Below are positions 1 to 62,919 of a stretch of DNA of 62,919 nt, in pieces. The stretch comes from Eubacteriales bacterium (GTDB lineage Bacteria > Bacillota > Clostridia > Lachnospirales > Lachnospiraceae), in contig JAUNOP010000011.1 in the NCBI GenBank assembly GCA_030537135.1, positions 1-62,919 on the forward strand, in the 5' to 3' direction. Below the pieces are notes generated by a model. The model made no database searches, was not told the DNA's origin, and saw only the letters and a program-made list of their open reading frames with translations. How positions within the stretch are numbered: position 1 is the first letter of the stretch; the number at the start of each line of letters is the position of its first letter. Made by a program: the position numbers and the translations under genes.

Positions 1-158
1 AAAGGGGCTAAATTTATGCCTAAAAATCAAGTTTTCGGACAGCCTGAGGGGGGGGAACCCCTCTGATGCCGGATTGCTCTGCACCTTGTGCTTTTGCAAT
101 CCTCATAAAGATTAAAGCTTGTTACTATGAAGGCAGCCGCAGAAAGTCCAAATACCCA
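1..158. other. Left-edge non-coding stretch
   Basis: No convincing gene is seen before the first promoter. A G-rich/C-rich inverted repeat (GAGGGG...CCCCTC, about 45-62) could be the stem of a terminator or the 3' part of a structured leader cut by the window edge, but no U-tract follows it on either strand and it does not match a riboswitch consensus I know. Confidence 0.3.
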
Positions 159-187
159 TTGACTTTTGAAGCAAAATTCAGTATATT
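159..187 (+). promoter_or_regulatory. Sigma-A promoter of the acyl-CoA synthetase gene
   Basis: TTGACT at 159-164 and TATATT at 182-187 are separated by 17 bases. The predicted start site lies about 80 bases before the ATG at 274. A perfect 7 bp hairpin, GCAGACC-ATC-GGTCTGC at 237-253, ends five bases before the AAAGGGG ribosome site (258-264). It could therefore influence ribosome access in this leader. Confidence 0.65.
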
Positions 188-273
188 TATCTTTAGCTGT
201 TCTATGCTTTAAAGCGTGAATGTTTGTTTTGAAAGCGCAGACCATCGGTCTGCACAGAAAGGGGAAACCGATT

Positions 274-1908
274 ATGCCTATTACCGAAATTCTGGAGAAG
301 AATTGCCGCCTGTACGGGGACGACGTCTGTCTTGTGGAAATCAATCCAGAAATGCCTGAGACCAGGCGCGTAACCTGGAAGGAATATGAATTAATTGAGC
401 CCATGAGGGCGCCTTATTATCGCCGTGAGATTACCTGGAATGTTTTTAATGAAAAAGCCAACCGTTTTGCCAACCTGCTTCTTGAGCGCGGCGTACAAAA
501 GGGAGACAAGGTTGCCATTCTTCTTATGAATGGTCTGGAATGGCTTCCTATTTATTTTGGAATTCTCAAAACCGGCGCTCTGGCCGTGCCTTTGAATTTC
601 CGTTATTCTGCTGAAGAAATTCAATACTGCCTTGACCTTGCCGACGTGGACATCCTGGTTTTCGGCCCTGAATTCATCGGCCGTGTAGAGGAAATCGCAG
701 ATGAAATCGGAAAGCACCGGCTTCTGTACTATGTGGGCGACGGCTGTCCGGGCTTTGCAGAGGATTATACCATGCACACCATCAACTGCTCCAGTCAGTC
801 TCCAAAGGTGGATGTGCTGGATTCTGATTATGCTGCCATTTATTTTTCTTCAGGAACCACAGGCTTTCCAAAAGCCATATTACATACCCATGAGGCTCTG
901 ATGCACTCTGCACGAACCGAGCAGAATCATCATGGCCAGACAAAGGAGGATGTTTTCCTGTGTATTCCTCCGCTCTATCATACAGGAGCAAAAATGCACT
1001 GGTTTGGAAGCCTTCTCTCAGGCGGAAAGGCAGTTCTTCTCAAAGGAACTAATCCGGAATTTATTCTCCGCGCTGTGTCTGAGGAAAAATGCACCATTGT
1101 CTGGCTGCTGGTTCCGTGGGCTCAGGACCTTCTTTTTGCCCTGGACAGAGGAGATTTAAAGCTTGAAGATTATCAGCTTGACCAGTGGAGACTTATGCAT
1201 ATCGGAGCACAGCCGGTTCCTCCAAGCCTTATCAAGCACTGGAAGGAATATTTCCCGCATCATAAGTATGACACAAACTATGGACTCAGCGAATCCATAG
1301 GTCCTGGCTGTGTACATCTGGGAGTGGACAATATCCATAAGGTGGGAGCCATCGGAAAGGCTGGATATGGCTGGAAGACAAAAATTATTGATGAGAGCGG
1401 CAATTCCGTAAAGCCTGGTGAAACCGGAGAGCTTGCTGTCAAGGGTCCTGGAGTTATGGTGTGTTATTATAAAGATCCCAAGGCCACAGCAGAGGTTCTT
1501 CATGATGGATGGTTATACACAGGAGACATGGCTGTGGAGGATGAGGACGGCTTCCTCTTCCTGGTGGACAGAAAAAAGGATGTCATCATAACTGGCGGCG
1601 AAAATATTTATCCTGTACAGATTGAGGATTTCCTTCGCACAAATCCGGCTATTTTTGACGTGGCTGTTATCGGTCTTCCTGATAAACGTCTTGGAGAAAT
1701 TTCGGCTGCCATCATTGCCCTGAAGCCTGGTGTTTCTGCCACAGAGGAGGATATCAACAGCTTCTGCAGGCAGCTTCCTCGCTACAAGCGTCCCAGAAAA
1801 GTTATCTTTGCAGATGTGCCGCGCAATCCTACCGGAAAGATCGAGAAGCCAAAGCTCCGGGAGCGCTATGGCGCCGCTTATCTGGTAGCAGCACAGAATA
1901 AATCATGA
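274..1908 (+). CDS. Acyl-CoA synthetase (AMP-forming), fatty/organic acid-CoA ligase family
   Basis: This 544-residue cytoplasmic enzyme would activate a carboxylic acid with ATP to an acyl-adenylate and transfer it to CoA. The ANL-superfamily core motifs are in order: the P-loop-like YFSSGTTGFPKA near residue 195, the A5 motif YGLSES near 345, the A7 motif YTGDM near 420, the hinge DRKKDVIITGGENIYP near 440, and the C-terminal lysine motif PTGKIEKPK near 520. The start at 274 follows AAAGGGG with a 9-base spacer; an in-frame ATG at 220 lacks a ribosome site. The gene stands alone with its own promoter and a strong terminator. The family is certain, the substrate is not: fatty acid, bile acid and aromatic acid ligases share this architecture. 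Confidence 0.9.
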   Translation: MPITEILEKNCRLYGDDVCLVEINPEMPETRRVTWKEYELIEPMRAPYYRREITWNVFNEKANRFANLLLERGVQKGDKVAILLMNGLEWLPIYFGILKTGALAVPLNFRYSAEEIQYCLDLADVDILVFGPEFIGRVEEIADEIGKHRLLYYVGDGCPGFAEDYTMHTINCSSQSPKVDVLDSDYAAIYFSSGTTGFPKAILHTHEALMHSARTEQNHHGQTKEDVFLCIPPLYHTGAKMHWFGSLLSGGKAVLLKGTNPEFILRAVSEEKCTIVWLLVPWAQDLLFALDRGDLKLEDYQLDQWRLMHIGAQPVPPSLIKHWKEYFPHHKYDTNYGLSESIGPGCVHLGVDNIHKVGAIGKAGYGWKTKIIDESGNSVKPGETGELAVKGPGVMVCYYKDPKATAEVLHDGWLYTGDMAVEDEDGFLFLVDRKKDVIITGGENIYPVQIEDFLRTNPAIFDVAVIGLPDKRLGEISAAIIALKPGVSATEEDINSFCRQLPRYKRPRKVIFADVPRNPTGKIEKPKLRERYGAAYLVAAQNKS

Positions 1909-2031
1909 TTTTATATCTGTGAACCATCTGCGGCCTGACCTGGGCAAGATAGAACCAGGGTTTTGCCATTTTACGCAGGATTTCATCGTTAAGTGCCTGA
2001 AGACCATGGATTTTCTGGCTGAGATATCACA

Positions 2032-2083
2032 AAAAAATCAACACCTTTGAAAGCTCTTCAGCTCTCAAAGGTGTTGATTTTTT
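2032..2083. terminator. Bidirectional intrinsic terminator
   Basis: About 22 paired bases with one mismatch (arms 2032-2054 and 2061-2083, loop TCTTCA) are flanked by A- and T-runs. It can stop both the + strand acyl-CoA synthetase transcript and the - strand nrdD-DUF5722 transcript, which converge here. The 100 bases before it (1909-2031) hold nothing recognisable. Confidence 0.9.
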
Positions 2084-2102
2084 CTTGTCTTGTCCAAAAG
2101 AC

Positions 2103-3884
2103 TTATTCTCTGTAATTTGTATAGAGCTTTTCTTCAGAATAGCCTGATATTTCCTCCCAACTTGTCAGCCCCACAAGCTTAAGATAAGCCTTTGTATAGG
2201 AAAGCCCTTCCTTTGTGTCCATATATTGGTATACCTCAAGAGCTTTTCTTCCTTTAATTCCCATGACAAGCCCCTGCTCCACCTCTGTGGGAGCGTCCTC
2301 AAAGCTTCGGATGTGAAAGCCGTCCACCATGGAATTACAGGCGGCAATATAATAGGCATAGGCGAGCGCAGCTGCCTGCAGCTCTTCTCCCTGGGTGGAG
2401 GTAAAGCCCTGCTCAGATAAGAGGATTCTTCGGTTGCTTCCAAAGTTTTCTTTCACATAATCTGTGAGAACTTGAAGATTCTGCATATGTATTACAGGAG
2501 ACTGAACATCATTTGTGATATTCGCATTCTTCCAGAAGGCCACCTCTGTCAGAGGCGTAGGATAGGCATGATATGCCAGATTCCACTGAATCTCCGGCTG
2601 AATTCTGTCAATGGTTTTTGCAAAGGTATCCAGAATATACTTTGATGAATAGCCTCCTGAGGTAAGATTCCAGTTATGATCCAGACAAATAAAAACCTTT
2701 GTGCCGGATTTCTTGCTTCGCACAGCATTATACAGGCTTCGGAAAGCCTCTGCATACACGGTAATATAGGTACTCTCCGGCAAATCTCCGCAGTAATTCC
2801 AGTAATTGCAGGAATTCACCTCATTTCCCAGAATCCAGTTTGTGACATAGCAGTTTTTTTTTCCAAAGCGCTCGGCTATATAGGAAAATATCGCTTCCAT
2901 CTTCTTCCTGGAGGCTGTCTCCCTGGTATTCCAGGTATAATAGGAATGCCCCTTTTCGCGCCCTTCTTCAATAATCAGAGCAGAATCGCACCAGTCCAAA
3001 AGGACCTGTATGGTAACTACTATATCATTTGCATTGCATTTTTCAATCATGGCCTGATATCCAGAAAGAGGATTAAACCGATAGGTCTCGCCGTCATAAG
3101 AGTAGGCAACCATCTTATTGTCCTCTTTTAAGATATCCGATACGCACATATTTACAAAGATCTGCTTGGATCCTGTAGCGATTGCAGTATCTGCATTGCT
3201 GTCCTGAATTCCCTTTTTTGTGGCAGCCACCTCATATTTTTCTCTGTTGGAGGCCATTTTCTCTGGATGCTGCACATAGCACACAGGGCTCACACGCACA
3301 AAGCCCTTCTTTGTCTTGACTGCAATGCAGTATCTTCCCACTGCCAGATGCGGCTTTTGAGAGGTATCCAGAATAAACGTCACCTGTCCGCTTTTCTCAA
3401 GCGCAGCCTCTGCCGTTTTGTTCAGCTCGCCGGAGACAGGGTCGATTCGCATCAGATAATAATAATTATCAGCGCTCTTTACTGTCTGAGAAAATACAGC
3501 GCCTACCTCCAGAGTATTCTCTGCCCTGCCTGTGCAATACATGGACTGGGCGGCTGCAATGTCAGGAGAAACTGTGTCTGCATCTTCCTTTTGCACAATC
3601 TGCGTCTCCTCCTGTTCTCCTTCTTTATTCAGAGCGGTCAGCTCTGTCAGACTTTCCGCTTTTTGCACCTGCGTTTCGTCTGCGCCATCCTCTGTCTTAT
3701 CTTGCACTGCTGCACTGTCTTCGCCTTTGGCAGCCGTATTCTGCACATTTTTTTCATCCAGGACCGCTGTCTGCGTTTCCTGTGGGGGAAGCCCGACACC
3801 TTCACTGCTTCCCCCTATCGTCAGCATGAGAAACACTCCGAAAATCAGAAGAGCTGCCCTATGCTTTTTTCCCTGCTTCAGCAC
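2103..3884 (-). CDS. Secreted DUF5722-like protein with a clan-A glycosidase fold
   Basis: The 593-residue protein starts with basic residues and a hydrophobic stretch (10-25) that looks like a signal peptide without a lipobox cysteine. A low-complexity acidic Glu/Gln/Thr linker (30-110) follows, then a beta-rich domain (115-205) and a C-terminal domain (215-593) resembling a glycoside hydrolase (beta/alpha)8 barrel. Asn354-Glu355 in GNEVN looks like a clan-A acid/base pair and Glu491 in LLSEQGF like the nucleophile. The start is GTG at 3884, overlapping the nrdD stop by seven bases, which suggests translational coupling. The pairing of an exported sugar-active protein with nrdD is odd and probably positional. 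The DUF5722 assignment is from memory; the substrate is unknown. Confidence 0.7.
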   Translation of the reverse strand: MLKQGKKHRAALLIFGVFLMLTIGGSSEGVGLPPQETQTAVLDEKNVQNTAAKGEDSAAVQDKTEDGADETQVQKAESLTELTALNKEGEQEETQIVQKEDADTVSPDIAAAQSMYCTGRAENTLEVGAVFSQTVKSADNYYYLMRIDPVSGELNKTAEAALEKSGQVTFILDTSQKPHLAVGRYCIAVKTKKGFVRVSPVCYVQHPEKMASNREKYEVAATKKGIQDSNADTAIATGSKQIFVNMCVSDILKEDNKMVAYSYDGETYRFNPLSGYQAMIEKCNANDIVVTIQVLLDWCDSALIIEEGREKGHSYYTWNTRETASRKKMEAIFSYIAERFGKKNCYVTNWILGNEVNSCNYWNYCGDLPESTYITVYAEAFRSLYNAVRSKKSGTKVFICLDHNWNLTSGGYSSKYILDTFAKTIDRIQPEIQWNLAYHAYPTPLTEVAFWKNANITNDVQSPVIHMQNLQVLTDYVKENFGSNRRILLSEQGFTSTQGEELQAAALAYAYYIAACNSMVDGFHIRSFEDAPTEVEQGLVMGIKGRKALEVYQYMDTKEGLSYTKAYLKLVGLTSWEEISGYSEEKLYTNYRE

Positions 3885-6325
3885 ACACTCTGGATCTGCT
3901 CCACATATCTTTGGATATTGGATGCATTAACATATTTTTTCAGATGCTCGCCGTCGGTAATGACAAGGGTAGGTGCCTGCATAATTCCGTATTTTCTTAC
4001 CATTTCCGGGTTTTGCTCTGCATCAATCACTTCATACTGCTCGCCCTCAAGCATTGCCTTTGCCATGCGGCAATTGGGACAGGAGCTGGTCGTAAACAGA
4101 TATTTATGGTTCTCTGCGTCCTGAATCACTCCAGGTCTGGCTGTCAGAGGCAGAGCCTTCTTCAGGGCAGCAGGATTTCTCTTTTCCTGTTCCCTCCTCC
4201 TTGCCGGCGCTTCTTCCTGTACAGTCTGGTCTGCGGCTTTTTTCTCAGAGGAATGAAGCACATCATAGAGAGTTCGGTTCTTATACTCCTGTGCCTTTCC
4301 GTCATTCCAGTTCTTTACAGGACGATAATAGCCTGTGATTCGGCTGTACACCTCTGCCTCTTTTCCGCATTTTGGACAGGTAAAATGCTCGCCGCTGATA
4401 TACCCATGCTCTCTGCACACAGAATAGGTCGGTGAAATGGTATAGTAGGGCAGCCTGTAATTTTCCGCAATCTTCCGCACAAGCGCCATGGCGCTCCTCC
4501 AGTCAGGAAGCTTTTCTCCCAGAAAGCCATGGAACACAGTTCCTGAGGTATACAGAGTCTGAAGCTCATCCTGAATATCCAGGGCGTCAAAAATATCTGA
4601 GGTATAATCTACAGGAAGATGAGAACTATTCGTGTAATACGGGGTGTCTCCCTCCTTGCCTGCTGTCCGGATATCCGGCCACTGCTCTCTGTCATGCTTT
4701 GCAAAGCGGTAGGTTGTAGACTCTGCCGGCGTTGCTTCAAGATTAAAAAGCTCTCCCTCATATTTCTCCTGATAATCTGCCAGGCGCTCACGCATATGGT
4801 TCAGAACATCTCTGGTGAATCTCTGGGTTCTTTCGTCTGTCATATCCTTTCCAATCCAACGTGCATTCAAACCCACCTCGTTCATACCAATGAGACCTAT
4901 GGTGGAGAAATGGTTCTGAAAGCTTCCCAGATATCTCTTTGTATAAGGATACAGCCCCTCATCCAGAAGCTTTGAGATAACCTCTCTCTTGATATGAAGA
5001 GAGCGTGCAGAGATGTCCATCATATGGTCAAGACGCTGATAGAACTCCTGCTCTGACCTGGACTGGTACGCAATCCGGGGCATATTGATAGTTACAACGC
5101 CAATGGAGCCGGTACTCTCTCCTGAACCAAAGAAGCCGCCGGATTTTTTTCGAAGTTCTCTCAAATCCAGACGGAGGCGGCAGCACATACTGCGGATATC
5201 GCTTGGCTCCATATCACTGTTAATGTAATTGGAAAAATACGGAGTTCCGTACTTTGCTGTCATCTCAAACAGCAGGCGATTATTCTCTGTATCGGACCAG
5301 TCAAAATCCTTTGTAATGGAATAGGTGGGAATCGGATACTGGAAGCCTCTGCCGTTTGCGTCGCCCTCAATCATAGTTTCAATGAAGGCCTTGTTCACCA
5401 TGTCCATTTCCTTCTTGCAGTCCTTGTACTTAAAATCCATCTCCCTGCCTCCCACGATTGCCGGAAGCTCTGCCAGATCATCTGGAACTGTCCAGTCAAG
5501 CGTGATATTGGAAAACGGAGCCTGTGTTCCCCAGCGGCTTGGGGTATTCACTCCATAAATAAAGGCTTCAATGCATTTCTTCACCTCTGGATAGGTTAAA
5601 TGATCTGCCTTGATGAAGGGCGCCAGATATGTATCAAAGGAGGAAAAGGCCTGCGCTCCTGCCCATTCATTCTGCATGATTCCGAGGAAGTTCACCATCT
5701 GATTGCACAGCACGCTCAGGTGCTTTGCAGGGGCTGAAGTAATCTTGCCTTCAATACCTCCCAGTCCCTCCTTAATGAGCTGCTTTAAGGACCAGCCCGC
5801 ACAGTAGCCTGTGAGCATGGACAAATCATGAAGATGAATGTCTGCATTTCTGTGTGCCTGCGCAATCTCATTGTCATAAATCTCTGACAGCCAGTAATTA
5901 GCAGTCACTGCTCCTGAATTGCTGAGAATCAGGCCACCAACAGAATAGGTAACAGTGGAATTCTCCTTTACTCTCCAGTCCTCTACCTTGACATAGCTGT
6001 TCACAATCTCCTTGTAATCCAGAATCGTGGATTTCATGTTTCTGATTTTCTCTCTTTGCTTGCGATAAAGAATGTATGCCTTTGCCACATCCCCATAGCC
6101 GGACTGAATCAGCACATTTTCCACACTGTCCTGAATATCTTCTACTGTGATAAGATTCTTGCTGATTTTCTCCTGAAAATCAGCTGTCACCCGAAGCGTC
6201 AGAAGATCCAGCATATCCTTACTATAACATTTTTCCTTTGCATCAAATGCTTTTTCTATGGCTGCGGAAATCTTGTTCATTTCAAAATCCGCTACTTCTC
6301 CGTCTCTCTTTACTACCTGAAACAT
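3878..6325 (-). CDS. nrdD: Anaerobic (class III) ribonucleoside-triphosphate reductase with a fused thioredoxin-like domain
   Basis: NrdD reduces ribonucleotides to deoxyribonucleotides without oxygen, using a glycyl radical made by the SAM enzyme NrdG. The 815-residue protein has an ATP-cone (1-95), the catalytic barrel with Cys175 in GYCAGW, a metal site (Cys637, probably His640, Cys650, Cys653) and the glycyl radical motif RITGYYRPV with Gly665. A linker then leads to a domain of about 80 residues (737-815) with CPNC at 749-752 and a cis-Pro-like APT near 785, like glutaredoxin/NrdH. This fusion suggests a redoxin rather than formate as reductant. Start 6325 follows AGGGAGG; the upstream in-frame ATG at 6379 has no such site. 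No nrdG lies in this window. Two NrdR boxes precede the gene. Confidence 0.96.
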   Translation of the reverse strand: MFQVVKRDGEVADFEMNKISAAIEKAFDAKEKCYSKDMLDLLTLRVTADFQEKISKNLITVEDIQDSVENVLIQSGYGDVAKAYILYRKQREKIRNMKSTILDYKEIVNSYVKVEDWRVKENSTVTYSVGGLILSNSGAVTANYWLSEIYDNEIAQAHRNADIHLHDLSMLTGYCAGWSLKQLIKEGLGGIEGKITSAPAKHLSVLCNQMVNFLGIMQNEWAGAQAFSSFDTYLAPFIKADHLTYPEVKKCIEAFIYGVNTPSRWGTQAPFSNITLDWTVPDDLAELPAIVGGREMDFKYKDCKKEMDMVNKAFIETMIEGDANGRGFQYPIPTYSITKDFDWSDTENNRLLFEMTAKYGTPYFSNYINSDMEPSDIRSMCCRLRLDLRELRKKSGGFFGSGESTGSIGVVTINMPRIAYQSRSEQEFYQRLDHMMDISARSLHIKREVISKLLDEGLYPYTKRYLGSFQNHFSTIGLIGMNEVGLNARWIGKDMTDERTQRFTRDVLNHMRERLADYQEKYEGELFNLEATPAESTTYRFAKHDREQWPDIRTAGKEGDTPYYTNSSHLPVDYTSDIFDALDIQDELQTLYTSGTVFHGFLGEKLPDWRSAMALVRKIAENYRLPYYTISPTYSVCREHGYISGEHFTCPKCGKEAEVYSRITGYYRPVKNWNDGKAQEYKNRTLYDVLHSSEKKAADQTVQEEAPARRREQEKRNPAALKKALPLTARPGVIQDAENHKYLFTTSSCPNCRMAKAMLEGEQYEVIDAEQNPEMVRKYGIMQAPTLVITDGEHLKKYVNASNIQRYVEQIQSVC

Positions 6326-6427
6326 ATTCTTCCTCCCTGTAATTTCTCTCATCCCCCGCTCTGTCCGCGTGTCTTTCACTTTATCTATTTAAAGCATTGC
6401 AGGGCGCTCTTACAAAGCCGTAGTCCT

Positions 6428-6457
6428 ATTATAGCAGAGTCAGCCCCTGCTCGTCAA
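6428..6457 (-). promoter_or_regulatory. nrdD proximal promoter (P2)
   Basis: On the - strand TTGACG (6452-6457) and TATAAT (6428-6433) are spaced by 18 bases. Its -35 element lies about ten bases downstream, in the transcription sense, of the nearer NrdR box. Confidence 0.75.
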
Positions 6458-6466
6458 TACGAAAAA

Positions 6467-6514
6467 ACACCATATATTGTGTGTCTTTTTCATGAATTCC
6501 ACAATATATAGTGT
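6467..6514 (-). promoter_or_regulatory. Tandem NrdR boxes (nrdD operator)
   Basis: Two 16-base near-palindromes, ACACCATATATTGTGT (6467-6482) and CCACAATATATAGTGT (6499-6514), closely resemble the NrdR-box consensus acaCwATATATwGtgt. They are 32 bases apart, about three helical turns, which is the spacing known for NrdR operators. They would let the ATP/dATP-sensing NrdR repressor control nrdD. Confidence 0.88.
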
Positions 6515-6540
6515 TCTTACTTTACTTTCCCTATTCTTAG

Positions 6541-6569
6541 ATTTTACTATCTTTGCTGTCTTTTGTCAA
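6541..6569 (-). promoter_or_regulatory. nrdD distal promoter (P1)
   Basis: TTGACA (6564-6569) and TAAAAT (6541-6546) on the - strand are spaced by exactly 17 bases. A transcript from here would run into both NrdR boxes, so NrdR could act as a roadblock. It lies just past the hflX stop codon. Confidence 0.6.
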
Positions 6570-6633
6570 CGCAGATATGCGATTTTTTTGCCCTTTCCTT
6601 TTGCAGGGGATTTCAGGCCTCTTAACCCTGGCG

Positions 6634-7878
6634 TCACAATACATTTTTGTAGATTTCCATGGGAACACGGGCCTTCACAAAAATGCCGTCGTCCATATAT
6701 TCCTCAGACAAGAGCTGCCCAAAGCCGCGGATGGTCTGAATCTTTCCGGCCTGCCCATAAGGGAAAAGGCGCTCTATATATATCTGCCCCTCTGCCAGAA
6801 TCTTCTCCAGAACCTCCTTAAACTCTTCCAGTCCTTCTCCTGTCCTGGCTGACGCAGCTATGGTATAGTCTGCGCGAAAATCTCGCATATGCACCCTCTC
6901 GCTGAGCTTGTCCTGCTTGTTAAACAGCGTGACCACTGTCTTATCGCCAGCTCCAAGCTCATCCAGGATTTGATACACAATATGCATCTGCGTATCCATC
7001 TCCTCATTGGAGGCATCCACCACATGCACAATAAAGTCCGCATACTTTGCCTCCTCCAGAGTACTTTTGAAAGCTTCCACCAGATGATGGGGAAGCTTTC
7101 GGATAAATCCTACGGTATCTGTCAGAAGCACCTGCTGCCCATCGTCAAGTACAAGGGCGCGGGTAGTAGGATCAAGGGTTGCAAAGAGCTTATCCTCTGC
7201 CAGCACTCCCGCGCTGGTAAGGGTATTCAGAAGCGTAGATTTTCCTGCATTCGTGTAGCCGACAATGGCTCCCACCCTGCGCCTGCCCTTTTTCCTGCCT
7301 GTACGCAGGAGTTCTCTGTGCCGGTGTACCTCAGAAAGCTCCTGCTTTAGCTGAGAAATCCTTGTTCGGATGAGACGCCTGTCCATCTCCAGCTTTTTCT
7401 CGCCAGGGCCTCTGGTTCCGATACCGCCGCCAAGCCTTGACAGAGAATTTCCAAGACCTGTAAGTCTGGCTGCACGGTACTTGAGCTGTGCAAGCTCTAC
7501 CTGAATCTTTCCCTCGCTGCTGGTAGCTCTCGCAGCAAAGATATCCAGAATCAAAAGGGTTCTGTCCATAACCTTACAGTCCAGCTCTCTCTGAAGGTTA
7601 TTCATCTGTGCAGGAGAAAGCTCATCATCGCAGATAACCCCTGTTGCGTCCAGAGCCGCGAGCATTTGGCGCACCTCCTGGATTTTTCCTGTTCCAATAT
7701 AGGTTCCCGGATGCACTGCCTCCCGGTTCTGAATCACCTTTCCCACTGTGTGAGCGCCTGCAGTAGCGGCAAGCTCCTCCAGCTCAAGGAGCGACTCCCA
7801 GGCGTCCTCGTTTTCCCCGGATTGTACTCCTATCAGTATTACATATTCCTGCTGTTCTTTTAAGTCGTATAATTCCAT
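6634..7878 (-). CDS. hflX: Ribosome-associated GTPase HflX
   Basis: HflX is a GTP-hydrolysing factor that binds and splits stalled 70S ribosomes. The protein has the HflX N-terminal domain, the glycine-rich GGGIGTRGPGE linker followed by a coiled coil, then a GTPase domain with GYTNAGKST (G1), DTVGFI (G3) and NKQD (G4). The length of about 414 residues is normal. Two starts are possible: 7878, which matches the usual N-terminus (ELYDLKEQ) but has only GAGG very close, or 7914, preceded by AAAGG at nine bases. A 9 bp hairpin (7891-7924) spans the 7914 start and its SD. It follows the TPR lipoprotein gene and probably belongs to the same transcript. Confidence 0.93.
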   Translation of the reverse strand: MELYDLKEQQEYVILIGVQSGENEDAWESLLELEELAATAGAHTVGKVIQNREAVHPGTYIGTGKIQEVRQMLAALDATGVICDDELSPAQMNNLQRELDCKVMDRTLLILDIFAARATSSEGKIQVELAQLKYRAARLTGLGNSLSRLGGGIGTRGPGEKKLEMDRRLIRTRISQLKQELSEVHRHRELLRTGRKKGRRRVGAIVGYTNAGKSTLLNTLTSAGVLAEDKLFATLDPTTRALVLDDGQQVLLTDTVGFIRKLPHHLVEAFKSTLEEAKYADFIVHVVDASNEEMDTQMHIVYQILDELGAGDKTVVTLFNKQDKLSERVHMRDFRADYTIAASARTGEGLEEFKEVLEKILAEGQIYIERLFPYGQAGKIQTIRGFGQLLSEEYMDDGIFVKARVPMEIYKNVL

Positions 7879-7890
7879 AAACCTCAATCT

Positions 7891-7924
7891 GCCGCAGCCC
7901 TGTGCAAGGGCCATTGGCTGCGGC
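7891..7924 (-). promoter_or_regulatory. Hairpin in the hflX translation-initiation region
   Basis: GCCGCAGCC and GGCTGCGGC pair perfectly over nine bases around a 16-base loop that contains the alternative ATG at 7914. In mRNA it would sequester the AAAGG site upstream of that ATG and leave the 7878 ATG exposed. It has no U-tract, so it is not a normal terminator. Confidence 0.5.
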
Positions 7925-7941
7925 CTTTCTGTAAATAAATG

Positions 7942-9069
7942 TCAGCCCTCTTGTGCGGGATCCTCTGTATATACGGTATTCTGCTCAGTCTCTTCGCTCT
8001 GGTTCTCCTGCCCTGCACTCTGGCCGGACTGTCCTATGCGGCTTGCAAGAAAGGTTCTCTCCTTTCCTGCCTCCTCATCCTCTGGAAACATCTGAAGATA
8101 CTCGGAAACCTTTTCATAGGCAGTTGAGAAATCCAGCATTTTTTCATACACCACTACCTGATTAAAAAGAAGCTCCCTCTTTTCTTCCTCTGTTGCCCTC
8201 TGAAGGCCAAGAGAAAGGTTGTTTCCCGCGCTTTCATAATTTCCCTCTGCAATGTCGCACAGAGCCAGCCCATTGTAACCTCTTGCAGAGGTCTCCTCAT
8301 GTTCTGTCACATACTGCTGATACATAGAGCGGGCATTTGCAATGTCATTCTGCGCAAGATAAGCCCTGCCCATCAGGAGTACTGCCTCTGCGCTTCCCTT
8401 ATTGACAGCCTCTGTAAGCTCCTGACGGGCATTGTCATACTCCTCCATCAGAAGATAAATCTGACCTCTGTCGCAATAATCCTGAGCATCTGAGGGCGGC
8501 TTGTTCAGGGACATTTCCAGATACCCAATTCCGTCCGCCTGCATTCCCTTCTCAAAATACGCCTCATAAATCTGTATGGCAGTCTCATAGGAGGCGTCCT
8601 CTGCATAGGCATTCTGGAAGTTTTTCGCAGCCTCATCATAGGAATCCATGGCAAGAGCCACTCTTCCTGTAAGATAATAGCTCTGCACGTCCATCTGGTA
8701 TTCCATCAGCTCCTGGCAGGTCTCCATTGCCTTCTCATATTGTTCTGCCTTATAATAGGTCACAGCCTTATACTGAAGGATATCTCTTCTGGCGTCATCT
8801 GACAGTCTGTCATAGGACAGCGCATTATCAAAGCTGGTGATTGCTTCTTCATATTGCCCCAGATTCAGATAAGCAATGCCCGCACCTCTGTAAGCCTGGG
8901 CAGAATGTACCTCTGCTGCAGCAGAAGCCTTGTAGCCCAGAAGAGCGGTTTCAAAGGCTCCGTTTTCCAGGTCTGCCTCTGCCTGCCGAAAGACCTCCTC
9001 TTTCCTGCCGCCGCAGCCACTAAGGAGTACAAGAGCCATACATCCCAATAATATCTGTTTTCCCTTCAT
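7942..9069 (-). CDS. TPR-repeat lipoprotein
   Basis: The 375-residue product begins with a lipoprotein signal (MKGKQILLGCMALVLLSGCG), with the lipidated cysteine at about residue 19. The rest is helical tetratricopeptide repeats, seen as recurring patterns such as AYRGAGIAYLNLGQYEEAI and YYLTGRVALAMDSYDEAAK. The tail is Gln/Glu-rich. It is expected on the outer face of the membrane as a protein-interaction scaffold. No partner can be named. It sits 17 bases after glmM and just before hflX. Confidence 0.85.
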   Translation of the reverse strand: MKGKQILLGCMALVLLSGCGGRKEEVFRQAEADLENGAFETALLGYKASAAAEVHSAQAYRGAGIAYLNLGQYEEAITSFDNALSYDRLSDDARRDILQYKAVTYYKAEQYEKAMETCQELMEYQMDVQSYYLTGRVALAMDSYDEAAKNFQNAYAEDASYETAIQIYEAYFEKGMQADGIGYLEMSLNKPPSDAQDYCDRGQIYLLMEEYDNARQELTEAVNKGSAEAVLLMGRAYLAQNDIANARSMYQQYVTEHEETSARGYNGLALCDIAEGNYESAGNNLSLGLQRATEEEKRELLFNQVVVYEKMLDFSTAYEKVSEYLQMFPEDEEAGKERTFLASRIGQSGQSAGQENQSEETEQNTVYTEDPAQEG

Positions 9070-9086
9070 GTCTGCACCGCTCTTAT

Positions 9087-10433
9087 TTATTCCAGAATCA
9101 GGCCTTCTGCCCGCATTACATTGATTACCTGCTCCACATATTTTTCACACTGGGCGTCTGTCACAGCCTCCACCATTACACGGATAAGAGGCTCTGTTCC
9201 GCTCTCACGAACCAGAATTCTTCCGTCGCTTCCAAGAGCCTTCTGCACCTCCTGTACAGCCTTAAGCATAGCAGGATTTTCTCTGGCGATTTTCTTGTCC
9301 TTAACGCGGACATTCTTGAGAAGCTGCGGATAGACTCGCATCTCCGAGGCCAGATCGTACAAGGTTTTCTTCTTCTCCACACAGGTCTCCATAAGCATAA
9401 GAGAAGTAAGAAGTCCGTCTCCTGTCGCTGCATAGCGGCTGAAAATAATATGACCAGACTGCTCTCCGCCGATGCTGTAGCCATTTGTCATCATATTCTC
9501 GACAACGTATTTATCGCCCACAGCTGTCTGCTCATAGCGAATTCCATCCCTCTCCAGAGCCTTGTACAGTCCCAGATTGGACATAACGGTTGTCACAATG
9601 GTATTGCCGTTGAGCTTGCCCTGCTCCATCAGGTACTTGCCGCAGACATACATAATTTTGTCCCCGTTGATAATATTTCCCTTATGGTCAACTGCTATGC
9701 ATCTGTCTGCATCTCCGTCATAGGCAAATCCAATATCAAGTCCATTATCTACTACAAATTTCTGCAGAACCTCAATATGTGTGGAACCGCAGTTCAGGTT
9801 AATATTGGTTCCGTCCGGGTCATTGTGAATCACATACGTTTTTGCGCGAAGCGCATCAAAAACGCTCTTTGCAATAGCAGAGCTGCTTCCGTTGGAGCAG
9901 TCCAGACCAACCTTGATATCTTTGAAATCTCTGGAAGGAATGGAAATCAGATAGCCGATATAGCGATTTCTCCCTGATGAAAAATCAATGGTACGTCCTA
10001 CCTCCTCCCTTGTTGCCAGAGGAAGCTCTGGAATACGGCCGTCAATATAGGCCTCTATGTGTTCCTCTATCTCAGCCTCAATCTTCTGGCCGTTTCCGTT
10101 GATAATCTTTATTCCATTGTCATAATAAGGATTATGGCTGGCAGAAATCATGATTCCGCAGTCAAAGTTTTCTGTGCGCACAGCATAGGACACACTCGGA
10201 GTGGTCGTTACATGAAGCAGATATGCCTCTGCTCCTGATGCAGTAAGTCCTGCTACCAGGGCGTACTCAAACATATAGCTGCTCCTTCTGGTATCCTTTC
10301 CTATGACAATTCTGGCCTTATGCTCCTGTCCATAATACCAGCCCAGATAGCGTCCTACCTTAAATGCATGATTCACTGTCAAGTCTACATTTGCCTCTCC
10401 GCGAAAGCCGTCTGTTCCAAAATATTTTCCCAT
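9087..10433 (-). CDS. glmM: Phosphoglucosamine mutase
   Basis: GlmM interconverts glucosamine-6-phosphate and glucosamine-1-phosphate, the entry to UDP-GlcNAc and peptidoglycan. The 448-residue protein has the N-terminal GKYFGTDGFRG motif, the phosphoserine loop ISASHNP (Ser99), the metal loop DGDADR and the phosphate-binding RESGTEP near the C-terminus. The start at 10433 follows AAGGAG with eight bases; an ATG two codons earlier is too close to that site. It lies in the block running from rho to hflX. Confidence 0.96.
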   Translation of the reverse strand: MGKYFGTDGFRGEANVDLTVNHAFKVGRYLGWYYGQEHKARIVIGKDTRRSSYMFEYALVAGLTASGAEAYLLHVTTTPSVSYAVRTENFDCGIMISASHNPYYDNGIKIINGNGQKIEAEIEEHIEAYIDGRIPELPLATREEVGRTIDFSSGRNRYIGYLISIPSRDFKDIKVGLDCSNGSSSAIAKSVFDALRAKTYVIHNDPDGTNINLNCGSTHIEVLQKFVVDNGLDIGFAYDGDADRCIAVDHKGNIINGDKIMYVCGKYLMEQGKLNGNTIVTTVMSNLGLYKALERDGIRYEQTAVGDKYVVENMMTNGYSIGGEQSGHIIFSRYAATGDGLLTSLMLMETCVEKKKTLYDLASEMRVYPQLLKNVRVKDKKIARENPAMLKAVQEVQKALGSDGRILVRESGTEPLIRVMVEAVTDAQCEKYVEQVINVMRAEGLILE

Positions 10434-10486
10434 AATCATTACTCCTTCTTTCTAATTTTTAGTATCGCTATCCCTGCTTTTTTCTG

Positions 10487-11557
10487 TCAGCCGTTCATTT
10501 TCGCAAGCCTTGCCGCCTGATCTGCCGCAATCAGGCTGTCGATGATTTCATCCAGGTCTCCGTTCAGAACCGCATCCAGTCTGTGCAGAGTAAGCTTGAT
10601 TCTGTGGTCTGTCACACGTCCCTGTGGGAAATTATAGGTTCTGATTTTCTCAGAACGGTCTCCTGTTCCCACCTGGCTTCTCCTTGCCTCTGCTTCTGCA
10701 TCGTGCTGCTTTGCCATCTCTATATCATACAGCTTGGAACGCAGAAGACGGAATGCCTTCTCCTTGTTCTGAAGCTGCGATTTCTCGGTCTGGCTATAGA
10801 TGACAATGCCTGTCGGCATATGCGTCAGACGAACGGCAGAGTCTGTGGTATTGACACACTGTCCTCCATTTCCGGACGCCCTCATAACATCAATCCGACA
10901 GTCATTCATATCAATCTGTACATCCACCTCTTCTGCCTCAGGCATGACTGCCACAGTGACTGTTGAGGTGTGAATGCGTCCGCCTGATTCTGTGGCAGGC
11001 ACACGCTGCACCCGGTGTACGCCGGACTCATATTTGAATTTAGAATAGGCTCCCTGGCCTGTCACCATAAATACGCATTCCTTAAAGCCGCCGATTCCAT
11101 TCTCATTTACATTGATAAGCTCTGTTTTCCATCTCTTGCTCTCTGCATAATTTACAAACATTCTGTAAATCTCCGCAGCAAACAGAGCCGCCTCGTCTCC
11201 GCCCGCACCTGCGCGGATTTCCACTATGATATTCTTATCATCATTGGGGTCCTTTGGAAGGAGAAGAATCTTCAGCTCTGTCTCAAGCTCCTCAATACGC
11301 TTCTTTGCATCAGAAAGCTCTTCCTTGAGCATTTCCCGCATTTCCTCATCCTTCTCCTCCTCCAGCATGGACAAGCTGTCCTCTACTGTCTGCCTGCAGT
11401 TCTTATATTCCTTATAAGCGTCCACAATGGGCTGCAGATCGCTCTGCTCCTTCATGAGCTTCTGAAAGCGGGAAGGATTGGATGTCACTCCAGGCTCTCC
11501 CAGCTCGCTCAGCAGCTCCTCAAAGCGAACGAGCAAATCTTCTAATCTGTCAAACAT
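10487..11557 (-). CDS. prfA: Peptide chain release factor 1
   Basis: RF1 reads UAA and UAG and triggers peptide release. The 356-residue protein shows the RF1-specific PAT tripeptide at 187-189 (RVPATESGG) and the catalytic GGQ at 231-233, whose glutamine is methylated by PrmC, encoded just upstream. The start at 11557 follows AGGAGG; the longer in-frame reading to 11644 runs back towards prmC and has no ribosome site. The 90-base gap to prmC holds no terminator. Confidence 0.97.
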
Positions 11558-11647
11558 TTCATTCCTCCTGCTGCTAAAATTTCCAGGCTGCCGTTGCCAT
11601 GCGTACAGCAGCACATTTCTTTGTTCCATTATCGTCTGAAACAAGCG

Positions 11648-12493
11648 TCAGGGTGAGCGCCGCCCCATAACCACTCTGTCCAGACCTGCATAATCCTTCT
11701 TTACGCAGACTGCCTGAAAGCCTGCCTCTGACAGGAGCTGTTCCACTGCCTGTCCCTGATTCCACCCGATTTCAAGGAAAATCCAGCCGCTTGGCTCCAG
11801 ATACTTCGGGGCTGCCTGTGCAATCTGTCTGTAAAATCCAAGTCCATCCTCTCCGCCGTCAAGAGCCATAAGGGGATCATGCTCCCGAACCTCCTGAGCC
11901 AAGTCCTCGATATCTCCCTTTGGAATGTACGGGGGATTAGAAACAATCATATCAAAGGAGCCGGTAAGCTCCTGAAACAAATCGCTATTTATCAGAACCG
12001 CCCTGTCTGGGGAAATTCCAAGCCTTTCCTGGTTCAGCCGCGCGACCTCCAGAGCATCTGCAGACAAGTCCACTCCTGTACCCTTGCTCTCTGGCTGCAT
12101 AAGAAGCAGACTGTATAAAATGCAGCCGGAGCCCGTACACATATCCAGTATCCGCATTCCGCTCCTTAGGTGCTTTCCTGCTTCTTCCACAAGGATTTCC
12201 GTATCCTGCCTCGGAATCAGAACTCTCTTGTCCACGTAGAATTCTCTCCCCATAAAATAAGCCTGATTTGTCAGATGCTGAAGCGGAATATGCTCCCGTC
12301 TTCTCTGCACCAGGGCTTCATATTCCGGGATCTTGGCCTCATTGGCTCGCTCCCGGCTATGTACATAATACCAGGCTCTGGAAATTCCAAAAACATATTC
12401 CATCAAAAGCCAGGCGTCCAGCCTTGCATCCGGAATTTGGGCTTCTGTGAGAATCTTCCCCGCCTGATTTAAAAGCTCTTCAAAGCTCTTCAT
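11648..12493 (-). CDS. prmC: Release factor glutamine N5-methyltransferase
   Basis: PrmC methylates the GGQ glutamine of RF1 and RF2 using SAM. The 281-residue protein has the N-terminal helical domain, the SAM motif DMCTGSGCI near 117-125 and the catalytic NPPY at 186-189. Its ATG overlaps the stop of the preceding DUF1385 gene by four bases (ATGA), so the two are translationally coupled. It precedes its substrate gene prfA. Confidence 0.96.
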   Translation of the reverse strand: MKSFEELLNQAGKILTEAQIPDARLDAWLLMEYVFGISRAWYYVHSRERANEAKIPEYEALVQRRREHIPLQHLTNQAYFMGREFYVDKRVLIPRQDTEILVEEAGKHLRSGMRILDMCTGSGCILYSLLLMQPESKGTGVDLSADALEVARLNQERLGISPDRAVLINSDLFQELTGSFDMIVSNPPYIPKGDIEDLAQEVREHDPLMALDGGEDGLGFYRQIAQAAPKYLEPSGWIFLEIGWNQGQAVEQLLSEAGFQAVCVKKDYAGLDRVVMGRRSP

Positions 12494-13467
12494 GCCTTTT
12501 CTTCCTCTGCACTCACGCCGAACTCCTCTTTCAAATAAGCCCTCCAGTCAAAAACAGCCTCAACCGCTGCAATGGCGACCTGGGCCATATCCTCTGTAGG
12601 CTCCTTTGTACTGAGCTTCTGAAGAGCCAGTCCTGGTTTGCTGAGCATACAGGCCAGCTTGCTGTCGCTTCTTCCTGCCCATTGAATCAGTTCAAAGGAT
12701 ACTCCTGAAATCAGAGGAACCATAAGAAGCCGCCCTGCAAGGCGCATCCAGAACGCAGGGACAAAAATAAATACAAAATGCATCACAATGCTTACCAGCA
12801 TAACCAGAAGCAGAAAGCTTGTCCCGCACCTCTTATGCTGCCTGGAGCTTTTCATTACATTTTCCACGGTAAGCGGAAGACCATGCTCCACACAGTTGAT
12901 GCATTTATGCTCTGCCCCATGATACATAAAGGTTCTCTGAATATCCTTCATTCTGGAAATCAAAAGCATATATCCCATGAAAAGTGCAATCTTTACAAAG
13001 GATTCTGCGATTGTAACAATTATTTCAGAGGCTCCCACCTTCTTCAGACCGCTTGCCAGAACATAGGGAAGCATCATGAACAGCCCCACAGAGAGTACAA
13101 TAGAGACAGCAACTGTGATATTCAGAAGGAGCTTCATCTGTCTGGATTCTTTTGTCTCCAGCTTCTCCCTCTCTTCCTGCGTCATATTCTCCCGCTTCTT
13201 AAGCTCTGCCTCGTCCTCCTCGTCTCCCACAATCTCTGCGGAATACATAAGACACTTTGTTCCTATAACAAGGGAATCTACAAAGCTTGCCACTCCCCGA
13301 AAAATCGGTTTCTTCATAATCTTCAGCCTGCCGAAGACGCTTTTATAATCTTCTACCTTAACTTCTATCTCTTTATCCGGTCTGCGCACGCCAATGGCAT
13401 ACTTGTCCTTGTGCCGCATCATAATGCCTTCCATGACTGCCTGACCGCCGATATTGGATGATCCCAT
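12490..13467 (-). CDS. DUF1385 (YqhQ-type) membrane protein
   Basis: This 325-residue protein carries the DUF1385 signatures GGQAVMEGIMMR at the N-terminus and MYHGAEHKCINC in the middle. Several hydrophobic segments (about 115-140, 150-170, 220-260) indicate an integral membrane protein. A charged cytoplasmic stretch rich in Glu and Lys lies near 80-105. The family commonly sits between rpmE and prmC in clostridia; its biochemical role is unknown. AGGAG precedes the ATG by seven bases. Confidence 0.9.
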   Translation of the reverse strand: MGSSNIGGQAVMEGIMMRHKDKYAIGVRRPDKEIEVKVEDYKSVFGRLKIMKKPIFRGVASFVDSLVIGTKCLMYSAEIVGDEEDEAELKKRENMTQEEREKLETKESRQMKLLLNITVAVSIVLSVGLFMMLPYVLASGLKKVGASEIIVTIAESFVKIALFMGYMLLISRMKDIQRTFMYHGAEHKCINCVEHGLPLTVENVMKSSRQHKRCGTSFLLLVMLVSIVMHFVFIFVPAFWMRLAGRLLMVPLISGVSFELIQWAGRSDSKLACMLSKPGLALQKLSTKEPTEDMAQVAIAAVEAVFDWRAYLKEEFGVSAEEEKA

Positions 13468-13490
13468 TTTTTTCTCCTGAATACGATATG

Positions 13491-13522
13491 AAAAGAAAGG
13501 TTGAGATTATATAACCTCAACC
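13491..13522 (-). terminator. Intrinsic terminator or attenuator after rpmE
   Basis: A near-perfect palindrome (13499-13522, GGTTGAG...CTCAACC) followed on the - strand by TTTCTTTT can end a fraction of rho-rpmE transcripts before DUF1385. The remaining transcripts presumably read through to prmC and prfA. Confidence 0.65.
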
Positions 13523-13548
13523 CATTCTGCGCATTTCTATCAATTTTC

Positions 13549-13752
13549 TTATTTGTTTAAGCCATACTTCTTGTTGAACTTATCAATACGTCCGCGAGCC
13601 TGGGCTGCCTTCTGCTGGCCAGTGTAGAACGGATGACATTTGGAGCAGATTTCTACATGGATGTCCTTCTTAGTAGAACCGGTTACAAAAGTATTCCCGC
13701 AGTTGCAGGTCACTGTTGCCTGATAGTAATTTGGATGGATTCCTTCTCTCAT
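13549..13752 (-). CDS. rpmE: 50S ribosomal protein L31 (zinc-binding form)
   Basis: The 67-residue protein has the bL31 start REGIHPNYY and a Cys-X-Cys plus Cys-X-X-Cys set (CNCG and CSKC) typical of the zinc-containing form, ending with the DKFNKKYGL-type basic tail. The start at 13752 follows AGAGGTG; a longer in-frame reading to 13803 has no support. It lies just downstream of rho, the usual clostridial order. Confidence 0.97.
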
Positions 13753-13860
13753 GATTTTCACCTCTCTATGATCATTTTGTTTTATACTTTTTTTATGCTT
13801 CACGCTTTTCTATAAACAGCTTTTTGATTATATCACATATGAGATTTGAATGCAAGAAAT

Positions 13861-15348
13861 TTATAAAAATTTCTGCTTTTTTACCGTATTCACAAATTCG
13901 TCATTATTCCTTGTATGTGCAAACATGTTTAGAATCTGCTCTACTGCATCATCCGCCTTCATTCCGTTCAGAGCCTTGCGCATAATGTATGCTGCGTCCT
14001 GTTCATCTCTGGTAAACAGAAGGTCTTCTCTTCTTGTTCCTGATTTCTGAATATCAATCGCCGGAAATACCCGCTTCTCCTGAAGCTTTCGATCCAGCAC
14101 AAGCTCCATGTTGCCGGTTCCCTTGAATTCCTCATAAATAACGTCGTCCATCTTGCTTCCTGTATCTACAAGGGCTGTGGCAAGTATGGTAAGGCTTCCT
14201 CCCTCGCGCATTTTTCTGGCTGCGCCGAAAAATCTCTTGGGCATGTGAAGCGCTGCCGGGTCAAGACCGCCGGAGAGAGTTCTTCCGCTCGGAGGAATCA
14301 CCAGGTTATAGGCTCTTGCCAGACGGGTAATGGAATCCAGAAGAATGGTAACGTCCTTTTTGTGTTCCACCAGGCGCTTGGCTCTCTCAATGACCATCTC
14401 CGACACCCTCTTATGGCGCTCTGGAAGCTCGTCAAAGGTAGAGTAGATAACCTCCACATTCTTCCCCTGGATAGCCTCCTTGATGTCTGTAACCTCCTCA
14501 GGGCGCTCGTCAATCAGAAGAATAATCAGATGCATGTCCGGGTTATTATAGAGGATGGATTTGGCGGCGTCCTTTAAGAGGGTTGTCTTTCCTGCTTTTG
14601 GAGGAGAGACAATCATTCCTCTCTGCCCCTTTCCGATGGGGCTTACAATATCCACAATTCTCATGGCAGTGGTTCCGCCCGGTCTCTCCATGCGCAGGCG
14701 CTCATAGGGAAATACAGGCGTCATATCCTCAAAATTGCTTCTTCTGCTCGCAACAGACGGCGGCATACCGTTGACTGCGCTTACATATAAAAGGGCGCTG
14801 AACTTCTCTCCCTGGGTTTTGATTCGGATATTTCCCTGCAGAATATCCCCTGTCTTTAGGCCAAAGCGGCGAATCTGGGAAGGTGAGACATAGATATCGT
14901 TCTCTCCTGGAAGGTAATTGGCGCAGCGAATAAAGCCAAAGCCATCGGGCATTACCTCCAGAATACCGTGAGCCTTCTCACCGCTGTCCAGCTGAGAGGT
15001 ATCCATGGCAGGTCTGTCTGCGTCTCTGTTCTCCTCTCTCTTATCCTCCTGACGATAATCATATCTGTGCTGGTCTCTTGGATTTCTCTCATATGCAGGT
15101 CTCGTATTCTCTCTGAGCTGAGCTGCCGGCGCGTTCTCTGAGGCCTTTTCCTGCGTGTCAACGGTCTTGGAAAGAACTTTCTCGGCTGCCTGTCCGGGAA
15201 GGTTCTCCTCTGGCTTCGTTTTCTCATCCTCAAGGAGCATCCTCTCTACAAGCTCCGGCTTCCGCAGAGTTGAAATTCCTTTTAATCCTCTGGCCTTTGC
15301 CAGCTCTCTGAGAACTGCCAAAGATAATGATTCATATTTTTCTCTCAT
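13861..15348 (-). CDS. rho: Transcription termination factor Rho with an N-terminal insertion
   Basis: Rho is the hexameric RNA-dependent ATPase that ends transcription. The 495-residue protein has the N-terminal helical domain (1-40), a low-complexity insertion (about 41-125) rich in Glu, Arg, Asp and Asn, the cold-shock RNA-binding domain (125-195, with DGFGFIR), and the ATPase domain with Walker A PPKAGKTT at 249-256, LIDERPEE and the Q/R-loop region near 290-400. The insertion is probably disordered and makes the protein longer than E. coli Rho (419). The promoter lies about 230 bases upstream, leaving a long leader. Confidence 0.97.
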
Positions 15349-15580
15349 ACATTTACCTCGTTTTTTTATTGTAAGCAGTATCGGCCGCAGACACTTAGCT
15401 GATAATTTTCACTTGCATTATTTTTTCCACTAATAAAAGAATATAGAAAATCTTTTTTTTGCACATTCGTTCTTCAATAACTATTTAGGAAATTTATCCT
15501 GTTCGTTTTTACCAATGGAGTCCTCTTGTCTGAACCGACAGAATTAGGTACACACCCGTAGAAACAGATTTATCTTGCTT
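15349..15580 (-). promoter_or_regulatory. Long rho 5' leader
   Basis: From the predicted start near 15574 to the ATG at 15348 the mRNA would have about 225 untranslated bases with no clear small ORF. Rho genes in several bacteria control themselves through premature termination in a leader. I see no named riboswitch here, and the sequence is AT-rich with several T-runs. Confidence 0.4.
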
Positions 15581-15609
15581 AGTATAACATACTTCATGCA
15601 TTCTGGCAA
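15581..15609 (-). promoter_or_regulatory. rho promoter
   Basis: On the - strand TTGCCA (15604-15609) and TATACT (15581-15586) are separated by 17 bases. It lies 42 bases outside repeat copy 1A, which fills the space between this promoter and the divergent mscL promoter. Confidence 0.65.
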
Positions 15610-15650
15610 GATATGTGAATATTACTTTTTTAGTTCTATTCTCTTTATCT

Positions 15651-15793
15651 GTTACTGTTCACTGCGTTCACAGCAACACGCTTCGCGATGCACAGAAATG
15701 CCGCATTCTGCCGCATTTCGCGCCGATTATCTCGGGGTTTTCGTGCCAGAGGCACGAAAACACCTCGCGGAATAGTCCCCCGTGAGCAGTAAC
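15651..15793 (+). repeat. Family 1 interspersed repeat, copy 1A (143 bp)
   Basis: The element begins GTTACTGTTCAC and ends GTGAGCAGTAAC, a 12 bp terminal inverted repeat with one mismatch. Inside are a perfect 10 bp hairpin TTTTCGTGCC-AGA-GGCACGAAAA (15738-15760) and a CGCATTCTGCCGCATTTCGCG-like block. Full or near-full copies recur at 49832-49950 and, inverted, at 54615-54757. It has no coding capacity beyond a chance small reading frame shared by the copies. Confidence 0.85.
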
Positions 15794-15841
15794 CCTCTAT
15801 GTTACCATTCACAGCAGTGCATCCCACAATTTATATTTGTA

Positions 15842-15870
15842 TTGTCAAAAAAAGAATTTTCCTGTAATAT
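15842..15870 (+). promoter_or_regulatory. mscL promoter
   Basis: TTGTCA (15842-15847) and TAATAT (15865-15870) are spaced by 17 bases, about 34 bases before the mscL ATG. An overlapping TATAAT-like hexamer at 15890-15895 is an alternative -10. Confidence 0.5.
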
Positions 15871-15903
15871 ATAGAGGAATATAATAGAAAAGGAGATTTA
15901 CCT

Positions 15904-16323
15904 ATGGGATTCTTTCAGGAGTTCAAACAATTCATCAGCAAGGGCAATGTAATGGACATGGCTGTCGGTATTATCATCGGCGGCGCCTTCACCTCCATTG
16001 TGACATCCCTGTGCGAGGACATCATCTCCCCTATACTGGGCATCTTCGGAGGACTGGATTTCAGTGAATATGTCCTGGATATCGGAGGAGCAACCTTAAA
16101 ATACGGAAATTTCATCACCACAATCATCAATTTCCTGATTATGGCTCTGGTTGTATTCTGTATTGTCAAAAGCGTAAACGGCGCAGCTACCCAGGCTGCC
16201 AAACTGGCGCATCTGGAGAAGGAGGAGGCAGCTCCAACCACTAAGGTCTGCCCCTTCTGCAAATCAGAAATCGCGCTTGACGCCACCAGATGTCCGCATT
16301 GCACCTCCAAGCTCGACGAATAA
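15904..16323 (+). CDS. mscL: Large-conductance mechanosensitive channel with a C-terminal zinc ribbon
   Basis: MscL opens under membrane tension to release solutes after osmotic downshock. The 139-residue protein has the amphipathic N-terminus (FFQEFKQFISKGNVMDMAVG), TM1 (about 15-40) and TM2 (about 70-92). The usual cytoplasmic helix bundle is followed by a short zinc ribbon with Cys116, Cys119, Cys130 and Cys133 (CPFC and CPHC). This tail is absent from E. coli MscL and may assist assembly or sense metal or redox state. AGGAG precedes the ATG. Confidence 0.95.
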   Translation: MGFFQEFKQFISKGNVMDMAVGIIIGGAFTSIVTSLCEDIISPILGIFGGLDFSEYVLDIGGATLKYGNFITTIINFLIMALVVFCIVKSVNGAATQAAKLAHLEKEEAAPTTKVCPFCKSEIALDATRCPHCTSKLDE

Positions 16324-16352
16324 CATATCGTTCTCGTATAATGTTTTTTTGC

Positions 16353-16389
16353 AAAAATGGTTCGGCCTAGATAAGACCGAACCATTTTT
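16353..16389. terminator. Bidirectional terminator between mscL and the converging gene
   Basis: AAAAATGGTTCGG and CCGAACCATTTTT form a perfect 13 bp stem around an 11-base loop, with a U-tract on both strands. Confidence 0.9.
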
Positions 16390-16442
16390 CTCTCCTGCTT
16401 TCCGCAAAATGCAAAGCTGTTCGCAGGCACAAAAGCAGCATA

Positions 16443-16943
16443 TCAATGTACCACATTTCCCAAAATCACATAGGAAACCACATACATAATAATCGTAGCC
16501 ATCATGATTCCGCACAAAATGGCAAACGAGGATTTTTTAATGTCAATATCCAAAAGAGAGGCAATCAGCGCCCCTGTCCAGGCTCCAGTTCCAGGGAGAG
16601 GAATTCCCACAAAACACATAAGCCCCCAAAATTCATATTTCTTAATCTGGTCGCTCTTGCCCATTGCTCTGTCCTCAAGCTTTACAATCAGACCATTAAA
16701 AAGCTTTGTCTTTTTCATCAGCCGAAAAATCTGACGAATAAACAGCAGAATAAAGGGGATTGGAATAATATTTCCTGCAATGCAGAGCGGAATTGCCCTT
16801 GCAGCCTCGATTTTCAAAAGGGAGGCTGCAAGAAGCCCTCCTCTGAGTTCCAAAATCGGTATCATAGAAATAATGAAAATAACCGCCTCTGCTGAAATAT
16901 AGGGGGATAAATTGGCGGTAAACCATTGTACCAGTGATTCCAT
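16443..16943 (-). CDS. Small multidrug-export-like membrane protein (COG2426)
   Basis: This 166-residue polytopic protein has about four hydrophobic segments and the family motif GIPLPGTGAWTGAL near residues 115-128, plus IPILELRGGL near 28. The family (Pfam Sm_multidrug_ex) is distantly related to DedA/SNARE-associated proteins; its transport role is weakly supported. AGGAG lies seven bases before the ATG. It follows hisC by 35 bases and probably shares its transcript. Confidence 0.85.
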   Translation of the reverse strand: MESLVQWFTANLSPYISAEAVIFIISMIPILELRGGLLAASLLKIEAARAIPLCIAGNIIPIPFILLFIRQIFRLMKKTKLFNGLIVKLEDRAMGKSDQIKKYEFWGLMCFVGIPLPGTGAWTGALIASLLDIDIKKSSFAILCGIMMATIIMYVVSYVILGNVVH

Positions 16944-16978
16944 AAATTTCTCCTATCTTTTTTATAATAATACCCACA

Positions 16979-18046
16979 TCAGTGGATGCGGACATCGAGA
17001 TATTTCTGTAAAAAGCCGATAAAGGCCTCCATTTCCTCTTGTGTTCCTATGGTTATGCGAAGGTAATTCTTGATTCTCTCTGCTGAAAAATACCGGACAT
17101 AAATATGCTCTTTCCGAAGCGCCATAAACAATTCCTCTGCCAAAACACTCTCATGCGAGGCAAAAATAAAATTGGATTTGGAATCCCGGAAGGAAAAGCC
17201 CAGCTTCTTAAGCTCCCTCTTTGTCCATTCTCTGGTCTCCACAATTTTACGTACGGTGTCCTCAAAATATTCCTTATCCTGAATAGCAGCCACTCCCGTG
17301 AGTATGGCGGTTCGATTCATGGTATAAGAATTAAAGGAATATTTCACATCATTCAGGTATCGAATCAAGGCCGGATTGCCCATGGCATACCCAATCCGCA
17401 TTCCTGCCATGGAGCGGGATTTGGAAAAGGTCTGCACAACCAGAAGATTATCATACTTTTCAATCAGAGGAAGCGCTGTCTGTGCGCCAAAATCCACATA
17501 AGCCTCATCCACAATCACAACAACATCCTGATTATGTCGGATAATATCTTCGATTTCCTCAAGCTCCATATCAACACCTGTGGGCGCATTGGGATTCGGG
17601 AAAATCACTCCCCCGTTTTCTTTGTAATAGTCCTCTTTTCTGATAGAAAAATTCTCTGTCAGAGCAGGTCTCTCGTAAGGAATGCGCAGGAGCTGTGCCC
17701 ATACGTCGTAGAAGGAATAAGTAATATCAGGAAACAGAATCGGCCTTTCACTGTTAAAAAAGGTCATAAAACACATGGCCAGCACATCGTCTGAGCCTAC
17801 TCCAACAAAAACCTGCTCCTTTTGCAGATGGTAGAAATCAGCCACAGCTCCCACCAGGTCTGCTGCTGTTGGGTCTGGATACAGGCGCATTTTGTCAGCA
17901 TTCATGTTCCTGAGTATATTCTGAACTCCTGGTGCAGGAGGGTATGGATTCTCATTTGTGTTTAATTTAATCATATCCGGCTGATTTGGCTGTTCCCCAG
18001 GGGTGTAGGGTACCACCCTGCGGACGTTTTTTTCCCAGAGTTTCAT
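16979..18046 (-). CDS. hisC: Histidinol-phosphate aminotransferase
   Basis: HisC transaminates imidazole-acetol phosphate with glutamate in histidine synthesis. The 355-residue PLP enzyme shows LNTNENPYPP (28-37), NPNAPTG (151-157), the DEAY motif near 180 and the Schiff-base lysine Lys209 in TFSKSRSMAG. The start at 18046 follows AGGAG with nine bases; the reading frame extends to 18124 without support and across the promoter. It is not in a his operon here, so a role with other aromatic keto acids cannot be excluded. Confidence 0.93.
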   Translation of the reverse strand: MKLWEKNVRRVVPYTPGEQPNQPDMIKLNTNENPYPPAPGVQNILRNMNADKMRLYPDPTAADLVGAVADFYHLQKEQVFVGVGSDDVLAMCFMTFFNSERPILFPDITYSFYDVWAQLLRIPYERPALTENFSIRKEDYYKENGGVIFPNPNAPTGVDMELEEIEDIIRHNQDVVVIVDEAYVDFGAQTALPLIEKYDNLLVVQTFSKSRSMAGMRIGYAMGNPALIRYLNDVKYSFNSYTMNRTAILTGVAAIQDKEYFEDTVRKIVETREWTKRELKKLGFSFRDSKSNFIFASHESVLAEELFMALRKEHIYVRYFSAERIKNYLRITIGTQEEMEAFIGFLQKYLDVRIH

Positions 18047-18095
18047 CCTGTAAGGCTCCTCTCTTTCTTTTCCTTTTGTATGTTTTCGCTTATCT

Positions 18096-18124
18096 ATTGT
18101 AAGCGCTGACAGCTTCTTTGTCAA
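18096..18124 (-). promoter_or_regulatory. hisC promoter
   Basis: TTGACA (18119-18124) and TACAAT (18096-18101) on the - strand, spacer 17. The leader to the ATG is about 45 bases and holds no T-box. The stretch 18125-18254 shows nothing recognisable. Confidence 0.75.
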
Positions 18125-18254
18125 AGGAATTCCGAATATTACTATATTTTTTCCACAGCTCGCCGTCCGTTACCTGGGAGATATCTGCTCATGCCCTAAA
18201 GGACTAGCTTCGCGTCGCCAGCATGGCAGCCACTTTCCGGGCTTATCGCGTAAA

Positions 18255-18284
18255 AAAAGAAGGCAGTACTTTTCTGCCTTCTTT
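18255..18284 (-). terminator. Terminator of the phosphoribosyltransferase-like gene
   Basis: AAAGAAGGCAG and CTGCCTTCTTT pair over 11 bases, followed on the - strand by a run of T. Confidence 0.88.
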
Positions 18285-18289
18285 GCGGA

Positions 18290-18928
18290 TTAGATTTTAG
18301 AATATCCATAACCATTGACCATTGCGTCAATCTTCTGCTTGTTCCGGCACAGTGGGCAATCATGGCCTCTGTATGTTCCGTAGCTTGGAATATCCTTCTG
18401 CTGAAAAATAGAGCACACAGGAAGCTGGGCCACACTGCTTACAGCGCTGAAGATAGCTGCGATTCCGCTGATTTTTCCTCCATAATACAGAATACTTGCC
18501 ACTGCCTTGGCAAGGGTCTCGCCTGTTGTGACAGAGCCATTAAGAATCAGGATGTTTTTTCCCTTAATCATCATCTGTATATTGTCCCTGAAAATCATCT
18601 GCCCCACATTATATTCCGGGGAAGTAACGTAAATTGTCTGATGCGCATTCATCGAGAGGATTCCTGCCTTTGTCAGCTCGTCTGCCAGATAAGCGCCCAC
18701 AACCTCCAGACCATCCATACAGAGAATCGTATCTACCGGCGTTGTTGTTTCATAGTTTTTTGCAAGAACTCTGGCAATTCTCTTTGCCTCCGAACAGCGA
18801 GATTTCATCGTGGTAATATCCATGTAATGGGTAATGTGCGACTGAGGCGTCACAAAATGACCCGGGAAAATCTTGAGCTGAATCTGTTCGTCTTCTCGTG
18901 CATAAATTTTGAACATCTTTGATTCCAT
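18290..18928 (-). CDS. Phosphoribosyltransferase-like protein (orotate PRTase-like fold)
   Basis: The 212-residue protein has a type I PRTase layout: a flexible N-terminal part, a segment TILCMDGLEVVGAYLADEL, and NILILNGSVTTGETLAKAV in the place of the PRPP loop, where the usual acidic Asp-Asp pair is replaced by Asn-Gly. That change suggests altered or lost PRPP chemistry. A C-terminal CPLC pair (in GHDCPLCRN) could bind metal. The start at 18928 follows AAAGGAGG; the frame extends to 18973. The gene is monocistronic with its own terminator. Its function is unknown. Confidence 0.75.
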   Translation of the reverse strand: MESKMFKIYAREDEQIQLKIFPGHFVTPQSHITHYMDITTMKSRCSEAKRIARVLAKNYETTTPVDTILCMDGLEVVGAYLADELTKAGILSMNAHQTIYVTSPEYNVGQMIFRDNIQMMIKGKNILILNGSVTTGETLAKAVASILYYGGKISGIAAIFSAVSSVAQLPVCSIFQQKDIPSYGTYRGHDCPLCRNKQKIDAMVNGYGYSKI

Positions 18929-19080
18929 AAGGCAATCTCCTCCTTTTGTGCGTATTTCAAACCAATTTCGCATCCTTGAGAAATTTTATTGGTGATATTA
19001 ACCATTTATACGCAAAATATTTCCTATATTATAGCACTAAAGACAACATTTTGGCAACACATTCTGCTTTCTTTTGTATT

Positions 19081-19155
19081 TTTAACATATCAAGCAAGTC
19101 TCCCGCTTCCATTTCGCACAGAAATAAGCGGTGAGTGGAGGACTTGCTCGTCTCA
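19081..19155 (-). repeat. Family 2 repeat, copy 2e (3' half)
   Basis: On the - strand this 75 bp stretch matches the 3' part of the long element at 43957-44176: GACTTGCTCG... through CACCGCTTATTTCTGTGCGAAA... to GACTTGCTTGATATGTTAAA, at roughly 80% identity by eye. Its inner end reads TGAGACGAGC, and the TGA is the yqeB stop codon. Confidence 0.75.
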
Positions 19156-19962
19156 CCATTTCCTCTGCGCAGCGCAGATAAGTTCCAGAACACTTCCTGC
19201 AATGCAGCGGGCCTTGTCTGAAATGGTAAAGCAATTTGCCATCTCTCCCCTTCTTGGGTCAATGTCTGCGATTTTAAAGCCCTCTGTCACAGGATAGCCA
19301 TCTCTCAAAAGCCCTCGTATAATTCCTGAGAGCGACGCTTTCACAGGTACGCTTTCTCTTCCTGTCTCCACGCTGGCAATCACCTCTCCCTTTTGAACAT
19401 AGTCTCCTATTTTCCTCACATTGCAAAAAACTCCCTGTGCCTGTGCATGAAGCACTCTCTCTGCTCCATAACCTCCAATCAATCCAGGAATTCCAGTATT
19501 GGCAAGAGCCTCCCCCTGCCGGATAATCCTGCCCAGATTGTGACCGCGCATGGTCTCTATCACAGCATCTACCTCCTTCCCTGCCGTAAAGCCCGGACCA
19601 AGAGCAATTGTCAGAGGAGCCATGCTCCGGGAGGTTCCCAGGTTTTTCTTTGCAAGAATAGCGTCCACTACCACACCTGGCCTGCACCTCTGGACGCACT
19701 CTGCGCGCTCATCTGCCAAAACCGGAACTTTTCCAGAGGACAGTATTTTCTCTGCTTCCTCCCAGCTTTGAATAAGTACCCCTGTCATCCCCTCCACACA
19801 GGTCTCTCCCTCATAAACAGCTTCGCACAGAGACACCTGCCTGCGGATGGCAGCCGGATGCTCTGTCTCTAATACAAGAACAGGAAAGCCTGCCGACCAT
19901 AAACGATGAATCGTTCCTGTGGCAAGGTCTCCGCCTCCCCTTACAACAATAAGCTCTTCCAT
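19153..19962 (-). CDS. yqeB: Selenium-dependent molybdenum hydroxylase accessory protein YqeB (EF2563 family)
   Basis: The 269-residue cytoplasmic protein begins with the Rossmann-like VVRGGGDLATG and contains GPGFTAGKEVDAVIETMRGHNLGR, typical of the EF2563/YqeB family. A biotinyl/lipoyl-like segment (VQKGEVIASVETG...VKASLSGIIRGLLRDG) lies near 190-225. The family co-occurs with SelD in genomes that make a labile selenium cofactor for xanthine-dehydrogenase-type enzymes. A good AGAGG site precedes the ATG. Its stop codon is contributed by repeat copy 2e. Confidence 0.9.
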   Translation of the reverse strand: MEELIVVRGGGDLATGTIHRLWSAGFPVLVLETEHPAAIRRQVSLCEAVYEGETCVEGMTGVLIQSWEEAEKILSSGKVPVLADERAECVQRCRPGVVVDAILAKKNLGTSRSMAPLTIALGPGFTAGKEVDAVIETMRGHNLGRIIRQGEALANTGIPGLIGGYGAERVLHAQAQGVFCNVRKIGDYVQKGEVIASVETGRESVPVKASLSGIIRGLLRDGYPVTEGFKIADIDPRRGEMANCFTISDKARCIAGSVLELICAAQRKW

Positions 19963-20017
19963 CTTGGTTTCCTCTCTTCTCTTATTTGTATTTCTTCCAA
20001 CCAGACATAACTTCTTA

Positions 20018-20254
20018 TTATAAAAGAATCTCTATTGCCTGCTGGAATTCCTGCTCCTTGTCTGGATATTTTTTCAGAAAATCCAAATATTCCAGAGGCT
20101 CCATGCGCCATGCCAGACCACAGCCTGCCGAAATCTCTACCGGCACAGGAATCAGCCTTCCTCCCACATGATTTTGGGTACAGAACTTCTCCATAGCCAT
20201 GGCCTGTGAGGTTGTACGAAAGGTGAGAACCCTGTACTTTCTCTTCTGTCTCAT
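20018..20254 (-). CDS. DUF3343 putative selenium/sulfur carrier protein
   Basis: This 78-residue protein (YRVLTFRTTSQAMAMEKFC ... GRLIPVPVEISAGCGLAWRM) fits DUF3343, also called a Se/S carrier-like family. Cys near residue 25 and the GCGL cysteine near 45 are candidate carriers. AGAGG precedes the ATG by nine bases. It lies between the cysteine desulfurase and yqeB, as expected for a chaperone passing selenium to the cofactor machinery. Confidence 0.85.
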   Translation of the reverse strand: MRQKRKYRVLTFRTTSQAMAMEKFCTQNHVGGRLIPVPVEISAGCGLAWRMEPLEYLDFLKKYPDKEQEFQQAIEILL

Positions 20255-20279
20255 AAACCCAATCCTCTTTCTGTATAAT

Positions 20280-20345
20280 CAAGCAGAAATTCGCAATACC
20301 CATAGGACACGATGTCCGCTTCGCTACTTGCTTGATACGGTAAAG
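20280..20345 (+). repeat. Family 2 repeat, copy 2b (short form)
   Basis: This copy reads AAGCAGAAATTCGCAATACC, then CATAGGACACGATGTCCGCT, then TCGCTACTTGCTTGATACGG. GGACA...TGTCC pairs as a small hairpin. It lies between the cysteine desulfurase and DUF3343 genes. Confidence 0.8.
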
Positions 20346-20367
20346 CTCAAAAATCTCTTGCAGCTAC

Positions 20368-21510
20368 TTAGCAGACTGACTCTGCTAATGTGCGGATTGC
20401 CTCTATGGCGCAGTCAATTTCCCACTCTGTATTATAATGAGAAAAACTAAAGCGCACGGCTCCCTGCCTCTCTGTTCCAAGCGCCCTGTGCATGAGCGGT
20501 GCGCAGTGAGCGCCCGCCCTGACACAGATTTCATAGTCCTCCCAGAGCCAGTCGCTCACACTGCCAGAGTCTTCCTCTCCAATATTCAAAGATACGATTG
20601 CCGCCCGCACCTGTGCGTCAAAATCTCCATACACACATACATTTTCGATTTTCCGGATTCCCTTCACAAAGCGCGCCGCAAGCTGCTGCTCCTTCTGATA
20701 AATTTGGTCGATTCCTGTTTTTTCAAGGTAAGAGAGCGCAGCGCACAAACCTGCAATCCCATGAGCATTCAGTGTCCCTGCCTCCAGCGCTGTCGGCATC
20801 TCAGACGGGTGTTCCCTTGCATAGCTGTGAACTCCGCTTCCTCCTACCTTAAGAGGACGCACAGAGAGTCCCTCCCGCACATACATTCCTCCTGTTCCCT
20901 GAGGGCCGAGAAGCCCCTTATGCCCGGTAAAGCAAAGCACATCAATTCCTGTTTTCTGTACGTCTATAGGCAAAATTCCTGCTGTCTGAGACGCGTCCAC
21001 AATGAGAAGAAGACCATGCTCCCTGGTAAAAGAAGCTACCCTCTCAAGGTCTGTCACATTCCCTGTAAGATTCGAGGCGTGGGTAATCACAACTGCTCTT
21101 GTATTTTCCCTGCGCTTCTCCTCCAGCTCCTCATAGCAGAGACGCCCCTTCCTATCCGCATGAATAAAGCTTACCTCCACACCCTGTTTTTCCAGAAGAT
21201 ACAAAGGCCTGAGTACAGAATTATGCTCGCATTCTGTGGTAAGTACATGGTCGCCGCAGGAGAAAAGTCCCATAAGCACTGTATTCAAAGCCTCTGTTGC
21301 ATTGGAGGCAAAGGCGATTCTTGTAGGAGCCTCTGCATGAAAAAGCCCTGCCAGTTTCTCTCTGGTCTCATACACTGTCCGGGCAGCCAAAAGTGTAGGG
21401 TCATGCGCCCCTCTTCCTGCGTTTCCGAGTGTGGAAACAGCCCTGCACACTGCCTCCTGTACCTCCCGGGGCTTTTGAAGGGAGGTCGCTGCATTATCAA
21501 AATACATCAT
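20368..21510 (-). CDS. SelD-associated cysteine desulfurase (aminotransferase class V)
   Basis: This PLP enzyme would release S or Se from (seleno)cysteine as an enzyme-bound persulfide or perselenide. Of 380 residues, the key ones are His97 in ECEHNS, Asp172 in LIVDASQTAG, Lys198 (Schiff base, FTGHKG) and the catalytic Cys336 in RAGAHCAPL. The N-terminus YFDNAATSLQKP is typical of the am_tr_V_EF2568 subgroup found beside yqeB, DUF3343 and yedF. It overlaps the yedF stop by four bases, indicating coupling. Confidence 0.9.
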   Translation of the reverse strand: MMYFDNAATSLQKPREVQEAVCRAVSTLGNAGRGAHDPTLLAARTVYETREKLAGLFHAEAPTRIAFASNATEALNTVLMGLFSCGDHVLTTECEHNSVLRPLYLLEKQGVEVSFIHADRKGRLCYEELEEKRRENTRAVVITHASNLTGNVTDLERVASFTREHGLLLIVDASQTAGILPIDVQKTGIDVLCFTGHKGLLGPQGTGGMYVREGLSVRPLKVGGSGVHSYAREHPSEMPTALEAGTLNAHGIAGLCAALSYLEKTGIDQIYQKEQQLAARFVKGIRKIENVCVYGDFDAQVRAAIVSLNIGEEDSGSVSDWLWEDYEICVRAGAHCAPLMHRALGTERQGAVRFSFSHYNTEWEIDCAIEAIRTLAESVC

Positions 21511-22133
21511 GGCTTTACAATCACACCTGCGCCTGTCATCTTCTCTGCAATCACATACATATTTGTGACAGCCCCCACCTGAAGCTTCTCAGTAAGTCCA
21601 TAATGATTCAGGCAGGTTCCGCAGGTGAGAATTTCCACACCCTCTGCCTCCATACTCTTCAAATCCTCCAGGGCAGCAGATCCCTCGCAGGTAAAGGCTG
21701 CCCCTCCATTATAGAAGAGAATCGTTCGCGGAAGCTCCTCCTGCTGCGCCAGCGCATACAGAAAGCTCTTCATAAGCGCCCTTCCAAGCTCCTCGCTTCC
21801 CTCTCCCATCTGTGAGGATGAAATCGCCACAACGATGTTCCTTCGCCTGTCCGGGCAGCACTCCTGCACCTCTTGTGCCGCCTCTTTCTCTGCCTCTTCC
21901 TTTTTCGCTTCCTCTCCCTCCACGGTCAGAAGCACTTGATATCTGCGTTCCTCAAGCTTTTGTGACTTCACTCCATAGCCCTTCTGAACAGCCATCTTAG
22001 TAAGATTCTGGACAGCGATTTCATTGTCCACAAGAACCTCTACCTGTCCTCCCCCCTGAAGACTCTTAACTGCATTTTTTGCCTTTACAACCGGTATGGG
22101 GCAGGCGTCCCCTATTGCATTTACTTTTATCAT
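21507..22133 (-). CDS. yedF: Selenium metabolism protein YedF (TusA-DsrE fusion)
   Basis: The 208-residue protein joins a TusA-like sulfur-carrier domain (1-75, CPIPVVKAKNAV with Cys11) to a DsrE-like domain (98-208, IVVAISSSQMGEG ... LTCGTCLNHY). The CGTC cysteines are candidate selenium or sulfur carriers. The family is known as a selenium metabolism protein co-occurring with SelD. The gene is 70 bases after selD and overlaps the downstream desulfurase gene. Confidence 0.92.
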   Translation of the reverse strand: MIKVNAIGDACPIPVVKAKNAVKSLQGGGQVEVLVDNEIAVQNLTKMAVQKGYGVKSQKLEERRYQVLLTVEGEEAKKEEAEKEAAQEVQECCPDRRRNIVVAISSSQMGEGSEELGRALMKSFLYALAQQEELPRTILFYNGGAAFTCEGSAALEDLKSMEAEGVEILTCGTCLNHYGLTEKLQVGAVTNMYVIAEKMTGAGVIVKP

Positions 22134-22203
22134 CTGTTTTTATCTCCTATCTGCAGCATACCCTTTGGAAGCCTGAAAGACCCCATCTGCTCTGCTTTTC
22201 TTC

Positions 22204-23259
22204 TCATGAGCAAGGGCTGTCTGCGCCTTGCCCTGCACTCACTAAAATCTCTGTCTCTGCCTTCTCAAGAAGTTCTCCAACGATTCCTGCCGGAAGTCCC
22301 GCAGCCTGAAGCTCTTTTAAAAGCGCTTCTGCCTGACTCTCCTCTGCTGCAATCAGAAGTCCTCCCGACGTCTGAGGGTCAAACAATACCTCTTCCATGG
22401 CAAAGGATATTCCTTCAAATTTTACATATTTTCCAAAATGATTTCTGTTTCTCTGCGCTGCTGCTGTCAGAAGAAACTCGTCCGCATAGGCGAGGGCTTC
22501 CTCAAAAACCGGCACCTCATCTGCATAAATTTTGCAGGACAGCCTTCCATCCAGCATCTCATGAAGGTGTCCCAGAAAGCTAAAGCCTGTCACGTCTGTG
22601 CAGGCATGAATATCATACTCTCTGCATATCTGGGAGGCATATTTATTGAGCTGCATCATAGATTCCTTGGCAGCGCTAAGAGCCTCCCTGGATGCCTCTC
22701 CCACACGGTTTGCTGTGCAGATAATTCCCACCCCCAGCTTTTTGGTAAGAATCAGTCTGTCCCCGGCTTTTCCCTGATTATTAGGATATATATGCTCTGG
22801 ATGAACAACTCCTGTCACAGAAAGTCCGTATTTCACACCACTGTCTGCAATGGAATGCCCCCCTGCGAGGATTCCTCCTGCCTCTGTCACCTTCTCGCTG
22901 CCTCCGCGCAGAATTTCTCCCAGGATATTTAGATCCATTTCCTCAGGAAAGCATACAATATTGAGCGCTGTTTTCACATCCCCACCCATTGCATATACAT
23001 CGCTTAAAGCATTTGCAGCTGCGATTTTTCCAAAAATATAGGGGTCGTCCACCATAGGAGGAAAGAAATCCAAAGTCTGCACAATGGCCGTATCCTCTGT
23101 GATTTTATAGACCGCTGCATCATCCCTGCTGTCATACCCAATCAGCAGGTTCTCATCCTCTATTCCTCTTGGGAGCTTTTCAAGCACCCTGCCAAGAATG
23201 CCTGCTCCCAGCTTTGCAGTGCAGCCGCCTCCCTTGCAAAAAACAATTTTTTCTTCCAT
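22204..23259 (-). CDS. selD: Selenide, water dikinase (selenophosphate synthetase)
   Basis: SelD makes selenophosphate from selenide and ATP. In the 351-residue protein the catalytic Cys13 and Lys16 (GGGCTAK) align with E. coli Cys17 and Lys20, while the position of E. coli Cys19 is alanine. The [44 protein letters not shown] and [15 protein letters not shown] motifs are intact. There is no in-frame UGA. GGAG stands seven bases before the ATG at 23259; an earlier TTG at 23277 overlaps the PHP stop. Its neighbours point to the molybdenum-hydroxylase selenium cofactor rather than, or besides, selenocysteine. Confidence 0.95.
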
Positions 23260-23273
23260 TTTCCATCTCCGCG

Positions 23274-24122
23274 TCAAAGGCCAAGTGCATCCAGAATGCT
23301 CAGCTTTTCTCTTGTAATCACTATATCCTCCGCATTCAGTCTTCCCATTGGAACTGTCTTATTCTTTCCATGGTAATCGCTTCCTCCGCTCACCAGGAGT
23401 CCTCTCCTCTCTGCGTGTGAGAGAAGGAAGGAAACCTCTTCCATGGTATATCTGGAATAATAGCATTCCAGACCCCGAATTCCCATTTCTGCAAGAAGTT
23501 CAAGCTGCCTGTCAAACTGCTCTTCTGTCAGACGCTTTTCACCTTCTCCTCCCAGGGGATGCGCCCAAACCGGAATTCCTCCTGCTGCAAGAATCGCCTG
23601 GATTGCCATGTCGGCTGGGATTCTGTCATTTCCTGTCTTACAGCCATTAATATAAGTACGTATGGCCTTGTCAATATTTTCAGCGATTCCTTTTTTTACC
23701 AGAAGCCTTCCAAGATGCGGTCTTCCTACACTCTCTATAGCGCGCAGACCATCGATCTCTTCCTGTGTAAAGGAGATTCCCTGTACTTCCTGAAGATATG
23801 CCAAACGAAGCTCGAATTTCTGCCTGCGGCGAAGCTTTCCCTCCTCAAGAGCTGCCCTGATGGAGGGATGCGCAGGGTCGTATTGATAACCCAGGATATG
23901 GCATTTTCCCGCCTCAGTATAGCAGGAAAATTCCACTCCGTAGAGGAACTGAATTTCTTCTGGAACAAGCCCTGCCAAAGGCTGGCAGCCTGCAATCGTG
24001 TCATGGTCTGTGAGTGCAAAGATACAAATATCCTTATCCTTTACATGAGAAATCAGTTCCTCTATGCCATCGCTCCCATCCGAAAAATTACTGTGCATAT
24101 GCAAATCTATCTTAGAATTCAT
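23274..24122 (-). CDS. PHP-domain metal-dependent phosphoesterase
   Basis: The 282-residue cytoplasmic protein has PHP histidines: [12 protein letters not shown] (residues 5-16), [10 protein letters not shown] (36-45), a YGVEFSCY segment, PVWAHPLGG and the C-terminal GGSDYHGKN. These are the metal ligands of the YciV/RNase AM-like branch, whose members cleave nucleoside 3',5'-bisphosphates or short RNA. It is immediately upstream of selD, overlapping at a possible TTGA, so it probably shares the selenium transcript. Whether it has a selenium-related role is unclear. Confidence 0.88.
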
Positions 24123-24174
24123 AGTTCAGATTTTCCTTTCTGTATATTGATTTGTCAAACATAAACCAGCGTTC

Positions 24175-27100
24175 TTATCGCAAAAGCTCCAAAAGCTCTT
24201 CCTTTGTAAAGCTTCCGCTGTTCATTCCCTCTCCTCCAAGAACCTGGTCCGCAAGCTGTGATTTCCTGTCCTGAAGATTTGTAATGCTCTCCTCAATGCT
24301 GCCCTTTGCAATCAGCTTGTACACACTCACCACATTCTCCTGTCCGATTCGGTGCGCGCGGTCTGTTGCCTGATTCTGCACAGCCACATTCCACCACGGG
24401 TCATAGTGAATCACAATATCGGCTGCCGTCAGGTTCAGGCCTGTTCCTCCTGCCTTCAGAGAAATGCAGAACACCTGTGTATCATCTGTCTGAAACGCCT
24501 CCACCAGCTCCCTTCTTTTTTCCTTTGTCGTGGAGCCCGTGAGAGAATAATAAGAAATCTTCTCCTCCATAAGGCGCTCCTCCAGTCTTTGGAGCATAGT
24601 CGTAAACTGAGAAAAAAGAAGAATCTTATGTCCCGCACTTATCGCATTTTTAATCAGGTCTACACACACCTCTGTTTTTGATGAACCTCCCTTATAGCCC
24701 TCGTACAGAAGAGACGGATCGCAGCAGAGCTGTCGGAGCTTTGTCAGCTCTGCAAGAATCTGAAGCTTGGATTTATTGAATTCCTCCTCTGTATTTTTAT
24801 CCAGAAGAATGCGAAGACGCTGCACATGGGCGTCATACAGGGACTGCTGTTCTCCCTCCATTCGCGCATACACGCATTCCTCAAGCTTGTCCGGAAGGTC
24901 TGTGAGTACCTCTTTTTTCAGCCTTCTAAGCACAAAAGGACGAATCATTCTCTGAAGGAGGGAGAGCGCCTCCTCCTTCTCTCCCTGAACAGCAGGACTC
25001 TCGATATCCTCCCTGAATTTCTGATAGGTATACAAAAATCCCGGCATCAGATAATCAAAAATGCTCCAAAGCTCGCTGAGCCTGTTCTCTATGGGAGTTC
25101 CTGTGAGAGCCATCCGAAACACGGACTGTATCTGCTTGACAGCCTTTGTGGCCTGGGTATTGTGGCTCTTTATATACTGCGCCTCGTCAATAATCTGGCA
25201 GAAAAAGGAAAAACCCTTATAATACTCCAAATCCCTCTTTAACAAATCATAGGAGGTCAGGAGGATTTCTCTTTCCTTCACATCCAGAAGAAGCTTCTTT
25301 CTCTCCGCTGCCGTTCCTGTTATCATGCGCACAGGAAGAGAAGGAGCGAATCTCTCAAACTCTGATTTCCAGTTAAACACCAGAGAGGTCGGACAGATAA
25401 TAAGGGTTCGTCTGTTGTCCCCCGGCTTGGCTTCCTTATATTCAGACAGAAGAAAAGCAATCACCTGAAGCGTCTTTCCAAGACCCATATCATCTGCCAA
25501 AATACCTCCAAAGCCATTGTGGCAGAGCGTCTTTATCCACAAAAAGCCTCTCTTCTGATACTCTCGAAGGATGCCCTCCAGCTCTGACGGAAGTTCAAAA
25601 TCATTATCCTCCACTGTCTTCATGTTTCGGATAAGAGCACGAAACTCCTTGTTTCTGCTAACCGGTACAGAGCTTCTTTTGCGAAGCTCCCCGTCCAGGT
25701 ACAGAGCACGGTATTTTGGCACAGAGATAACCTCCTGCCCAAGCTGGGAGGCAGACAGATTCAGCCCCTTTTTAAGCTCCAGAAGGGTCGATATGCCTTC
25801 ATCCTCCATGTTCACGAACTCTCCGTTTTTGAGTCTGTAATACTTCTTCCTGGGATTATAACGTGACAGAATCTCCATCAGAGACTCTCTTGACATCTCC
25901 TGGGAGGTCATCTTAAGCTCGAGCCAATCTCCGTTTACAGCCAGTCCCACTGACACCCTTGGCGACGACAGCATACCCATGCGCTTGAGAGAATCTGAGA
26001 CAAATACCTCTCCAAGCCTGTGCATGGCAGGAATTCCATACACAAAAAGCTCATAGAGCTTATCCTCGTCATCTGCAAGCACCATCACCTGCTCCCTGTC
26101 ATCATAGGCATTGCAGTAGGCTCCAGCCAGTTTTCCCACCTCTGTCTCCCGGACAATATCTCTGGTAAAATCCGCCTTTTCCTTTGAATATACATTGTAT
26201 TTTTTATCTCCATATACAGCCAGAACCTTGCAGGTGATATAATCCTTCTGCGGCGCATCCAGATAAATTTCAAAGGCAGCCGTCTCAAGACCATAGGAAG
26301 CAGGGTCAAACCTTCTTCGCACACACTTATAGTGCTGTTCAAACACAGGAAGCAATTCTCTGCAGAACAACGGGATGTCCTGTGTTCCTACAAACATCTT
26401 CTTATCCCTGATTTCTGACATGTACTTCAGGAAATCATAAATTGGCTCTAGCTCATTCTTTGGGACAAGGTAAATACGGCCTTTATCAAAATAAATACAG
26501 TACCTGTTTCCTTCATATCCAAGCATCTGGTTTATCTCAAGCTCAACGCCGTTTTGTTTTCCTGTAAGCGTCATCGTGCGAGGGAGCTTCTCATCCGTGA
26601 CATGCCATTTTTCCTGTCCTTGATTCTCAATGTCGCCGATAAATTCTCTGTGTCCCATGCTTTCCAGAAATTCCTCAAGCTCCTGTGTTGTCAGAGAAAT
26701 ACATCGCGTATTCTGACTGTAGCTGCTATAACCGGAATAGCTGCCGTAGCCATATCCCCCTGATGGGCGGCGGCGCATTCGGGTCTGGTTCACCCAGTTT
26801 GTGATAAACCTCACCACCGGCACAGAATCCTCGTCAAAGGCTTCCATGGAATGCAGGAATTTCAGCCTTTGCCCATAGGAAAATTCCTCCTGCTTTTCCA
26901 CACGGGAGGCAAAGGCATATACATCCTTCAGCACATATTTCTGCGTGATTCCGATTTTAAATTCCAAAGACAGACTGCTCCTGTCGCATGTCAGATACGG
27001 CTCTAGCCTGACAGCCCCTCTCACCTGATTCTGAATATCTGAAATTCTGCGGTTCACCTTAGCGGCCAGGAGCCTCTGCATGGCAGGAGTGGTCGGAGAT

Positions 27101-27519
27101 ATCACTTTTTTTCTCTGCATTTTGCGGGATACTTTGGCGTCTGTGCCTTCAATTCCCAAAGCACGCTGCATCTGAAGCGCTGGATTTTGTTCCTCCATCT
27201 GCCTCTGCTTGAGTTCCTTTTCTTTTTCCTCCATGTATCTGAGAGCTACTGCCGCACAGTGCTTACAGATTCCGCTGTAGCTGTAAAAGGCAGGACAGGA
27301 GCAATATGCCTTTTTCATCTGATTTGATGCCTTGTCGCAGGCGAGAACAACCTCATATTTCTTCCGGCCGCTTCCCTGCACCTCGGCTGTGATATAATCT
27401 ATGTCGTCCTTTTGCTCCTCAAGCTGAAAGCTCAAAATCCTCTTTGCCTGATAAATCAGCTCTCCCCTCTCATAGGAGGTATTGCCTGCCATGCGGCGAA
27501 TATAGCTTTTTGTCATCAT
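24175..27519 (-). CDS. SWIM zinc-finger SNF2/DEAD-like helicase
   Basis: The large 1114-residue protein has a SWIM zinc finger (Cys73, Cys75, Cys85, His87) near the N-terminus, a long middle region, then a SNF2 ATPase. This shows motif I DDMGLGKT, motif II DEAQ, TGTPIENR (III) and the helicase C-terminal block FCISLKAGGTGLNLTAAD ... DRAHRIGQ. It would translocate on double-stranded DNA using ATP; bacterial SWIM-SNF2 proteins are common in Firmicutes and mostly uncharacterised. It follows pepF by 35 bases. Confidence 0.93.
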   Translation of the reverse strand: MMTKSYIRRMAGNTSYERGELIYQAKRILSFQLEEQKDDIDYITAEVQGSGRKKYEVVLACDKASNQMKKAYCSCPAFYSYSGICKHCAAVALRYMEEKEKELKQRQMEEQNPALQMQRALGIEGTDAKVSRKMQRKKVISPTTPAMQRLLAAKVNRRISDIQNQVRGAVRLEPYLTCDRSSLSLEFKIGITQKYVLKDVYAFASRVEKQEEFSYGQRLKFLHSMEAFDEDSVPVVRFITNWVNQTRMRRRPSGGYGYGSYSGYSSYSQNTRCISLTTQELEEFLESMGHREFIGDIENQGQEKWHVTDEKLPRTMTLTGKQNGVELEINQMLGYEGNRYCIYFDKGRIYLVPKNELEPIYDFLKYMSEIRDKKMFVGTQDIPLFCRELLPVFEQHYKCVRRRFDPASYGLETAAFEIYLDAPQKDYITCKVLAVYGDKKYNVYSKEKADFTRDIVRETEVGKLAGAYCNAYDDREQVMVLADDEDKLYELFVYGIPAMHRLGEVFVSDSLKRMGMLSSPRVSVGLAVNGDWLELKMTSQEMSRESLMEILSRYNPRKKYYRLKNGEFVNMEDEGISTLLELKKGLNLSASQLGQEVISVPKYRALYLDGELRKRSSVPVSRNKEFRALIRNMKTVEDNDFELPSELEGILREYQKRGFLWIKTLCHNGFGGILADDMGLGKTLQVIAFLLSEYKEAKPGDNRRTLIICPTSLVFNWKSEFERFAPSLPVRMITGTAAERKKLLLDVKEREILLTSYDLLKRDLEYYKGFSFFCQIIDEAQYIKSHNTQATKAVKQIQSVFRMALTGTPIENRLSELWSIFDYLMPGFLYTYQKFREDIESPAVQGEKEEALSLLQRMIRPFVLRRLKKEVLTDLPDKLEECVYARMEGEQQSLYDAHVQRLRILLDKNTEEEFNKSKLQILAELTKLRQLCCDPSLLYEGYKGGSSKTEVCVDLIKNAISAGHKILLFSQFTTMLQRLEERLMEEKISYYSLTGSTTKEKRRELVEAFQTDDTQVFCISLKAGGTGLNLTAADIVIHYDPWWNVAVQNQATDRAHRIGQENVVSVYKLIAKGSIEESITNLQDRKSQLADQVLGGEGMNSGSFTKEELLELLR

Positions 27520-27554
27520 ACTTTTGCCTGTACCCTCTCTGCTTTTGTGTCTTT

Positions 27555-29381
27555 TTATTCCATTTTGCTCAGGTATTGCTCAAATACATCCAGAGCCGCC
27601 TCCACAGGCTCAGGCGTGGACATGTCTACTCCGCAGATTTTCAGGAGGTCAATCGGATTTTTGGAGCTTCCGCCGCTTAAAAAACGCTTATATTTTTCTA
27701 CAATTCCGGGCTCGTTGCTAAGGATTTTGCTGCTTATGGCAATAGCAGCCGCAAAGCCGGTGGCATACTGATATACATAAAACGGGTTATAAAAATGCGG
27801 TATTCTGGACCACTCATGGGAAATCTCCTCATCCACCACCATATTGCTGCCAAAATATCTCTGATTCAGCTCCAGATAGCATTGATTGAGCGTTTCTGCT
27901 GTCAGAGCCTCCCCTCTTTGCACTGCCTGATGCGTCAGCATCTCAAACTCTGCAAACATGGTCTGGCGATACATAGTGGTTCTGAACTGTTCCAGAAAAT
28001 AGTTAATAAGGTACTTTTTCTCATCTTCATCTGTACTGCGCTCCATCAGGTCGTGAATCAGAAGAGCCTCATTGCAGGTAGAGGCCACCTCTGCCACAAA
28101 GATCCGATAACCAGCATACAGGTACGGCTGTGTATGATTCGAGTACCAGGAATGCAGGGAATGTCCCATCTCATGCGCCAGAGTGAACACATCCTTAAGT
28201 CCTCCATGGAAATTCAGAAGTACATAAGGATGAGGCTCATAGGCTCCCCAGGAATAGGCTCCTGTACGCTTTCCGGTATTCTCATAGACATCTATCCAGC
28301 GATTGTCAAAGCCCTCCTGAAGAATGGCAAGATAGTCCTCGCCAAGAGGAGCAAGACCTCTCCTTACAATCTCCTTTGCCTCCTCAAAGCTGTAGGTTTT
28401 CTGCGGACACCTTACCATAGGGGTATAGATATCATACATGTGAAGCTCGTCAAGGCCCATAAGTCTTTTTCTCAGCTCCATGTAGCGGTGCATGAGAGGA
28501 AGGCGTCTGTTGATTGTTTCTATCAGGCTGTGATACACAGACACTGGGATTTCATTTATGTCCAGAGCTTCCTTCATGGAGGAGGCATAGTGATGCTCCT
28601 TTGCAAAGAAATCTGCCTGTCTGGCATTTGCATAATACACGGCTGCAAGGGTGTTTTCAAACTGCGCATACACAGAATAGAGGCTCTGAAAGGCATTTCT
28701 GCGAAGCGTCCTATCCTCCTTCTGAAGCATGGAAATATAGCTTCCCTGTGTCAGAGGCAGAGCCTTTCCATCGCTTCCGCACACATCTGGAAAGCGGATA
28801 TCTGCATTATTGAACATAGAAAAAATATTTGACGGAGCCTGACCCAGATCCCCTGCCTTGGAGAGGAGCGCTTCTGTGTCTGCGTCCAGCACATGCTCTT
28901 TTCTTCTTGTAATCTGCTCAATAAATCTCTTATACATAGAAAGAGCGTCTGCTTCTGCAGTCTGGCCAGCAGCGTTTGCAGCCTCACAGGCGCCAAAATA
29001 ACTGCCGAGCTTTTCCTCCGGAAGGGTCAAAAGCTCAGGCTCCAGCCATGCCGTACACTGGCTGAGTCTGGTTCCCAGAAGCTGCGCCTCCTGGCTCATC
29101 TTCTGATATTTGGCATTGGCAGTATCCTCATGATATTTTTGATTCGCATATACATATAGCTTTTCAAAAGTCCGATTCATCTCCTCATAGAGCCTCAATG
29201 TTTCAAGAAGCTCCTTTGGTCCCCTGGAAAGCCTTCCCTGAAAAGAGGAAAATCTCTCCATCATCCTCTCTGTCTTCTCTCTGTCCTTATCATATAAATC
29301 CTCAGAAGCGTAGAGATCCTCCATGTTCCAGGTGTCCTCTGTCTTCTGCTCTGCTCTGGAAATTATTCTATACTCCTCCAC
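27555..29381 (-). CDS. pepF: Oligoendopeptidase F (M3 metallopeptidase)
   Basis: PepF cleaves short peptides in the cytoplasm with a zinc ion bound by HEXXH. Here HEMGHSLHSWY is near residue 385, followed by the downstream glutamate region FVAEVASTCNEALL. The start is GTG at 29381, preceded by a perfect AAGGAGG with six bases, giving 608 residues, normal for the family. The frame is open to 29462 but begins there without a ribosome site. It is the first gene of a pepF-SNF2 pair. Confidence 0.95.
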   Translation of the reverse strand: MEEYRIISRAEQKTEDTWNMEDLYASEDLYDKDREKTERMMERFSSFQGRLSRGPKELLETLRLYEEMNRTFEKLYVYANQKYHEDTANAKYQKMSQEAQLLGTRLSQCTAWLEPELLTLPEEKLGSYFGACEAANAAGQTAEADALSMYKRFIEQITRRKEHVLDADTEALLSKAGDLGQAPSNIFSMFNNADIRFPDVCGSDGKALPLTQGSYISMLQKEDRTLRRNAFQSLYSVYAQFENTLAAVYYANARQADFFAKEHHYASSMKEALDINEIPVSVYHSLIETINRRLPLMHRYMELRKRLMGLDELHMYDIYTPMVRCPQKTYSFEEAKEIVRRGLAPLGEDYLAILQEGFDNRWIDVYENTGKRTGAYSWGAYEPHPYVLLNFHGGLKDVFTLAHEMGHSLHSWYSNHTQPYLYAGYRIFVAEVASTCNEALLIHDLMERSTDEDEKKYLINYFLEQFRTTMYRQTMFAEFEMLTHQAVQRGEALTAETLNQCYLELNQRYFGSNMVVDEEISHEWSRIPHFYNPFYVYQYATGFAAAIAISSKILSNEPGIVEKYKRFLSGGSSKNPIDLLKICGVDMSTPEPVEAALDVFEQYLSKME

Positions 29382-29500
29382 GATTGTCCTCCTTGTTCTA
29401 TGCCCAGGCCAATGTCCTGCGCTGTTTTTTATATCCTCTTCTATTTTACCCGACAAAGGCAAAATATCAATGCCTTTTATCGAAAATTTTTATATGTAAA

Positions 29501-29550
29501 ATACCCCCTAAGCAGATTTTGGTTATTAACCTTATCTGCTTAAGGGGTAT
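29501..29550 (-). terminator. Terminator after the vWA/DUF2828 gene
   Basis: Outer arms ATACCCC...AAGCAGA and TCTGCTTA...GGGGTAT enclose an inner GGTTATTAACC palindrome, followed on the - strand by T-rich sequence. Confidence 0.75.
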
Positions 29551-29574
29551 CCTATCGTTTAAAGGAAAGCTCTA

Positions 29575-30354
29575 TTATCCCGCATATTCCAGGGCTCTCT
29601 CCACCGGCGTATAACGCTCAGAATTCAGATGTGCTTCCAAAAGCTCCTGCGGGGAGGGAGTTCTGTAATCCATATCCAGTGAAGAGGTCAGCACCATGTT
29701 CAAAATAGCAGGGCTAAATCCGCTGATAAGAGCTACGCCCATCTCATTCTCGCGAATCGGCACAATCCCTGTCCTGGAGCATATATTCCAGAAAATCAGA
29801 CGAGGGGGCTGATAGCCTCTTGCTCTGTATTTTTCTGAAATCTCTTCAAAGAGAGTCTTTGACACGCCTCTTCTTTTGTTCCGGTAGCTCACATCATAGG
29901 TGCAGGAGTCAAACTCCATGTCTGACAGGATGAGAACATTATCTGGTATCTCCCCCTGCCTCATTTTATTTTTTACTGCTGTCTCAAGAATCAAGTCAAA
30001 CACTCTTTCAATATTGGTGTTTGCACACTCATCATGTTCAAGTGCAGTCAAAAGCTTTTCTCTAAGAGAAGCATCCCCGGATAAATCCACCATCTGCGGT
30101 CTCTGGCTGAAGGTAATATAGCGGTTCTGAAATTCTCCCTTGCAGCGCTCTGCAAAGTAAATGGCCAGTGCATTTGCCACGTCCAGACAGGTCACACTGC
30201 TTCTTCCGACAGGGCTTAACATACTGCCCGATCCGTCTGCCACACAGATGGTACTCTCCTCTCCCTTTACATAGTCTGGAAGAGCCTTCCACAGAAGCAA
30301 TGCTTCCTCAAAGGAAGCGTCCAGAGCTTTTTGCAGACTTTCTATCGGTCTCAT
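29575..30354 (-). CDS. DUF2828-type von Willebrand A domain protein, C-terminal half only
   Basis: The 259 residues match the vWA half of DUF2828 proteins: CVADGSGSML is a MIDAS-like motif (DxSxS changed to DGSGS), followed by TFSQRP, TNIERVFDLIL, NVLILSDMEFD and FWNICSRTGIVPI. Full family members are roughly twice as long, with an N-terminal helical part (TROVE/Ro60-like) that is missing here. AAGGAG precedes the ATG, so this short form may be translated. It may be a truncated relic or a free-standing vWA partner; DUF2828 function is not established. Confidence 0.7.
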   Translation of the reverse strand: MRPIESLQKALDASFEEALLLWKALPDYVKGEESTICVADGSGSMLSPVGRSSVTCLDVANALAIYFAERCKGEFQNRYITFSQRPQMVDLSGDASLREKLLTALEHDECANTNIERVFDLILETAVKNKMRQGEIPDNVLILSDMEFDSCTYDVSYRNKRRGVSKTLFEEISEKYRARGYQPPRLIFWNICSRTGIVPIRENEMGVALISGFSPAILNMVLTSSLDMDYRTPSPQELLEAHLNSERYTPVERALEYAG

Positions 30355-30783
30355 TTTTTTCTCCTTATTCTCTCATCTGCTCCTCTGAGCAGATGCTTCA
30401 AGACGGCTTTGGCTTAAATATGAGCCGGCAAATACTTTTATTGTAATTGCTCTTGGCTCAACCCTGGGAAGTACCTCACTTACCTCATATTTATGCAGCA
30501 ATGCCTGCTCGTTTTTGTTTCTGCTCTCAAAAGGACAGCAGTAAACCAAAAATACCGAAACGTAAGCTACCTTCTTCCTCTCACATCTCCTGAATTCTCG
30601 TCATAATTTAATTGCTGTAGCCGTCTTTCCACCAGCTGCTGCAACAGGTATATCCCTGTTACATATAGAATAATATCACGCAAAAAGCTCCCTGTATACA
30701 AACCTGTGGTTTAATACAAGAAGCTTTTTGGTCACTATGCTTTACACACGTTCTGTGAAATCATGCAGCATTCCTATTTCCTT
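30355..30783. other. 429 bp without a recognised gene
   Basis: It holds a terminator (30682-30729). On the - strand, a 75-codon open frame (30376-30600) ends 19 bases before the vWA gene start. It has a protein-like composition (for example KYEVSEVLPRVEPRAIT) but lacks an ATG or a clear start. It could be a decayed gene fragment; I cannot place it in a family. Confidence 0.4.
30682..30729 (-). terminator. Terminator of the sugar-acid operon
   Basis: AAAAAGCT and AGCTTTTT close a long imperfect hairpin with inner pairs AACC/GGTT and CTTGTAT/ATACAGG. On the - strand it ends in TTTTTG. Confidence 0.75.
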
Positions 30784-31881
30784 TTATCTCTGGACTCTTG
30801 CTCCCGCGCCGCCCATGACTGCTTCCACTTCCTTTTTGCTTGCCATGGTAGTGTCTCCTGGCGTTGTCATTGCCAGCGCTCCGTGGGCTGCTCCATAATT
30901 CACGGCCAGCTGCGCATTCTGTGTTGTCATAAGTCCATAAATCAGACCTGACGCAAAGGAATCGCCGCCTCCCACACGGTCCATGATTTCCAGTCCCTTA
31001 TAATCCTTTGCCTTATAAATCTCCCCGTCTGCCCAGCAGATAGCACTCCAGTCATTCACGGTCGCTGTCTTTACCTCCCTGAGAGTAGTGGCAACTGCCT
31101 TAAAGTTAGGATAGGTCTGTGCCGCCTGGTTAATCATCTTTTTATAGCCGTCAAGGTTCAGCTCCTTGAGATTTTCATCATTTCCCTCAATCTCAAAGCC
31201 AAGGCAGGCCGTAAAATCTTCCTCATTTCCAATCATGACGTCCACATACCTGGCAATCTCCCTGTTGACTTCCTGAGCCTTTGCCTGTCCTCCGATTGCA
31301 CTCCACATGGATGGACGGTAGTTCAAATCATAGGACACAATAGTTCCATATTTTTTTGCAGTCTTAATTGCCGCAAGCACAGTTTCACAAGACTGCTCAG
31401 AGAGAGCCGCATAAATGCCTCCTGTATGCAGCCAGCGAACACCCAGTTCTCCGAAAATATATTCAAAATCAAAATCCTCTGGGCGCGCCTTGGAAATAGC
31501 TGTGTTTGCTCTGTCCGAACAGCCGACAGCTCCTCGAATTCCAAAGCCCCTTTCTGTAAAATTGATTCCATTGCGGCAGATTCTTCCGATACCATCTGTT
31601 TTCATCCATTTTATAAGGGAAGTATCCACACCGCCCTGCAAAATAAAATCCTCCATCAGCATTCCGACTTCATTGTCTGCAAAGGCGGTTATCACTGCAG
31701 TTTTCATGCCAAAGCATCTTCGAAGGCCTCGAACCACATTGTATTCTCCACCGCCCTCCCATGCGCGAAAGCTCCTGGCTGTGCGAATTCTTCCTTCTCC
31801 CGGGTCAAGCCTGAGCATCACCTCTCCAAGGGATACTGCGTCAAATCTGCACTCCTTTTCTGGTCTTATATTCAGATTCAT
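30784..31881 (-). CDS. kdgK: 2-keto-3-deoxygluconate kinase (PfkB family)
   Basis: This would phosphorylate 2-keto-3-deoxygluconate (KDG) to KDPG. The 365-residue protein shows the PfkB N-terminal glycine motif (LGEVMLRLDPGEGR ... WEGGGEYNV) and the catalytic VGGGDSFASG near 310, with the Asp as base. It is longer than many PfkB sugar kinases, as is common in Firmicute KDG kinases. It is the last gene of the GntP-dehydratase-Eda-KdgK operon, 13 bases after eda, so substrate and product fit the neighbours. Confidence 0.88.
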   Translation of the reverse strand: MNLNIRPEKECRFDAVSLGEVMLRLDPGEGRIRTARSFRAWEGGGEYNVVRGLRRCFGMKTAVITAFADNEVGMLMEDFILQGGVDTSLIKWMKTDGIGRICRNGINFTERGFGIRGAVGCSDRANTAISKARPEDFDFEYIFGELGVRWLHTGGIYAALSEQSCETVLAAIKTAKKYGTIVSYDLNYRPSMWSAIGGQAKAQEVNREIARYVDVMIGNEEDFTACLGFEIEGNDENLKELNLDGYKKMINQAAQTYPNFKAVATTLREVKTATVNDWSAICWADGEIYKAKDYKGLEIMDRVGGGDSFASGLIYGLMTTQNAQLAVNYGAAHGALAMTTPGDTTMASKKEVEAVMGGAGARVQR

Positions 31882-31894
31882 CCTTTTTCCTCCT

Positions 31895-32533
31895 TTAGCT
31901 GCGAGTCTGTTTTGCCAGTGCAGCAGCTTCCTTTGTCAACTCCTTGATTTTCTCAAAATTGCCTTTCTCAATCAGACTGCCCTTTACCATCCAGCTTCCT
32001 CCGCAGCACAGAATCTTGGGAAATTTCAGATAAGCCCCAAGGTTCCTTTCGCTGATTCCTCCTGTGGGCATAAACCTGAGCATGGTGTACGGCGCAGCCA
32101 TAGCCTTTATCATGGCGAGCCCACCCACCTGCTCTGCCGGAAAGAATTTTACCACCTTAAGTCCGCGCTTTACTGCCTGGGCAAGTTCAGAAGGCGTGAT
32201 GCAGCCTGGAAAAACCGGAATCTCTCTTTCCAGACAATAATCCACAATCTCTGCGTCAAAACCCGGACTTACAATAAATTTTGCGCCTGCTCTGACCGCG
32301 CGCTCCACCTGTTCTGTTGTAAGAACGGTTCCTGCTCCAATTAGCATTTCCGGATATTTCTCACACATCAGACGAATAGCCTCCCCTGCTGCCTCTGTGC
32401 GGAAAGTCACTTCCGCGCATGGAAGCCCTCCCTTTGTCAGTGCATCTGCGAGAGGAAGCGCGTCCTCTGCCCGATTCAGCACCACTACAGGCACAACTCC
32501 AAAATCATAAAACTGTTCTTCTATTGTTCTCAT
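31895..32533 (-). CDS. eda: KDPG aldolase
   Basis: Eda splits 2-keto-3-deoxy-6-phosphogluconate into pyruvate and glyceraldehyde-3-phosphate. The 212-residue TIM barrel keeps Glu41 (AEVTFRT), the phosphate-binding GAGTV and the Schiff-base Lys129 in VVKFFPAEQ, equivalent to E. coli Glu45 and Lys133. The start at 32533 follows GAGG; the in-frame ATG at 32551 has no site. The C-terminal glycine-rich GGSWMV phosphate site is present. Confidence 0.94.
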   Translation of the reverse strand: MRTIEEQFYDFGVVPVVVLNRAEDALPLADALTKGGLPCAEVTFRTEAAGEAIRLMCEKYPEMLIGAGTVLTTEQVERAVRAGAKFIVSPGFDAEIVDYCLEREIPVFPGCITPSELAQAVKRGLKVVKFFPAEQVGGLAMIKAMAAPYTMLRFMPTGGISERNLGAYLKFPKILCCGGSWMVKGSLIEKGNFEKIKELTKEAAALAKQTRS

Positions 32534-32580
32534 CTTCCAATTCCTCTTCATAAAAATAGATGATCCATAACGTTCTGTAC

Positions 32581-32645
32581 TTTAACGTATCAAGCAAGTA
32601 GCGAAGCAGACATCGTGTCCTGTGGGTATTGCGAATTTCCGCTTG
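32581..32645 (-). repeat. Family 2 repeat, copy 2c (short form)
   Basis: On the - strand it reads AAGCGGAAATTCGCAATACC, then CACAGGACACGATGTCTGCT, then TCGCTACTTGCTTGATACGT and TAAA. It lies between the dehydratase stop codon and eda within the operon, so it is probably transcribed and may affect mRNA processing between the two. Confidence 0.85.
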
Positions 32646-32646
32646 C

Positions 32647-34389
32647 CTACTCCAGATATGCGCCCTTCATAGGACTTGCCGCATGCTGGCTGAACAGGCG
32701 AAGCACTCCCTTCTTATACTTTGGCTCCCTCTTTTTCCAGTTTCTGCGGCGCTCCTCAAGAACAGCGTCCACCTCCTTTGGCGTCTTCTTCTCTCCGTGG
32801 ATTCCTATAATGTTCAGCCTTCTCTGCATCACATCAATCTCGATCAGGTCTCCTTCCTCCACAAGGGCAATCGGTCCGCAGTCAACAGCTTCTGGACTGC
32901 AATGTCCAATCACAGGACCCGTAGATGCGCCTGAGAAGCGGCCGTCTGTAATCAGAGCAATGCTTCTTCCAAGCTCCTTATCGCTGCTGATTGCCTCTGA
33001 GGTATAGAACATTTCCGGCATACCGCTTCCCTTTGGTCCCTCGTAGCGGATAAATACTGCATCTCCCTTCTGAACCTTGTGCTTTAATACCGCGTCCAGG
33101 CACTCCTCCTCACTGTCAAAGGGTCTGGCTCTTAGAACGGCCTTAAACATTTCCTTTGGGCAGGCAGTGTGCTTGATGACCGCTCCCTCTGGCGCCAGAT
33201 TGCCTCTGAGAATGGCAATGCTTCCATCCGTTCCGATTGCCTTGTCATAAGGACGGATAATGTCTTCCTTTTTAATAGAAATATTGTAACGCCTGCCAAA
33301 TTCCTGAAGCCATTTATCACATCTTTCGTAGAAGCCATTTGCTTTCAGCTCATCCAGATTTTCGCCCAGGGTCTTTCCTGTAACAGTCATCACATCCAGA
33401 TGAAGATGTTCTCTGATTTCCTCCATAATGGCCGGAACTCCTCCTGCGTAATAGAAGCATTCTGCTGGCCAGCGTCCTGCCGGGCGCACATCCAGAAGAT
33501 AGTGTGCATTTCTATGCAGTCTGTCAAAGGTATCTCCTGTTATCTCGATGCCGAATTCATGAGCAATCGCCGGAATATGCAGCAGACAGTTCGTGCTTCC
33601 TGACACAGCCGCATGCACAAGGATCGCATTTTCAAAACTCTTCATGGTGACAATATCGCTCGGGCGCATATTAGGCATAGAGGCAAGCCTTACTGCCTGC
33701 TTTCCTGCTTCTCTTGCAAAGGTCTTTAAATCAGGACTGGTTGCCGGCATCAAAGCGCTTCCAGGAAGAGCCAATCCCAGAGCCTCAGCCATAATCTGCA
33801 TAGTGGAGGCAGTTCCGATAAAGGAGCAGGCACCGCAGCTTGGGCAGGCATTGCATTTTGCCCAGTTCAGCTTCTCTTCATCGATCTCTCCTCTCTGATA
33901 CTTTGCGCTGTACATTCCCAGCTGCTCCAGGGTGAGCATCTCAGGGCCTGCATTCATGGTTCCTCCTGGAACTACGACAGCGGGAATATCCACTCTTGCA
34001 AGTCCCATCAGATTTCCAGGCATTCCCTTGTCACAGCTTGCAAGGTAAACACCTGCATCAAAGGGCGTTGCATTTGCATGAATCTCAATCATGTTTGCAA
34101 TCATTTCCCTGCTTGCCAGACTATAGTTGATTCCGTCTGTTCCCTGGCTTTCTCCGTCGCAGATGTCTGTGCAGAAATAGCGGGCGCCATAGCCTCCGGC
34201 CTCCTCGATTCCCTTTCGTACCTCCTCAACTAAAATATCCAGATGCCCACTTCCCGGATGGCTATCGCCAAAGGTACTCTCTATCATAACCTGCGTCTTT
34301 GATAAATCCTCAAGTCTCCAGCCGGTTCCAATGCGGAGCGGGTCAAGCTCTGGCGCCAGCTTTCTCATTTCCTGACTTTTTAACTGCAT
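32647..34389 (-). CDS. IlvD/Edd-family sugar-acid dehydratase
   Basis: The 580-residue enzyme would remove water from a sugar acid to give a 2-keto-3-deoxy acid. It keeps iron-sulfur cysteines of the family (Cys119 in ASCDKGMPG and the CPSCGACSF cluster at 182-188) and the C-terminal ITDGRFSGA motif. The start at 34389 follows AAAGGAG with seven bases; the frame runs on to 34602 into the permease gene without support. With KdgK, Eda and a gluconate-type permease, the best guess is D-gluconate (or a related aldonate) dehydratase making KDG, not dihydroxy-acid dehydratase of branched-chain synthesis. Substrate not certain. Confidence 0.85.
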   Translation of the reverse strand: MQLKSQEMRKLAPELDPLRIGTGWRLEDLSKTQVMIESTFGDSHPGSGHLDILVEEVRKGIEEAGGYGARYFCTDICDGESQGTDGINYSLASREMIANMIEIHANATPFDAGVYLASCDKGMPGNLMGLARVDIPAVVVPGGTMNAGPEMLTLEQLGMYSAKYQRGEIDEEKLNWAKCNACPSCGACSFIGTASTMQIMAEALGLALPGSALMPATSPDLKTFAREAGKQAVRLASMPNMRPSDIVTMKSFENAILVHAAVSGSTNCLLHIPAIAHEFGIEITGDTFDRLHRNAHYLLDVRPAGRWPAECFYYAGGVPAIMEEIREHLHLDVMTVTGKTLGENLDELKANGFYERCDKWLQEFGRRYNISIKKEDIIRPYDKAIGTDGSIAILRGNLAPEGAVIKHTACPKEMFKAVLRARPFDSEEECLDAVLKHKVQKGDAVFIRYEGPKGSGMPEMFYTSEAISSDKELGRSIALITDGRFSGASTGPVIGHCSPEAVDCGPIALVEEGDLIEIDVMQRRLNIIGIHGEKKTPKEVDAVLEERRRNWKKREPKYKKGVLRLFSQHAASPMKGAYLE

Positions 34390-34529
34390 AATACTTCTCC
34401 TTTCTGCGGACAGCTGCTCCAGCCTCACAGCCGCCGCATTCATGTGTGCGTAAATATTTATTATATTCAACCTGGCTGGCAGTCCTCCTGCCTGTATAAG
34501 GGCTTTTCTCTGAAAATATCGCCCTCTCT

Positions 34530-35891
34530 TTAAGCAAAGAATGAAATAATTAATGCTACTACAAAACCAGTTCCTCCTACCAGAGTCTCCATAATGCTCC
34601 ACGTCTTCAGAGTCGTCTTCTCATCCATTCCAACCAGAGACTTTACCAGCCAGAAGCCAGAATCATTAAAATGTGAGCACACGGTTGCCCCTCCTGCAAC
34701 CGCTGCTGTTGTACATGCCAGATACAAAGGCGACAGGTCTGCAATTCCGGGCATGGCTGCAATAATGCCTGCTGCCATTGTCATGGCAACGGTTGCAGAG
34801 CCTACACAGATTCTTACAAGAGCAGCTACAAGAAATGCCACTACCACAATCGGAAGGTTTGCAGCAGAAACTGCATTTCCAATCACATCACCCAGTCCTG
34901 AATACTGAAGCACATAGCGGAGAACGCCGCCGCAGGCAGTCACCAGAAGAATAAGTCCTGTCGGCTCCAGAGATTTTGTCATGATTTTCTCCAGCTCCTC
35001 TGTATTATAGCCATGCTTGATTCCCAGAACAAACATAGCCACAACCGTAGCGATCAGAAGCGCTACAAACGGCTCTCCAAGAAAGCTCAAAATCGGTGCA
35101 AGTCCGCTCATTGCCGGAACCACTCCTGCCACAGAATCCAGAATAATCAGCACAAGAGGAATCAGAATAATTCCCACGATTGTCCAGAAATTCGGGAGCT
35201 TGGATTCATCAAAATTTTCCTGGTTTGCCACATGCTCAGGAACAGGAATCATATACTTGTTTCCACAAACAGAACCCCAGATAGGACCTGCAACAATCAT
35301 GGAAAAAATACCGCAGACAACACCTACCATAATCACCCAGCCAAGCTCCACGTCCAGCATGGTTGCCACCAGAACCGGTCCAGGCGTGGGTGGAATAAAG
35401 GCATGGCCTACAGCAAGCCCTGCAAGCAGAGGAATCGCATAGAACAAAGAGGAACGGCTGGTTCTCTTTGCCAGAGAAAAGGCCAGCGGAATCAAAATAA
35501 TTAATCCTGCGTCAAAAAACACCGGCATTGCAATAACCAGACCCGTAATTCCCAAAGCCCAGGCAGCCTTCTTGTCGCCAAACCATTTGACCATGGTGAC
35601 GGCCAGCGTCTGGGCTCCGCCAGACGCCTCCAGGATTGCTCCAAACATAGAGCCAAGGCCTACCAACAAAGCAATTCCCTTGAGTGTGTTTCCAATTCCA
35701 TCATTCACTGCCGTCACAATATCATCAAACGGCATCCCTGCTCCAAGACCAATCACAATCGCGCCAATCAGGATTGCAACCATAGCCTGAATTTTAAACT
35801 TAATAATCAATACCAATAATAACACAAGCCCTACCAGCGCAGCTATCACCAATCTGGTCGGATTGAGTGTTGCGGTCACATCTGTACCCAT
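34530..35891 (-). CDS. GntP-family gluconate/sugar-acid permease
   Basis: This 453-residue polytopic protein belongs to the Gnt symporter family, which imports gluconate and related hydroxy acids with protons. It has about 12-14 hydrophobic segments and family motifs GLGAGMPFDDI, FFDAGLIILIPLAFSLAKRT and HFNDSGFWLVKSL. The start at 35891 follows AAGGAGG. It is the first gene of the operon, behind a textbook promoter and two putative operators. Confidence 0.92.
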   Translation of the reverse strand: MGTDVTATLNPTRLVIAALVGLVLLLVLIIKFKIQAMVAILIGAIVIGLGAGMPFDDIVTAVNDGIGNTLKGIALLVGLGSMFGAILEASGGAQTLAVTMVKWFGDKKAAWALGITGLVIAMPVFFDAGLIILIPLAFSLAKRTSRSSLFYAIPLLAGLAVGHAFIPPTPGPVLVATMLDVELGWVIMVGVVCGIFSMIVAGPIWGSVCGNKYMIPVPEHVANQENFDESKLPNFWTIVGIILIPLVLIILDSVAGVVPAMSGLAPILSFLGEPFVALLIATVVAMFVLGIKHGYNTEELEKIMTKSLEPTGLILLVTACGGVLRYVLQYSGLGDVIGNAVSAANLPIVVVAFLVAALVRICVGSATVAMTMAAGIIAAMPGIADLSPLYLACTTAAVAGGATVCSHFNDSGFWLVKSLVGMDEKTTLKTWSIMETLVGGTGFVVALIISFFA

Positions 35892-35988
35892 TAAAAAATC
35901 CTCCTTAATCTCTGAAACCATTTTATTGTGCTTCCATTATGCCGTTCCTTTGAGTCTAAACATCTGACGTCTTATGTTTTATAATTTT

Positions 35989-36017
35989 ATTATATTATTT
36001 AGGTTTGATTTTGTCAA
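35989..36017 (-). promoter_or_regulatory. Promoter of the sugar-acid operon
   Basis: A perfect TTGACA (36012-36017), 17-base spacer and TATAAT (35989-35994) on the - strand. One operator-like site lies just upstream of -35 and another just downstream of the predicted start, an arrangement suited to tight repression. Confidence 0.85.
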
Positions 36018-36052
36018 TATGTCTGATGTTTACTTTGTCTTTTCTCTTATTT

Positions 36053-36101
36053 GCACAAAAAAGAGGCAGTATTTTAGAAAAAATCCTGCCTCTTTTTGTG
36101 C
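36053..36101. terminator. Terminator of the GntR-type regulator gene
   Basis: GCACAAAAAAGAGGCAG and CTGCCTCTTTTTGTGC form a long stem, active on the - strand and possibly both. It separates the regulator transcript from the operon promoter. Confidence 0.88.
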
Positions 36102-36199
36102 ATTTTTTATATTTTTCTTTTCTTTCTCAGCATTCAGAAAAGCAAATACATCCGATGTTTAATAGAATACCTGTTTTTTTACGAGGCATTCTTATTATT

Positions 36200-36946
36200 T
36201 CAAGAATCTCTGCTCTTTATTCCTTGTTTATTTTCTATTTTTTCTGAATTTTGCTCTTCCAGCATTTTCATAATCGTCTGACGATTATAAGTCAGATGCA
36301 TAATCATTGCACATTTTGCTCCAACAGCATCCCTTTTTGTGATCGCCTCTGTAATTGCCCGGTGTGTCTCAATCGTTTCCTTCATCAGCATACGATGGGT
36401 AAGGTTTGCGAATGTGACAACTGCAGAATTGATAACCGGTACCAGGATTTCCACAACCCGGTTTTTGCTGCATCTGGCAATGCAGGTGTGAAATTCAATA
36501 TCCTTGTTTATATGATTCCTTCCGCTCAGATATCTCTCCTCTGTTTCCCTGCATAATTCCTGTAATTGCTTCAAGTCCTCCTCTGTCGCATATTCGCAGG
36601 CCAGGGAAGCAATTTCCGGCTCCAGCATAAGCCTTACGTCAAAAAGCTCCAGCGCCAGCTTGTATTTGTCATCTATTCCTCCAAGCCCCAGAGGATCCTC
36701 CTCCGGGGTGCTTGTATTTATAACATAGGTTCCAGAGCCTCTTCGCACCTCCAGAATTCCCTTGGAAACCAGCCCCTTTACTGCCTCTCGAATTGTACTC
36801 CTGCCCACCCCGAACTTTTCCGCCAGTTCAAATTCATTGGGAATTTTCTGTCCGATTTCTATGGGTTCATTTAAAATATAATTGAGCAGCTCTTCCTCTA
36901 CCTGAGAACCAAGAAGCTTTTTATTCATTTTCTCAAAACGATACAT
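36200..36946 (-). CDS. GntR/FadR-family transcriptional regulator of the sugar-acid operon
   Basis: This protein of about 248 residues has an N-terminal winged helix (KIPNEFELAEKFGVGRSTIREAVKGLVSKGILEVRRGSGTYV, around residues 30-75) and an FCD effector domain whose metal-binding positions include Asp and His residues (DVRLMLEPEIASLA, EFHTCIARCSKN). Such regulators sense sugar acids or their keto-deoxy derivatives. The start is uncertain: ATG at 36946 or 36928, or GTG at 36967, all with weak ribosome sites. It is co-directional with, and immediately upstream of, the GntP operon. Confidence 0.88.
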   Translation of the reverse strand: MYRFEKMNKKLLGSQVEEELLNYILNEPIEIGQKIPNEFELAEKFGVGRSTIREAVKGLVSKGILEVRRGSGTYVINTSTPEEDPLGLGGIDDKYKLALELFDVRLMLEPEIASLACEYATEEDLKQLQELCRETEERYLSGRNHINKDIEFHTCIARCSKNRVVEILVPVINSAVVTFANLTHRMLMKETIETHRAITEAITKRDAVGAKCAMIMHLTYNRQTIMKMLEEQNSEKIENKQGIKSRDS

Positions 36947-37075
36947 TCTTATTACTCTGTCCCTCACTTTTTTTCTTCAGGGAGCTTTCTCCTGTGCCTC
37001 TGCGTACTCTGCGCTTCCAAAGCAGAGATTTCCCTGATTCCTTGCGTTTACGAACCATCCGCTTCTGTACGATGA

Positions 37076-37996
37076 TTACGGCAAAATATGTCCTGCTGCC
37101 AGATAAATCCGATACCATTCCTCTCTGGTAAGCGTAATTTCCACTGCTTTTGCTATCTCCTCTATCCGCCCCTCGTTCATGGTTCCTGCAATCATCTGCA
37201 TGTTCGCCGGGTGGCGCAGGATCCAGGCTGTGGCTATCATTGTCTTTGTGGCGTTATACTTGTCTCCGATTTCTCCAAGCACCTGATTAAGCTCAGGATA
37301 GCTGCTGCTGTCAAGAAAAATCCCGTTTCCTCGTCCATCCTGGAAGGGCGACCAGGTCTGTATGGTGATGTCCCAAAGCCGACAGTAGTCCAGCACGCTT
37401 CCATCTCTGTCAGATGCGCCCTCTGTCAGCATATTTACCTCCATACCACTTGTAACCATTCCTGAAAACGGGATACTGTACTGGAGCTGATTCACCAGGA
37501 GCTTTTGTTTCACGCACTTTTTGAGCAGCTCTATCTGCGATGGTTTGTGATTGGACACGCCAAAATACCGAACCTTTCCAGAGTTCTCAAGCGCATCAAA
37601 GGCTCCTGCCACCTCCTCAGGCTCCACAAGAGCGTCCGGTCTGTGAAGAACCAATATGTCCAGGTATTCTGTGTTTAAACGCTTCAAAATGCCGTCCACA
37701 GAGCGGAGAATATAATCCTTTGACAGGTCATACATCACGCCAGGGCAGATACCGCATTTTGACTGAAGAACAATTTTTTCTCTGAGAGAAGAACGCATGG
37801 GCAGAGCCCTTGCAAACTGCTCCTCACATCTGCCCTGCCCATAAATATCTGCGTGGTCAAAAAAGTTCAGGCCCAGATCCAGGCATTTATTCAGATAAGA
37901 GGAGGTTTGCGCTCCATCCAGGGTCGTGATTCTCATGCAGCCCACTGCGATTCTAGGAACAATAAGTCCGCTTTTTCCCAAATTCATTGTTTTCAT
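37076..37996 (-). CDS. Aldo/keto reductase (YdhF-like)
   Basis: This 306-residue NADPH-dependent (beta/alpha)8 oxidoreductase has the catalytic-tetrad region FFDHADIYGQG (Asp and Tyr), the lysine in KIVLQSKCG and the histidine in LVLHRPDAL, as in E. coli YdhF. The cofactor-binding GTMNEGRIEE near the C-terminus is present. It follows the RNase H gene by 18 bases and has an AAAGGA site. The physiological carbonyl substrate is unknown. Confidence 0.92.
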   Translation of the reverse strand: MKTMNLGKSGLIVPRIAVGCMRITTLDGAQTSSYLNKCLDLGLNFFDHADIYGQGRCEEQFARALPMRSSLREKIVLQSKCGICPGVMYDLSKDYILRSVDGILKRLNTEYLDILVLHRPDALVEPEEVAGAFDALENSGKVRYFGVSNHKPSQIELLKKCVKQKLLVNQLQYSIPFSGMVTSGMEVNMLTEGASDRDGSVLDYCRLWDITIQTWSPFQDGRGNGIFLDSSSYPELNQVLGEIGDKYNATKTMIATAWILRHPANMQMIAGTMNEGRIEEIAKAVEITLTREEWYRIYLAAGHILP

Positions 37997-38014
37997 AAAT
38001 TTCTGTTCCTTTCT

Positions 38015-38659
38015 TTATTTCCTGCTTTTGATTCCCAGCGCCGCCTTTGCCAGCTCGTCCGCAATATCATTGTATTTATTGTCAGAGTGTCCTCGCACCT
38101 TGACAAACTTAATTTGAACCTTATCCTTTATTGCCTGGTAAAAGTCTCTGTAGGATTGGGTGCCTGCCTTGTTTGCCTTCCACTGGCCTGTACACCATTT
38201 TGCAATCCCTTCATAATCATGGTAAATCGTCAGCCTTTTTATTCCGTTTTCCAGAGCATATCTCATGGCAGCCTCCGCTCCCTTAATCTCCCCGGCAACA
38301 TTGTGCATACTTGCCAGCTCTCTGTCTTCTATCTTTTGTGAAAAACAATACTCTCTTCCATTCTGAAGAATAATCATGCCATAGGAAAATTCTCCTGTTT
38401 CCTGCAAATAGCTTCCGTCAACATAGGCTTCTATGCCCCCGTCCAGGGCAGAGGTTGTCTGTACAGCCGCAGCGTCTTGTGTCAACACTTTCCTGGCATT
38501 ATTTTTTTTGCCGCTGACAAAGCGCTCCGCCTCCTCCCTTGTTATAAAGCTCTTATATTCTGCGCCTGCATATCCAAGCACCTGCCTCCTGCACTCATCC
38601 CAGGCTTCAAATACTCCTGTCTGTCTTCCTTTTCTTACTGCATAATATTTTTTTGCCAT
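38015..38659 (-). CDS. rnhA: Ribonuclease H with an N-terminal RNA-DNA hybrid binding domain
   Basis: The 214-residue enzyme cuts RNA in RNA-DNA hybrids. Residues 1-45 form the hybrid-binding domain (KKYYAVRKGRQTGVF ... YAGAEYKSFITREEAERF). A linker leads to the RNase H1 fold starting EAYVDGSY (first Asp), with Glu in GEIKGAEAAM, Asp in TIYHDYEGI and the final HSDNKYNDIADELAK. This domain layout is typical of eukaryotic-type RNase H1 in Firmicutes. AGGAG precedes the ATG. Confidence 0.94.
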   Translation of the reverse strand: MAKKYYAVRKGRQTGVFEAWDECRRQVLGYAGAEYKSFITREEAERFVSGKKNNARKVLTQDAAAVQTTSALDGGIEAYVDGSYLQETGEFSYGMIILQNGREYCFSQKIEDRELASMHNVAGEIKGAEAAMRYALENGIKRLTIYHDYEGIAKWCTGQWKANKAGTQSYRDFYQAIKDKVQIKFVKVRGHSDNKYNDIADELAKAALGIKSRK

Positions 38660-38858
38660 ACTGTCTCCTGAATTAACGCGGACACATTCCGCTTTGCTGC
38701 ATGCTCATGAGAATCCATACCATTTATATTATAACAGTTAGGCCTCCCCTTTTCCATATGATTTTTCTAATCCAGATGAAAGCTCGCCCAGTTCAGTCAG
38801 ACAAGCATCTGCAATCCCTGCCAGGCTCGCTGCACAAAGAATCCGTCATCTTTTCTTC
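38660..38858. other. 199 bp gap with a faint Family 2-like relic
   Basis: The sequence around 38686-38720 (GCGGACACATTCCGCTTTGC, then TGCATGCTCATGAG) looks like a worn copy of the Family 2 hairpin. Nothing else is recognised. Confidence 0.35.
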
Positions 38859-40419
38859 TCAATCCTCATAAAATCTCATATCCTTCCATACATTCATAAG
38901 CTCTGTCATATCCAGCCTTTGCGTATGGGTTTCTCTGTCAAAGATTCGGACGTTGGAAACATACCCCGTATATTTCGGCCAGTTCTCTGGATCTGGTTCT
39001 CCGTTTTTCGCAAAACGCACCCACGGCGTATGCATATCCTGAATAATCTGGTCTGCTGTTTCCTCTGGCTCTCCATCAAACAGGAACTGGCTGAATTTGA
39101 AATCCTTGTTTGCAAATACGCCGGGAAGATCAAAGGCATGAGAGGCCTTCCATCCTGTTTCAATGCCTGATTTTGTCACCAGCTCATAGCGGTACATCCA
39201 CACATCCCCATATTCCTTCTGAGCCTCTGCGACCTTTATTGCCGGCATTCGAAACGCATAGTCTGTTGCAAAATCAACAAAGGGTTCTCCGCCCTCCTTC
39301 TTAAAGCCGCTCTGTACTGTTGGCACTGAATTCAGCGTAAACTTTTCCTGAGCCTTGAATGCTTTAAAATAATCATTTGGAGAGGGGGTGATAATACTGA
39401 ATAATCGGGAGAAGTCCTGGTACATTTCCATTTTTTTCAAACATTTCCGTAATCATGGTCCAGCTGTTTGGAAAACCAGTTTTCTCAGGATGCACAAACA
39501 TGGTTCCCTCATGCATGTTTGTTCCGATAATCAGCCTGACTCCTGCTGCACTGCCGTTTCGTATCGCGTCAATCGGACGTACCGGAAGCAAATCATCCTG
39601 AATCGGTCCCGGAAGAAACATTCCAGGATTTTTATACTGATGTTTTTCCGCCACATATATATTCCCCTTCTGGAATTCAAATGGATCCATGGTTCGCAGC
39701 TTTGGCAGATCCTCCTCTGTCCAGCCCATACCTTCTATAAAAAGATCAATATTTTCTCTTGCCATTTCATGGGTCATCACACAGTTTGGCAGAGCGCTCT
39801 GTGCAATGGCCTGCTGAAACATACCCTTTAGCGCCGGCATTGCAAGCATATTGATGACAGTAGCCCCTCCCGCAGACTCTCCGCAAATGGTAACTCTGCC
39901 CGGATCTCCGCCGAACTGCGCAATGTTTTCATGAATCCACTGCATTGCCAGAATCTGATCAGAAACTCCGCAGTTGCTGTCAAAATCCTCGCATCCCTTA
40001 TAGGTAGTAAAATCATAAAACCCAAGAACATTCAGCCGGTACTGAAAAGCTACAAATACCAGTCCGTCCTCTGCAAAGGGACGTCCATTATAAAGCGGAA
40101 CATTGGCTGCTCCTGTGTTATATCCGCCTCCGTGAATGTATACAAATACCGGAAGCTTCTCTCCTTCCAGAGGTCTTTGAATATTGACTGTCAGACAGTC
40201 CTCACTGCCCTTGAGTTCTCCATCATCCAGCTGTACAGATTCTGAACCATATTTGTGTGCCTCAAAGATTCCCTCCCAGGGTTCTATCGGAACAGATCTC
40301 TTAAACCGCAGAGCGCCCACAGGAGGCTTTGCATAGGGGATTCCCAGATATTCTACGATTCCATCTCTTTCATAGCCCTTTACACGGCCGCTCTTTGTCT
40401 GAATAATATGCTCTTTCAT
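38859..40419 (-). pseudogene. Type B carboxylesterase, split by a frameshift
   Basis: The N-terminal 348-codon frame (from 40419) and the C-terminal frame (to 38859) are two parts of one alpha/beta-hydrolase of about 520 residues. The N-terminal part holds the oxyanion loop YIHGGGYNTG and the nucleophile GESAGG; the C-terminal part carries the para-nitrobenzyl-esterase ending WVRFAKNGEPDPENWPKY. The frames switch at a run of seven A (T7 at 39431-39437 on +); six A would restore a continuous protein. The cause could be sequencing error, slippage or real inactivation. It lies next to the glycoside locus and may act on acylated or esterified plant compounds. Confidence 0.85.
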
Positions 40420-40510
40420 CTTTCTCCTCCTAATCTTATGATTATCTATTATAGTCTGAGTAGCTCAAAACAAATATCATTTTTTTGACATATTTATTCT
40501 TTTATTGTCA

Positions 40511-41731
40511 CTATTCTCTTACATCTTTCTTTTCTGTAAACTCTATCGGTTTATAATTCTCTCTGAACTGCCTGGGCGTCATGCCTGTTCTTTCTCTGAA
40601 AATCTTTCCGAAATAGCTCTGGGATGGAAAATTGATATATTCTGCAATGGCCGCCAGAGATTCCTCTGAGTAGAGGAGAAGATTTTTCGCACGTTCTATT
40701 TTTACATCATTAATGTAATCCTGAAACCGCATTCCAGTTTCCTTCCGAAATAATCTTGACAAATAGCTGCTGCTCACTCCCAAAGCCTCTGCTGCCTTGT
40801 CCAGATAGATTTTCTCCTTAAAGTGCTTTTGTACATAATCCTTGCATTGCTCAATATAGCTGGAAGAATGGCGCCTCTCTCTCTGCTTTCGCACCCTGCT
40901 TGCCAGCTCCTCTACCGCACGATTCCGGTAGGCTAAAATCTGTGTAATGTCCTTGCTGCCAGAGCCTTTGTTAATGTAAAATCCGCTGACACGATACGCC
41001 ACATGGGGAGAGAGGCCGCCCTCAATAGCTGCTCTGGCGCAGAGAGCAGAAGCAACTACCAGAAGATTTTTCCAGTGAGTAAGCTCATCTTTTCCCAGCC
41101 TTCCGATTTCTATATCCATTTCCTTTGACAAGCGAACCGCCTCTTCTACATTTCCCTCTCGCACCATATTCAGAAGCGCTCTCTCCTCCTGATAGGTATG
41201 ACGATAAATATCCTCCTCTTCCTCTCTGATTTTAAACTTCACCTGTTCATGCAGCTCTTCCTCTTTTGTAACCTGCACCAACCGGTTGGCGTCTACCAGC
41301 TCCTGATCCGTATATTCCTGTCCTGTAAGCAGTCTGGCAAACAGCCCTGTCATCTGCAGCATCTCCATAGTTGTATGATAGTGCAGCCCCTTTTCCCAGT
41401 CCTCCTTGATTCCGTATGCATAATAAAACCGATGACGCGCCACACGGTTCATGTTTTGTGTGCATACCGGTCCCATCATATAATAGAGCGTTTCTTTTTT
41501 TATGCATATAAAATAGATCTCCTGCTCTTCTGCCAGAATGACCGGAAGAGACTGCTCTTGCACACGTTCTATAAGTCTTCTTCGGAGCGTCTCATTTTTA
41601 TACAACGGATTATATTCCGCGTTTTCCTCGTAGGAAATTATCTCATTATCTGTCACGGCAAAAATGCCCACATGCAGAAGATGTGACAGCTGCCGCAGCA
41701 TGTATGTATCATTCTCTTTGTATTTTTCCAT
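40511..41731 (-). CDS. AraC-family transcriptional regulator
   Basis: The 406-residue protein ends in a double helix-turn-helix AraC domain (about 300-395: KIYLDKAAEALGVSSSYLSRLFRKETGMRFQDYINDVKIERAK ... YINFPSQSYFGKIFRERTGMTPRQFRENY). The N-terminal 280 residues are a sensor region of the kind seen in YSIRK-targeted AraC-like regulators, without a recognisable cupin. It is the likely controller of the adjacent OYE, GPH and glycosidase genes. A perfect inverted repeat lies in its leader. Confidence 0.9.
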   Translation of the reverse strand: MEKYKENDTYMLRQLSHLLHVGIFAVTDNEIISYEENAEYNPLYKNETLRRRLIERVQEQSLPVILAEEQEIYFICIKKETLYYMMGPVCTQNMNRVARHRFYYAYGIKEDWEKGLHYHTTMEMLQMTGLFARLLTGQEYTDQELVDANRLVQVTKEEELHEQVKFKIREEEEDIYRHTYQEERALLNMVREGNVEEAVRLSKEMDIEIGRLGKDELTHWKNLLVVASALCARAAIEGGLSPHVAYRVSGFYINKGSGSKDITQILAYRNRAVEELASRVRKQRERRHSSSYIEQCKDYVQKHFKEKIYLDKAAEALGVSSSYLSRLFRKETGMRFQDYINDVKIERAKNLLLYSEESLAAIAEYINFPSQSYFGKIFRERTGMTPRQFRENYKPIEFTEKKDVRE

Positions 41732-41774
41732 ATGAAGCTCCTCCGAAATTTTCTCTCCCTTTCCACACTTTCAA

Positions 41775-41794
41775 AGGACAAATTCTTTTGTCCT
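41775..41794 (-). promoter_or_regulatory. Palindrome upstream of the AraC gene
   Basis: AGGACAAA-TTCT-TTTGTCCT is a perfect 8 bp inverted repeat, 43 bases before the start codon. It could be an operator or a leader hairpin. Confidence 0.5.
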
Positions 41795-41937
41795 GAATTT
41801 TACTTTATAGGGTTGGGGCAAAAGCATTCCACTGTTATTTTCCTTTGTCTCGTTATAGTTTCAAGCGCCTCTCTACACTCTATATTTTATCACACAAGCA
41901 GCGCAATAGAAAAAGGAAATTCACTCCAAAATACATA

Positions 41938-41994
41938 AGAAGCCCCTTGCCTCCTCACAGAATGGAAGCAAGGGACCTTCTCTGATACGTTAAA
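41938..41994 (+). repeat. Family 2 repeat, copy 2f (divergent 3' end) and terminator hairpin
   Basis: The stretch GAAGCAAGGGAC...TGATACGTTAAAT matches the end of the long element at 44176. CCCTTGC and GCAAGGG, with GAAG/CTTC, form a hairpin that may stop the OYE transcript. The TAA stop of the OYE-family gene lies within TGATACGTTAAA (read on the - strand). Confidence 0.65.
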
Positions 41995-43936
41995 TATCCA
42001 GTGCTGCATGATATCCCCAATAAACAGCATTTGTAATCGTAGACACTCTTGAGGCATCTCCAATCACAGCCACATACGGCGCGCCGTCTCTCAAACTCTC
42101 GACTGTCTTTGTTCTGGAACGCTGTCCCAATGCACAGATAACAGTAGAACCAGGCACCAGAACCTGTTCTTTTTGCTTGGTTTCACACAATACGCCCTCT
42201 TTCCTAACCTCCAGACCGCGATAGCCTGTATGTACTGTCACATATTTATCAATCTCCTTTAACAGCAGCGGACGATGGCGCACATTTGCATCCGGAGCCA
42301 GCTCTTCTCTCATCTCTACAAGGTGAACTCGCTTGCCTTCCATGCCAAGATGGATAGCGCATTCACATCCGGCAAGCCCGCCGCCAAAAACAACTACATC
42401 CTCTCCCACCTTATCCTTTTCCAGATAATAGTTATTTACTACCACCACATTGTCTCCATCAAGACCCTTGATCGGCGGAATCAGCGGTTCTGAACCAACA
42501 GCAATAATCAGTGCATCTGGCGCTTCCTTTTCCACATATTCTGGTGTCACCTCTGTGGATGTTCGGATCTCCACACCGCTCTTTTTGGCCAGCAGTGCAT
42601 AGGTTCCAGACAGCTCATACATTTCATGCTTAAAGGGGAGAGCCTGTTCACTCTTTAGAATTCCCCCGACTTCCTCTTCCTTTTCGCAGAGAATGACCTG
42701 ATGTCCGCGTCTGGCTGCTGTATAGGCTGCATAGAGTCCGCCAGGGCCGCCGCCTGCGACAAGCACCTTTTTCTTCACCGGAGCAGGTCTCACCTCGTCG
42801 CCCTCGATTTCCCGTCCGATAAGTGGATTAACTGTACATCTTCTTGTAGAGGTTGCCGCGCGCTCTGCCATACAGGTAAAGCAGCGCAGACATTTGACGA
42901 TTTCCTCATCTCTGTTTTCCATGACCTTTCTCGGAAGGAAGGGATCTGCCAGGAGCGCCCTTGCCATATACACCACATCTGCTTTTCCGCTGGCAATAAT
43001 GTCTTCCAATTGTGCCGGGTCATTCAGCCCTCCGATTGTTGCCACCGGGACAGACACATGCTTCTTAATCTCTGCTGCCAGATAAACATTGCAGCCATGT
43101 TCCTTAAACATAGATGGATGTGTGTCTCCGAACCCTCTCTGATAGGTTCCGGCAGATACATGCAGAAGGTCAATATATGGCTCCAATACCCTGGCAATCT
43201 CCACACCGTCTTCCAGTGTATAGCCTCCCTCAAAAAGCTCTGAACCGCTGAAGCGAAACTCAAGAGGAAAGAAGGGGCCGACTGCCTCCCTCACTGCCTT
43301 TAATACCTCAATCGCGAATCGACAGCGATTTTCCAGAGAGCCTCCATATTCATCTGTTCTTTTATTAAAATACGGAGACAAAAACTGATTAATCAGCCAT
43401 CCATGTCCTCCATGAATCATCAGCATCTCAAAGCCAGCTCTTTTCGCAAGACCTGCTACTTCTTTATAGGAAGCTACAATATCTGCAATCATCTCTTTTG
43501 TAAGAGCCCTTACCTCCACTCCGTCCGGACGAACTGTGGCAGAGGGTCCCCACTGATTCATAGACTTCTGTTTTCCTTTATCTGTCATATAGGTTCCTGC
43601 ATACATGCCGGAATGGGACAGCTCCAGGCTTGGAATGGCTCCGTGGCGCCGAATAGCGTCTGCTGTGTAGGCTGCAGACGCCAGAGAATTCAAAATCCTT
43701 GTATCCAGATGATAGGCATGAGAACCGTCTGTTTCCGGGTGTACCATGCATTCACTGACCGTGACTGCCCCGGCTCCGCCCTTGCCCCGGAGTTCATAAA
43801 AAGCAGTAGACTTTGGTCCGATGCAGCCGTCATTTGTAATATCTGTTCCTCCCATTGGAGCAGAAAACATACGGTTGCGGAAAGTGGTTCTTCCTATTGT
43901 AATTGGGGAACATAGATGAGGATATTTTCTGTTCAT
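41990..43936 (-). CDS. OYE/2,4-dienoyl-CoA-reductase-type NADH:flavin oxidoreductase (BaiH/enoate reductase family)
   Basis: The 648-residue enzyme has an N-terminal FMN TIM barrel (1-345, with HGGHGWLINQFLSPYFNKRTDEYGG near 175-199), a 4Fe-4S cluster (Cys349, Cys352, Cys355, Cys367) and a C-terminal FAD/NAD module (VAGGGPGGLYAA at 393-404 and VFGGGLAGCECAIHLG near 535). Such enzymes reduce activated C=C bonds in bile acids, cinnamates, flavonoids or enoyl-CoAs. The start at 43936 follows AAGGAG; the frame extends to 44269 only because the repeat upstream is open. The neighbouring rhamnosidase and symporter favour a plant phenolic substrate. Substrate inferred only. Confidence 0.9.
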   Translation of the reverse strand: MNRKYPHLCSPITIGRTTFRNRMFSAPMGGTDITNDGCIGPKSTAFYELRGKGGAGAVTVSECMVHPETDGSHAYHLDTRILNSLASAAYTADAIRRHGAIPSLELSHSGMYAGTYMTDKGKQKSMNQWGPSATVRPDGVEVRALTKEMIADIVASYKEVAGLAKRAGFEMLMIHGGHGWLINQFLSPYFNKRTDEYGGSLENRCRFAIEVLKAVREAVGPFFPLEFRFSGSELFEGGYTLEDGVEIARVLEPYIDLLHVSAGTYQRGFGDTHPSMFKEHGCNVYLAAEIKKHVSVPVATIGGLNDPAQLEDIIASGKADVVYMARALLADPFLPRKVMENRDEEIVKCLRCFTCMAERAATSTRRCTVNPLIGREIEGDEVRPAPVKKKVLVAGGGPGGLYAAYTAARRGHQVILCEKEEEVGGILKSEQALPFKHEMYELSGTYALLAKKSGVEIRTSTEVTPEYVEKEAPDALIIAVGSEPLIPPIKGLDGDNVVVVNNYYLEKDKVGEDVVVFGGGLAGCECAIHLGMEGKRVHLVEMREELAPDANVRHRPLLLKEIDKYVTVHTGYRGLEVRKEGVLCETKQKEQVLVPGSTVICALGQRSRTKTVESLRDGAPYVAVIGDASRVSTITNAVYWGYHAALDI

Positions 43937-43956
43937 TTTTCTCTCCTTTTCTTTTG

Positions 43957-44176
43957 TCAAACGGATATTCGCAATCCGCTTCGCTGCTTGCTCATAACCG
44001 TATACCTTGTCGCACAGCGTCCGCTCCAAAGGAGCATGTATTACGGGATGCCCATGGTATAGCTGCTGTCGCAGCTTCTCAGAAGGGGTCCTCACCCCTT
44101 CTGAGACAAGCAAGTCTCTCACCCACCGCTTATTTCTCTGCGAAATTGAAGCAGGGGACTTCCTTGATACGTTAAA
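43957..44176 (+). repeat. Family 2 repeat, copy 2d (long form, 220 bp)
   Basis: It begins TCAAACGGATATTCGCAATC, shared with the short copies, and ends TTGATACGTTAAA. The interior, absent from the short copies, includes a perfect 12 bp hairpin TCTCAGAAGGGG-TCCTCA-CCCCTTCTGAGA and CACCGCTTATTTCTCTGCGA. The left end abuts the OYE gene ribosome site. No transposase-like gene is present. Confidence 0.8.
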
Positions 44177-44246
44177 TCTGCATTCCTGCTCTGTTTTGCG
44201 ATTATTCACCGTTCTAATGCCAGAGCATCCTGGAATTGTTTTTGCC

Positions 44247-45659
44247 TTATTTGTTTCTGCGCTTCTCAAGCTCCTTATGAATAGTCGGCATTTCCTTATC
44301 CAGTTTATAGAAAAGCATAATTACAAAGCATACAACAATCATAGCAACCGGAAGCCAGTTATACAAGAAGGAGATTGCTGCTTTAGCTGAATCCGTCTGA
44401 ACAGCCGCTGCCCCGTCATATCCGCCGAATGCAAGAATCCATCCCAGAACTACCTGTCCAATGCCAAGTCCAAGCTTCTGAGCTGCTGAAATGGCTGCAT
44501 TTCCCATACCGACTGTCTTCACTCCTGTTTTCCATTCTCCATATTCAAGAGTATCGGCAACCATTCCAAACGCCATGCCGCCTGCTGCTCCGAGTCCGAC
44601 TCCCTTAAGTGCGTTGAATAAGACAAGAAGGGAAACATTAGGACCGCAAAGCCCTGTTCCCGCAAAGCCAAGAATCATTCCAATAAGTCCAACCTGGTAT
44701 GTCCTGTGCTTTCCAAATTTCTTCATGAAGAATGGAGTAAAGAACATCGTGGCAAACTGTGCAATAGAAAGTGCATTGTTTACCGGAGTATAAAGCGCAT
44801 AATCACCAAGTACATCCTTGCAGTAAAAAATCGCTCCTGCTGAATACATTACAATTATAAAGAAAATTACAAACATGCAGAGAATCATTGTCAGCCAATA
44901 TTTGTTTGTAACCAATGATTTCAGAGCTGTCATTGCTGATACATTGTCCTTTGGCTTGTCGCCCTCTTTTCCTGCCTGCGCTCCAGTTCGTTCCTTTGTT
45001 CCCATTACGCAGATAACAGCGGAAATGATGATAAGGAGTCCCACAATAATCGTAGCCTTTGTCCAGCCTCCCTGTGCCTCTGGGCTGTAGAGATCCTGTA
45101 CGCCGCCCAGCTTAATAACCCAGGTCATGAAGAAGGTATTCATGCAGATGTTGGCAATGGTCTGGAAAATCATACTGATATTTCCAAGCATTCCATGTTC
45201 ATAGCTGTCCGTCGTTGACAGTGAAATAATAGAATTATACGGGACAAACATGGCTGTATAAAATACAGAGTTTACCAGATTATAAATCACAAAAATATAT
45301 ACATATTTAACCATTCCTGAAAATGATGCAGGGATACTGAACAGCAGTATAACTGCAATGGCCATAGGGATGCACATTCGCAGCAGCCATACTCTTGCCT
45401 TGCCAAGCTTTGAGTGTGTCCCGTCTACAATACGTCCCATAATCAAGTCTGATACACCGTCAAATATCTTTGAAATAGCAATGATTGTACTGGCTACACC
45501 TGCGTTCACCAGAGATACGTCTGTTAAATAGGTCATGAAGAATGCAGACATCATTCCGTTTACCCATGCCATACCAAAGTTTCCAATACCATAGCCGATT
45601 CGGTCATTCCAACCAAGCTTAGTATTCGGATTGTTTGTTTTTGATGCAAAACTGAACAT
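44247..45659 (-). CDS. GPH-family sugar:cation symporter (MFS-type)
   Basis: The 470-residue, 12-helix transporter belongs to the glycoside-pentoside-hexuronide group: N-terminal KLGWNDRIGYGIGNFGMAWVNGMMSAFFMTYLTDV and DLIMGRIVDGTHSKLGKARVWLL (loop 2-3 motif). It would import a glycoside or released sugar with Na+ or H+. The start at 45659 follows AAAGGA. It lies between the glycosidases and the OYE gene and probably brings in their substrate. Confidence 0.92.
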   Translation of the reverse strand: MFSFASKTNNPNTKLGWNDRIGYGIGNFGMAWVNGMMSAFFMTYLTDVSLVNAGVASTIIAISKIFDGVSDLIMGRIVDGTHSKLGKARVWLLRMCIPMAIAVILLFSIPASFSGMVKYVYIFVIYNLVNSVFYTAMFVPYNSIISLSTTDSYEHGMLGNISMIFQTIANICMNTFFMTWVIKLGGVQDLYSPEAQGGWTKATIIVGLLIIISAVICVMGTKERTGAQAGKEGDKPKDNVSAMTALKSLVTNKYWLTMILCMFVIFFIIVMYSAGAIFYCKDVLGDYALYTPVNNALSIAQFATMFFTPFFMKKFGKHRTYQVGLIGMILGFAGTGLCGPNVSLLVLFNALKGVGLGAAGGMAFGMVADTLEYGEWKTGVKTVGMGNAAISAAQKLGLGIGQVVLGWILAFGGYDGAAAVQTDSAKAAISFLYNWLPVAMIVVCFVIMLFYKLDKEMPTIHKELEKRRNK

Positions 45660-45805
45660 TATGTTTTTCCTTTCTTTTTTTAGGCTCAATCCTTTGTTTA
45701 TTTGTTACTCTAAAAATCGCATGCGTTTTTGTTATATATAAAATACCAGGAAACCCCAAAATCATATATCCTTCTCTTGAACTTTTTATAAGAATTTTGT
45801 CGTTT

Positions 45806-47026
45806 TTACAGCTCAGAACAGCTCCTGGTCATTGCCACCCTTCTGCCTACAGTTTCCAGATCTTCCTTGCTTCCTGTCGCTTCCTTTAAAACCTTTGCCT
45901 TTAGTCTCGGTCTGCATCCCTGATCCGGTTCCTCAAAAAATCCAAAATACACCTCTGCCAGACCGCCGATCTGATTGCTCTCGATTCCCTGTTTCTTCAG
46001 CATTCCTGTTTCATTCAGCAGACGAAAATTATAGATGGTTCTCACATAGGGAAGCCCGGAGGCAATCTGAAGAATCCTTTTTGTATACTCTGCCTGCTTT
46101 CTTTCCAGCTCTGCACTGCCGCAGTCTGTAAAGCCTACCTCTGTCAAAATTACCTGCTTATGTCCGTCTCCATACTTGCACATTACACGGTACGCCGCAT
46201 CATTATAATCCTTCCAGAGAAAGTCTGGTTCTTCAATATGTAAAAACAAATCCGCATCTCGCTCTGCCTGATTGGTACTCATCTGATACGGATGCCACGC
46301 AACCATATCAAAATAATCATCTGTGTTTTCTGACCAAAAGCGTCCTGATTTGATTCTGCTGTAAATCTTATCCAGCGTCCATGCAATGCCGTACATTGGC
46401 GGCAGATAGTCTGGCAGGTCTCCGCCCAGCCACGGAGTACTTAAGGCCGGTGAAAAGCAGACAACTCTGGCACAGGGATTGGCTCTTCTCACTCCCTTTG
46501 CAGCAAAATACATGAGATCCACGGCAATATCCAGTTTTTCATCCGGAGTGAACGGATGGCTCATATCACTGTCAAGAAATCCATCTGGCTGCAAAAATGC
46601 ATTGATATTCCACTCATTGCCAATCTCCCACTGCGCCACCTGCGGAAACAAGGATACCATAGTAAACCAGGATTGCTCCAGCATATCCAGAGTCTGGCGG
46701 TACAAACTGCCCTCTGTCAAATCTCTCTTTGGCACTGCATGTCCCATTCTCTGTCGGCATCCCTCCGGCAGAAACCACTCATGGCTCATCCCGGTCACTT
46801 CCAGGTTCAGCTCTACTGCCCGATTTAAAAGTCTTGTGTGCGCCTGCACAGCTTTCTCATTTGGAGTCACCGGATCCTTAAGTATCTCTGTCAGGTGCAT
46901 CCAGGAACGGTATGCTGTACAGCCGACCGCCTTTACCAGATTCAAATACTCCTCTGCTGATACTCCCGTATCCTGTTCTCTCTGGATCAGAGGTTCTCCA
47001 ATTCCATAAAAACGTTCTGATAACAT
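45806..47026 (-). CDS. Clan-A-like glycoside hydrolase, family not assigned
   Basis: This 406-residue protein has no signal peptide. It looks like a (beta/alpha)8 retaining glycosidase: Asn137-Glu138 in WEIGNEWN fits the acid/base and Glu296 in ILTEVGFTD the nucleophile. The N-terminus YGIGEPLIQREQDTG is unlike families I know; it could be a GH39/GH5-like or unclassified enzyme. It is cytoplasmic, so it would act on glycosides imported by the GPH symporter. The gene lies 146 bases upstream of that symporter. Confidence 0.7.
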   Translation of the reverse strand: MLSERFYGIGEPLIQREQDTGVSAEEYLNLVKAVGCTAYRSWMHLTEILKDPVTPNEKAVQAHTRLLNRAVELNLEVTGMSHEWFLPEGCRQRMGHAVPKRDLTEGSLYRQTLDMLEQSWFTMVSLFPQVAQWEIGNEWNINAFLQPDGFLDSDMSHPFTPDEKLDIAVDLMYFAAKGVRRANPCARVVCFSPALSTPWLGGDLPDYLPPMYGIAWTLDKIYSRIKSGRFWSENTDDYFDMVAWHPYQMSTNQAERDADLFLHIEEPDFLWKDYNDAAYRVMCKYGDGHKQVILTEVGFTDCGSAELERKQAEYTKRILQIASGLPYVRTIYNFRLLNETGMLKKQGIESNQIGGLAEVYFGFFEEPDQGCRPRLKAKVLKEATGSKEDLETVGRRVAMTRSCSEL

Positions 47027-47220
47027 TCTTTTTCTCCTTCTTCCTTTTTTGTATTTGTGAGTTAATCATAACAAGAGCCTGGAAAATCCTATATCTTTAT
47101 TTTGTCTTTTTTGTATCTATTTTGCTTTATCCTCTTCCAGCAAGACAGGTGGGGGAAGATGTCACTTTCTGTCATGCGCTTAAACGCTGCCTATGCATCC
47201 TTATGCAAAAATACTCCCTG
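47027..47220. other. Gap between the two glycosidase genes
   Basis: No terminator, promoter or small gene that I can support. Confidence 0.4.
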
Positions 47221-49527
47221 TTAGCCGACCACTTCTATCCCCTGCGGAGCCTTATAATCCACCCTGCATTTTCCATCCTCTATTTTCCAGGATACCCAGA
47301 CGTCTCCCACAGGAGTTTTGACTCTTCCGGCAGCGCTTGTAAGATATCCGCTCACCGGTGCAATCTGTATTTTCCTGTATCCGGGCTCTGCGGGTCTTAC
47401 TCCCAGCACAGTTCCTGGAAGCTCATACAGCGCCAGCGCTCCCCACGCATGACACTCGCTTCTCGCATATGCCTCTGATTCCACACAGGTCGTGCAATGA
47501 TTTGCAATCATCTTCCTCCACGCTTCCCAATATTGATTGGTATATTGATAAAGTCCTGTCTTTTCCAGGGCGCGGAAAAGATAAAAACGCATAGCTACCG
47601 TACATTGCGTATATTCCTTGTGGCGGATGGTTTTCAGAAGGTTCTGCCTTCCTGTCTCTATGTCTGCGGTATCTGTCAGGATAGCAAATACCTGACAATG
47701 CTGACTATATTCCTCTATTCCAGGGCCGTCCTGAAGCATTCCATTTCTTCCTGTACAACAGGCTCTCACAGCAGCCTGAACCCGTTTTGCCCTCTCAAGA
47801 AGCATGTCTGAATCCTCCTTCCGATTCAGGAAGAGCGCCAGCCTGCTCGCATACTGTAGGCCATAGATGTACAAAAGGCTCTCCATGGTAAGCGCTCCTG
47901 TGCGTCCTGCTGTCGGCATTCCGCTGGTGTCCTGCCAGTGATCCGCCCAGTCAATAAAGGACCAGAACGGCGCCTCCATGTTGACGCCTCCAATCTTTCC
48001 CACATAATGCTCTGGTGTGAGATGCGCTTCAAAAAAGTTCAGAATCTGTTCAATCGCAGGCATATGCTCCTGTACCAGCTTCTTATCCCCGAAATACATC
48101 ATATGGTCATAAACCATCAAAATATAATAGATAGAAAATCCGGGTATAATGTTCGGATTACAGTTCGGATAAGAGCAATTCAGTAGTCCGTCATATCTCT
48201 GCGACCGTCTCAGATCATCCATGCATTTGCGGGCAAGCCTGTCGTCTGCACTGACAGAATACGTATACAAAATCTGTGTCCTTGCATCCATGATATATTG
48301 AAGCTGCTCATAAAACGGACAGTCCTCATAGCTTTCATGCATACACCGTCTGAGAGTTCTCTCACTGATTTCCCAGATTTTCTTCAAACTCTCGTCTGAC
48401 GTCTCAACCATTGTCTCCACCTGAAGCGGATAGCCTGTTTCCTCATAGTTCATGGCACAGAGTGTGAGCGGCTCTTCTCCTGTTATGATGTGCAGCCGCA
48501 CAAACCGAAACGTCCGAAACCAATAGGGTTCATATACCTCTGGCAGAGCATTATCTCCCAGCCCGTGAACACGGTAGATATCCTCATAGCCCTGCAAATG
48601 TCCATGTATTTTGTCTGTTCTGTCTGTCTTAACAGGGATTTTTTCCGGTCCTATGACCCCCTCCTGTACATAGGCCTCTGAGTAAAGGAAATGCACCATA
48701 GAACCGTGTCCTCCCAGAAAAGAGGTTCTTGGATAGCCTGTCATCTCCTCTCCTGCATCTATCTCTATGATTTCCTCGCTTTTTGCCGGAATTGTGATGC
48801 TGCTTCTTCCCTGCAAAAAATCATTCCATTCTCTGTCTGTGTGTACAGACTCTTTGATGTCCATCACTCCTTCAAAGAGCCTCTTTTTTCTGTACATAAA
48901 TGGAATGGTGCGAGGACACAGATTTCCGGGGCTGACTGCTCCGTGAATCTGCATTTTCATATAGGGTCTTGCACTCTCCCACCTCCGGTCGTCGTAGCTC
49001 TCTCTCTTCCAGCCAAAGGTTTCTGCATTTCCCTGTGCCTTCTCATGAATCATAAGCGGAGCAAAGCGCTCTTCCTCCCGGACAAAGGTAATACCTTCCT
49101 CTTTTTTGCATTTCCACGACGCATCAGCAGAGAGGTCATACTTCTTCCCCTGCGCATCCTGGATGCTGCCGCTCACATATAGCCCTGGCACAGAGGTTCG
49201 GAACATTCCATGATTTCCTTTGTCTGGTTCTTCTGGATAGCGAAGCACCTTGACAGCAATTGTATTTACTCCCTCTTTTAGCCACGGCAGCACAGAAATG
49301 CTATCATAAAACCAGATTTGCTTATCTCCCCTGCTCGGCCCTATTTCCACAAACTTATCATTAATATATAGCTTATATTTCGTATCTGCCGATATCTGAA
49401 TCGTTCCCTGTATCGGCTCTGCCTCTAATTTAATAGTCTTGCGAAACAATACAATCCTTGGACCTTCTTTGTCCTCTGCATTCCAGGAGGGACTCCATAC
49501 CCAATTTGAGTCTTTAAGATATTCCAT
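47221..49527 (-). CDS. Alpha-L-rhamnosidase-like enzyme (GH78)
   Basis: The 768-residue protein has N-terminal beta domains (residues 25-200, KYKLYINDKFVEIGPSRGD) and an (alpha/alpha)6 barrel (about 380-690). The catalytic-region motif HESYEDCPFYEQLQYIMDAR (398-416) supplies acidic residues including Asp402, Glu407 and Asp414, and SECHAWGALALYEL is a typical C-terminal motif. It lacks a signal peptide, so it acts inside the cell. It would release rhamnose from plant glycosides. It is the first gene of the locus, with AAAAGGAG before the ATG. Confidence 0.85.
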   Translation of the reverse strand: MEYLKDSNWVWSPSWNAEDKEGPRIVLFRKTIKLEAEPIQGTIQISADTKYKLYINDKFVEIGPSRGDKQIWFYDSISVLPWLKEGVNTIAVKVLRYPEEPDKGNHGMFRTSVPGLYVSGSIQDAQGKKYDLSADASWKCKKEEGITFVREEERFAPLMIHEKAQGNAETFGWKRESYDDRRWESARPYMKMQIHGAVSPGNLCPRTIPFMYRKKRLFEGVMDIKESVHTDREWNDFLQGRSSITIPAKSEEIIEIDAGEEMTGYPRTSFLGGHGSMVHFLYSEAYVQEGVIGPEKIPVKTDRTDKIHGHLQGYEDIYRVHGLGDNALPEVYEPYWFRTFRFVRLHIITGEEPLTLCAMNYEETGYPLQVETMVETSDESLKKIWEISERTLRRCMHESYEDCPFYEQLQYIMDARTQILYTYSVSADDRLARKCMDDLRRSQRYDGLLNCSYPNCNPNIIPGFSIYYILMVYDHMMYFGDKKLVQEHMPAIEQILNFFEAHLTPEHYVGKIGGVNMEAPFWSFIDWADHWQDTSGMPTAGRTGALTMESLLYIYGLQYASRLALFLNRKEDSDMLLERAKRVQAAVRACCTGRNGMLQDGPGIEEYSQHCQVFAILTDTADIETGRQNLLKTIRHKEYTQCTVAMRFYLFRALEKTGLYQYTNQYWEAWRKMIANHCTTCVESEAYARSECHAWGALALYELPGTVLGVRPAEPGYRKIQIAPVSGYLTSAAGRVKTPVGDVWVSWKIEDGKCRVDYKAPQGIEVVG

Positions 49528-50131
49528 AATATTCTCCTTTTATCATATCTTTAAGTAAACTTTTATTCTGTATTTTCGTAAAAAGTTTTTCGCGTCTAAT
49601 TCATCACTGAAGTAACGAAAATGCGATGCGCAATATTTCAAGCTTTTGACTTATCAAGTTTATTTTATCGTTTTTTCCTGATGTAATATATCCGTATTTT
49701 GTTGTTTTTGATGTTATTTTGTCCCACCTATTTTGACATTCGATTTCTCTATGCAAGCACAGCGCCTCTGTCCTTACACTCAGAAACGTTTTGTCAAGTG
49801 TGTTTGTAAACTTTTCCAATATCCAAAATACGTTACTGTTCACGATGCACAGAAATGCCGCATTCTGCTGCATTTCGCGCCGATTATCTCGGGATTGCCG
49901 TTCCAGAGGCACGAAAACGCCTCACAAAATAGTCGCCCGTGAGCAGTAACTGAGCTGCAACATTTTCTTTCTCAACTTTTCACAAAACACTGTTTTTATG
50001 GCAAAAGAAATGGTATACTATATTTACTGGACTGTTCCTGTCCAGGTTCGTTTGTATAACGAATTCTGAAAGCCTGCACAAAAGGGGCTTTCTCAAAGGT
50101 ACATCACATTCTATTAAAGGAGAGACTTACA
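49528..50131. other. 604 bp divergent intergenic region
   Basis: It holds Family 1 copy 1B and a possible -10 for the flavodiiron gene (TATACT at 50014-50019, no clear -35). On the left is AT-rich sequence (49528-49830) with no gene. A rhamnosidase promoter is not clear to me. Confidence 0.45.
49832..49950 (+). repeat. Family 1 interspersed repeat, copy 1B (119 bp)
   Basis: Same ends as copy 1A (GTTACTGTTCAC and GTGAGCAGTAAC) and the same core, but it lacks a 24 bp block after the left end (TGCGTTCACAGCAACACGCTTCGC-like in 1A). Substitutions in the hairpin arm (TTGCCGTTCC instead of TTTTCGTGCC) weaken the stem. Confidence 0.85.
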
Positions 50132-51919
50132 ATGAAGATTACCAATGACATTAAATACGTAGGTGTCAACGACCATGCTGTAGACCTCTTTGAGGGTCAG
50201 TATGTAGTTAAAAATGGTATGGCCTACAATTCCTATGTAATCATGGATGAGAAAATCGCCGTCATGGATACTGTGGACGCTCATTTCACCCATGAATGGC
50301 TGGATAAGATTCAGGAAACAATAGGCTCCCGTCAGCCAGATTATCTGATTATCCAGCACATGGAACCAGACCATTCTGCAAACATTGCAAATTTCATGAA
50401 GGTATACCAGAATACCACTATTGTTTCCTCTGTAAAGGCCTTTGCCATGATGAAGCAGTTCTTTGGAACCGACTTTGCAGAGAGACAGATCGTAGTAAAA
50501 GAAGGAGATACTCTCTGCCTGGGCAAGCACACCCTGGCATTTGTAGCTGCGCCGATGGTACACTGGCCAGAGGTCATTGTTACTTATGATACCTGCGATA
50601 AGGTTCTGTTCTCTGCTGACGGCTTCGGCAAATTCGGGGCTCTGGATGCCCAGGAAGAGTGGGCAGATGAGGCTCGCCGCTATTTTATCGGTATTGTAGG
50701 CAAATACGGCACTCAGGTTCAGAATCTTCTGAAAAAGGCAGCCGGACTGGATATCCAGATTATCTGCCCGCTTCATGGCCCCATTCTCACAGAGAATCTG
50801 GGCTATTATCTGAATCTCTATAACACCTGGTCTTCCTACACTCCTGAGGAGGAAGGAATTGTTATTGCCTATACCTCTGTTTACGGCCACACAAGGAAGG
50901 CTGTGGAAGCCCTCTCTGCAAAGCTCTCTGCAAAGGGCTGCCCAAAGGTAGTTGTTTATGACCTGGCACGCTGCGACATGGCACAGGCTGTGTCAGACTC
51001 CTTCCGCTACAGCAAGCTGGTTCTTGCCACTACCACCTACAATGCTGGCATTTTCCCATTTATGCGCGACTTTATCGAGCATCTGACTGAGCGCAATTTC
51101 CAGAACCGCACGGTCGCCCTGATTGAGAACGGCACCTGGGCGCCTCTTGCTGCCAAGGTTATGAAGCAGATGTTTGAGGGCTGCAAAAAGCTCACCTTCA
51201 CAAACACCACTGTACACATCAAGTCCGCGCTGAGCGAAGAAAGCAGCGCACAGGTAGAGGCACTGGCAGAAGAACTCTGCTCTGCTTATGTGGCACAGAG
51301 CGACAAGGCAAACAAGAATGACCTGACTGCCCTGTTCAAGATTGGCTATGGTCTCTATGTTGTCACCTCCAATGACGGCAAAAAGGACAATGGACTGATT
51401 GTGAACACTGTTACTCAGCTCACAGACAACCCCAACCGCGTGGCTGTCGCCATCAATAAGGCAAATTATTCCCACCATGTCATCAAGCAGACTGGCATTA
51501 TGAATGTAAACTGCCTGTCCACTGAAGCTCCGTTCGAGATATTCAAGAACTTCGGCTTCCAGAGCGGAAGAAATGTAGACAAGTTTGCAGATTGCTCTCC
51601 TCTGCGTTCTGACAATGGACTGGTATTCCTTCCAAGATATATCAATGCCTTCATGTCCCTGAAGGTAGACCAGTATCTGGACTTTGATTCTCATGGATTA
51701 TTTATCTGCAGCATCACAGAAGCGCGTGTGATTTCTTCTGTAGATACCATGACCTACACCTACTATCAGAAGAATGTAAAGCCAAAGCCTGAGACACAGG
51801 GCAAGAAGGGCTTTGTATGCAAGGTGTGCGGCTATATCTATGAGGGAGACGAGCTTCCAGAGGATTACATCTGTCCGCTGTGCAAGCACGGCGCTGCTGA
51901 TTTTGAGCCGATTTCATAG
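50132..51919 (+). CDS. Flavodiiron protein with flavin-reductase and rubredoxin domains
   Basis: This 595-residue enzyme reduces O2 (or NO) to water in anaerobes. Domains in order are: a metallo-beta-lactamase diiron centre (His76, Glu78, Asp80, His81, His144, Asp163, His215), a flavodoxin (about 252-395, YTSVYGHTRKAVEAL), an FMN-binding flavin-reductase-like domain (405-545) and rubredoxin (Cys563, Cys566, Cys581, Cys584). Fusing the redox partners suggests NAD(P)H can feed it directly. AAAGGAG precedes the ATG. Confidence 0.95.
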   Translation: MKITNDIKYVGVNDHAVDLFEGQYVVKNGMAYNSYVIMDEKIAVMDTVDAHFTHEWLDKIQETIGSRQPDYLIIQHMEPDHSANIANFMKVYQNTTIVSSVKAFAMMKQFFGTDFAERQIVVKEGDTLCLGKHTLAFVAAPMVHWPEVIVTYDTCDKVLFSADGFGKFGALDAQEEWADEARRYFIGIVGKYGTQVQNLLKKAAGLDIQIICPLHGPILTENLGYYLNLYNTWSSYTPEEEGIVIAYTSVYGHTRKAVEALSAKLSAKGCPKVVVYDLARCDMAQAVSDSFRYSKLVLATTTYNAGIFPFMRDFIEHLTERNFQNRTVALIENGTWAPLAAKVMKQMFEGCKKLTFTNTTVHIKSALSEESSAQVEALAEELCSAYVAQSDKANKNDLTALFKIGYGLYVVTSNDGKKDNGLIVNTVTQLTDNPNRVAVAINKANYSHHVIKQTGIMNVNCLSTEAPFEIFKNFGFQSGRNVDKFADCSPLRSDNGLVFLPRYINAFMSLKVDQYLDFDSHGLFICSITEARVISSVDTMTYTYYQKNVKPKPETQGKKGFVCKVCGYIYEGDELPEDYICPLCKHGAADFEPIS

Positions 51920-52026
51920 ACAGACACGATTTGTCTAATGACAAACGCAAGGGCCAAATGGACATACAAGCATGTCCGCTTGGCTCGTTGCTCGCGAGAA
52001 TAAAAATCAGGAAATGCTCTGACGCA

Positions 52027-52083
52027 AAAAACAGCCTGAGAGCGCCTTCTGTCTGCTGGCAGAAGAAGCCTCTCAGGCTGTTT
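52027..52083. terminator. Bidirectional terminator between the flavodiiron gene and feoB
   Basis: AAACAGCCTGAGAG and CTCTCAGGCTGTTT pair around an inner CTTCTG/CAGAAG stem, with T-runs on both sides. A GGACATACAAGCATGTCC hairpin and GCTTGGCTCGTTGCTCG, at 51960-51995, resemble a worn Family 2 copy. Confidence 0.9.
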
Positions 52084-52102
52084 CTTTATTCGTATCTGTT
52101 CA

Positions 52103-54469
52103 TTATCCTATGATAAGCATTCCCACAAGCCTGACCACAAGGGCGCAGACCCATGCAATCGCGCACTGTCCGACAACAACTCCCACTGCCCACTTGCCTC
52201 CAAGCTCTCTTTTTATAGAAGCAATCGCTGCTACGCAGGGCGTGTAAAGCAGACAGAATATAAGAAGTCCTGCCGCTGCTGCCGGAGAAATGACCGCCAG
52301 AAGGCTCTCTGTGTTTCCAAATAAAATAGACAGAGTAGAAACCACGCTCTCTTTTGCCATAAAGCCCGCAATCAGAGCTGTGGAAATCCGCCAGTCTCCA
52401 AAACCAAGCGGCGCAAATATCGGCGCAATAAGGCCGGCGGCCATGGCAAGAATACTGTCATGGGAATCTGCAACCATATTCAGGCGCAGATCAAAATTCT
52501 GGAGAAACCAGATAACAATTGTGGCCACAAAAATCACGGTAAACGCTCTCTGAAGAAAATCCTTTGCCTTTTCCCATAAAAGCTGCGCTACGTTTTTCAC
52601 ACCTGGCATACGGTAATTGGGAAGTTCCATCACAAAGGGAACTGCCTCTCCCTTAAACACACTGTTCTTGCACACCAGAGCAAGCACAATCCCCACCAAA
52701 ATACCTGTAAAATACAGTCCTACCATGATAAGACCTCCGTGCTTTGGGAAAAAAGCCGCTGTAAAAAATCCATAAATCGGCAGCTTTGCCGTACAGCTCA
52801 TAAATGGCGTAAGGAGAATGGTCATTTTTCTGTCTCTCTCAGAAGGAAGGGTACGGCTCGCCATAACTCCGGGTACTGTACATCCAAAGCCAATCAGCAT
52901 AGGAACAATGCTTCGTCCGGATAAGCCGATCTTTCTCAGCAGCTTATCCATCACAAAGGCAACCCTTGCCATGTACCCAGTATCTTCAAGAAGAGAGAGA
53001 AAGAAAAACAATGTCACAATAATCGGCAAAAAGCTAAGAACACTTCCCACGCCGTTAAAGATTCCATCAATAATCAGCGAGCGCAGCACCTCATTCACCT
53101 TCCATGCTGCAAGCGCAGAGGAAACCGCCTCTGTCAGAGCATCGATTCCTATCTCCAAAATTCCCTGAAGCCATGCGCCGATAACATTAAAGGTCAGCCA
53201 AAATACAAGAGCCATAATTCCTACAAAGGCTGGAATTGCGGTATATTTTCCTGTCAGGAATTTATCTGCCCTACGGCTTCTCTCCCTCTCCTTGCTTTCC
53301 TTTGGCTTTACCACAGTCTCATCCACCAGGTTCTGGATAAAGGAAAAGCGCATATCCGCAATCGCGGCCGCACGGTCAAGTCCTCTCTCCTCCTCCATCT
53401 GGCAGATAATATGCTCAATCATTTCCTCTTCATTTTGTGAAAGCTCCAATGCCCCAAGAACTCTCTCATCTCCCTCCACCAGCTTGGTTGCCGCAAAGCG
53501 CACAGGAATCTGGGCGCGCTGCGCATGGTCCTGGATGAGGTTCATAATGCCGTGAAGACATCTATGTACAGCACCGCCATGGTCATTTTCCTCACAGAAG
53601 TCCATTCTTCCAGGTCTCTCCTGATACTGCGCCACATGGAGGGCATGATTTACCAGCTCATCGATTCCCTCATTCTTTGCAGCCGAGATAGGAATAACGG
53701 GAATTCCCAGCATATTTTCCATGATATTGATATGCACAGCGCCGCCGTTTCCCCTCACCTCATCCATCATATTCAGGGCAAGAACCATGGGAACATCCAG
53801 TTCCATAAGCTGCATGGTCAGATATAGATTTCTCTCTATATTTGTGGCGTCTACAATGTTAATAATGCCTGTCGGCTTTTCCTCCAAAATGAATTTTCTG
53901 GACACGATCTCTTCACTGGTGTAGGGAGAGAGCGAATAAATTCCGGGAAGGTCTGTAATCTGCGTGTTTGCATGTCCCTTGATAGCGCCGCTCTTTCGAT
54001 CCACGGTCACTCCTGGAAAGTTTCCTACATGCTGATTGGAGCCTGTGAGCTGATTAAACAGCGTGGTTTTTCCGCAGTTCTGATTTCCTGCCAGGGCAAA
54101 GGTAAGACAGACGTCCTTTGGGAGCGGATTCTCATCTGCCTTCACATGGTAGCGCCCTCCCTCTCCAAGTCCTGGATGCTCTGTGCTGTCCTGCTTTTTT
54201 CCCTTCTTTTTGTCTGTGTACTCTGCCTGATAAGCAGAGGCTGACACTGGCTCAATTCCTATCTGCTCTGCATCTGCCAGCCGAAGCGTCAGCTCATAAC
54301 CATGTATGCGAAGCTCCATGGGGTCTCCCATGGGCGCATATTTTACCAGTGTTACCTCTGCACCGGGTATAACGCCCATGTCCAGAAAGTGCTGTCTGAG
54401 AGATCCCTCTCCCCCGACAGTGGTTACAATCCCTGAATTCCCGATTTCCAAATCCCTCAAAGTCATCAT
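52103..54469 (-). CDS. feoB: Ferrous iron transporter, FeoA-FeoB fusion
   Basis: This 788-residue protein imports Fe2+. Residues 1-74 form a FeoA SH3-like domain (MMTLRDLEIGNSGIVTTVGG ... LDMGVIPGAEV). The GTPase domain follows with G1 GNQNCGKTT (128-136) and DLPGIYSL (G3), and then the transmembrane Gate domains with CTVPGVMASRT and CTAKLPIY cysteine motifs near 520-555. Feo systems usually have separate FeoA; the fusion occurs in clostridia. No separate feoA or feoC is adjacent. Confidence 0.95.
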   Translation of the reverse strand: MMTLRDLEIGNSGIVTTVGGEGSLRQHFLDMGVIPGAEVTLVKYAPMGDPMELRIHGYELTLRLADAEQIGIEPVSASAYQAEYTDKKKGKKQDSTEHPGLGEGGRYHVKADENPLPKDVCLTFALAGNQNCGKTTLFNQLTGSNQHVGNFPGVTVDRKSGAIKGHANTQITDLPGIYSLSPYTSEEIVSRKFILEEKPTGIINIVDATNIERNLYLTMQLMELDVPMVLALNMMDEVRGNGGAVHINIMENMLGIPVIPISAAKNEGIDELVNHALHVAQYQERPGRMDFCEENDHGGAVHRCLHGIMNLIQDHAQRAQIPVRFAATKLVEGDERVLGALELSQNEEEMIEHIICQMEEERGLDRAAAIADMRFSFIQNLVDETVVKPKESKERERSRRADKFLTGKYTAIPAFVGIMALVFWLTFNVIGAWLQGILEIGIDALTEAVSSALAAWKVNEVLRSLIIDGIFNGVGSVLSFLPIIVTLFFFLSLLEDTGYMARVAFVMDKLLRKIGLSGRSIVPMLIGFGCTVPGVMASRTLPSERDRKMTILLTPFMSCTAKLPIYGFFTAAFFPKHGGLIMVGLYFTGILVGIVLALVCKNSVFKGEAVPFVMELPNYRMPGVKNVAQLLWEKAKDFLQRAFTVIFVATIVIWFLQNFDLRLNMVADSHDSILAMAAGLIAPIFAPLGFGDWRISTALIAGFMAKESVVSTLSILFGNTESLLAVISPAAAAGLLIFCLLYTPCVAAIASIKRELGGKWAVGVVVGQCAIAWVCALVVRLVGMLIIG

Positions 54470-54614
54470 AATCGTACATCTCCATTTCTGGTTTTATCTA
54501 TAAGACAACAAGAATATAAGCTGCCTGACTGCATTCTATATCCCCACGCTTATCATACAACCACAGGGCTGTAACGTCCAGTATTTTTTTCCTGAATATA
54601 TTGCCTCGCATTCC

Positions 54615-54757
54615 GTTACTGTTCACAGGCGACTATTCCACGAGGTGTTTTCGTGCCTCTGGCACGAAAATCCCGAGATAATCGGCACGAAATGCGGCAG
54701 AATACAGCATTTCTGTGCATCGCGAAGCGTGTTGCTGTGAACGCAGTGAACAGTAAC
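54615..54757 (-). repeat. Family 1 interspersed repeat, copy 1C (143 bp, inverted)
   Basis: It runs GTTACTGTTCAC... to GTGAACAGTAAC, here a perfect 12 bp terminal inverted repeat, in opposite orientation to 1A and 1B. The core hairpin TTTTCGTGCC-TCT-GGCACGAAAA is intact. At 54818-54868 a decayed fragment may be present (CGTGTTCATGCCGGCATGAA). Confidence 0.88.
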
Positions 54758-54969
54758 TTGCATTCCGGCAGGATTACTCTCTGCGTTCAAAGCCGTTGTC
54801 ATTATTTATGCGCGGCTATTTGCCAAGACGTGTTCATGCCGGCATGAAAGGCTGCAATAGACGCGCTGTTTATCTTTTCCTTGCATTTTAACCAGAAATC
54901 CTTTACTATACTATAGGAAATGACTCTGCTGCTTCAGGCAGCAGGCGAATAAAGAGGAGGATTACAAAA

Positions 54970-56328
54970 ATGAAACGAGAAAATTTCGGCTCCAGGCTTG
55001 GTTTTATCCTGGTCAGCGCCGGATGCGCCATTGGCATCGGAAATGTATGGCGCTTTCCCTATGTGGCAGGACAAAACGGCGGCGGCGTGTTCGTGCTGTT
55101 TTATCTTCTGTTTCTGCTGTGTATGGGTGTTCCCGTGCTGACCATGGAGCTTGCTGTGGGACGAGCCGGAAAAAAGAGCGCCGTGGGAGCCTACCGCGCC
55201 CTGGAAAAATCCGGAAGCAAGTGGCACATTCACGGGTGGTTTTGCATTGCCGGCTGTTATCTCCTGATGATGTATTACACTACGGTCTCCGGATGGATGC
55301 TGGGGTACTTTTTTAAGTTTGCCTCAGGAACCTTCACAGGTCTGGATACAGAGAGCGTAGGCAATGTATTTGCAGAGCTTCTCTCAAGCCCCTTAGAAAT
55401 GAGCTTCTGGATGATAATTACTGTACTTGCAGGCTTTCTGGTGTGCAGTCTTGGTCTTCAGAATGGACTGGAGCGCATTACCAAGTGGATGATGAGCATC
55501 CTTTTGATACTTATTATGATTCTGGCGCTGCACAGCCTGGTTCTTCCAGGTGCAAAGGAGGGAATCTCCTTTTATCTTTTCCCAGATGTTCAAAGAGCCG
55601 CAGAGGCGGGCTTTGGAAATGTGATTACTGCTGCCATGAACCAGGCTTTTTTTACCCTGAGTCTCGGCATCGGAGCAATGGAAATCTTTGGAAGCTATAT
55701 GTCCAGAGAACACACGCTGGCAGGAGAAGCCGTCCGCATCTGCTCCCTGGATACCTTTGTCGCCCTGATGGCAGGACTTATCATCTTCCCTGCCTGCTTT
55801 TCCTTTGGAGTGCAGCCGGACGCAGGTCCCCAGCTTATCTTCATCACTCTGCCAAATGTTTTTGTAAATATGGCGGGCGGACGGCTCTGGGGAACTCTGT
55901 TCTTCCTGTTCATGACCTTTGCGAGCTTTTCCACGGTTATCGCTGTGTTTGAAAACCTTCTGGCCAGCTGTATTGACAACTTTGGCTGGAACCGTAAAAA
56001 GGCTGTTGTTTTTAATTTTGTATTTGTTCTCATTGCAAGCCTTCCCTGCGTACTCGGCTACAATGTCTGGAGCAATCTTCACCTCATCGGAGGAAGAGAT
56101 GTTCTTGACAGTGAAGACTTCCTGGTAAGCAACCTGCTTCTTCCCCTGGGTTCTCTGGTTTATCTTCTGTTCTGCGTTACAAAATGGGGCTGGGGCTTTG
56201 ATAAATATGTATCTGAGGCAAACCGCGGACAGGGACTTCGCATGCCCTCTTCTAAGGCTATCCGATTTTATTTTCGGTTTATTCTGCCTGTGCTGATTCT
56301 TGTTATTCTGGTGCAGGGGCTTTTGTAA
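54970..56328 (+). CDS. Sodium-dependent amino-acid transporter (NSS/SNF family)
   Basis: The 452-residue, roughly 11-12 helix protein has the NSS signature SAGCAIGIGNVWRFPYVAGQNGGG in TM1 (15-40) and the unwound helix 6 region MNQAFFTLSLGIGAMEIFGSY (220-240). It would couple Na+ to import of an amino acid or amine; the substrate is unknown. The start at 54970 follows AGAGGAGG. Its last 61 bases overlap the 3' end of the converging ABC permease gene. Confidence 0.92.
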   Translation: MKRENFGSRLGFILVSAGCAIGIGNVWRFPYVAGQNGGGVFVLFYLLFLLCMGVPVLTMELAVGRAGKKSAVGAYRALEKSGSKWHIHGWFCIAGCYLLMMYYTTVSGWMLGYFFKFASGTFTGLDTESVGNVFAELLSSPLEMSFWMIITVLAGFLVCSLGLQNGLERITKWMMSILLILIMILALHSLVLPGAKEGISFYLFPDVQRAAEAGFGNVITAAMNQAFFTLSLGIGAMEIFGSYMSREHTLAGEAVRICSLDTFVALMAGLIIFPACFSFGVQPDAGPQLIFITLPNVFVNMAGGRLWGTLFFLFMTFASFSTVIAVFENLLASCIDNFGWNRKKAVVFNFVFVLIASLPCVLGYNVWSNLHLIGGRDVLDSEDFLVSNLLLPLGSLVYLLFCVTKWGWGFDKYVSEANRGQGLRMPSSKAIRFYFRFILPVLILVILVQGLL

Positions 56329-57359
56329 AATGGCTGCGCCCATGCCCTCTGCGCCAGGGCGCTTCCCAAGGCTCCAAAAAGCGTGGCACACGGAAATGCC
56401 CATACTGCGTAAAAGACCGTTTTTCCTGCCTGCCCGATTCTCATCAGAGAGGTGAACTGAAGCTGATACACAGGCAAAAGGGCCACAAGCTTAAAGCAGG
56501 GACTGGATTCTGCCACAGAGAACACCACTGGTCCCATGAATGCTGCCGTTCCTATAATAAGGGAAGCAATCTGGTTTTTGGAAAACGCCGAGATGGCAAG
56601 CGCTGCTCCGATGAGCATCCAAATTCCAGATAAAGCCAGTCCCGCCTGATACAGAAGCATCTTGACAATACTCATAGAAAAGGGCATATAATTTTCGTAA
56701 AAAACTCCGCAGAACAGGGTATTGGAATCTAGTCCTTCTGTCCCTATCAGGCAAAAGGCAGCTGCAAAATTTGCTGCCAGAGCCGCTGCTGCAATTCCCA
56801 TAGACGCACAGAAGGCAGCTAGAATTTTAGCTGTTGCACATCTTCCCCTTCCATAACGGCAGGTGTGCAGAAGCTTATCCATGCCCTGATATTCTCCTGC
56901 AAAAACAGGGGCTGTGATAATAAGCACCAGAACCGCTGCGCAGATCATCACCCTCACAAGGGTCTGACTGAACTGAAACCAGCCTTCATAATAGCCAATT
57001 TGGATCTTCTCATCTCCAAACACATCCCTGACTGTCTTTCCATTCCAGGTACCGTCTTCCTTTGCAAAGTACCGGTGTACTGCCTGCTGCATGGCATTCA
57101 TTCCAATATACTTGATATTCACGCCATGCCACAGCTCCCTCTGCTCTTGTGAAGGCATAAAATCCTGAAGCATTCTCTGCACCAGCTCATCATCCAGAGT
57201 TCCTTTGTATCTGGAGGATACCTCCTTTTCCGCAGAAACCATTTCCGGGGTTATAGAGGTAAAACCTCCTATGCTGACAACCGCAATAAAGAGAATCCCT
57301 GCCCACACGATTTTTCTTGAAAAAATCTTCTTAAGCTCATATACAAATATCGTTTTCAT
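56268..57359 (-). CDS. ABC-2-like permease subunit
   Basis: The 363-residue membrane protein has an N-terminal helix after MKTIFVYELKKIF, a large outside loop (35-130), then about five helices to residue 340. It would pair with the ATPase encoded 111 bases upstream in an export system. Its last 20 codons overlap the NSS gene tail-to-tail; no earlier stop ends the frame. A roughly 50 base leader is shared with the MFS gene at the right edge. Confidence 0.8.
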   Translation of the reverse strand: MKTIFVYELKKIFSRKIVWAGILFIAVVSIGGFTSITPEMVSAEKEVSSRYKGTLDDELVQRMLQDFMPSQEQRELWHGVNIKYIGMNAMQQAVHRYFAKEDGTWNGKTVRDVFGDEKIQIGYYEGWFQFSQTLVRVMICAAVLVLIITAPVFAGEYQGMDKLLHTCRYGRGRCATAKILAAFCASMGIAAAALAANFAAAFCLIGTEGLDSNTLFCGVFYENYMPFSMSIVKMLLYQAGLALSGIWMLIGAALAISAFSKNQIASLIIGTAAFMGPVVFSVAESSPCFKLVALLPVYQLQFTSLMRIGQAGKTVFYAVWAFPCATLFGALGSALAQRAWAQPFYKSPCTRITRISTGRINRK

Positions 57360-57410
57360 AAATAAAATCCCTCCGTTTTCTTGTAGACTCCTCCTGCTGT
57401 CCTTAACCGT
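57357..57410 (-). repeat. Leader sequence shared with the MFS gene
   Basis: On the - strand, GGAGGAG-CTAC-AAACG-GGATTTTATTTATG appears at both genes, about 80% identical over the region by eye. The other copy is at 62868-62919. Confidence 0.65.
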
Positions 57411-57470
57411 TTAACAATGAAATCTCGCGCATTGCTTTTGCCTTGTCCAGCTTAGGTCTTGAATAATCGA

Positions 57471-58340
57471 CTATTCTTCTGCTCCAAAATAATACAGGTA
57501 TAGATCTTCCAGATTAGGACTTACCATCGCTGCGTTCTTTGCCGGCTTTTCCTTTGAAATCACCCGAATCACAGTACTTCCATTCTCCAGATTTCTGAGA
57601 TTCGTAATAGGGAAATGCTTCTGCATTGCTTCTGCTGCACTTTCCAAAACCTCGCATTCCCAGACAAGACCGCTGATTTCAGAGGCAATCTCTCCTGCTC
57701 TTCCCAGGTGAAGAAGCTTGCCTTCCTTCATCATAATAATCGTATCTGCAATATATTCTACGTCTGACACAATATGCGTGGATAAAAGCACAATTCTATC
57801 CTTGGAAAAAGTGCTTATCAGGTTTCTAAAGCGCACTCTTTCCTTTGGGTCAAGACCGGCCGTGGGCTCGTCCAGAATCAAAATCCGGGGATTATTGAGC
57901 ATTGCCTGTGCAATCCCCAGGCGCTGCTTCATGCCTCCTGAAAAGGTTTTTATTTTCCTTTGCTTTTCCGCGTCCAGTCCTACCTCGCAAAGAAGCCGGG
58001 TGCTTCTTCTTTTTGCCATTTCTGCTGACAATCCCTTAAGACTCGCCATATATAAAAGAAAATCCTCTGCTCTGAAATCCCCATAAAAAGGAAAATCCTG
58101 GGGCAAATATCCAAGCAAACCGCAGTATTTGTCCAAAAATCCCCGAATATCCTTTCCATTCAAAAGTACCCTTCCCTCTGTAGGCTTTTCCAGTCCGCAC
58201 AGCAGCCGCATCAGGGTTGTCTTTCCCGCTCCATTTGCTCCCAGAAGCCCGTACACTCCGCTCAAAAGCCTGAGATTCATTCCATGAACCCCATATTTTT
58301 CTCCATACCTTTTTGTCAGGTTTTCCATTCTCAGTTCCAT
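57471..58340 (-). CDS. ABC transporter ATP-binding protein
   Basis: The 289-residue ATPase has Walker A GANGAGKTT (34-42), signature FSGGMKQRL (134-142), Walker B ILILDEPTAG and the switch histidine in LSTHI. It resembles BcrA/NatA-type exporters of lantibiotics or other compounds. AAAGGAGGAG precedes the ATG. It follows the two-component system, a common pairing in peptide-antibiotic resistance. Confidence 0.93.
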   Translation of the reverse strand: MELRMENLTKRYGEKYGVHGMNLRLLSGVYGLLGANGAGKTTLMRLLCGLEKPTEGRVLLNGKDIRGFLDKYCGLLGYLPQDFPFYGDFRAEDFLLYMASLKGLSAEMAKRRSTRLLCEVGLDAEKQRKIKTFSGGMKQRLGIAQAMLNNPRILILDEPTAGLDPKERVRFRNLISTFSKDRIVLLSTHIVSDVEYIADTIIMMKEGKLLHLGRAGEIASEISGLVWECEVLESAAEAMQKHFPITNLRNLENGSTVIRVISKEKPAKNAAMVSPNLEDLYLYYFGAEE

Positions 58341-58387
58341 GTAGCTCCTCCTTTACTCAAATCTCAAAAGTATTCCCAGAGGCAGGC

Positions 58388-58421
58388 CCCCTTGCAAAAT
58401 AGTTGCCCATGAATAGCAATG
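58388..58421 (+). repeat. Degenerate fragment of Family 1 (copy 1D)
   Basis: TTGCAAAATAGTTGCCCATG then AATAGCAATG matches the right end of copy 1B (TCACAAAATAGTCGCCCGTG then AGCAGTAAC) with about 80% identity by eye. The left part is missing. Confidence 0.5.
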
Positions 58422-58431
58422 GGATTTTTCA

Positions 58432-58464
58432 TAAAAAAACTCTTCCTGCCTCTGCAAGAAGAGT
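58432..58464 (-). terminator. Terminator after the histidine kinase gene
   Basis: ACTCTTC and GAAGAGT pair around the loop TTGCAGAGGCAG, followed on the - strand by TTTTTTT. The ABC genes therefore probably have their own promoter. Confidence 0.8.
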
Positions 58465-58508
58465 ATAAAAAACAATTTTCTACTTTTTATCAACATTTTT
58501 ATTATAGT

Positions 58509-58573
58509 CAAGCGGATATTCGCAATACCCACAGGGTACGACGTCCGCTTCACTACTTACTTGATACGTTAAA
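58509..58573 (+). repeat. Family 2 repeat, copy 2g (short form)
   Basis: It reads AAGCGGATATTCGCAATACC, then CACAGGGTACGACGTCCGCT, then TCACTACTTACTTGATACGT and TAAA. The TAA stop of the histidine kinase gene overlaps its right end (TTA at 58569-58571). Confidence 0.82.
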
Positions 58574-59750
58574 TTCCTTTCAGGAAAACCGCCTCAGTCC
58601 TTGCTCCCCGCTCTCCATTTTCTATCTTCAAATACCCGCCATGCTTTTCACACAGAGTCTTACAGATATACAGTCCCAGCCCAAAGTGCATATCCTCTGC
58701 CTTATTCTCCCGAAAATACGCCTCCCCTGCTTTGTTAAGCGCCTTGTCTGAAAATCCCTTTCCATCGTCCCAAACTAAAACAGCCAGCTCTCTCTCCTCT
58801 TCCCGAATTTGAATTTCTATGCGTGAAGCTGCATACCGCGCGGCATTAGAAAGCAGATTATGAAACACCTCGCAAATCAGCTCTGCATCCACTTCCATCC
58901 TGTCTGAAAATACCCCCTCTCTAAAGGTAAGCTCCTTTTGACTCTTGCTGCACACAACCTCTGCCGCCTCCCTGAGCGACCCTGTAAGCTCCCTTCCATT
59001 GACGCTTTGGCAGCATACCTCCCTGTCCTCAAGTCTCTGGATGCAGCTCATGCTGTCTGCATAGGCTTCCAATCTCTCAAGATGCTTTGCCATAATGTCC
59101 GCTGTTTTCTTTTCCTGACTTCCTCCCGTGAGCTGAAGCATTTCTGTATACCCCTTGAGAACCGTAAGAGGCGTCCTTAAGTCATGCGCAAAGGCCGCAT
59201 TCAGCCTTTTTCTCTCCTCCATTGCTCTCCACATCTGGGCATGCGTCTTCTCAAGCTCACTTCGCATCAGCTCAAAGGAAGAACACAGCTTTCCCATCTC
59301 ATCCCTGCTCTCATAATTCACCTGGAAATCCAGCTCATTTTCTGAAATTTTCCTGGCTGCCTCCATCAGAAGTCCAATCGGTTTTCTGAGCTTTTTCTTA
59401 TAGAAAACCCACGCTGTACAAAATACACAGAGACCAGCATATACCGGGTACATTACTCGTGGAATGGTCTCAGCCGCCCTGTACATTCTCTCATCCGTCT
59501 CTGTCATGGATTCTCCTTCTCTCCACTGCCAGATGCCGACTCCCTCTCCAAGCTGCTCTCCTTTATCATTTGTCAGATAAAACTGCTGCTTTTCTCTATA
59601 ATATTTACTCTCGATTCTTTCTCTGACACTATCGCACGCATTGGCAGTAAACTCCCCCGCAAACATAGCCAAAACTGCAAAAAACACCATATACAGGGCA
59701 ATGCTCTTTCTCAGAGAAAGATTATGAAAAAAGCTTCTTACCTTTTCCAC
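58569..59750 (-). CDS. Sensor histidine kinase
   Basis: The 393-residue kinase has TM1 (15-37), an extracellular loop (38-97), TM2 (98-117), HAMP (118-170), dimerisation domain with His189 in FAHDLRTPL, and the ATPase domain (NAARYAA and DDGKGF boxes). It starts 13 bases inside the response regulator gene, so the two are coupled. The signal is unknown; the neighbouring ABC exporter suggests cell-envelope or antibiotic stress. Confidence 0.94.
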   Translation of the reverse strand: MEKVRSFFHNLSLRKSIALYMVFFAVLAMFAGEFTANACDSVRERIESKYYREKQQFYLTNDKGEQLGEGVGIWQWREGESMTETDERMYRAAETIPRVMYPVYAGLCVFCTAWVFYKKKLRKPIGLLMEAARKISENELDFQVNYESRDEMGKLCSSFELMRSELEKTHAQMWRAMEERKRLNAAFAHDLRTPLTVLKGYTEMLQLTGGSQEKKTADIMAKHLERLEAYADSMSCIQRLEDREVCCQSVNGRELTGSLREAAEVVCSKSQKELTFREGVFSDRMEVDAELICEVFHNLLSNAARYAASRIEIQIREEERELAVLVWDDGKGFSDKALNKAGEAYFRENKAEDMHFGLGLYICKTLCEKHGGYLKIENGERGARTEAVFLKGI

Positions 59751-60418
59751 TTATATCCACACCCCCACACAGTCTCTATGCAGAGCCTGTCTGTATAATT
59801 CAAAAATTTGGCCCGGATTCTGCGGATATGCTCTGCCACTGTGCTGCTGTCTCCCTGTCCATCATAACCCCAGATTCTCTCATAAATGCGCTCCTTGTCA
59901 AACACCTGACCCGGATTCTGCGACAAAAGCTCCACAATCTCAAATTCCTTTTTGGGAAGCACAAGCTCTCTGCCCTTTATTGTCACAGTTCTCTGAGAAT
60001 AATCAATACACACATCTCCGCTGAATCTTACCTTTGCTTCGTTTCTCCTGCGTACCTCCCTGCGAAGATGAGCCGCCACCCGCGCCTCAAGCTCAACAAG
60101 GGAAAAGGGCTTCACAATATAATCGTCTCCCCCTGCCGCAAATCCCTGCACTTTGTCTGCTTCCTCGATTCTGGCAGTCAAAAACAAAATCGGGCAGGAA
60201 ACAAAATTCCGGATTCTCCTGCACACCTCCATCCCGTCCATATCCGGCATGTTAATGTCCAGAAGAATGATATCCGGCTCACGCTCTGCCTGTCTGAGAG
60301 CCATTTCTCCATTTCCCGCGCACAAGGTAAGATACCCCCTTGGCTCAAAAAAGCTTCTCAGCATTTCCACAATATCTTCTTCATCATCCACAATCAAAAG
60401 CTTCTTTTTTACTTCCAT
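59738..60418 (-). CDS. OmpR-family response regulator
   Basis: The 226-residue protein has a receiver domain with Asp11, Asp12 and the phosphoacceptor Asp54 in LLDINMPDMDG, and Lys in the IVKPF motif, then a winged-helix output domain (130-226, ending TVWGCGYKWKR). GGGAGAGGAG precedes the ATG, six bases after the DNA glycosylase stop. Confidence 0.95.
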   Translation of the reverse strand: MEVKKKLLIVDDEEDIVEMLRSFFEPRGYLTLCAGNGEMALRQAEREPDIILLDINMPDMDGMEVCRRIRNFVSCPILFLTARIEEADKVQGFAAGGDDYIVKPFSLVELEARVAAHLRREVRRRNEAKVRFSGDVCIDYSQRTVTIKGRELVLPKKEFEIVELLSQNPGQVFDKERIYERIWGYDGQGDSSTVAEHIRRIRAKFLNYTDRLCIETVWGCGYKWKR

Positions 60419-60423
60419 ATACC

Positions 60424-61236
60424 TTAGCTCCTCTCCCCCAGACGCCTGAAGTAAAAGAGGTACTGCTGCATAATTCCATTATAGGGCGCATACTCCTCAT
60501 AAGGAAAGCCCTGCGGATATCTCTCCTCCAGAACCCGGTTTATCCACACATCTCTTGGAAACAAATCCAGCCGGTGAAATCCAAACAGAGCCGTGCAGCT
60601 GGCCACCTTTACGCCCACTCCATAGAGTCCAAGAAGAGTCTCCAGAAGCTCCTTGTCTGTAAGAGCAGACAGACCTTCAACAGTAAGCTCCCCTAAGGCA
60701 AAGATTTCTCCCAGGCGTCTCACATATTTTGCCCTGTAGCCCAGTCTGCAGGCATCCATCTGCTCCCCGCTCATACCTGCAATCTGTTCTGGCGTCGGAA
60801 AAGCATATATCTCTTCATCCTGGTTCTCTATCCTGGTTCCTGCCTGTATGCACAGCATTTCCACAGCCTGTTTAATTGCAGGAATGTTTTTTCTCTGGGA
60901 AAGCAAAAAGGTTGCCAGAGTCTCCCATGGCTCCTGCTGAAGAATCCGAATTCCCAGCCCATACTGTGAAGCATGATATAAATAGGCGTCTGTCTCAGGT
61001 ATCCTGCCTCTGATACTGGCATAATCATTCTCCATATCAAAGTATCTCTTCCAACAGGTCTCATACTCCTGCTCTGTACAGTCCAGCTCATAATTTCCCT
61101 CTTGTCCTGAAATGCACAGCACTCTTCCAAACGCCGGTATTTTGTATGTATTCTTGCCAACCTGCTTCCAGCGGAAGCACTGACCGCTGTCTGCTATCAT
61201 CTTCAGATTAAAATCATCCTGTGTTTTAATAACCAT
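60424..61236 (-). CDS. 8-oxoguanine DNA glycosylase (OGG1-like, HhH-GPD)
   Basis: The 270-residue enzyme would excise oxidised guanine and nick the abasic strand. It has the OGG N-terminal domain (MIADSGQCFRWK), then the helix-hairpin-helix LYGVGVKVASC with the catalytic Lys210, and Asp229 in FPRDVW, equivalent to human OGG1 Lys249 and Asp268. The gene begins three bases after the small membrane protein gene and precedes the regulator. Confidence 0.92.
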   Translation of the reverse strand: MVIKTQDDFNLKMIADSGQCFRWKQVGKNTYKIPAFGRVLCISGQEGNYELDCTEQEYETCWKRYFDMENDYASIRGRIPETDAYLYHASQYGLGIRILQQEPWETLATFLLSQRKNIPAIKQAVEMLCIQAGTRIENQDEEIYAFPTPEQIAGMSGEQMDACRLGYRAKYVRRLGEIFALGELTVEGLSALTDKELLETLLGLYGVGVKVASCTALFGFHRLDLFPRDVWINRVLEERYPQGFPYEEYAPYNGIMQQYLFYFRRLGERS

Positions 61237-61239
61237 ATT

Positions 61240-61470
61240 TTATTTCTGGATCTCCTCTTCATCACATTTCTTCTCGTTTTCATGTGCATCATTCTCTTTG
61301 CTTTTTCTCTTCCTGCCAGACGAGGATGAGCCAAGGCAAAGCATCGCAGACCCCAGGCAGAGCCAAACAACCGCCATATCGTTTCCATTAGAAAATCCTA
61401 TAATTGCGGCTATAAAGAAGGCTATAGACGCAGTGAAATATAAAATCTGCGTAATCTTTTCTTTTTTCAT
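61240..61470 (-). CDS. Small two-helix membrane protein
   Basis: The 76-residue product has two hydrophobic segments (about 8-25 and 32-47) and a charged C-terminal tail of Lys, Arg, Asp and Glu. The start at 61470 follows AAAGGA. I do not recognise the family. It is translationally linked to the DNA glycosylase gene. Confidence 0.65.
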   Translation of the reverse strand: MKKEKITQILYFTASIAFFIAAIIGFSNGNDMAVVWLCLGSAMLCLGSSSSGRKRKSKENDAHENEKKCDEEEIQK

Positions 61471-61664
61471 AATCTTTTTTCCTTTCCTTAAAAGCAGTCT
61501 ATCCTTGTCTGCTTTTATTATACGCAGGTGCCGAGCAAATAGCAATGTTTGTTTGCTCACTCTCTCCAATATTGCTTCTATTTCTTTTGTAGGATGAATT
61601 AAAGATTCTATACATCTTTTTAATTTACACCCCCATTTCCATGCAGGCTGCTATTTTTTACGTC

Positions 61665-62870
61665 CTATTTCAAGATTGATACCTTCTGCACATATTTTTT
61701 CTTACAGACAAATTTCATAAACCCAAATATCAAATAAAAAATCACTACTATAATGCACAAAGCTGCAACGGCATATTCAATAGATACATCTTCTACCAAT
61801 CCAATTACAGCACTTAACACTGCAAGCCCAATCATCTCTATAGCAGATACGATGGACATAACGGTAGCACGCGAGTCATCACTAATATAGGTATTTAAGG
61901 CATTCATAAGGAAAATTTCTCTATATCTGACAGCTATCGTCATAATTGCAAACGAAATGGCGCTCCATACTGGACTAACATGAAGTGCATTACTGAATAA
62001 AGAAACAATTACAAGCATTGTTAATAAACAAAGAAAACGGTTTACATTTTTAATCTTCTTTTCTATCAGCTGCACTGTTTTTAGCGAAGCTACTGTACAT
62101 ATTGTAATAATAAAGGTCACATATCCAAACTTAGATGTCTCAAGACCTGCATTCAGCAAAATTGGCTGTTGAATATAGGTGAATGTATTGGAGAAGCAAG
62201 CAAAAATAACTAAATCCATAACAATCAACCCAATTTTATAGTCTTTCATATATAAAATACTGTTCTTTAACAACTGTCCATATTCCTTAAAAGGATTTGT
62301 TTTGACTTTCTCTTTTTCCTTTTGGGTTTCACACAGAGAAATTCCAAGGATAAGAGTCAAAATATATGCTAAAACAGTGAACAAATAAGTAATTCTCATG
62401 GAGCTATATTTCACTATGAAAACAGAGCTTAATGATGCCAACAATACTGCACCTATATTGATTGCCTGCATATTGGCAAAAATAACATTAACGCTTTGTG
62501 TTATAGAGTCATCTGAATTGACATCTTCAAACATTAAAGCAACAAATGTTCCAGAATAGCAGCTTTGACCAACAGCTGCCAATATTTGCATCAATACAAA
62601 AGGAAGCATACTTGTTCCTACTGCTCCACCAAAATACGCCAATGCAAACGCAACTGTTCCCAAAATTAACGTTTTCTTCCTTCCCCAAATATCGGACAGC
62701 ATACCTGATGGAATTTCAAGTATAGCCGTCAAAATACCATACACAGATTGCAGCAGCATTATTTGGAAATAGGATAAATTATTTTCATGATAAAAAGCAA
62801 TACTTATGGATGCAAAAAAAGTAAGACTTCTAAAAAATGTGAATAAATATAATTTTCGTATTTCTTTCAT
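61665..62870 (-). CDS. MFS efflux transporter
   Basis: The 401-residue, 12-helix protein has the MFS loop motif GMLSDIWGRKKTLILG near residues 56-71 and resembles drug or macrolide exporters. It is clearly AT-rich (many AAA, ATT, TTA codons) compared with its neighbours, which suggests recent transfer. Its leader shares about 50 bases with the ABC permease gene. The promoter lies beyond the window. Substrate unknown. Confidence 0.85.
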   Translation of the reverse strand: MKEIRKLYLFTFFRSLTFFASISIAFYHENNLSYFQIMLLQSVYGILTAILEIPSGMLSDIWGRKKTLILGTVAFALAYFGGAVGTSMLPFVLMQILAAVGQSCYSGTFVALMFEDVNSDDSITQSVNVIFANMQAINIGAVLLASLSSVFIVKYSSMRITYLFTVLAYILTLILGISLCETQKEKEKVKTNPFKEYGQLLKNSILYMKDYKIGLIVMDLVIFACFSNTFTYIQQPILLNAGLETSKFGYVTFIITICTVASLKTVQLIEKKIKNVNRFLCLLTMLVIVSLFSNALHVSPVWSAISFAIMTIAVRYREIFLMNALNTYISDDSRATVMSIVSAIEMIGLAVLSAVIGLVEDVSIEYAVAALCIIVVIFYLIFGFMKFVCKKKYVQKVSILK

Positions 62871-62919
62871 AAATAAAATCCTCTCGTTTTTCGTAGGCTC
62901 CTCCCACTACCTTTAGGTG
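62868..62919 (-). repeat. Leader sequence shared with the ABC permease gene
   Basis: The - strand sequence GGGAGGAGCCTACGAAAAAC then GAGAGGATTTTATTTATG parallels the leader at 57357-57410. It ends at the window edge, so the shared part may be longer. Confidence 0.6.

Follow-up and report, generated by a model that had tools for sequence, protein, structure and literature searches.

A Genus-Wide Family of MITEs in Lachnospiraceae, Probably Moved by an IS66-Family Transposase

Short repeats scattered through the genome of a Lachnospiraceae bacterium, and through other genomes of its genus, are strongly supported as a family of non-autonomous MITEs, a known kind of element of which this family is newly described. 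In the explanation that we favour, to which we give a probability of about 0.88, the repeats are moved in trans by an IS66-family transposase that acts on shared ends, with 8 bp of target sequence duplicated per insertion. The preliminary description of the window (the whole stretch of 62,919 nucleotides analysed here) had considered a MITE on the one hand and a structured RNA or an insulator on the other; the first of these is strongly supported by the duplication of 8 bp of target, by a site empty in relatives and by the occurrence of IS66-family elements that share the end type of the repeats.

Copies in the window and extent of the family

Three copies of the repeat lie in the window. Two are full-length at 143 bp, one on the plus strand at 15651-15793 (fold z -5.7), which served as the query for the genome search, and one inverted, on the minus strand at 54615-54757, which matches the first at 94%. 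The third, at 49832-49950 on the plus strand, is 119 bp long owing to an internal deletion on its 5' side, and query positions 32-143 matched it at 90%. The left terminal inverted repeat, GTTACTGTTCAC in the first copy, occupies 15651-15662 (plus) there, 49832-49843 (plus) in the 119-bp copy and 54746-54757 (minus) in the inverted copy; the corresponding right repeats lie at 15782-15793 (minus) and 49939-49950 (minus), each with one mismatch, and at 54615-54626 (plus). These coordinates, the 12-bp ends and an internal TTTTCGTGCC hairpin agree with what had been described, as does the position of all three copies in gaps between divergent ORFs (3/3; the gene caller at its first score limit overlooked an ORF at 15904-16323). 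The fourth fragment reported near 58388 does have a match, at 58390-58413 on the plus strand, but a borderline one (24 bp at 87.5%, E 0.006), possibly a remnant of the 3' part of the element.

Searches with the 143-bp element, as had been suggested, revealed many further copies in the same genome and in the genus. At least 40 places in the window's genome match beyond chance (E 4.7e-70 to 8.8e-6) among the best 40 of 106 candidates scored; the search gave 41 rows, but one (C9:17926-17952) is the hairpin of a copy already counted. A second subfamily with identical ends is also present in this genome, and the end pattern yields 99 matches as compared to 4 for a reversed control. With five candidates scored per genome, at least 28 genomes of the genus match the family, some through short pieces only. 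Two of 50,697 phage records match, at about 75%, and none of 72,556 plasmid records does; the exact 20-base linker of the element is absent from IMG/VR. Intact elements are mostly 142-145 bp long and the forms together span 27-198 bp, too small for a transposase gene.

Marks of transposition

Exact target duplications at loci of the window's genome and of genome G037 are concentrated at one length, with 52 at 8 bp as against 22, 7, 2, 1, 1, 1, 0 and 0 at 4, 5, 6, 7, 9, 10, 11 and 12 bp, respectively. The family thus has the target-site duplication that had been sought, but the window copies do not show it in register, a point against the favoured explanation: the two 143-bp copies lack an in-register 8-bp duplication, with 2 of 8 positions matching, and none is visible by eye at the 119-bp copy. 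The copies of this genome have the appearance of remnants left by earlier or visiting transposase activity. The minus-strand window copy has GGAATGC on both flanks, out of register.

Comparison of related genomes reveals sites with and without the element. A 145-bp element of G051 (locus L341) is missing from G004 and G005, which have a single 8-bp target there, and G016 lacks the element at a second site (L358). At another site, G004 carries 145 bp and G051 carries 60 bp, these two genomes being close relatives whose loci are partly identical insertions. The 60-bp form arose where it stands from the 145-bp form by deletion, losing the hairpin core and keeping the ends, in one lineage. Forms of 27-60 bp may transpose as units in their own right, but against this stand both that 60-bp form, sitting where a close relative carries 145 bp, and a 27-bp form that differs by some sequence changes and sits where a close relative carries 60 bp.

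The candidate mover

IS66-type transposase is the likely mover because IS66-family elements of related genomes share both the end type and the 8-bp duplication. Elements with exact 8-bp duplications have GTTACTGTTCAA ends in G037 and G001, GTTACTGTTCAC/GTTACAGTTCAC ends in G006 and GTTACTTTTCAC ends in G014. MITEs of G028, G024, G052 and G037 possess a second end type, GTAACTGTTCAG, and this too is paralleled by IS66-family elements, with GTAACAGTTCAG (G024, G021) and GTAACTATTCAG (G011). The G037 protein matches Pfam PF03050 (DDE_Tnp_IS66; E 2e-19, 70.6 bits against a cut-off of 23.1), and scores 143.4 bits against the NCBI IS66 model NF033517, under its cut-off of 180. Ends of the IS66 family are described as beginning GTAA; here, one subgroup has GTTAC and others GTAAC or GTAAGCG. 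What the MITE has in common with the divergent subgroup, whose transposase is about 557 aa long, is the GTTACTGTTCA end type and the 8-bp duplication, whereas five IS66 copies in G004 differ from it in ending in GTAAGCG. From these likenesses we infer the identity of the mover, a transposase that, supplied in trans, would probably cut and join the shared ends and duplicate 8 bp of target at each insertion.

The likeness ends close to the termini. The MITE is too short for a transposase and has at most 11-14 terminal bases in common with the compared copies: 11-14 in two of the GTTAC-ended copies, 6 in that of G014, and only 5 at one end of the G006 copy. The interior of the MITE therefore does not derive from the compared IS copies. 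Against IS66 as mover also stand the finding of no IS66-family transposase in the window's own genome, in an assembly that is 91% complete, and a weak co-occurrence, the MITE being present in 12 of 18 genus genomes that have such a transposase and in 16 of the roughly 43 that lack it (P 0.05, for an assumed genus size of 61).

Duplications of 8-9 bp are also made by the IS256 family, and matches to that family occur in 6 of 14 genomes searched, so that an IS256-family transposase could be imagined to move the element instead. We regard this as extremely improbable and rejected it: the window's genome has zero matches, none of 12 PF00872 matches in the 14 genomes (some at contig ends) is surrounded by a GTTACTG-type end pair with a duplication of at least 7/8, and the single copy inspected (G037, locus L265) appears to end in GAGGGTGTAAAA.

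Placement and orientation

The placement of the window copies had suggested a repeated choice of sites between divergent genes, but divergent gaps are not enriched genome-wide and the preference was rejected: of the 52 elements of the window's genome that lie in classifiable gaps, 18 are in divergent ones, and among gaps free of elements the divergent ones make up 31% of the intergenic sequence (P 0.35). Genes were called here by a simple caller trained on the same loci, and the control gaps were taken from the surroundings of elements, with some of these loci overlapping and entering the count double. An unexpected regularity lies in orientation. Of 90 elements in gaps between same-direction genes, 75 are antisense to their neighbours (64 of 77 without G004), as are 12 of 13 of the 27-bp forms, which are without the two big hairpins; G001 has the opposite trend, 1 of 3, a tiny sample. 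Positions hinted at a replichore bias, and replication strand was considered as the cause and rejected; divergent gaps have no leading-strand bias (24 to 20), so orientation follows gene direction and not replication.

An asymmetric, pyrimidine-rich target motif accounts for the antisense excess only in part. Alone it predicts 1.6-2.5 antisense insertions per sense insertion, in small scored gaps (816 bp in G051, 1,142 bp in G004) and with a motif learned from the same biased set whose bias was to be explained, and the observed excess over this prediction counts against the favoured explanation as it stands. A possible but doubtful addition to that explanation, and not an alternative to it, is that sense insertions harmful to the read-through transcripts of neighbouring genes are purged. 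The antisense counts and the even divergent gaps are as such purging would have them, but the motif would already supply part of the excess, two tested copies have no terminator-like site, the 27-bp forms are biased without big hairpins, and the few G001 cases run in reverse.

Hairpins and their possible function

Strong folding of the repeat is real, with fold z of -5.3 to -6.7 on the element's plus strand and -3.4 to -5.5 on the opposite strand, but the structured RNA or insulator that it had suggested is not supported. Covariation gives a divided answer. Between lineages the hairpin stems vary and complementarity is kept (in a set of 26 elements, all of one hairpin-B type, chosen by hand out of 85 catalogued), but the copies of the window's own genome break stems freely: in 18 of them, 90 stem changes are one-sided, 60 of these disrupt the pairing, and compensatory cells number only 2. 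G-U and A-C stem changes number 27 and 38 in these copies, so neither strand is favoured. This breakage, the lack of a terminator-like site in two scanned copies, and a sole promoter-like site in them that lies just outside the element and near chance level leave the RNA and insulator reading unsupported.

A structured RNA or cis-regulatory element (insulator or attenuator) at promoters, selected by the host, is accordingly very unlikely, despite folding on both strands, the complementarity kept between lineages, and variation in own-genome copies half as frequent at paired as at unpaired positions (0.049 versus 0.098). The repeats are also almost always intergenic (1 of 145 placed elements is within a called gene, a count that takes in only forms with the 27-bp left pattern, 29 of them placed by that pattern without a confirmed right end or duplication), and besides their antisense excess, 30 of the 44 in divergent gaps are oriented against the nearest gene. 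Against host selection, in addition to the stem changes, stand the lack of enrichment in divergent gaps, the empty sites in close relatives, the core deleted in place with ends retained, and the fact that no Rfam family matches the window at its gathering score. There is no good evidence that the repeats control genes.

In the favoured explanation the internal hairpins are modules exchanged between lineages. We would guess that they serve the element at the level of DNA, perhaps by drawing its ends together or by shielding it, and not as host RNA. A more elaborate version, which we consider unlikely, would make the interior a positively selected transposon device, with a fixed frame of conserved linkers around two exchangeable palindromes, which would take up single-stranded or cruciform DNA folds in the course of IS66-type transposition, and with insertion that senses direction through a TIR-like motif confined to one side, hence antisense to host transcripts. 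The exchanged hairpins and the antisense placement beside genes are not fully explained.

Relation to known elements and significance

The BOX elements of Streptococcus pneumoniae and the Correia elements of Neisseria are likewise short repeats between genes whose interiors are modular and can fold, a likeness in general description. MITEPsy1 of Pseudomonas syringae is a gene-less element of about 100 bp with terminal inverted repeats and a target duplication, proposed to be mobilised by a larger IS whose ends are nearly identical (PMC3189936). The family described here resembles it in small size, lack of genes, inverted repeats, target duplication and a proposed larger mover, but MITEPsy1 is linked to ISPsy2 (tabled as 'IS5?') and a 4-nt duplication, and the present family to IS66 and 8 bp. 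No description of IS66-linked MITEs was found in open-licence papers.

A mover and a duplication length are thus proposed for a repeat family abundant in one genus, so that the repeats can be annotated and left aside in screens for RNAs and regulators. The antisense bias and the one-sided target motif, in spite of near-identical ends, pose a testable puzzle: how an IS66-type transposase distinguishes its two ends.

The repeat family and its distribution

The three window copies lie where the preliminary description placed them, at 15651-15793 and 49832-49950 on the forward strand and at 54615-54757 on the reverse strand, each bounded by 12-bp inverted ends. A search of the whole genome with the 143-bp copy, which that description had called for, returned 41 rows in 3.07 Mb (103 contigs), representing at least 40 places, one row being the hairpin of a copy already counted; scores were computed for 40 of the 106 first-look candidates. 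The end pattern GTTACTGYTCRC had 99 matches in the same genome, against 4 for a reversed control, and reading of isolated ends revealed a 144-bp subfamily with the same ends and another interior (10 near-full copies), as well as 27-, 37- and 60-61-bp forms that also carry these ends. Matches were found in 29 of 145 genomes, its own included: 28 within the genus, some through short pieces alone, and one, a weak match, outside it. Matches at approximately 75% were also found in two unannotated phage records of human faecal origin.

Another dispersed repeat, typified by AATTCGCAATACCCACAGGGTACGACGTCCGCTTCGCTGCTTGCTTGAT, was found through locus L151; it occurs in the window at 20286-20332, 32593-32639 and 58515-58551, and also near 43975-44081, and adjoins ends or copies of the family at loci L145 and L022.

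Evidence for transposition

The repeat family is a transposon, in line with the MITE possibility raised in the preliminary description. When end pairs at loci of its own genome and of the related genome G037 were scanned for exact direct repeats of length k immediately outside the ends, 52 cases were found at k = 8, with 22, 7, 2, 1, 1, 1, 0 and 0 at k = 4, 5, 6, 7, 9, 10, 11 and 12, respectively. Moreover, G004 and G005 lack a 145-bp element that G051 carries at locus L341, and the flanks overlap there by exactly 8 bases; G016 is likewise empty at the L358 site. No in-register duplication was found at the three window copies, which fits older insertions.

The smallest forms could be regarded as 27-bp transposons; decay in place is preferred because of two sites. 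At one, the same duplication encloses 145 bp in G004 and 60 bp in G051; a clean deletion with TCGCG repeats as endpoints accounts for the difference. At another, the G051 form measures 60 bp, and G004 carries a 27-bp form with a nested 145-bp copy after it; 27 bp is the remnant expected from a deletion whose endpoints are the inner and outer CAGYAAC. The smallest forms are therefore best read as products of in-place decay, seen directly in one 60-bp case and extended to the rest. Elsewhere (L353 and L344), a copy kept in G004 appears to have been lost from G051 through a deletion running from the duplication to the element's own end, with 4 bases remaining.

A candidate mover

IS256-family elements did not fit as mover. 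IS66-family elements do, and are newly proposed here in that role. Copies with GTTACTGTTCAA ends and exact 8-bp duplications are found in G037 (2242 bp) and G001 (three of 2237 bp), and exact duplications also flank a 2253-bp copy in G006, with ends GTTACTGTTCAC and GTTACAGTTCAC, and a 2399-bp copy in G014 with GTTACTTTTCAC ends. The MITE has 11 outer bases in common with the G037 copy, 12-14 at one end and 5 at the other with that of G006, and 6 with that of G014. A second MITE end type, GTAACTGTTCAG, present in G028, G024, G052 and G037, has a counterpart in IS66-family elements whose ends are GTAACAGTTCAG (G024, G021) or GTAACTATTCAG (G011). The G037 transposase carries the PF03050 domain (E 2e-19) and scores below the NCBI IS66 cut-off, and no IS66-family gene was detectable in the element's own genome. 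MITE matches occur in 12 of 18 genus genomes with a match to the G037-type transposase, remnants included, versus 16 of approximately 43 without one, assuming a genus size of 61 (P 0.05).

G004 carries five 2546-bp IS66 copies (L276, L284, L289, L294, L298) that end in GTAAGCG and are flanked by exact 8-bp duplications; they are apparently recent. A 45-bp palindromic insert (L149:2079-2123), bounded by GTAACTGTTCGG/GAACAGGTAC and flanked by an exact 8-bp duplication, perhaps represents another end type.

Hairpin structure and exchange

From left to right, the left end is followed by an internal half-copy of the terminal sequence (CAGYAAC, positions 21-27), hairpin B, hairpin C, lying between TCTCGGG and CACCTCGCGG, and the right end. 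The B and C stems are largely unrelated in sequence across lineages and retain complementarity (for example, TTTTCGTGCC/GGCACGAAAA, TTTTGGCAT/ATGCCAAAA, TTTTCATGCAT/ATGCATGAAAA). By eye, each of the two B types is found together with GGCAT as well as CATGCAT C stems (L170, L225, L165, L188), and hairpin modules have therefore been exchanged. Versions of 198 bp occur at L229 and L238 in G037, where an extra hairpin-like stretch adjoins hairpin B, and at L352 in G001.

The folding and covariation check suggested in the preliminary description gave a divided answer. In an alignment of 26 hand-picked elements of one B type, from 85 catalogued, 94.9% of cells pair and two-sided change affects nine pairs (51 cells). 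The percentage paired, the 51 cells and the covariation score were each reached by 0 of 500 shuffles, the nine pairs by 41 and the number of pair types by 361; slid versions of the alignment gave 0-15 cells. Among 18 own-genome copies, however, 60 of 90 one-sided stem changes disrupt pairing, compensation is confined to 2 cells, and there are 27 G-U against 38 A-C changes, all of which argues against a host-level function. Variation at paired positions in own-genome copies is half as frequent as at unpaired positions (0.049 versus 0.098), which may reflect the conserved ends. Two copies were scanned for signals: no terminator-like site was found in either, and the single promoter-like site detected fell outside the element.

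Placement, orientation and target motif

The preferred placement between divergent genes did not hold up. Of 57 own-genome elements, 5 at edges were set aside; the remaining 52 comprise 34 in same-direction, 18 in divergent and 0 in convergent gaps, whereas element-free gaps are 31% divergent and 6% convergent by bases. Divergent gaps are thus not enriched in this genome (P 0.35), convergent gaps are perhaps avoided (P 0.03), and the occurrence of all three window copies in divergent gaps is probably a local coincidence.

Orientation was compared across 145 elements from five genomes (29 without a confirmed right end). Same-direction gaps contain 90 of them, divergent gaps 44 and convergent gaps 2; a further 8 are at edges and 1 is inside a called gene. 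Those in same-direction gaps are antisense to the genes in 75 of 90 cases (own genome 27/34, G037 24/28, G051 12/12, G004 11/13, G001 1/3), or 64 of 77 when G004, whose loci overlap those of G051, is left out. In divergent gaps, 30 of 44 are opposite to the nearest gene, with no bias against the leading strand as assigned from local GC skew (24 versus 20).

At 101 unique target sites (106 less 5 with another element's end as right flank), YTHCTWT is favoured immediately right of the duplication and G avoided (present in 4-7 of 101 sites at each of four positions), with little preference on the left. TTACTGT in the element itself is similar to this motif, and insertions adjoining other copies do occur. 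Scoring element-free gaps with this motif predicts an antisense:sense ratio of 1.6-2.5 to 1, and the observed 5 to 1 exceeds it (for an expected antisense share of 0.66, P 0.0002; for 0.714, P 0.006). The target motif accounts for the antisense bias in part only, and its true share may be smaller still, because it was learned from that same biased set.

Relation to known elements

MITEs of Thiomargarita are reportedly the subject of one published study (PMC4853749). Searches of open-licence papers found no relevant title for Blautia or Lachnospiraceae and no IS66-linked MITE. MITEPsy1 is linked to ISPsy2 in one report (PMC3189936), and another (PMC9769881) pairs its MITE with ISCca4, its IS66 entry being ISCca16. 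The element described here is of an ordinary kind, with a newly proposed mover; its interest lies in the exchange of whole palindromes inside a fixed frame and in an antisense bias that is only partly explained.
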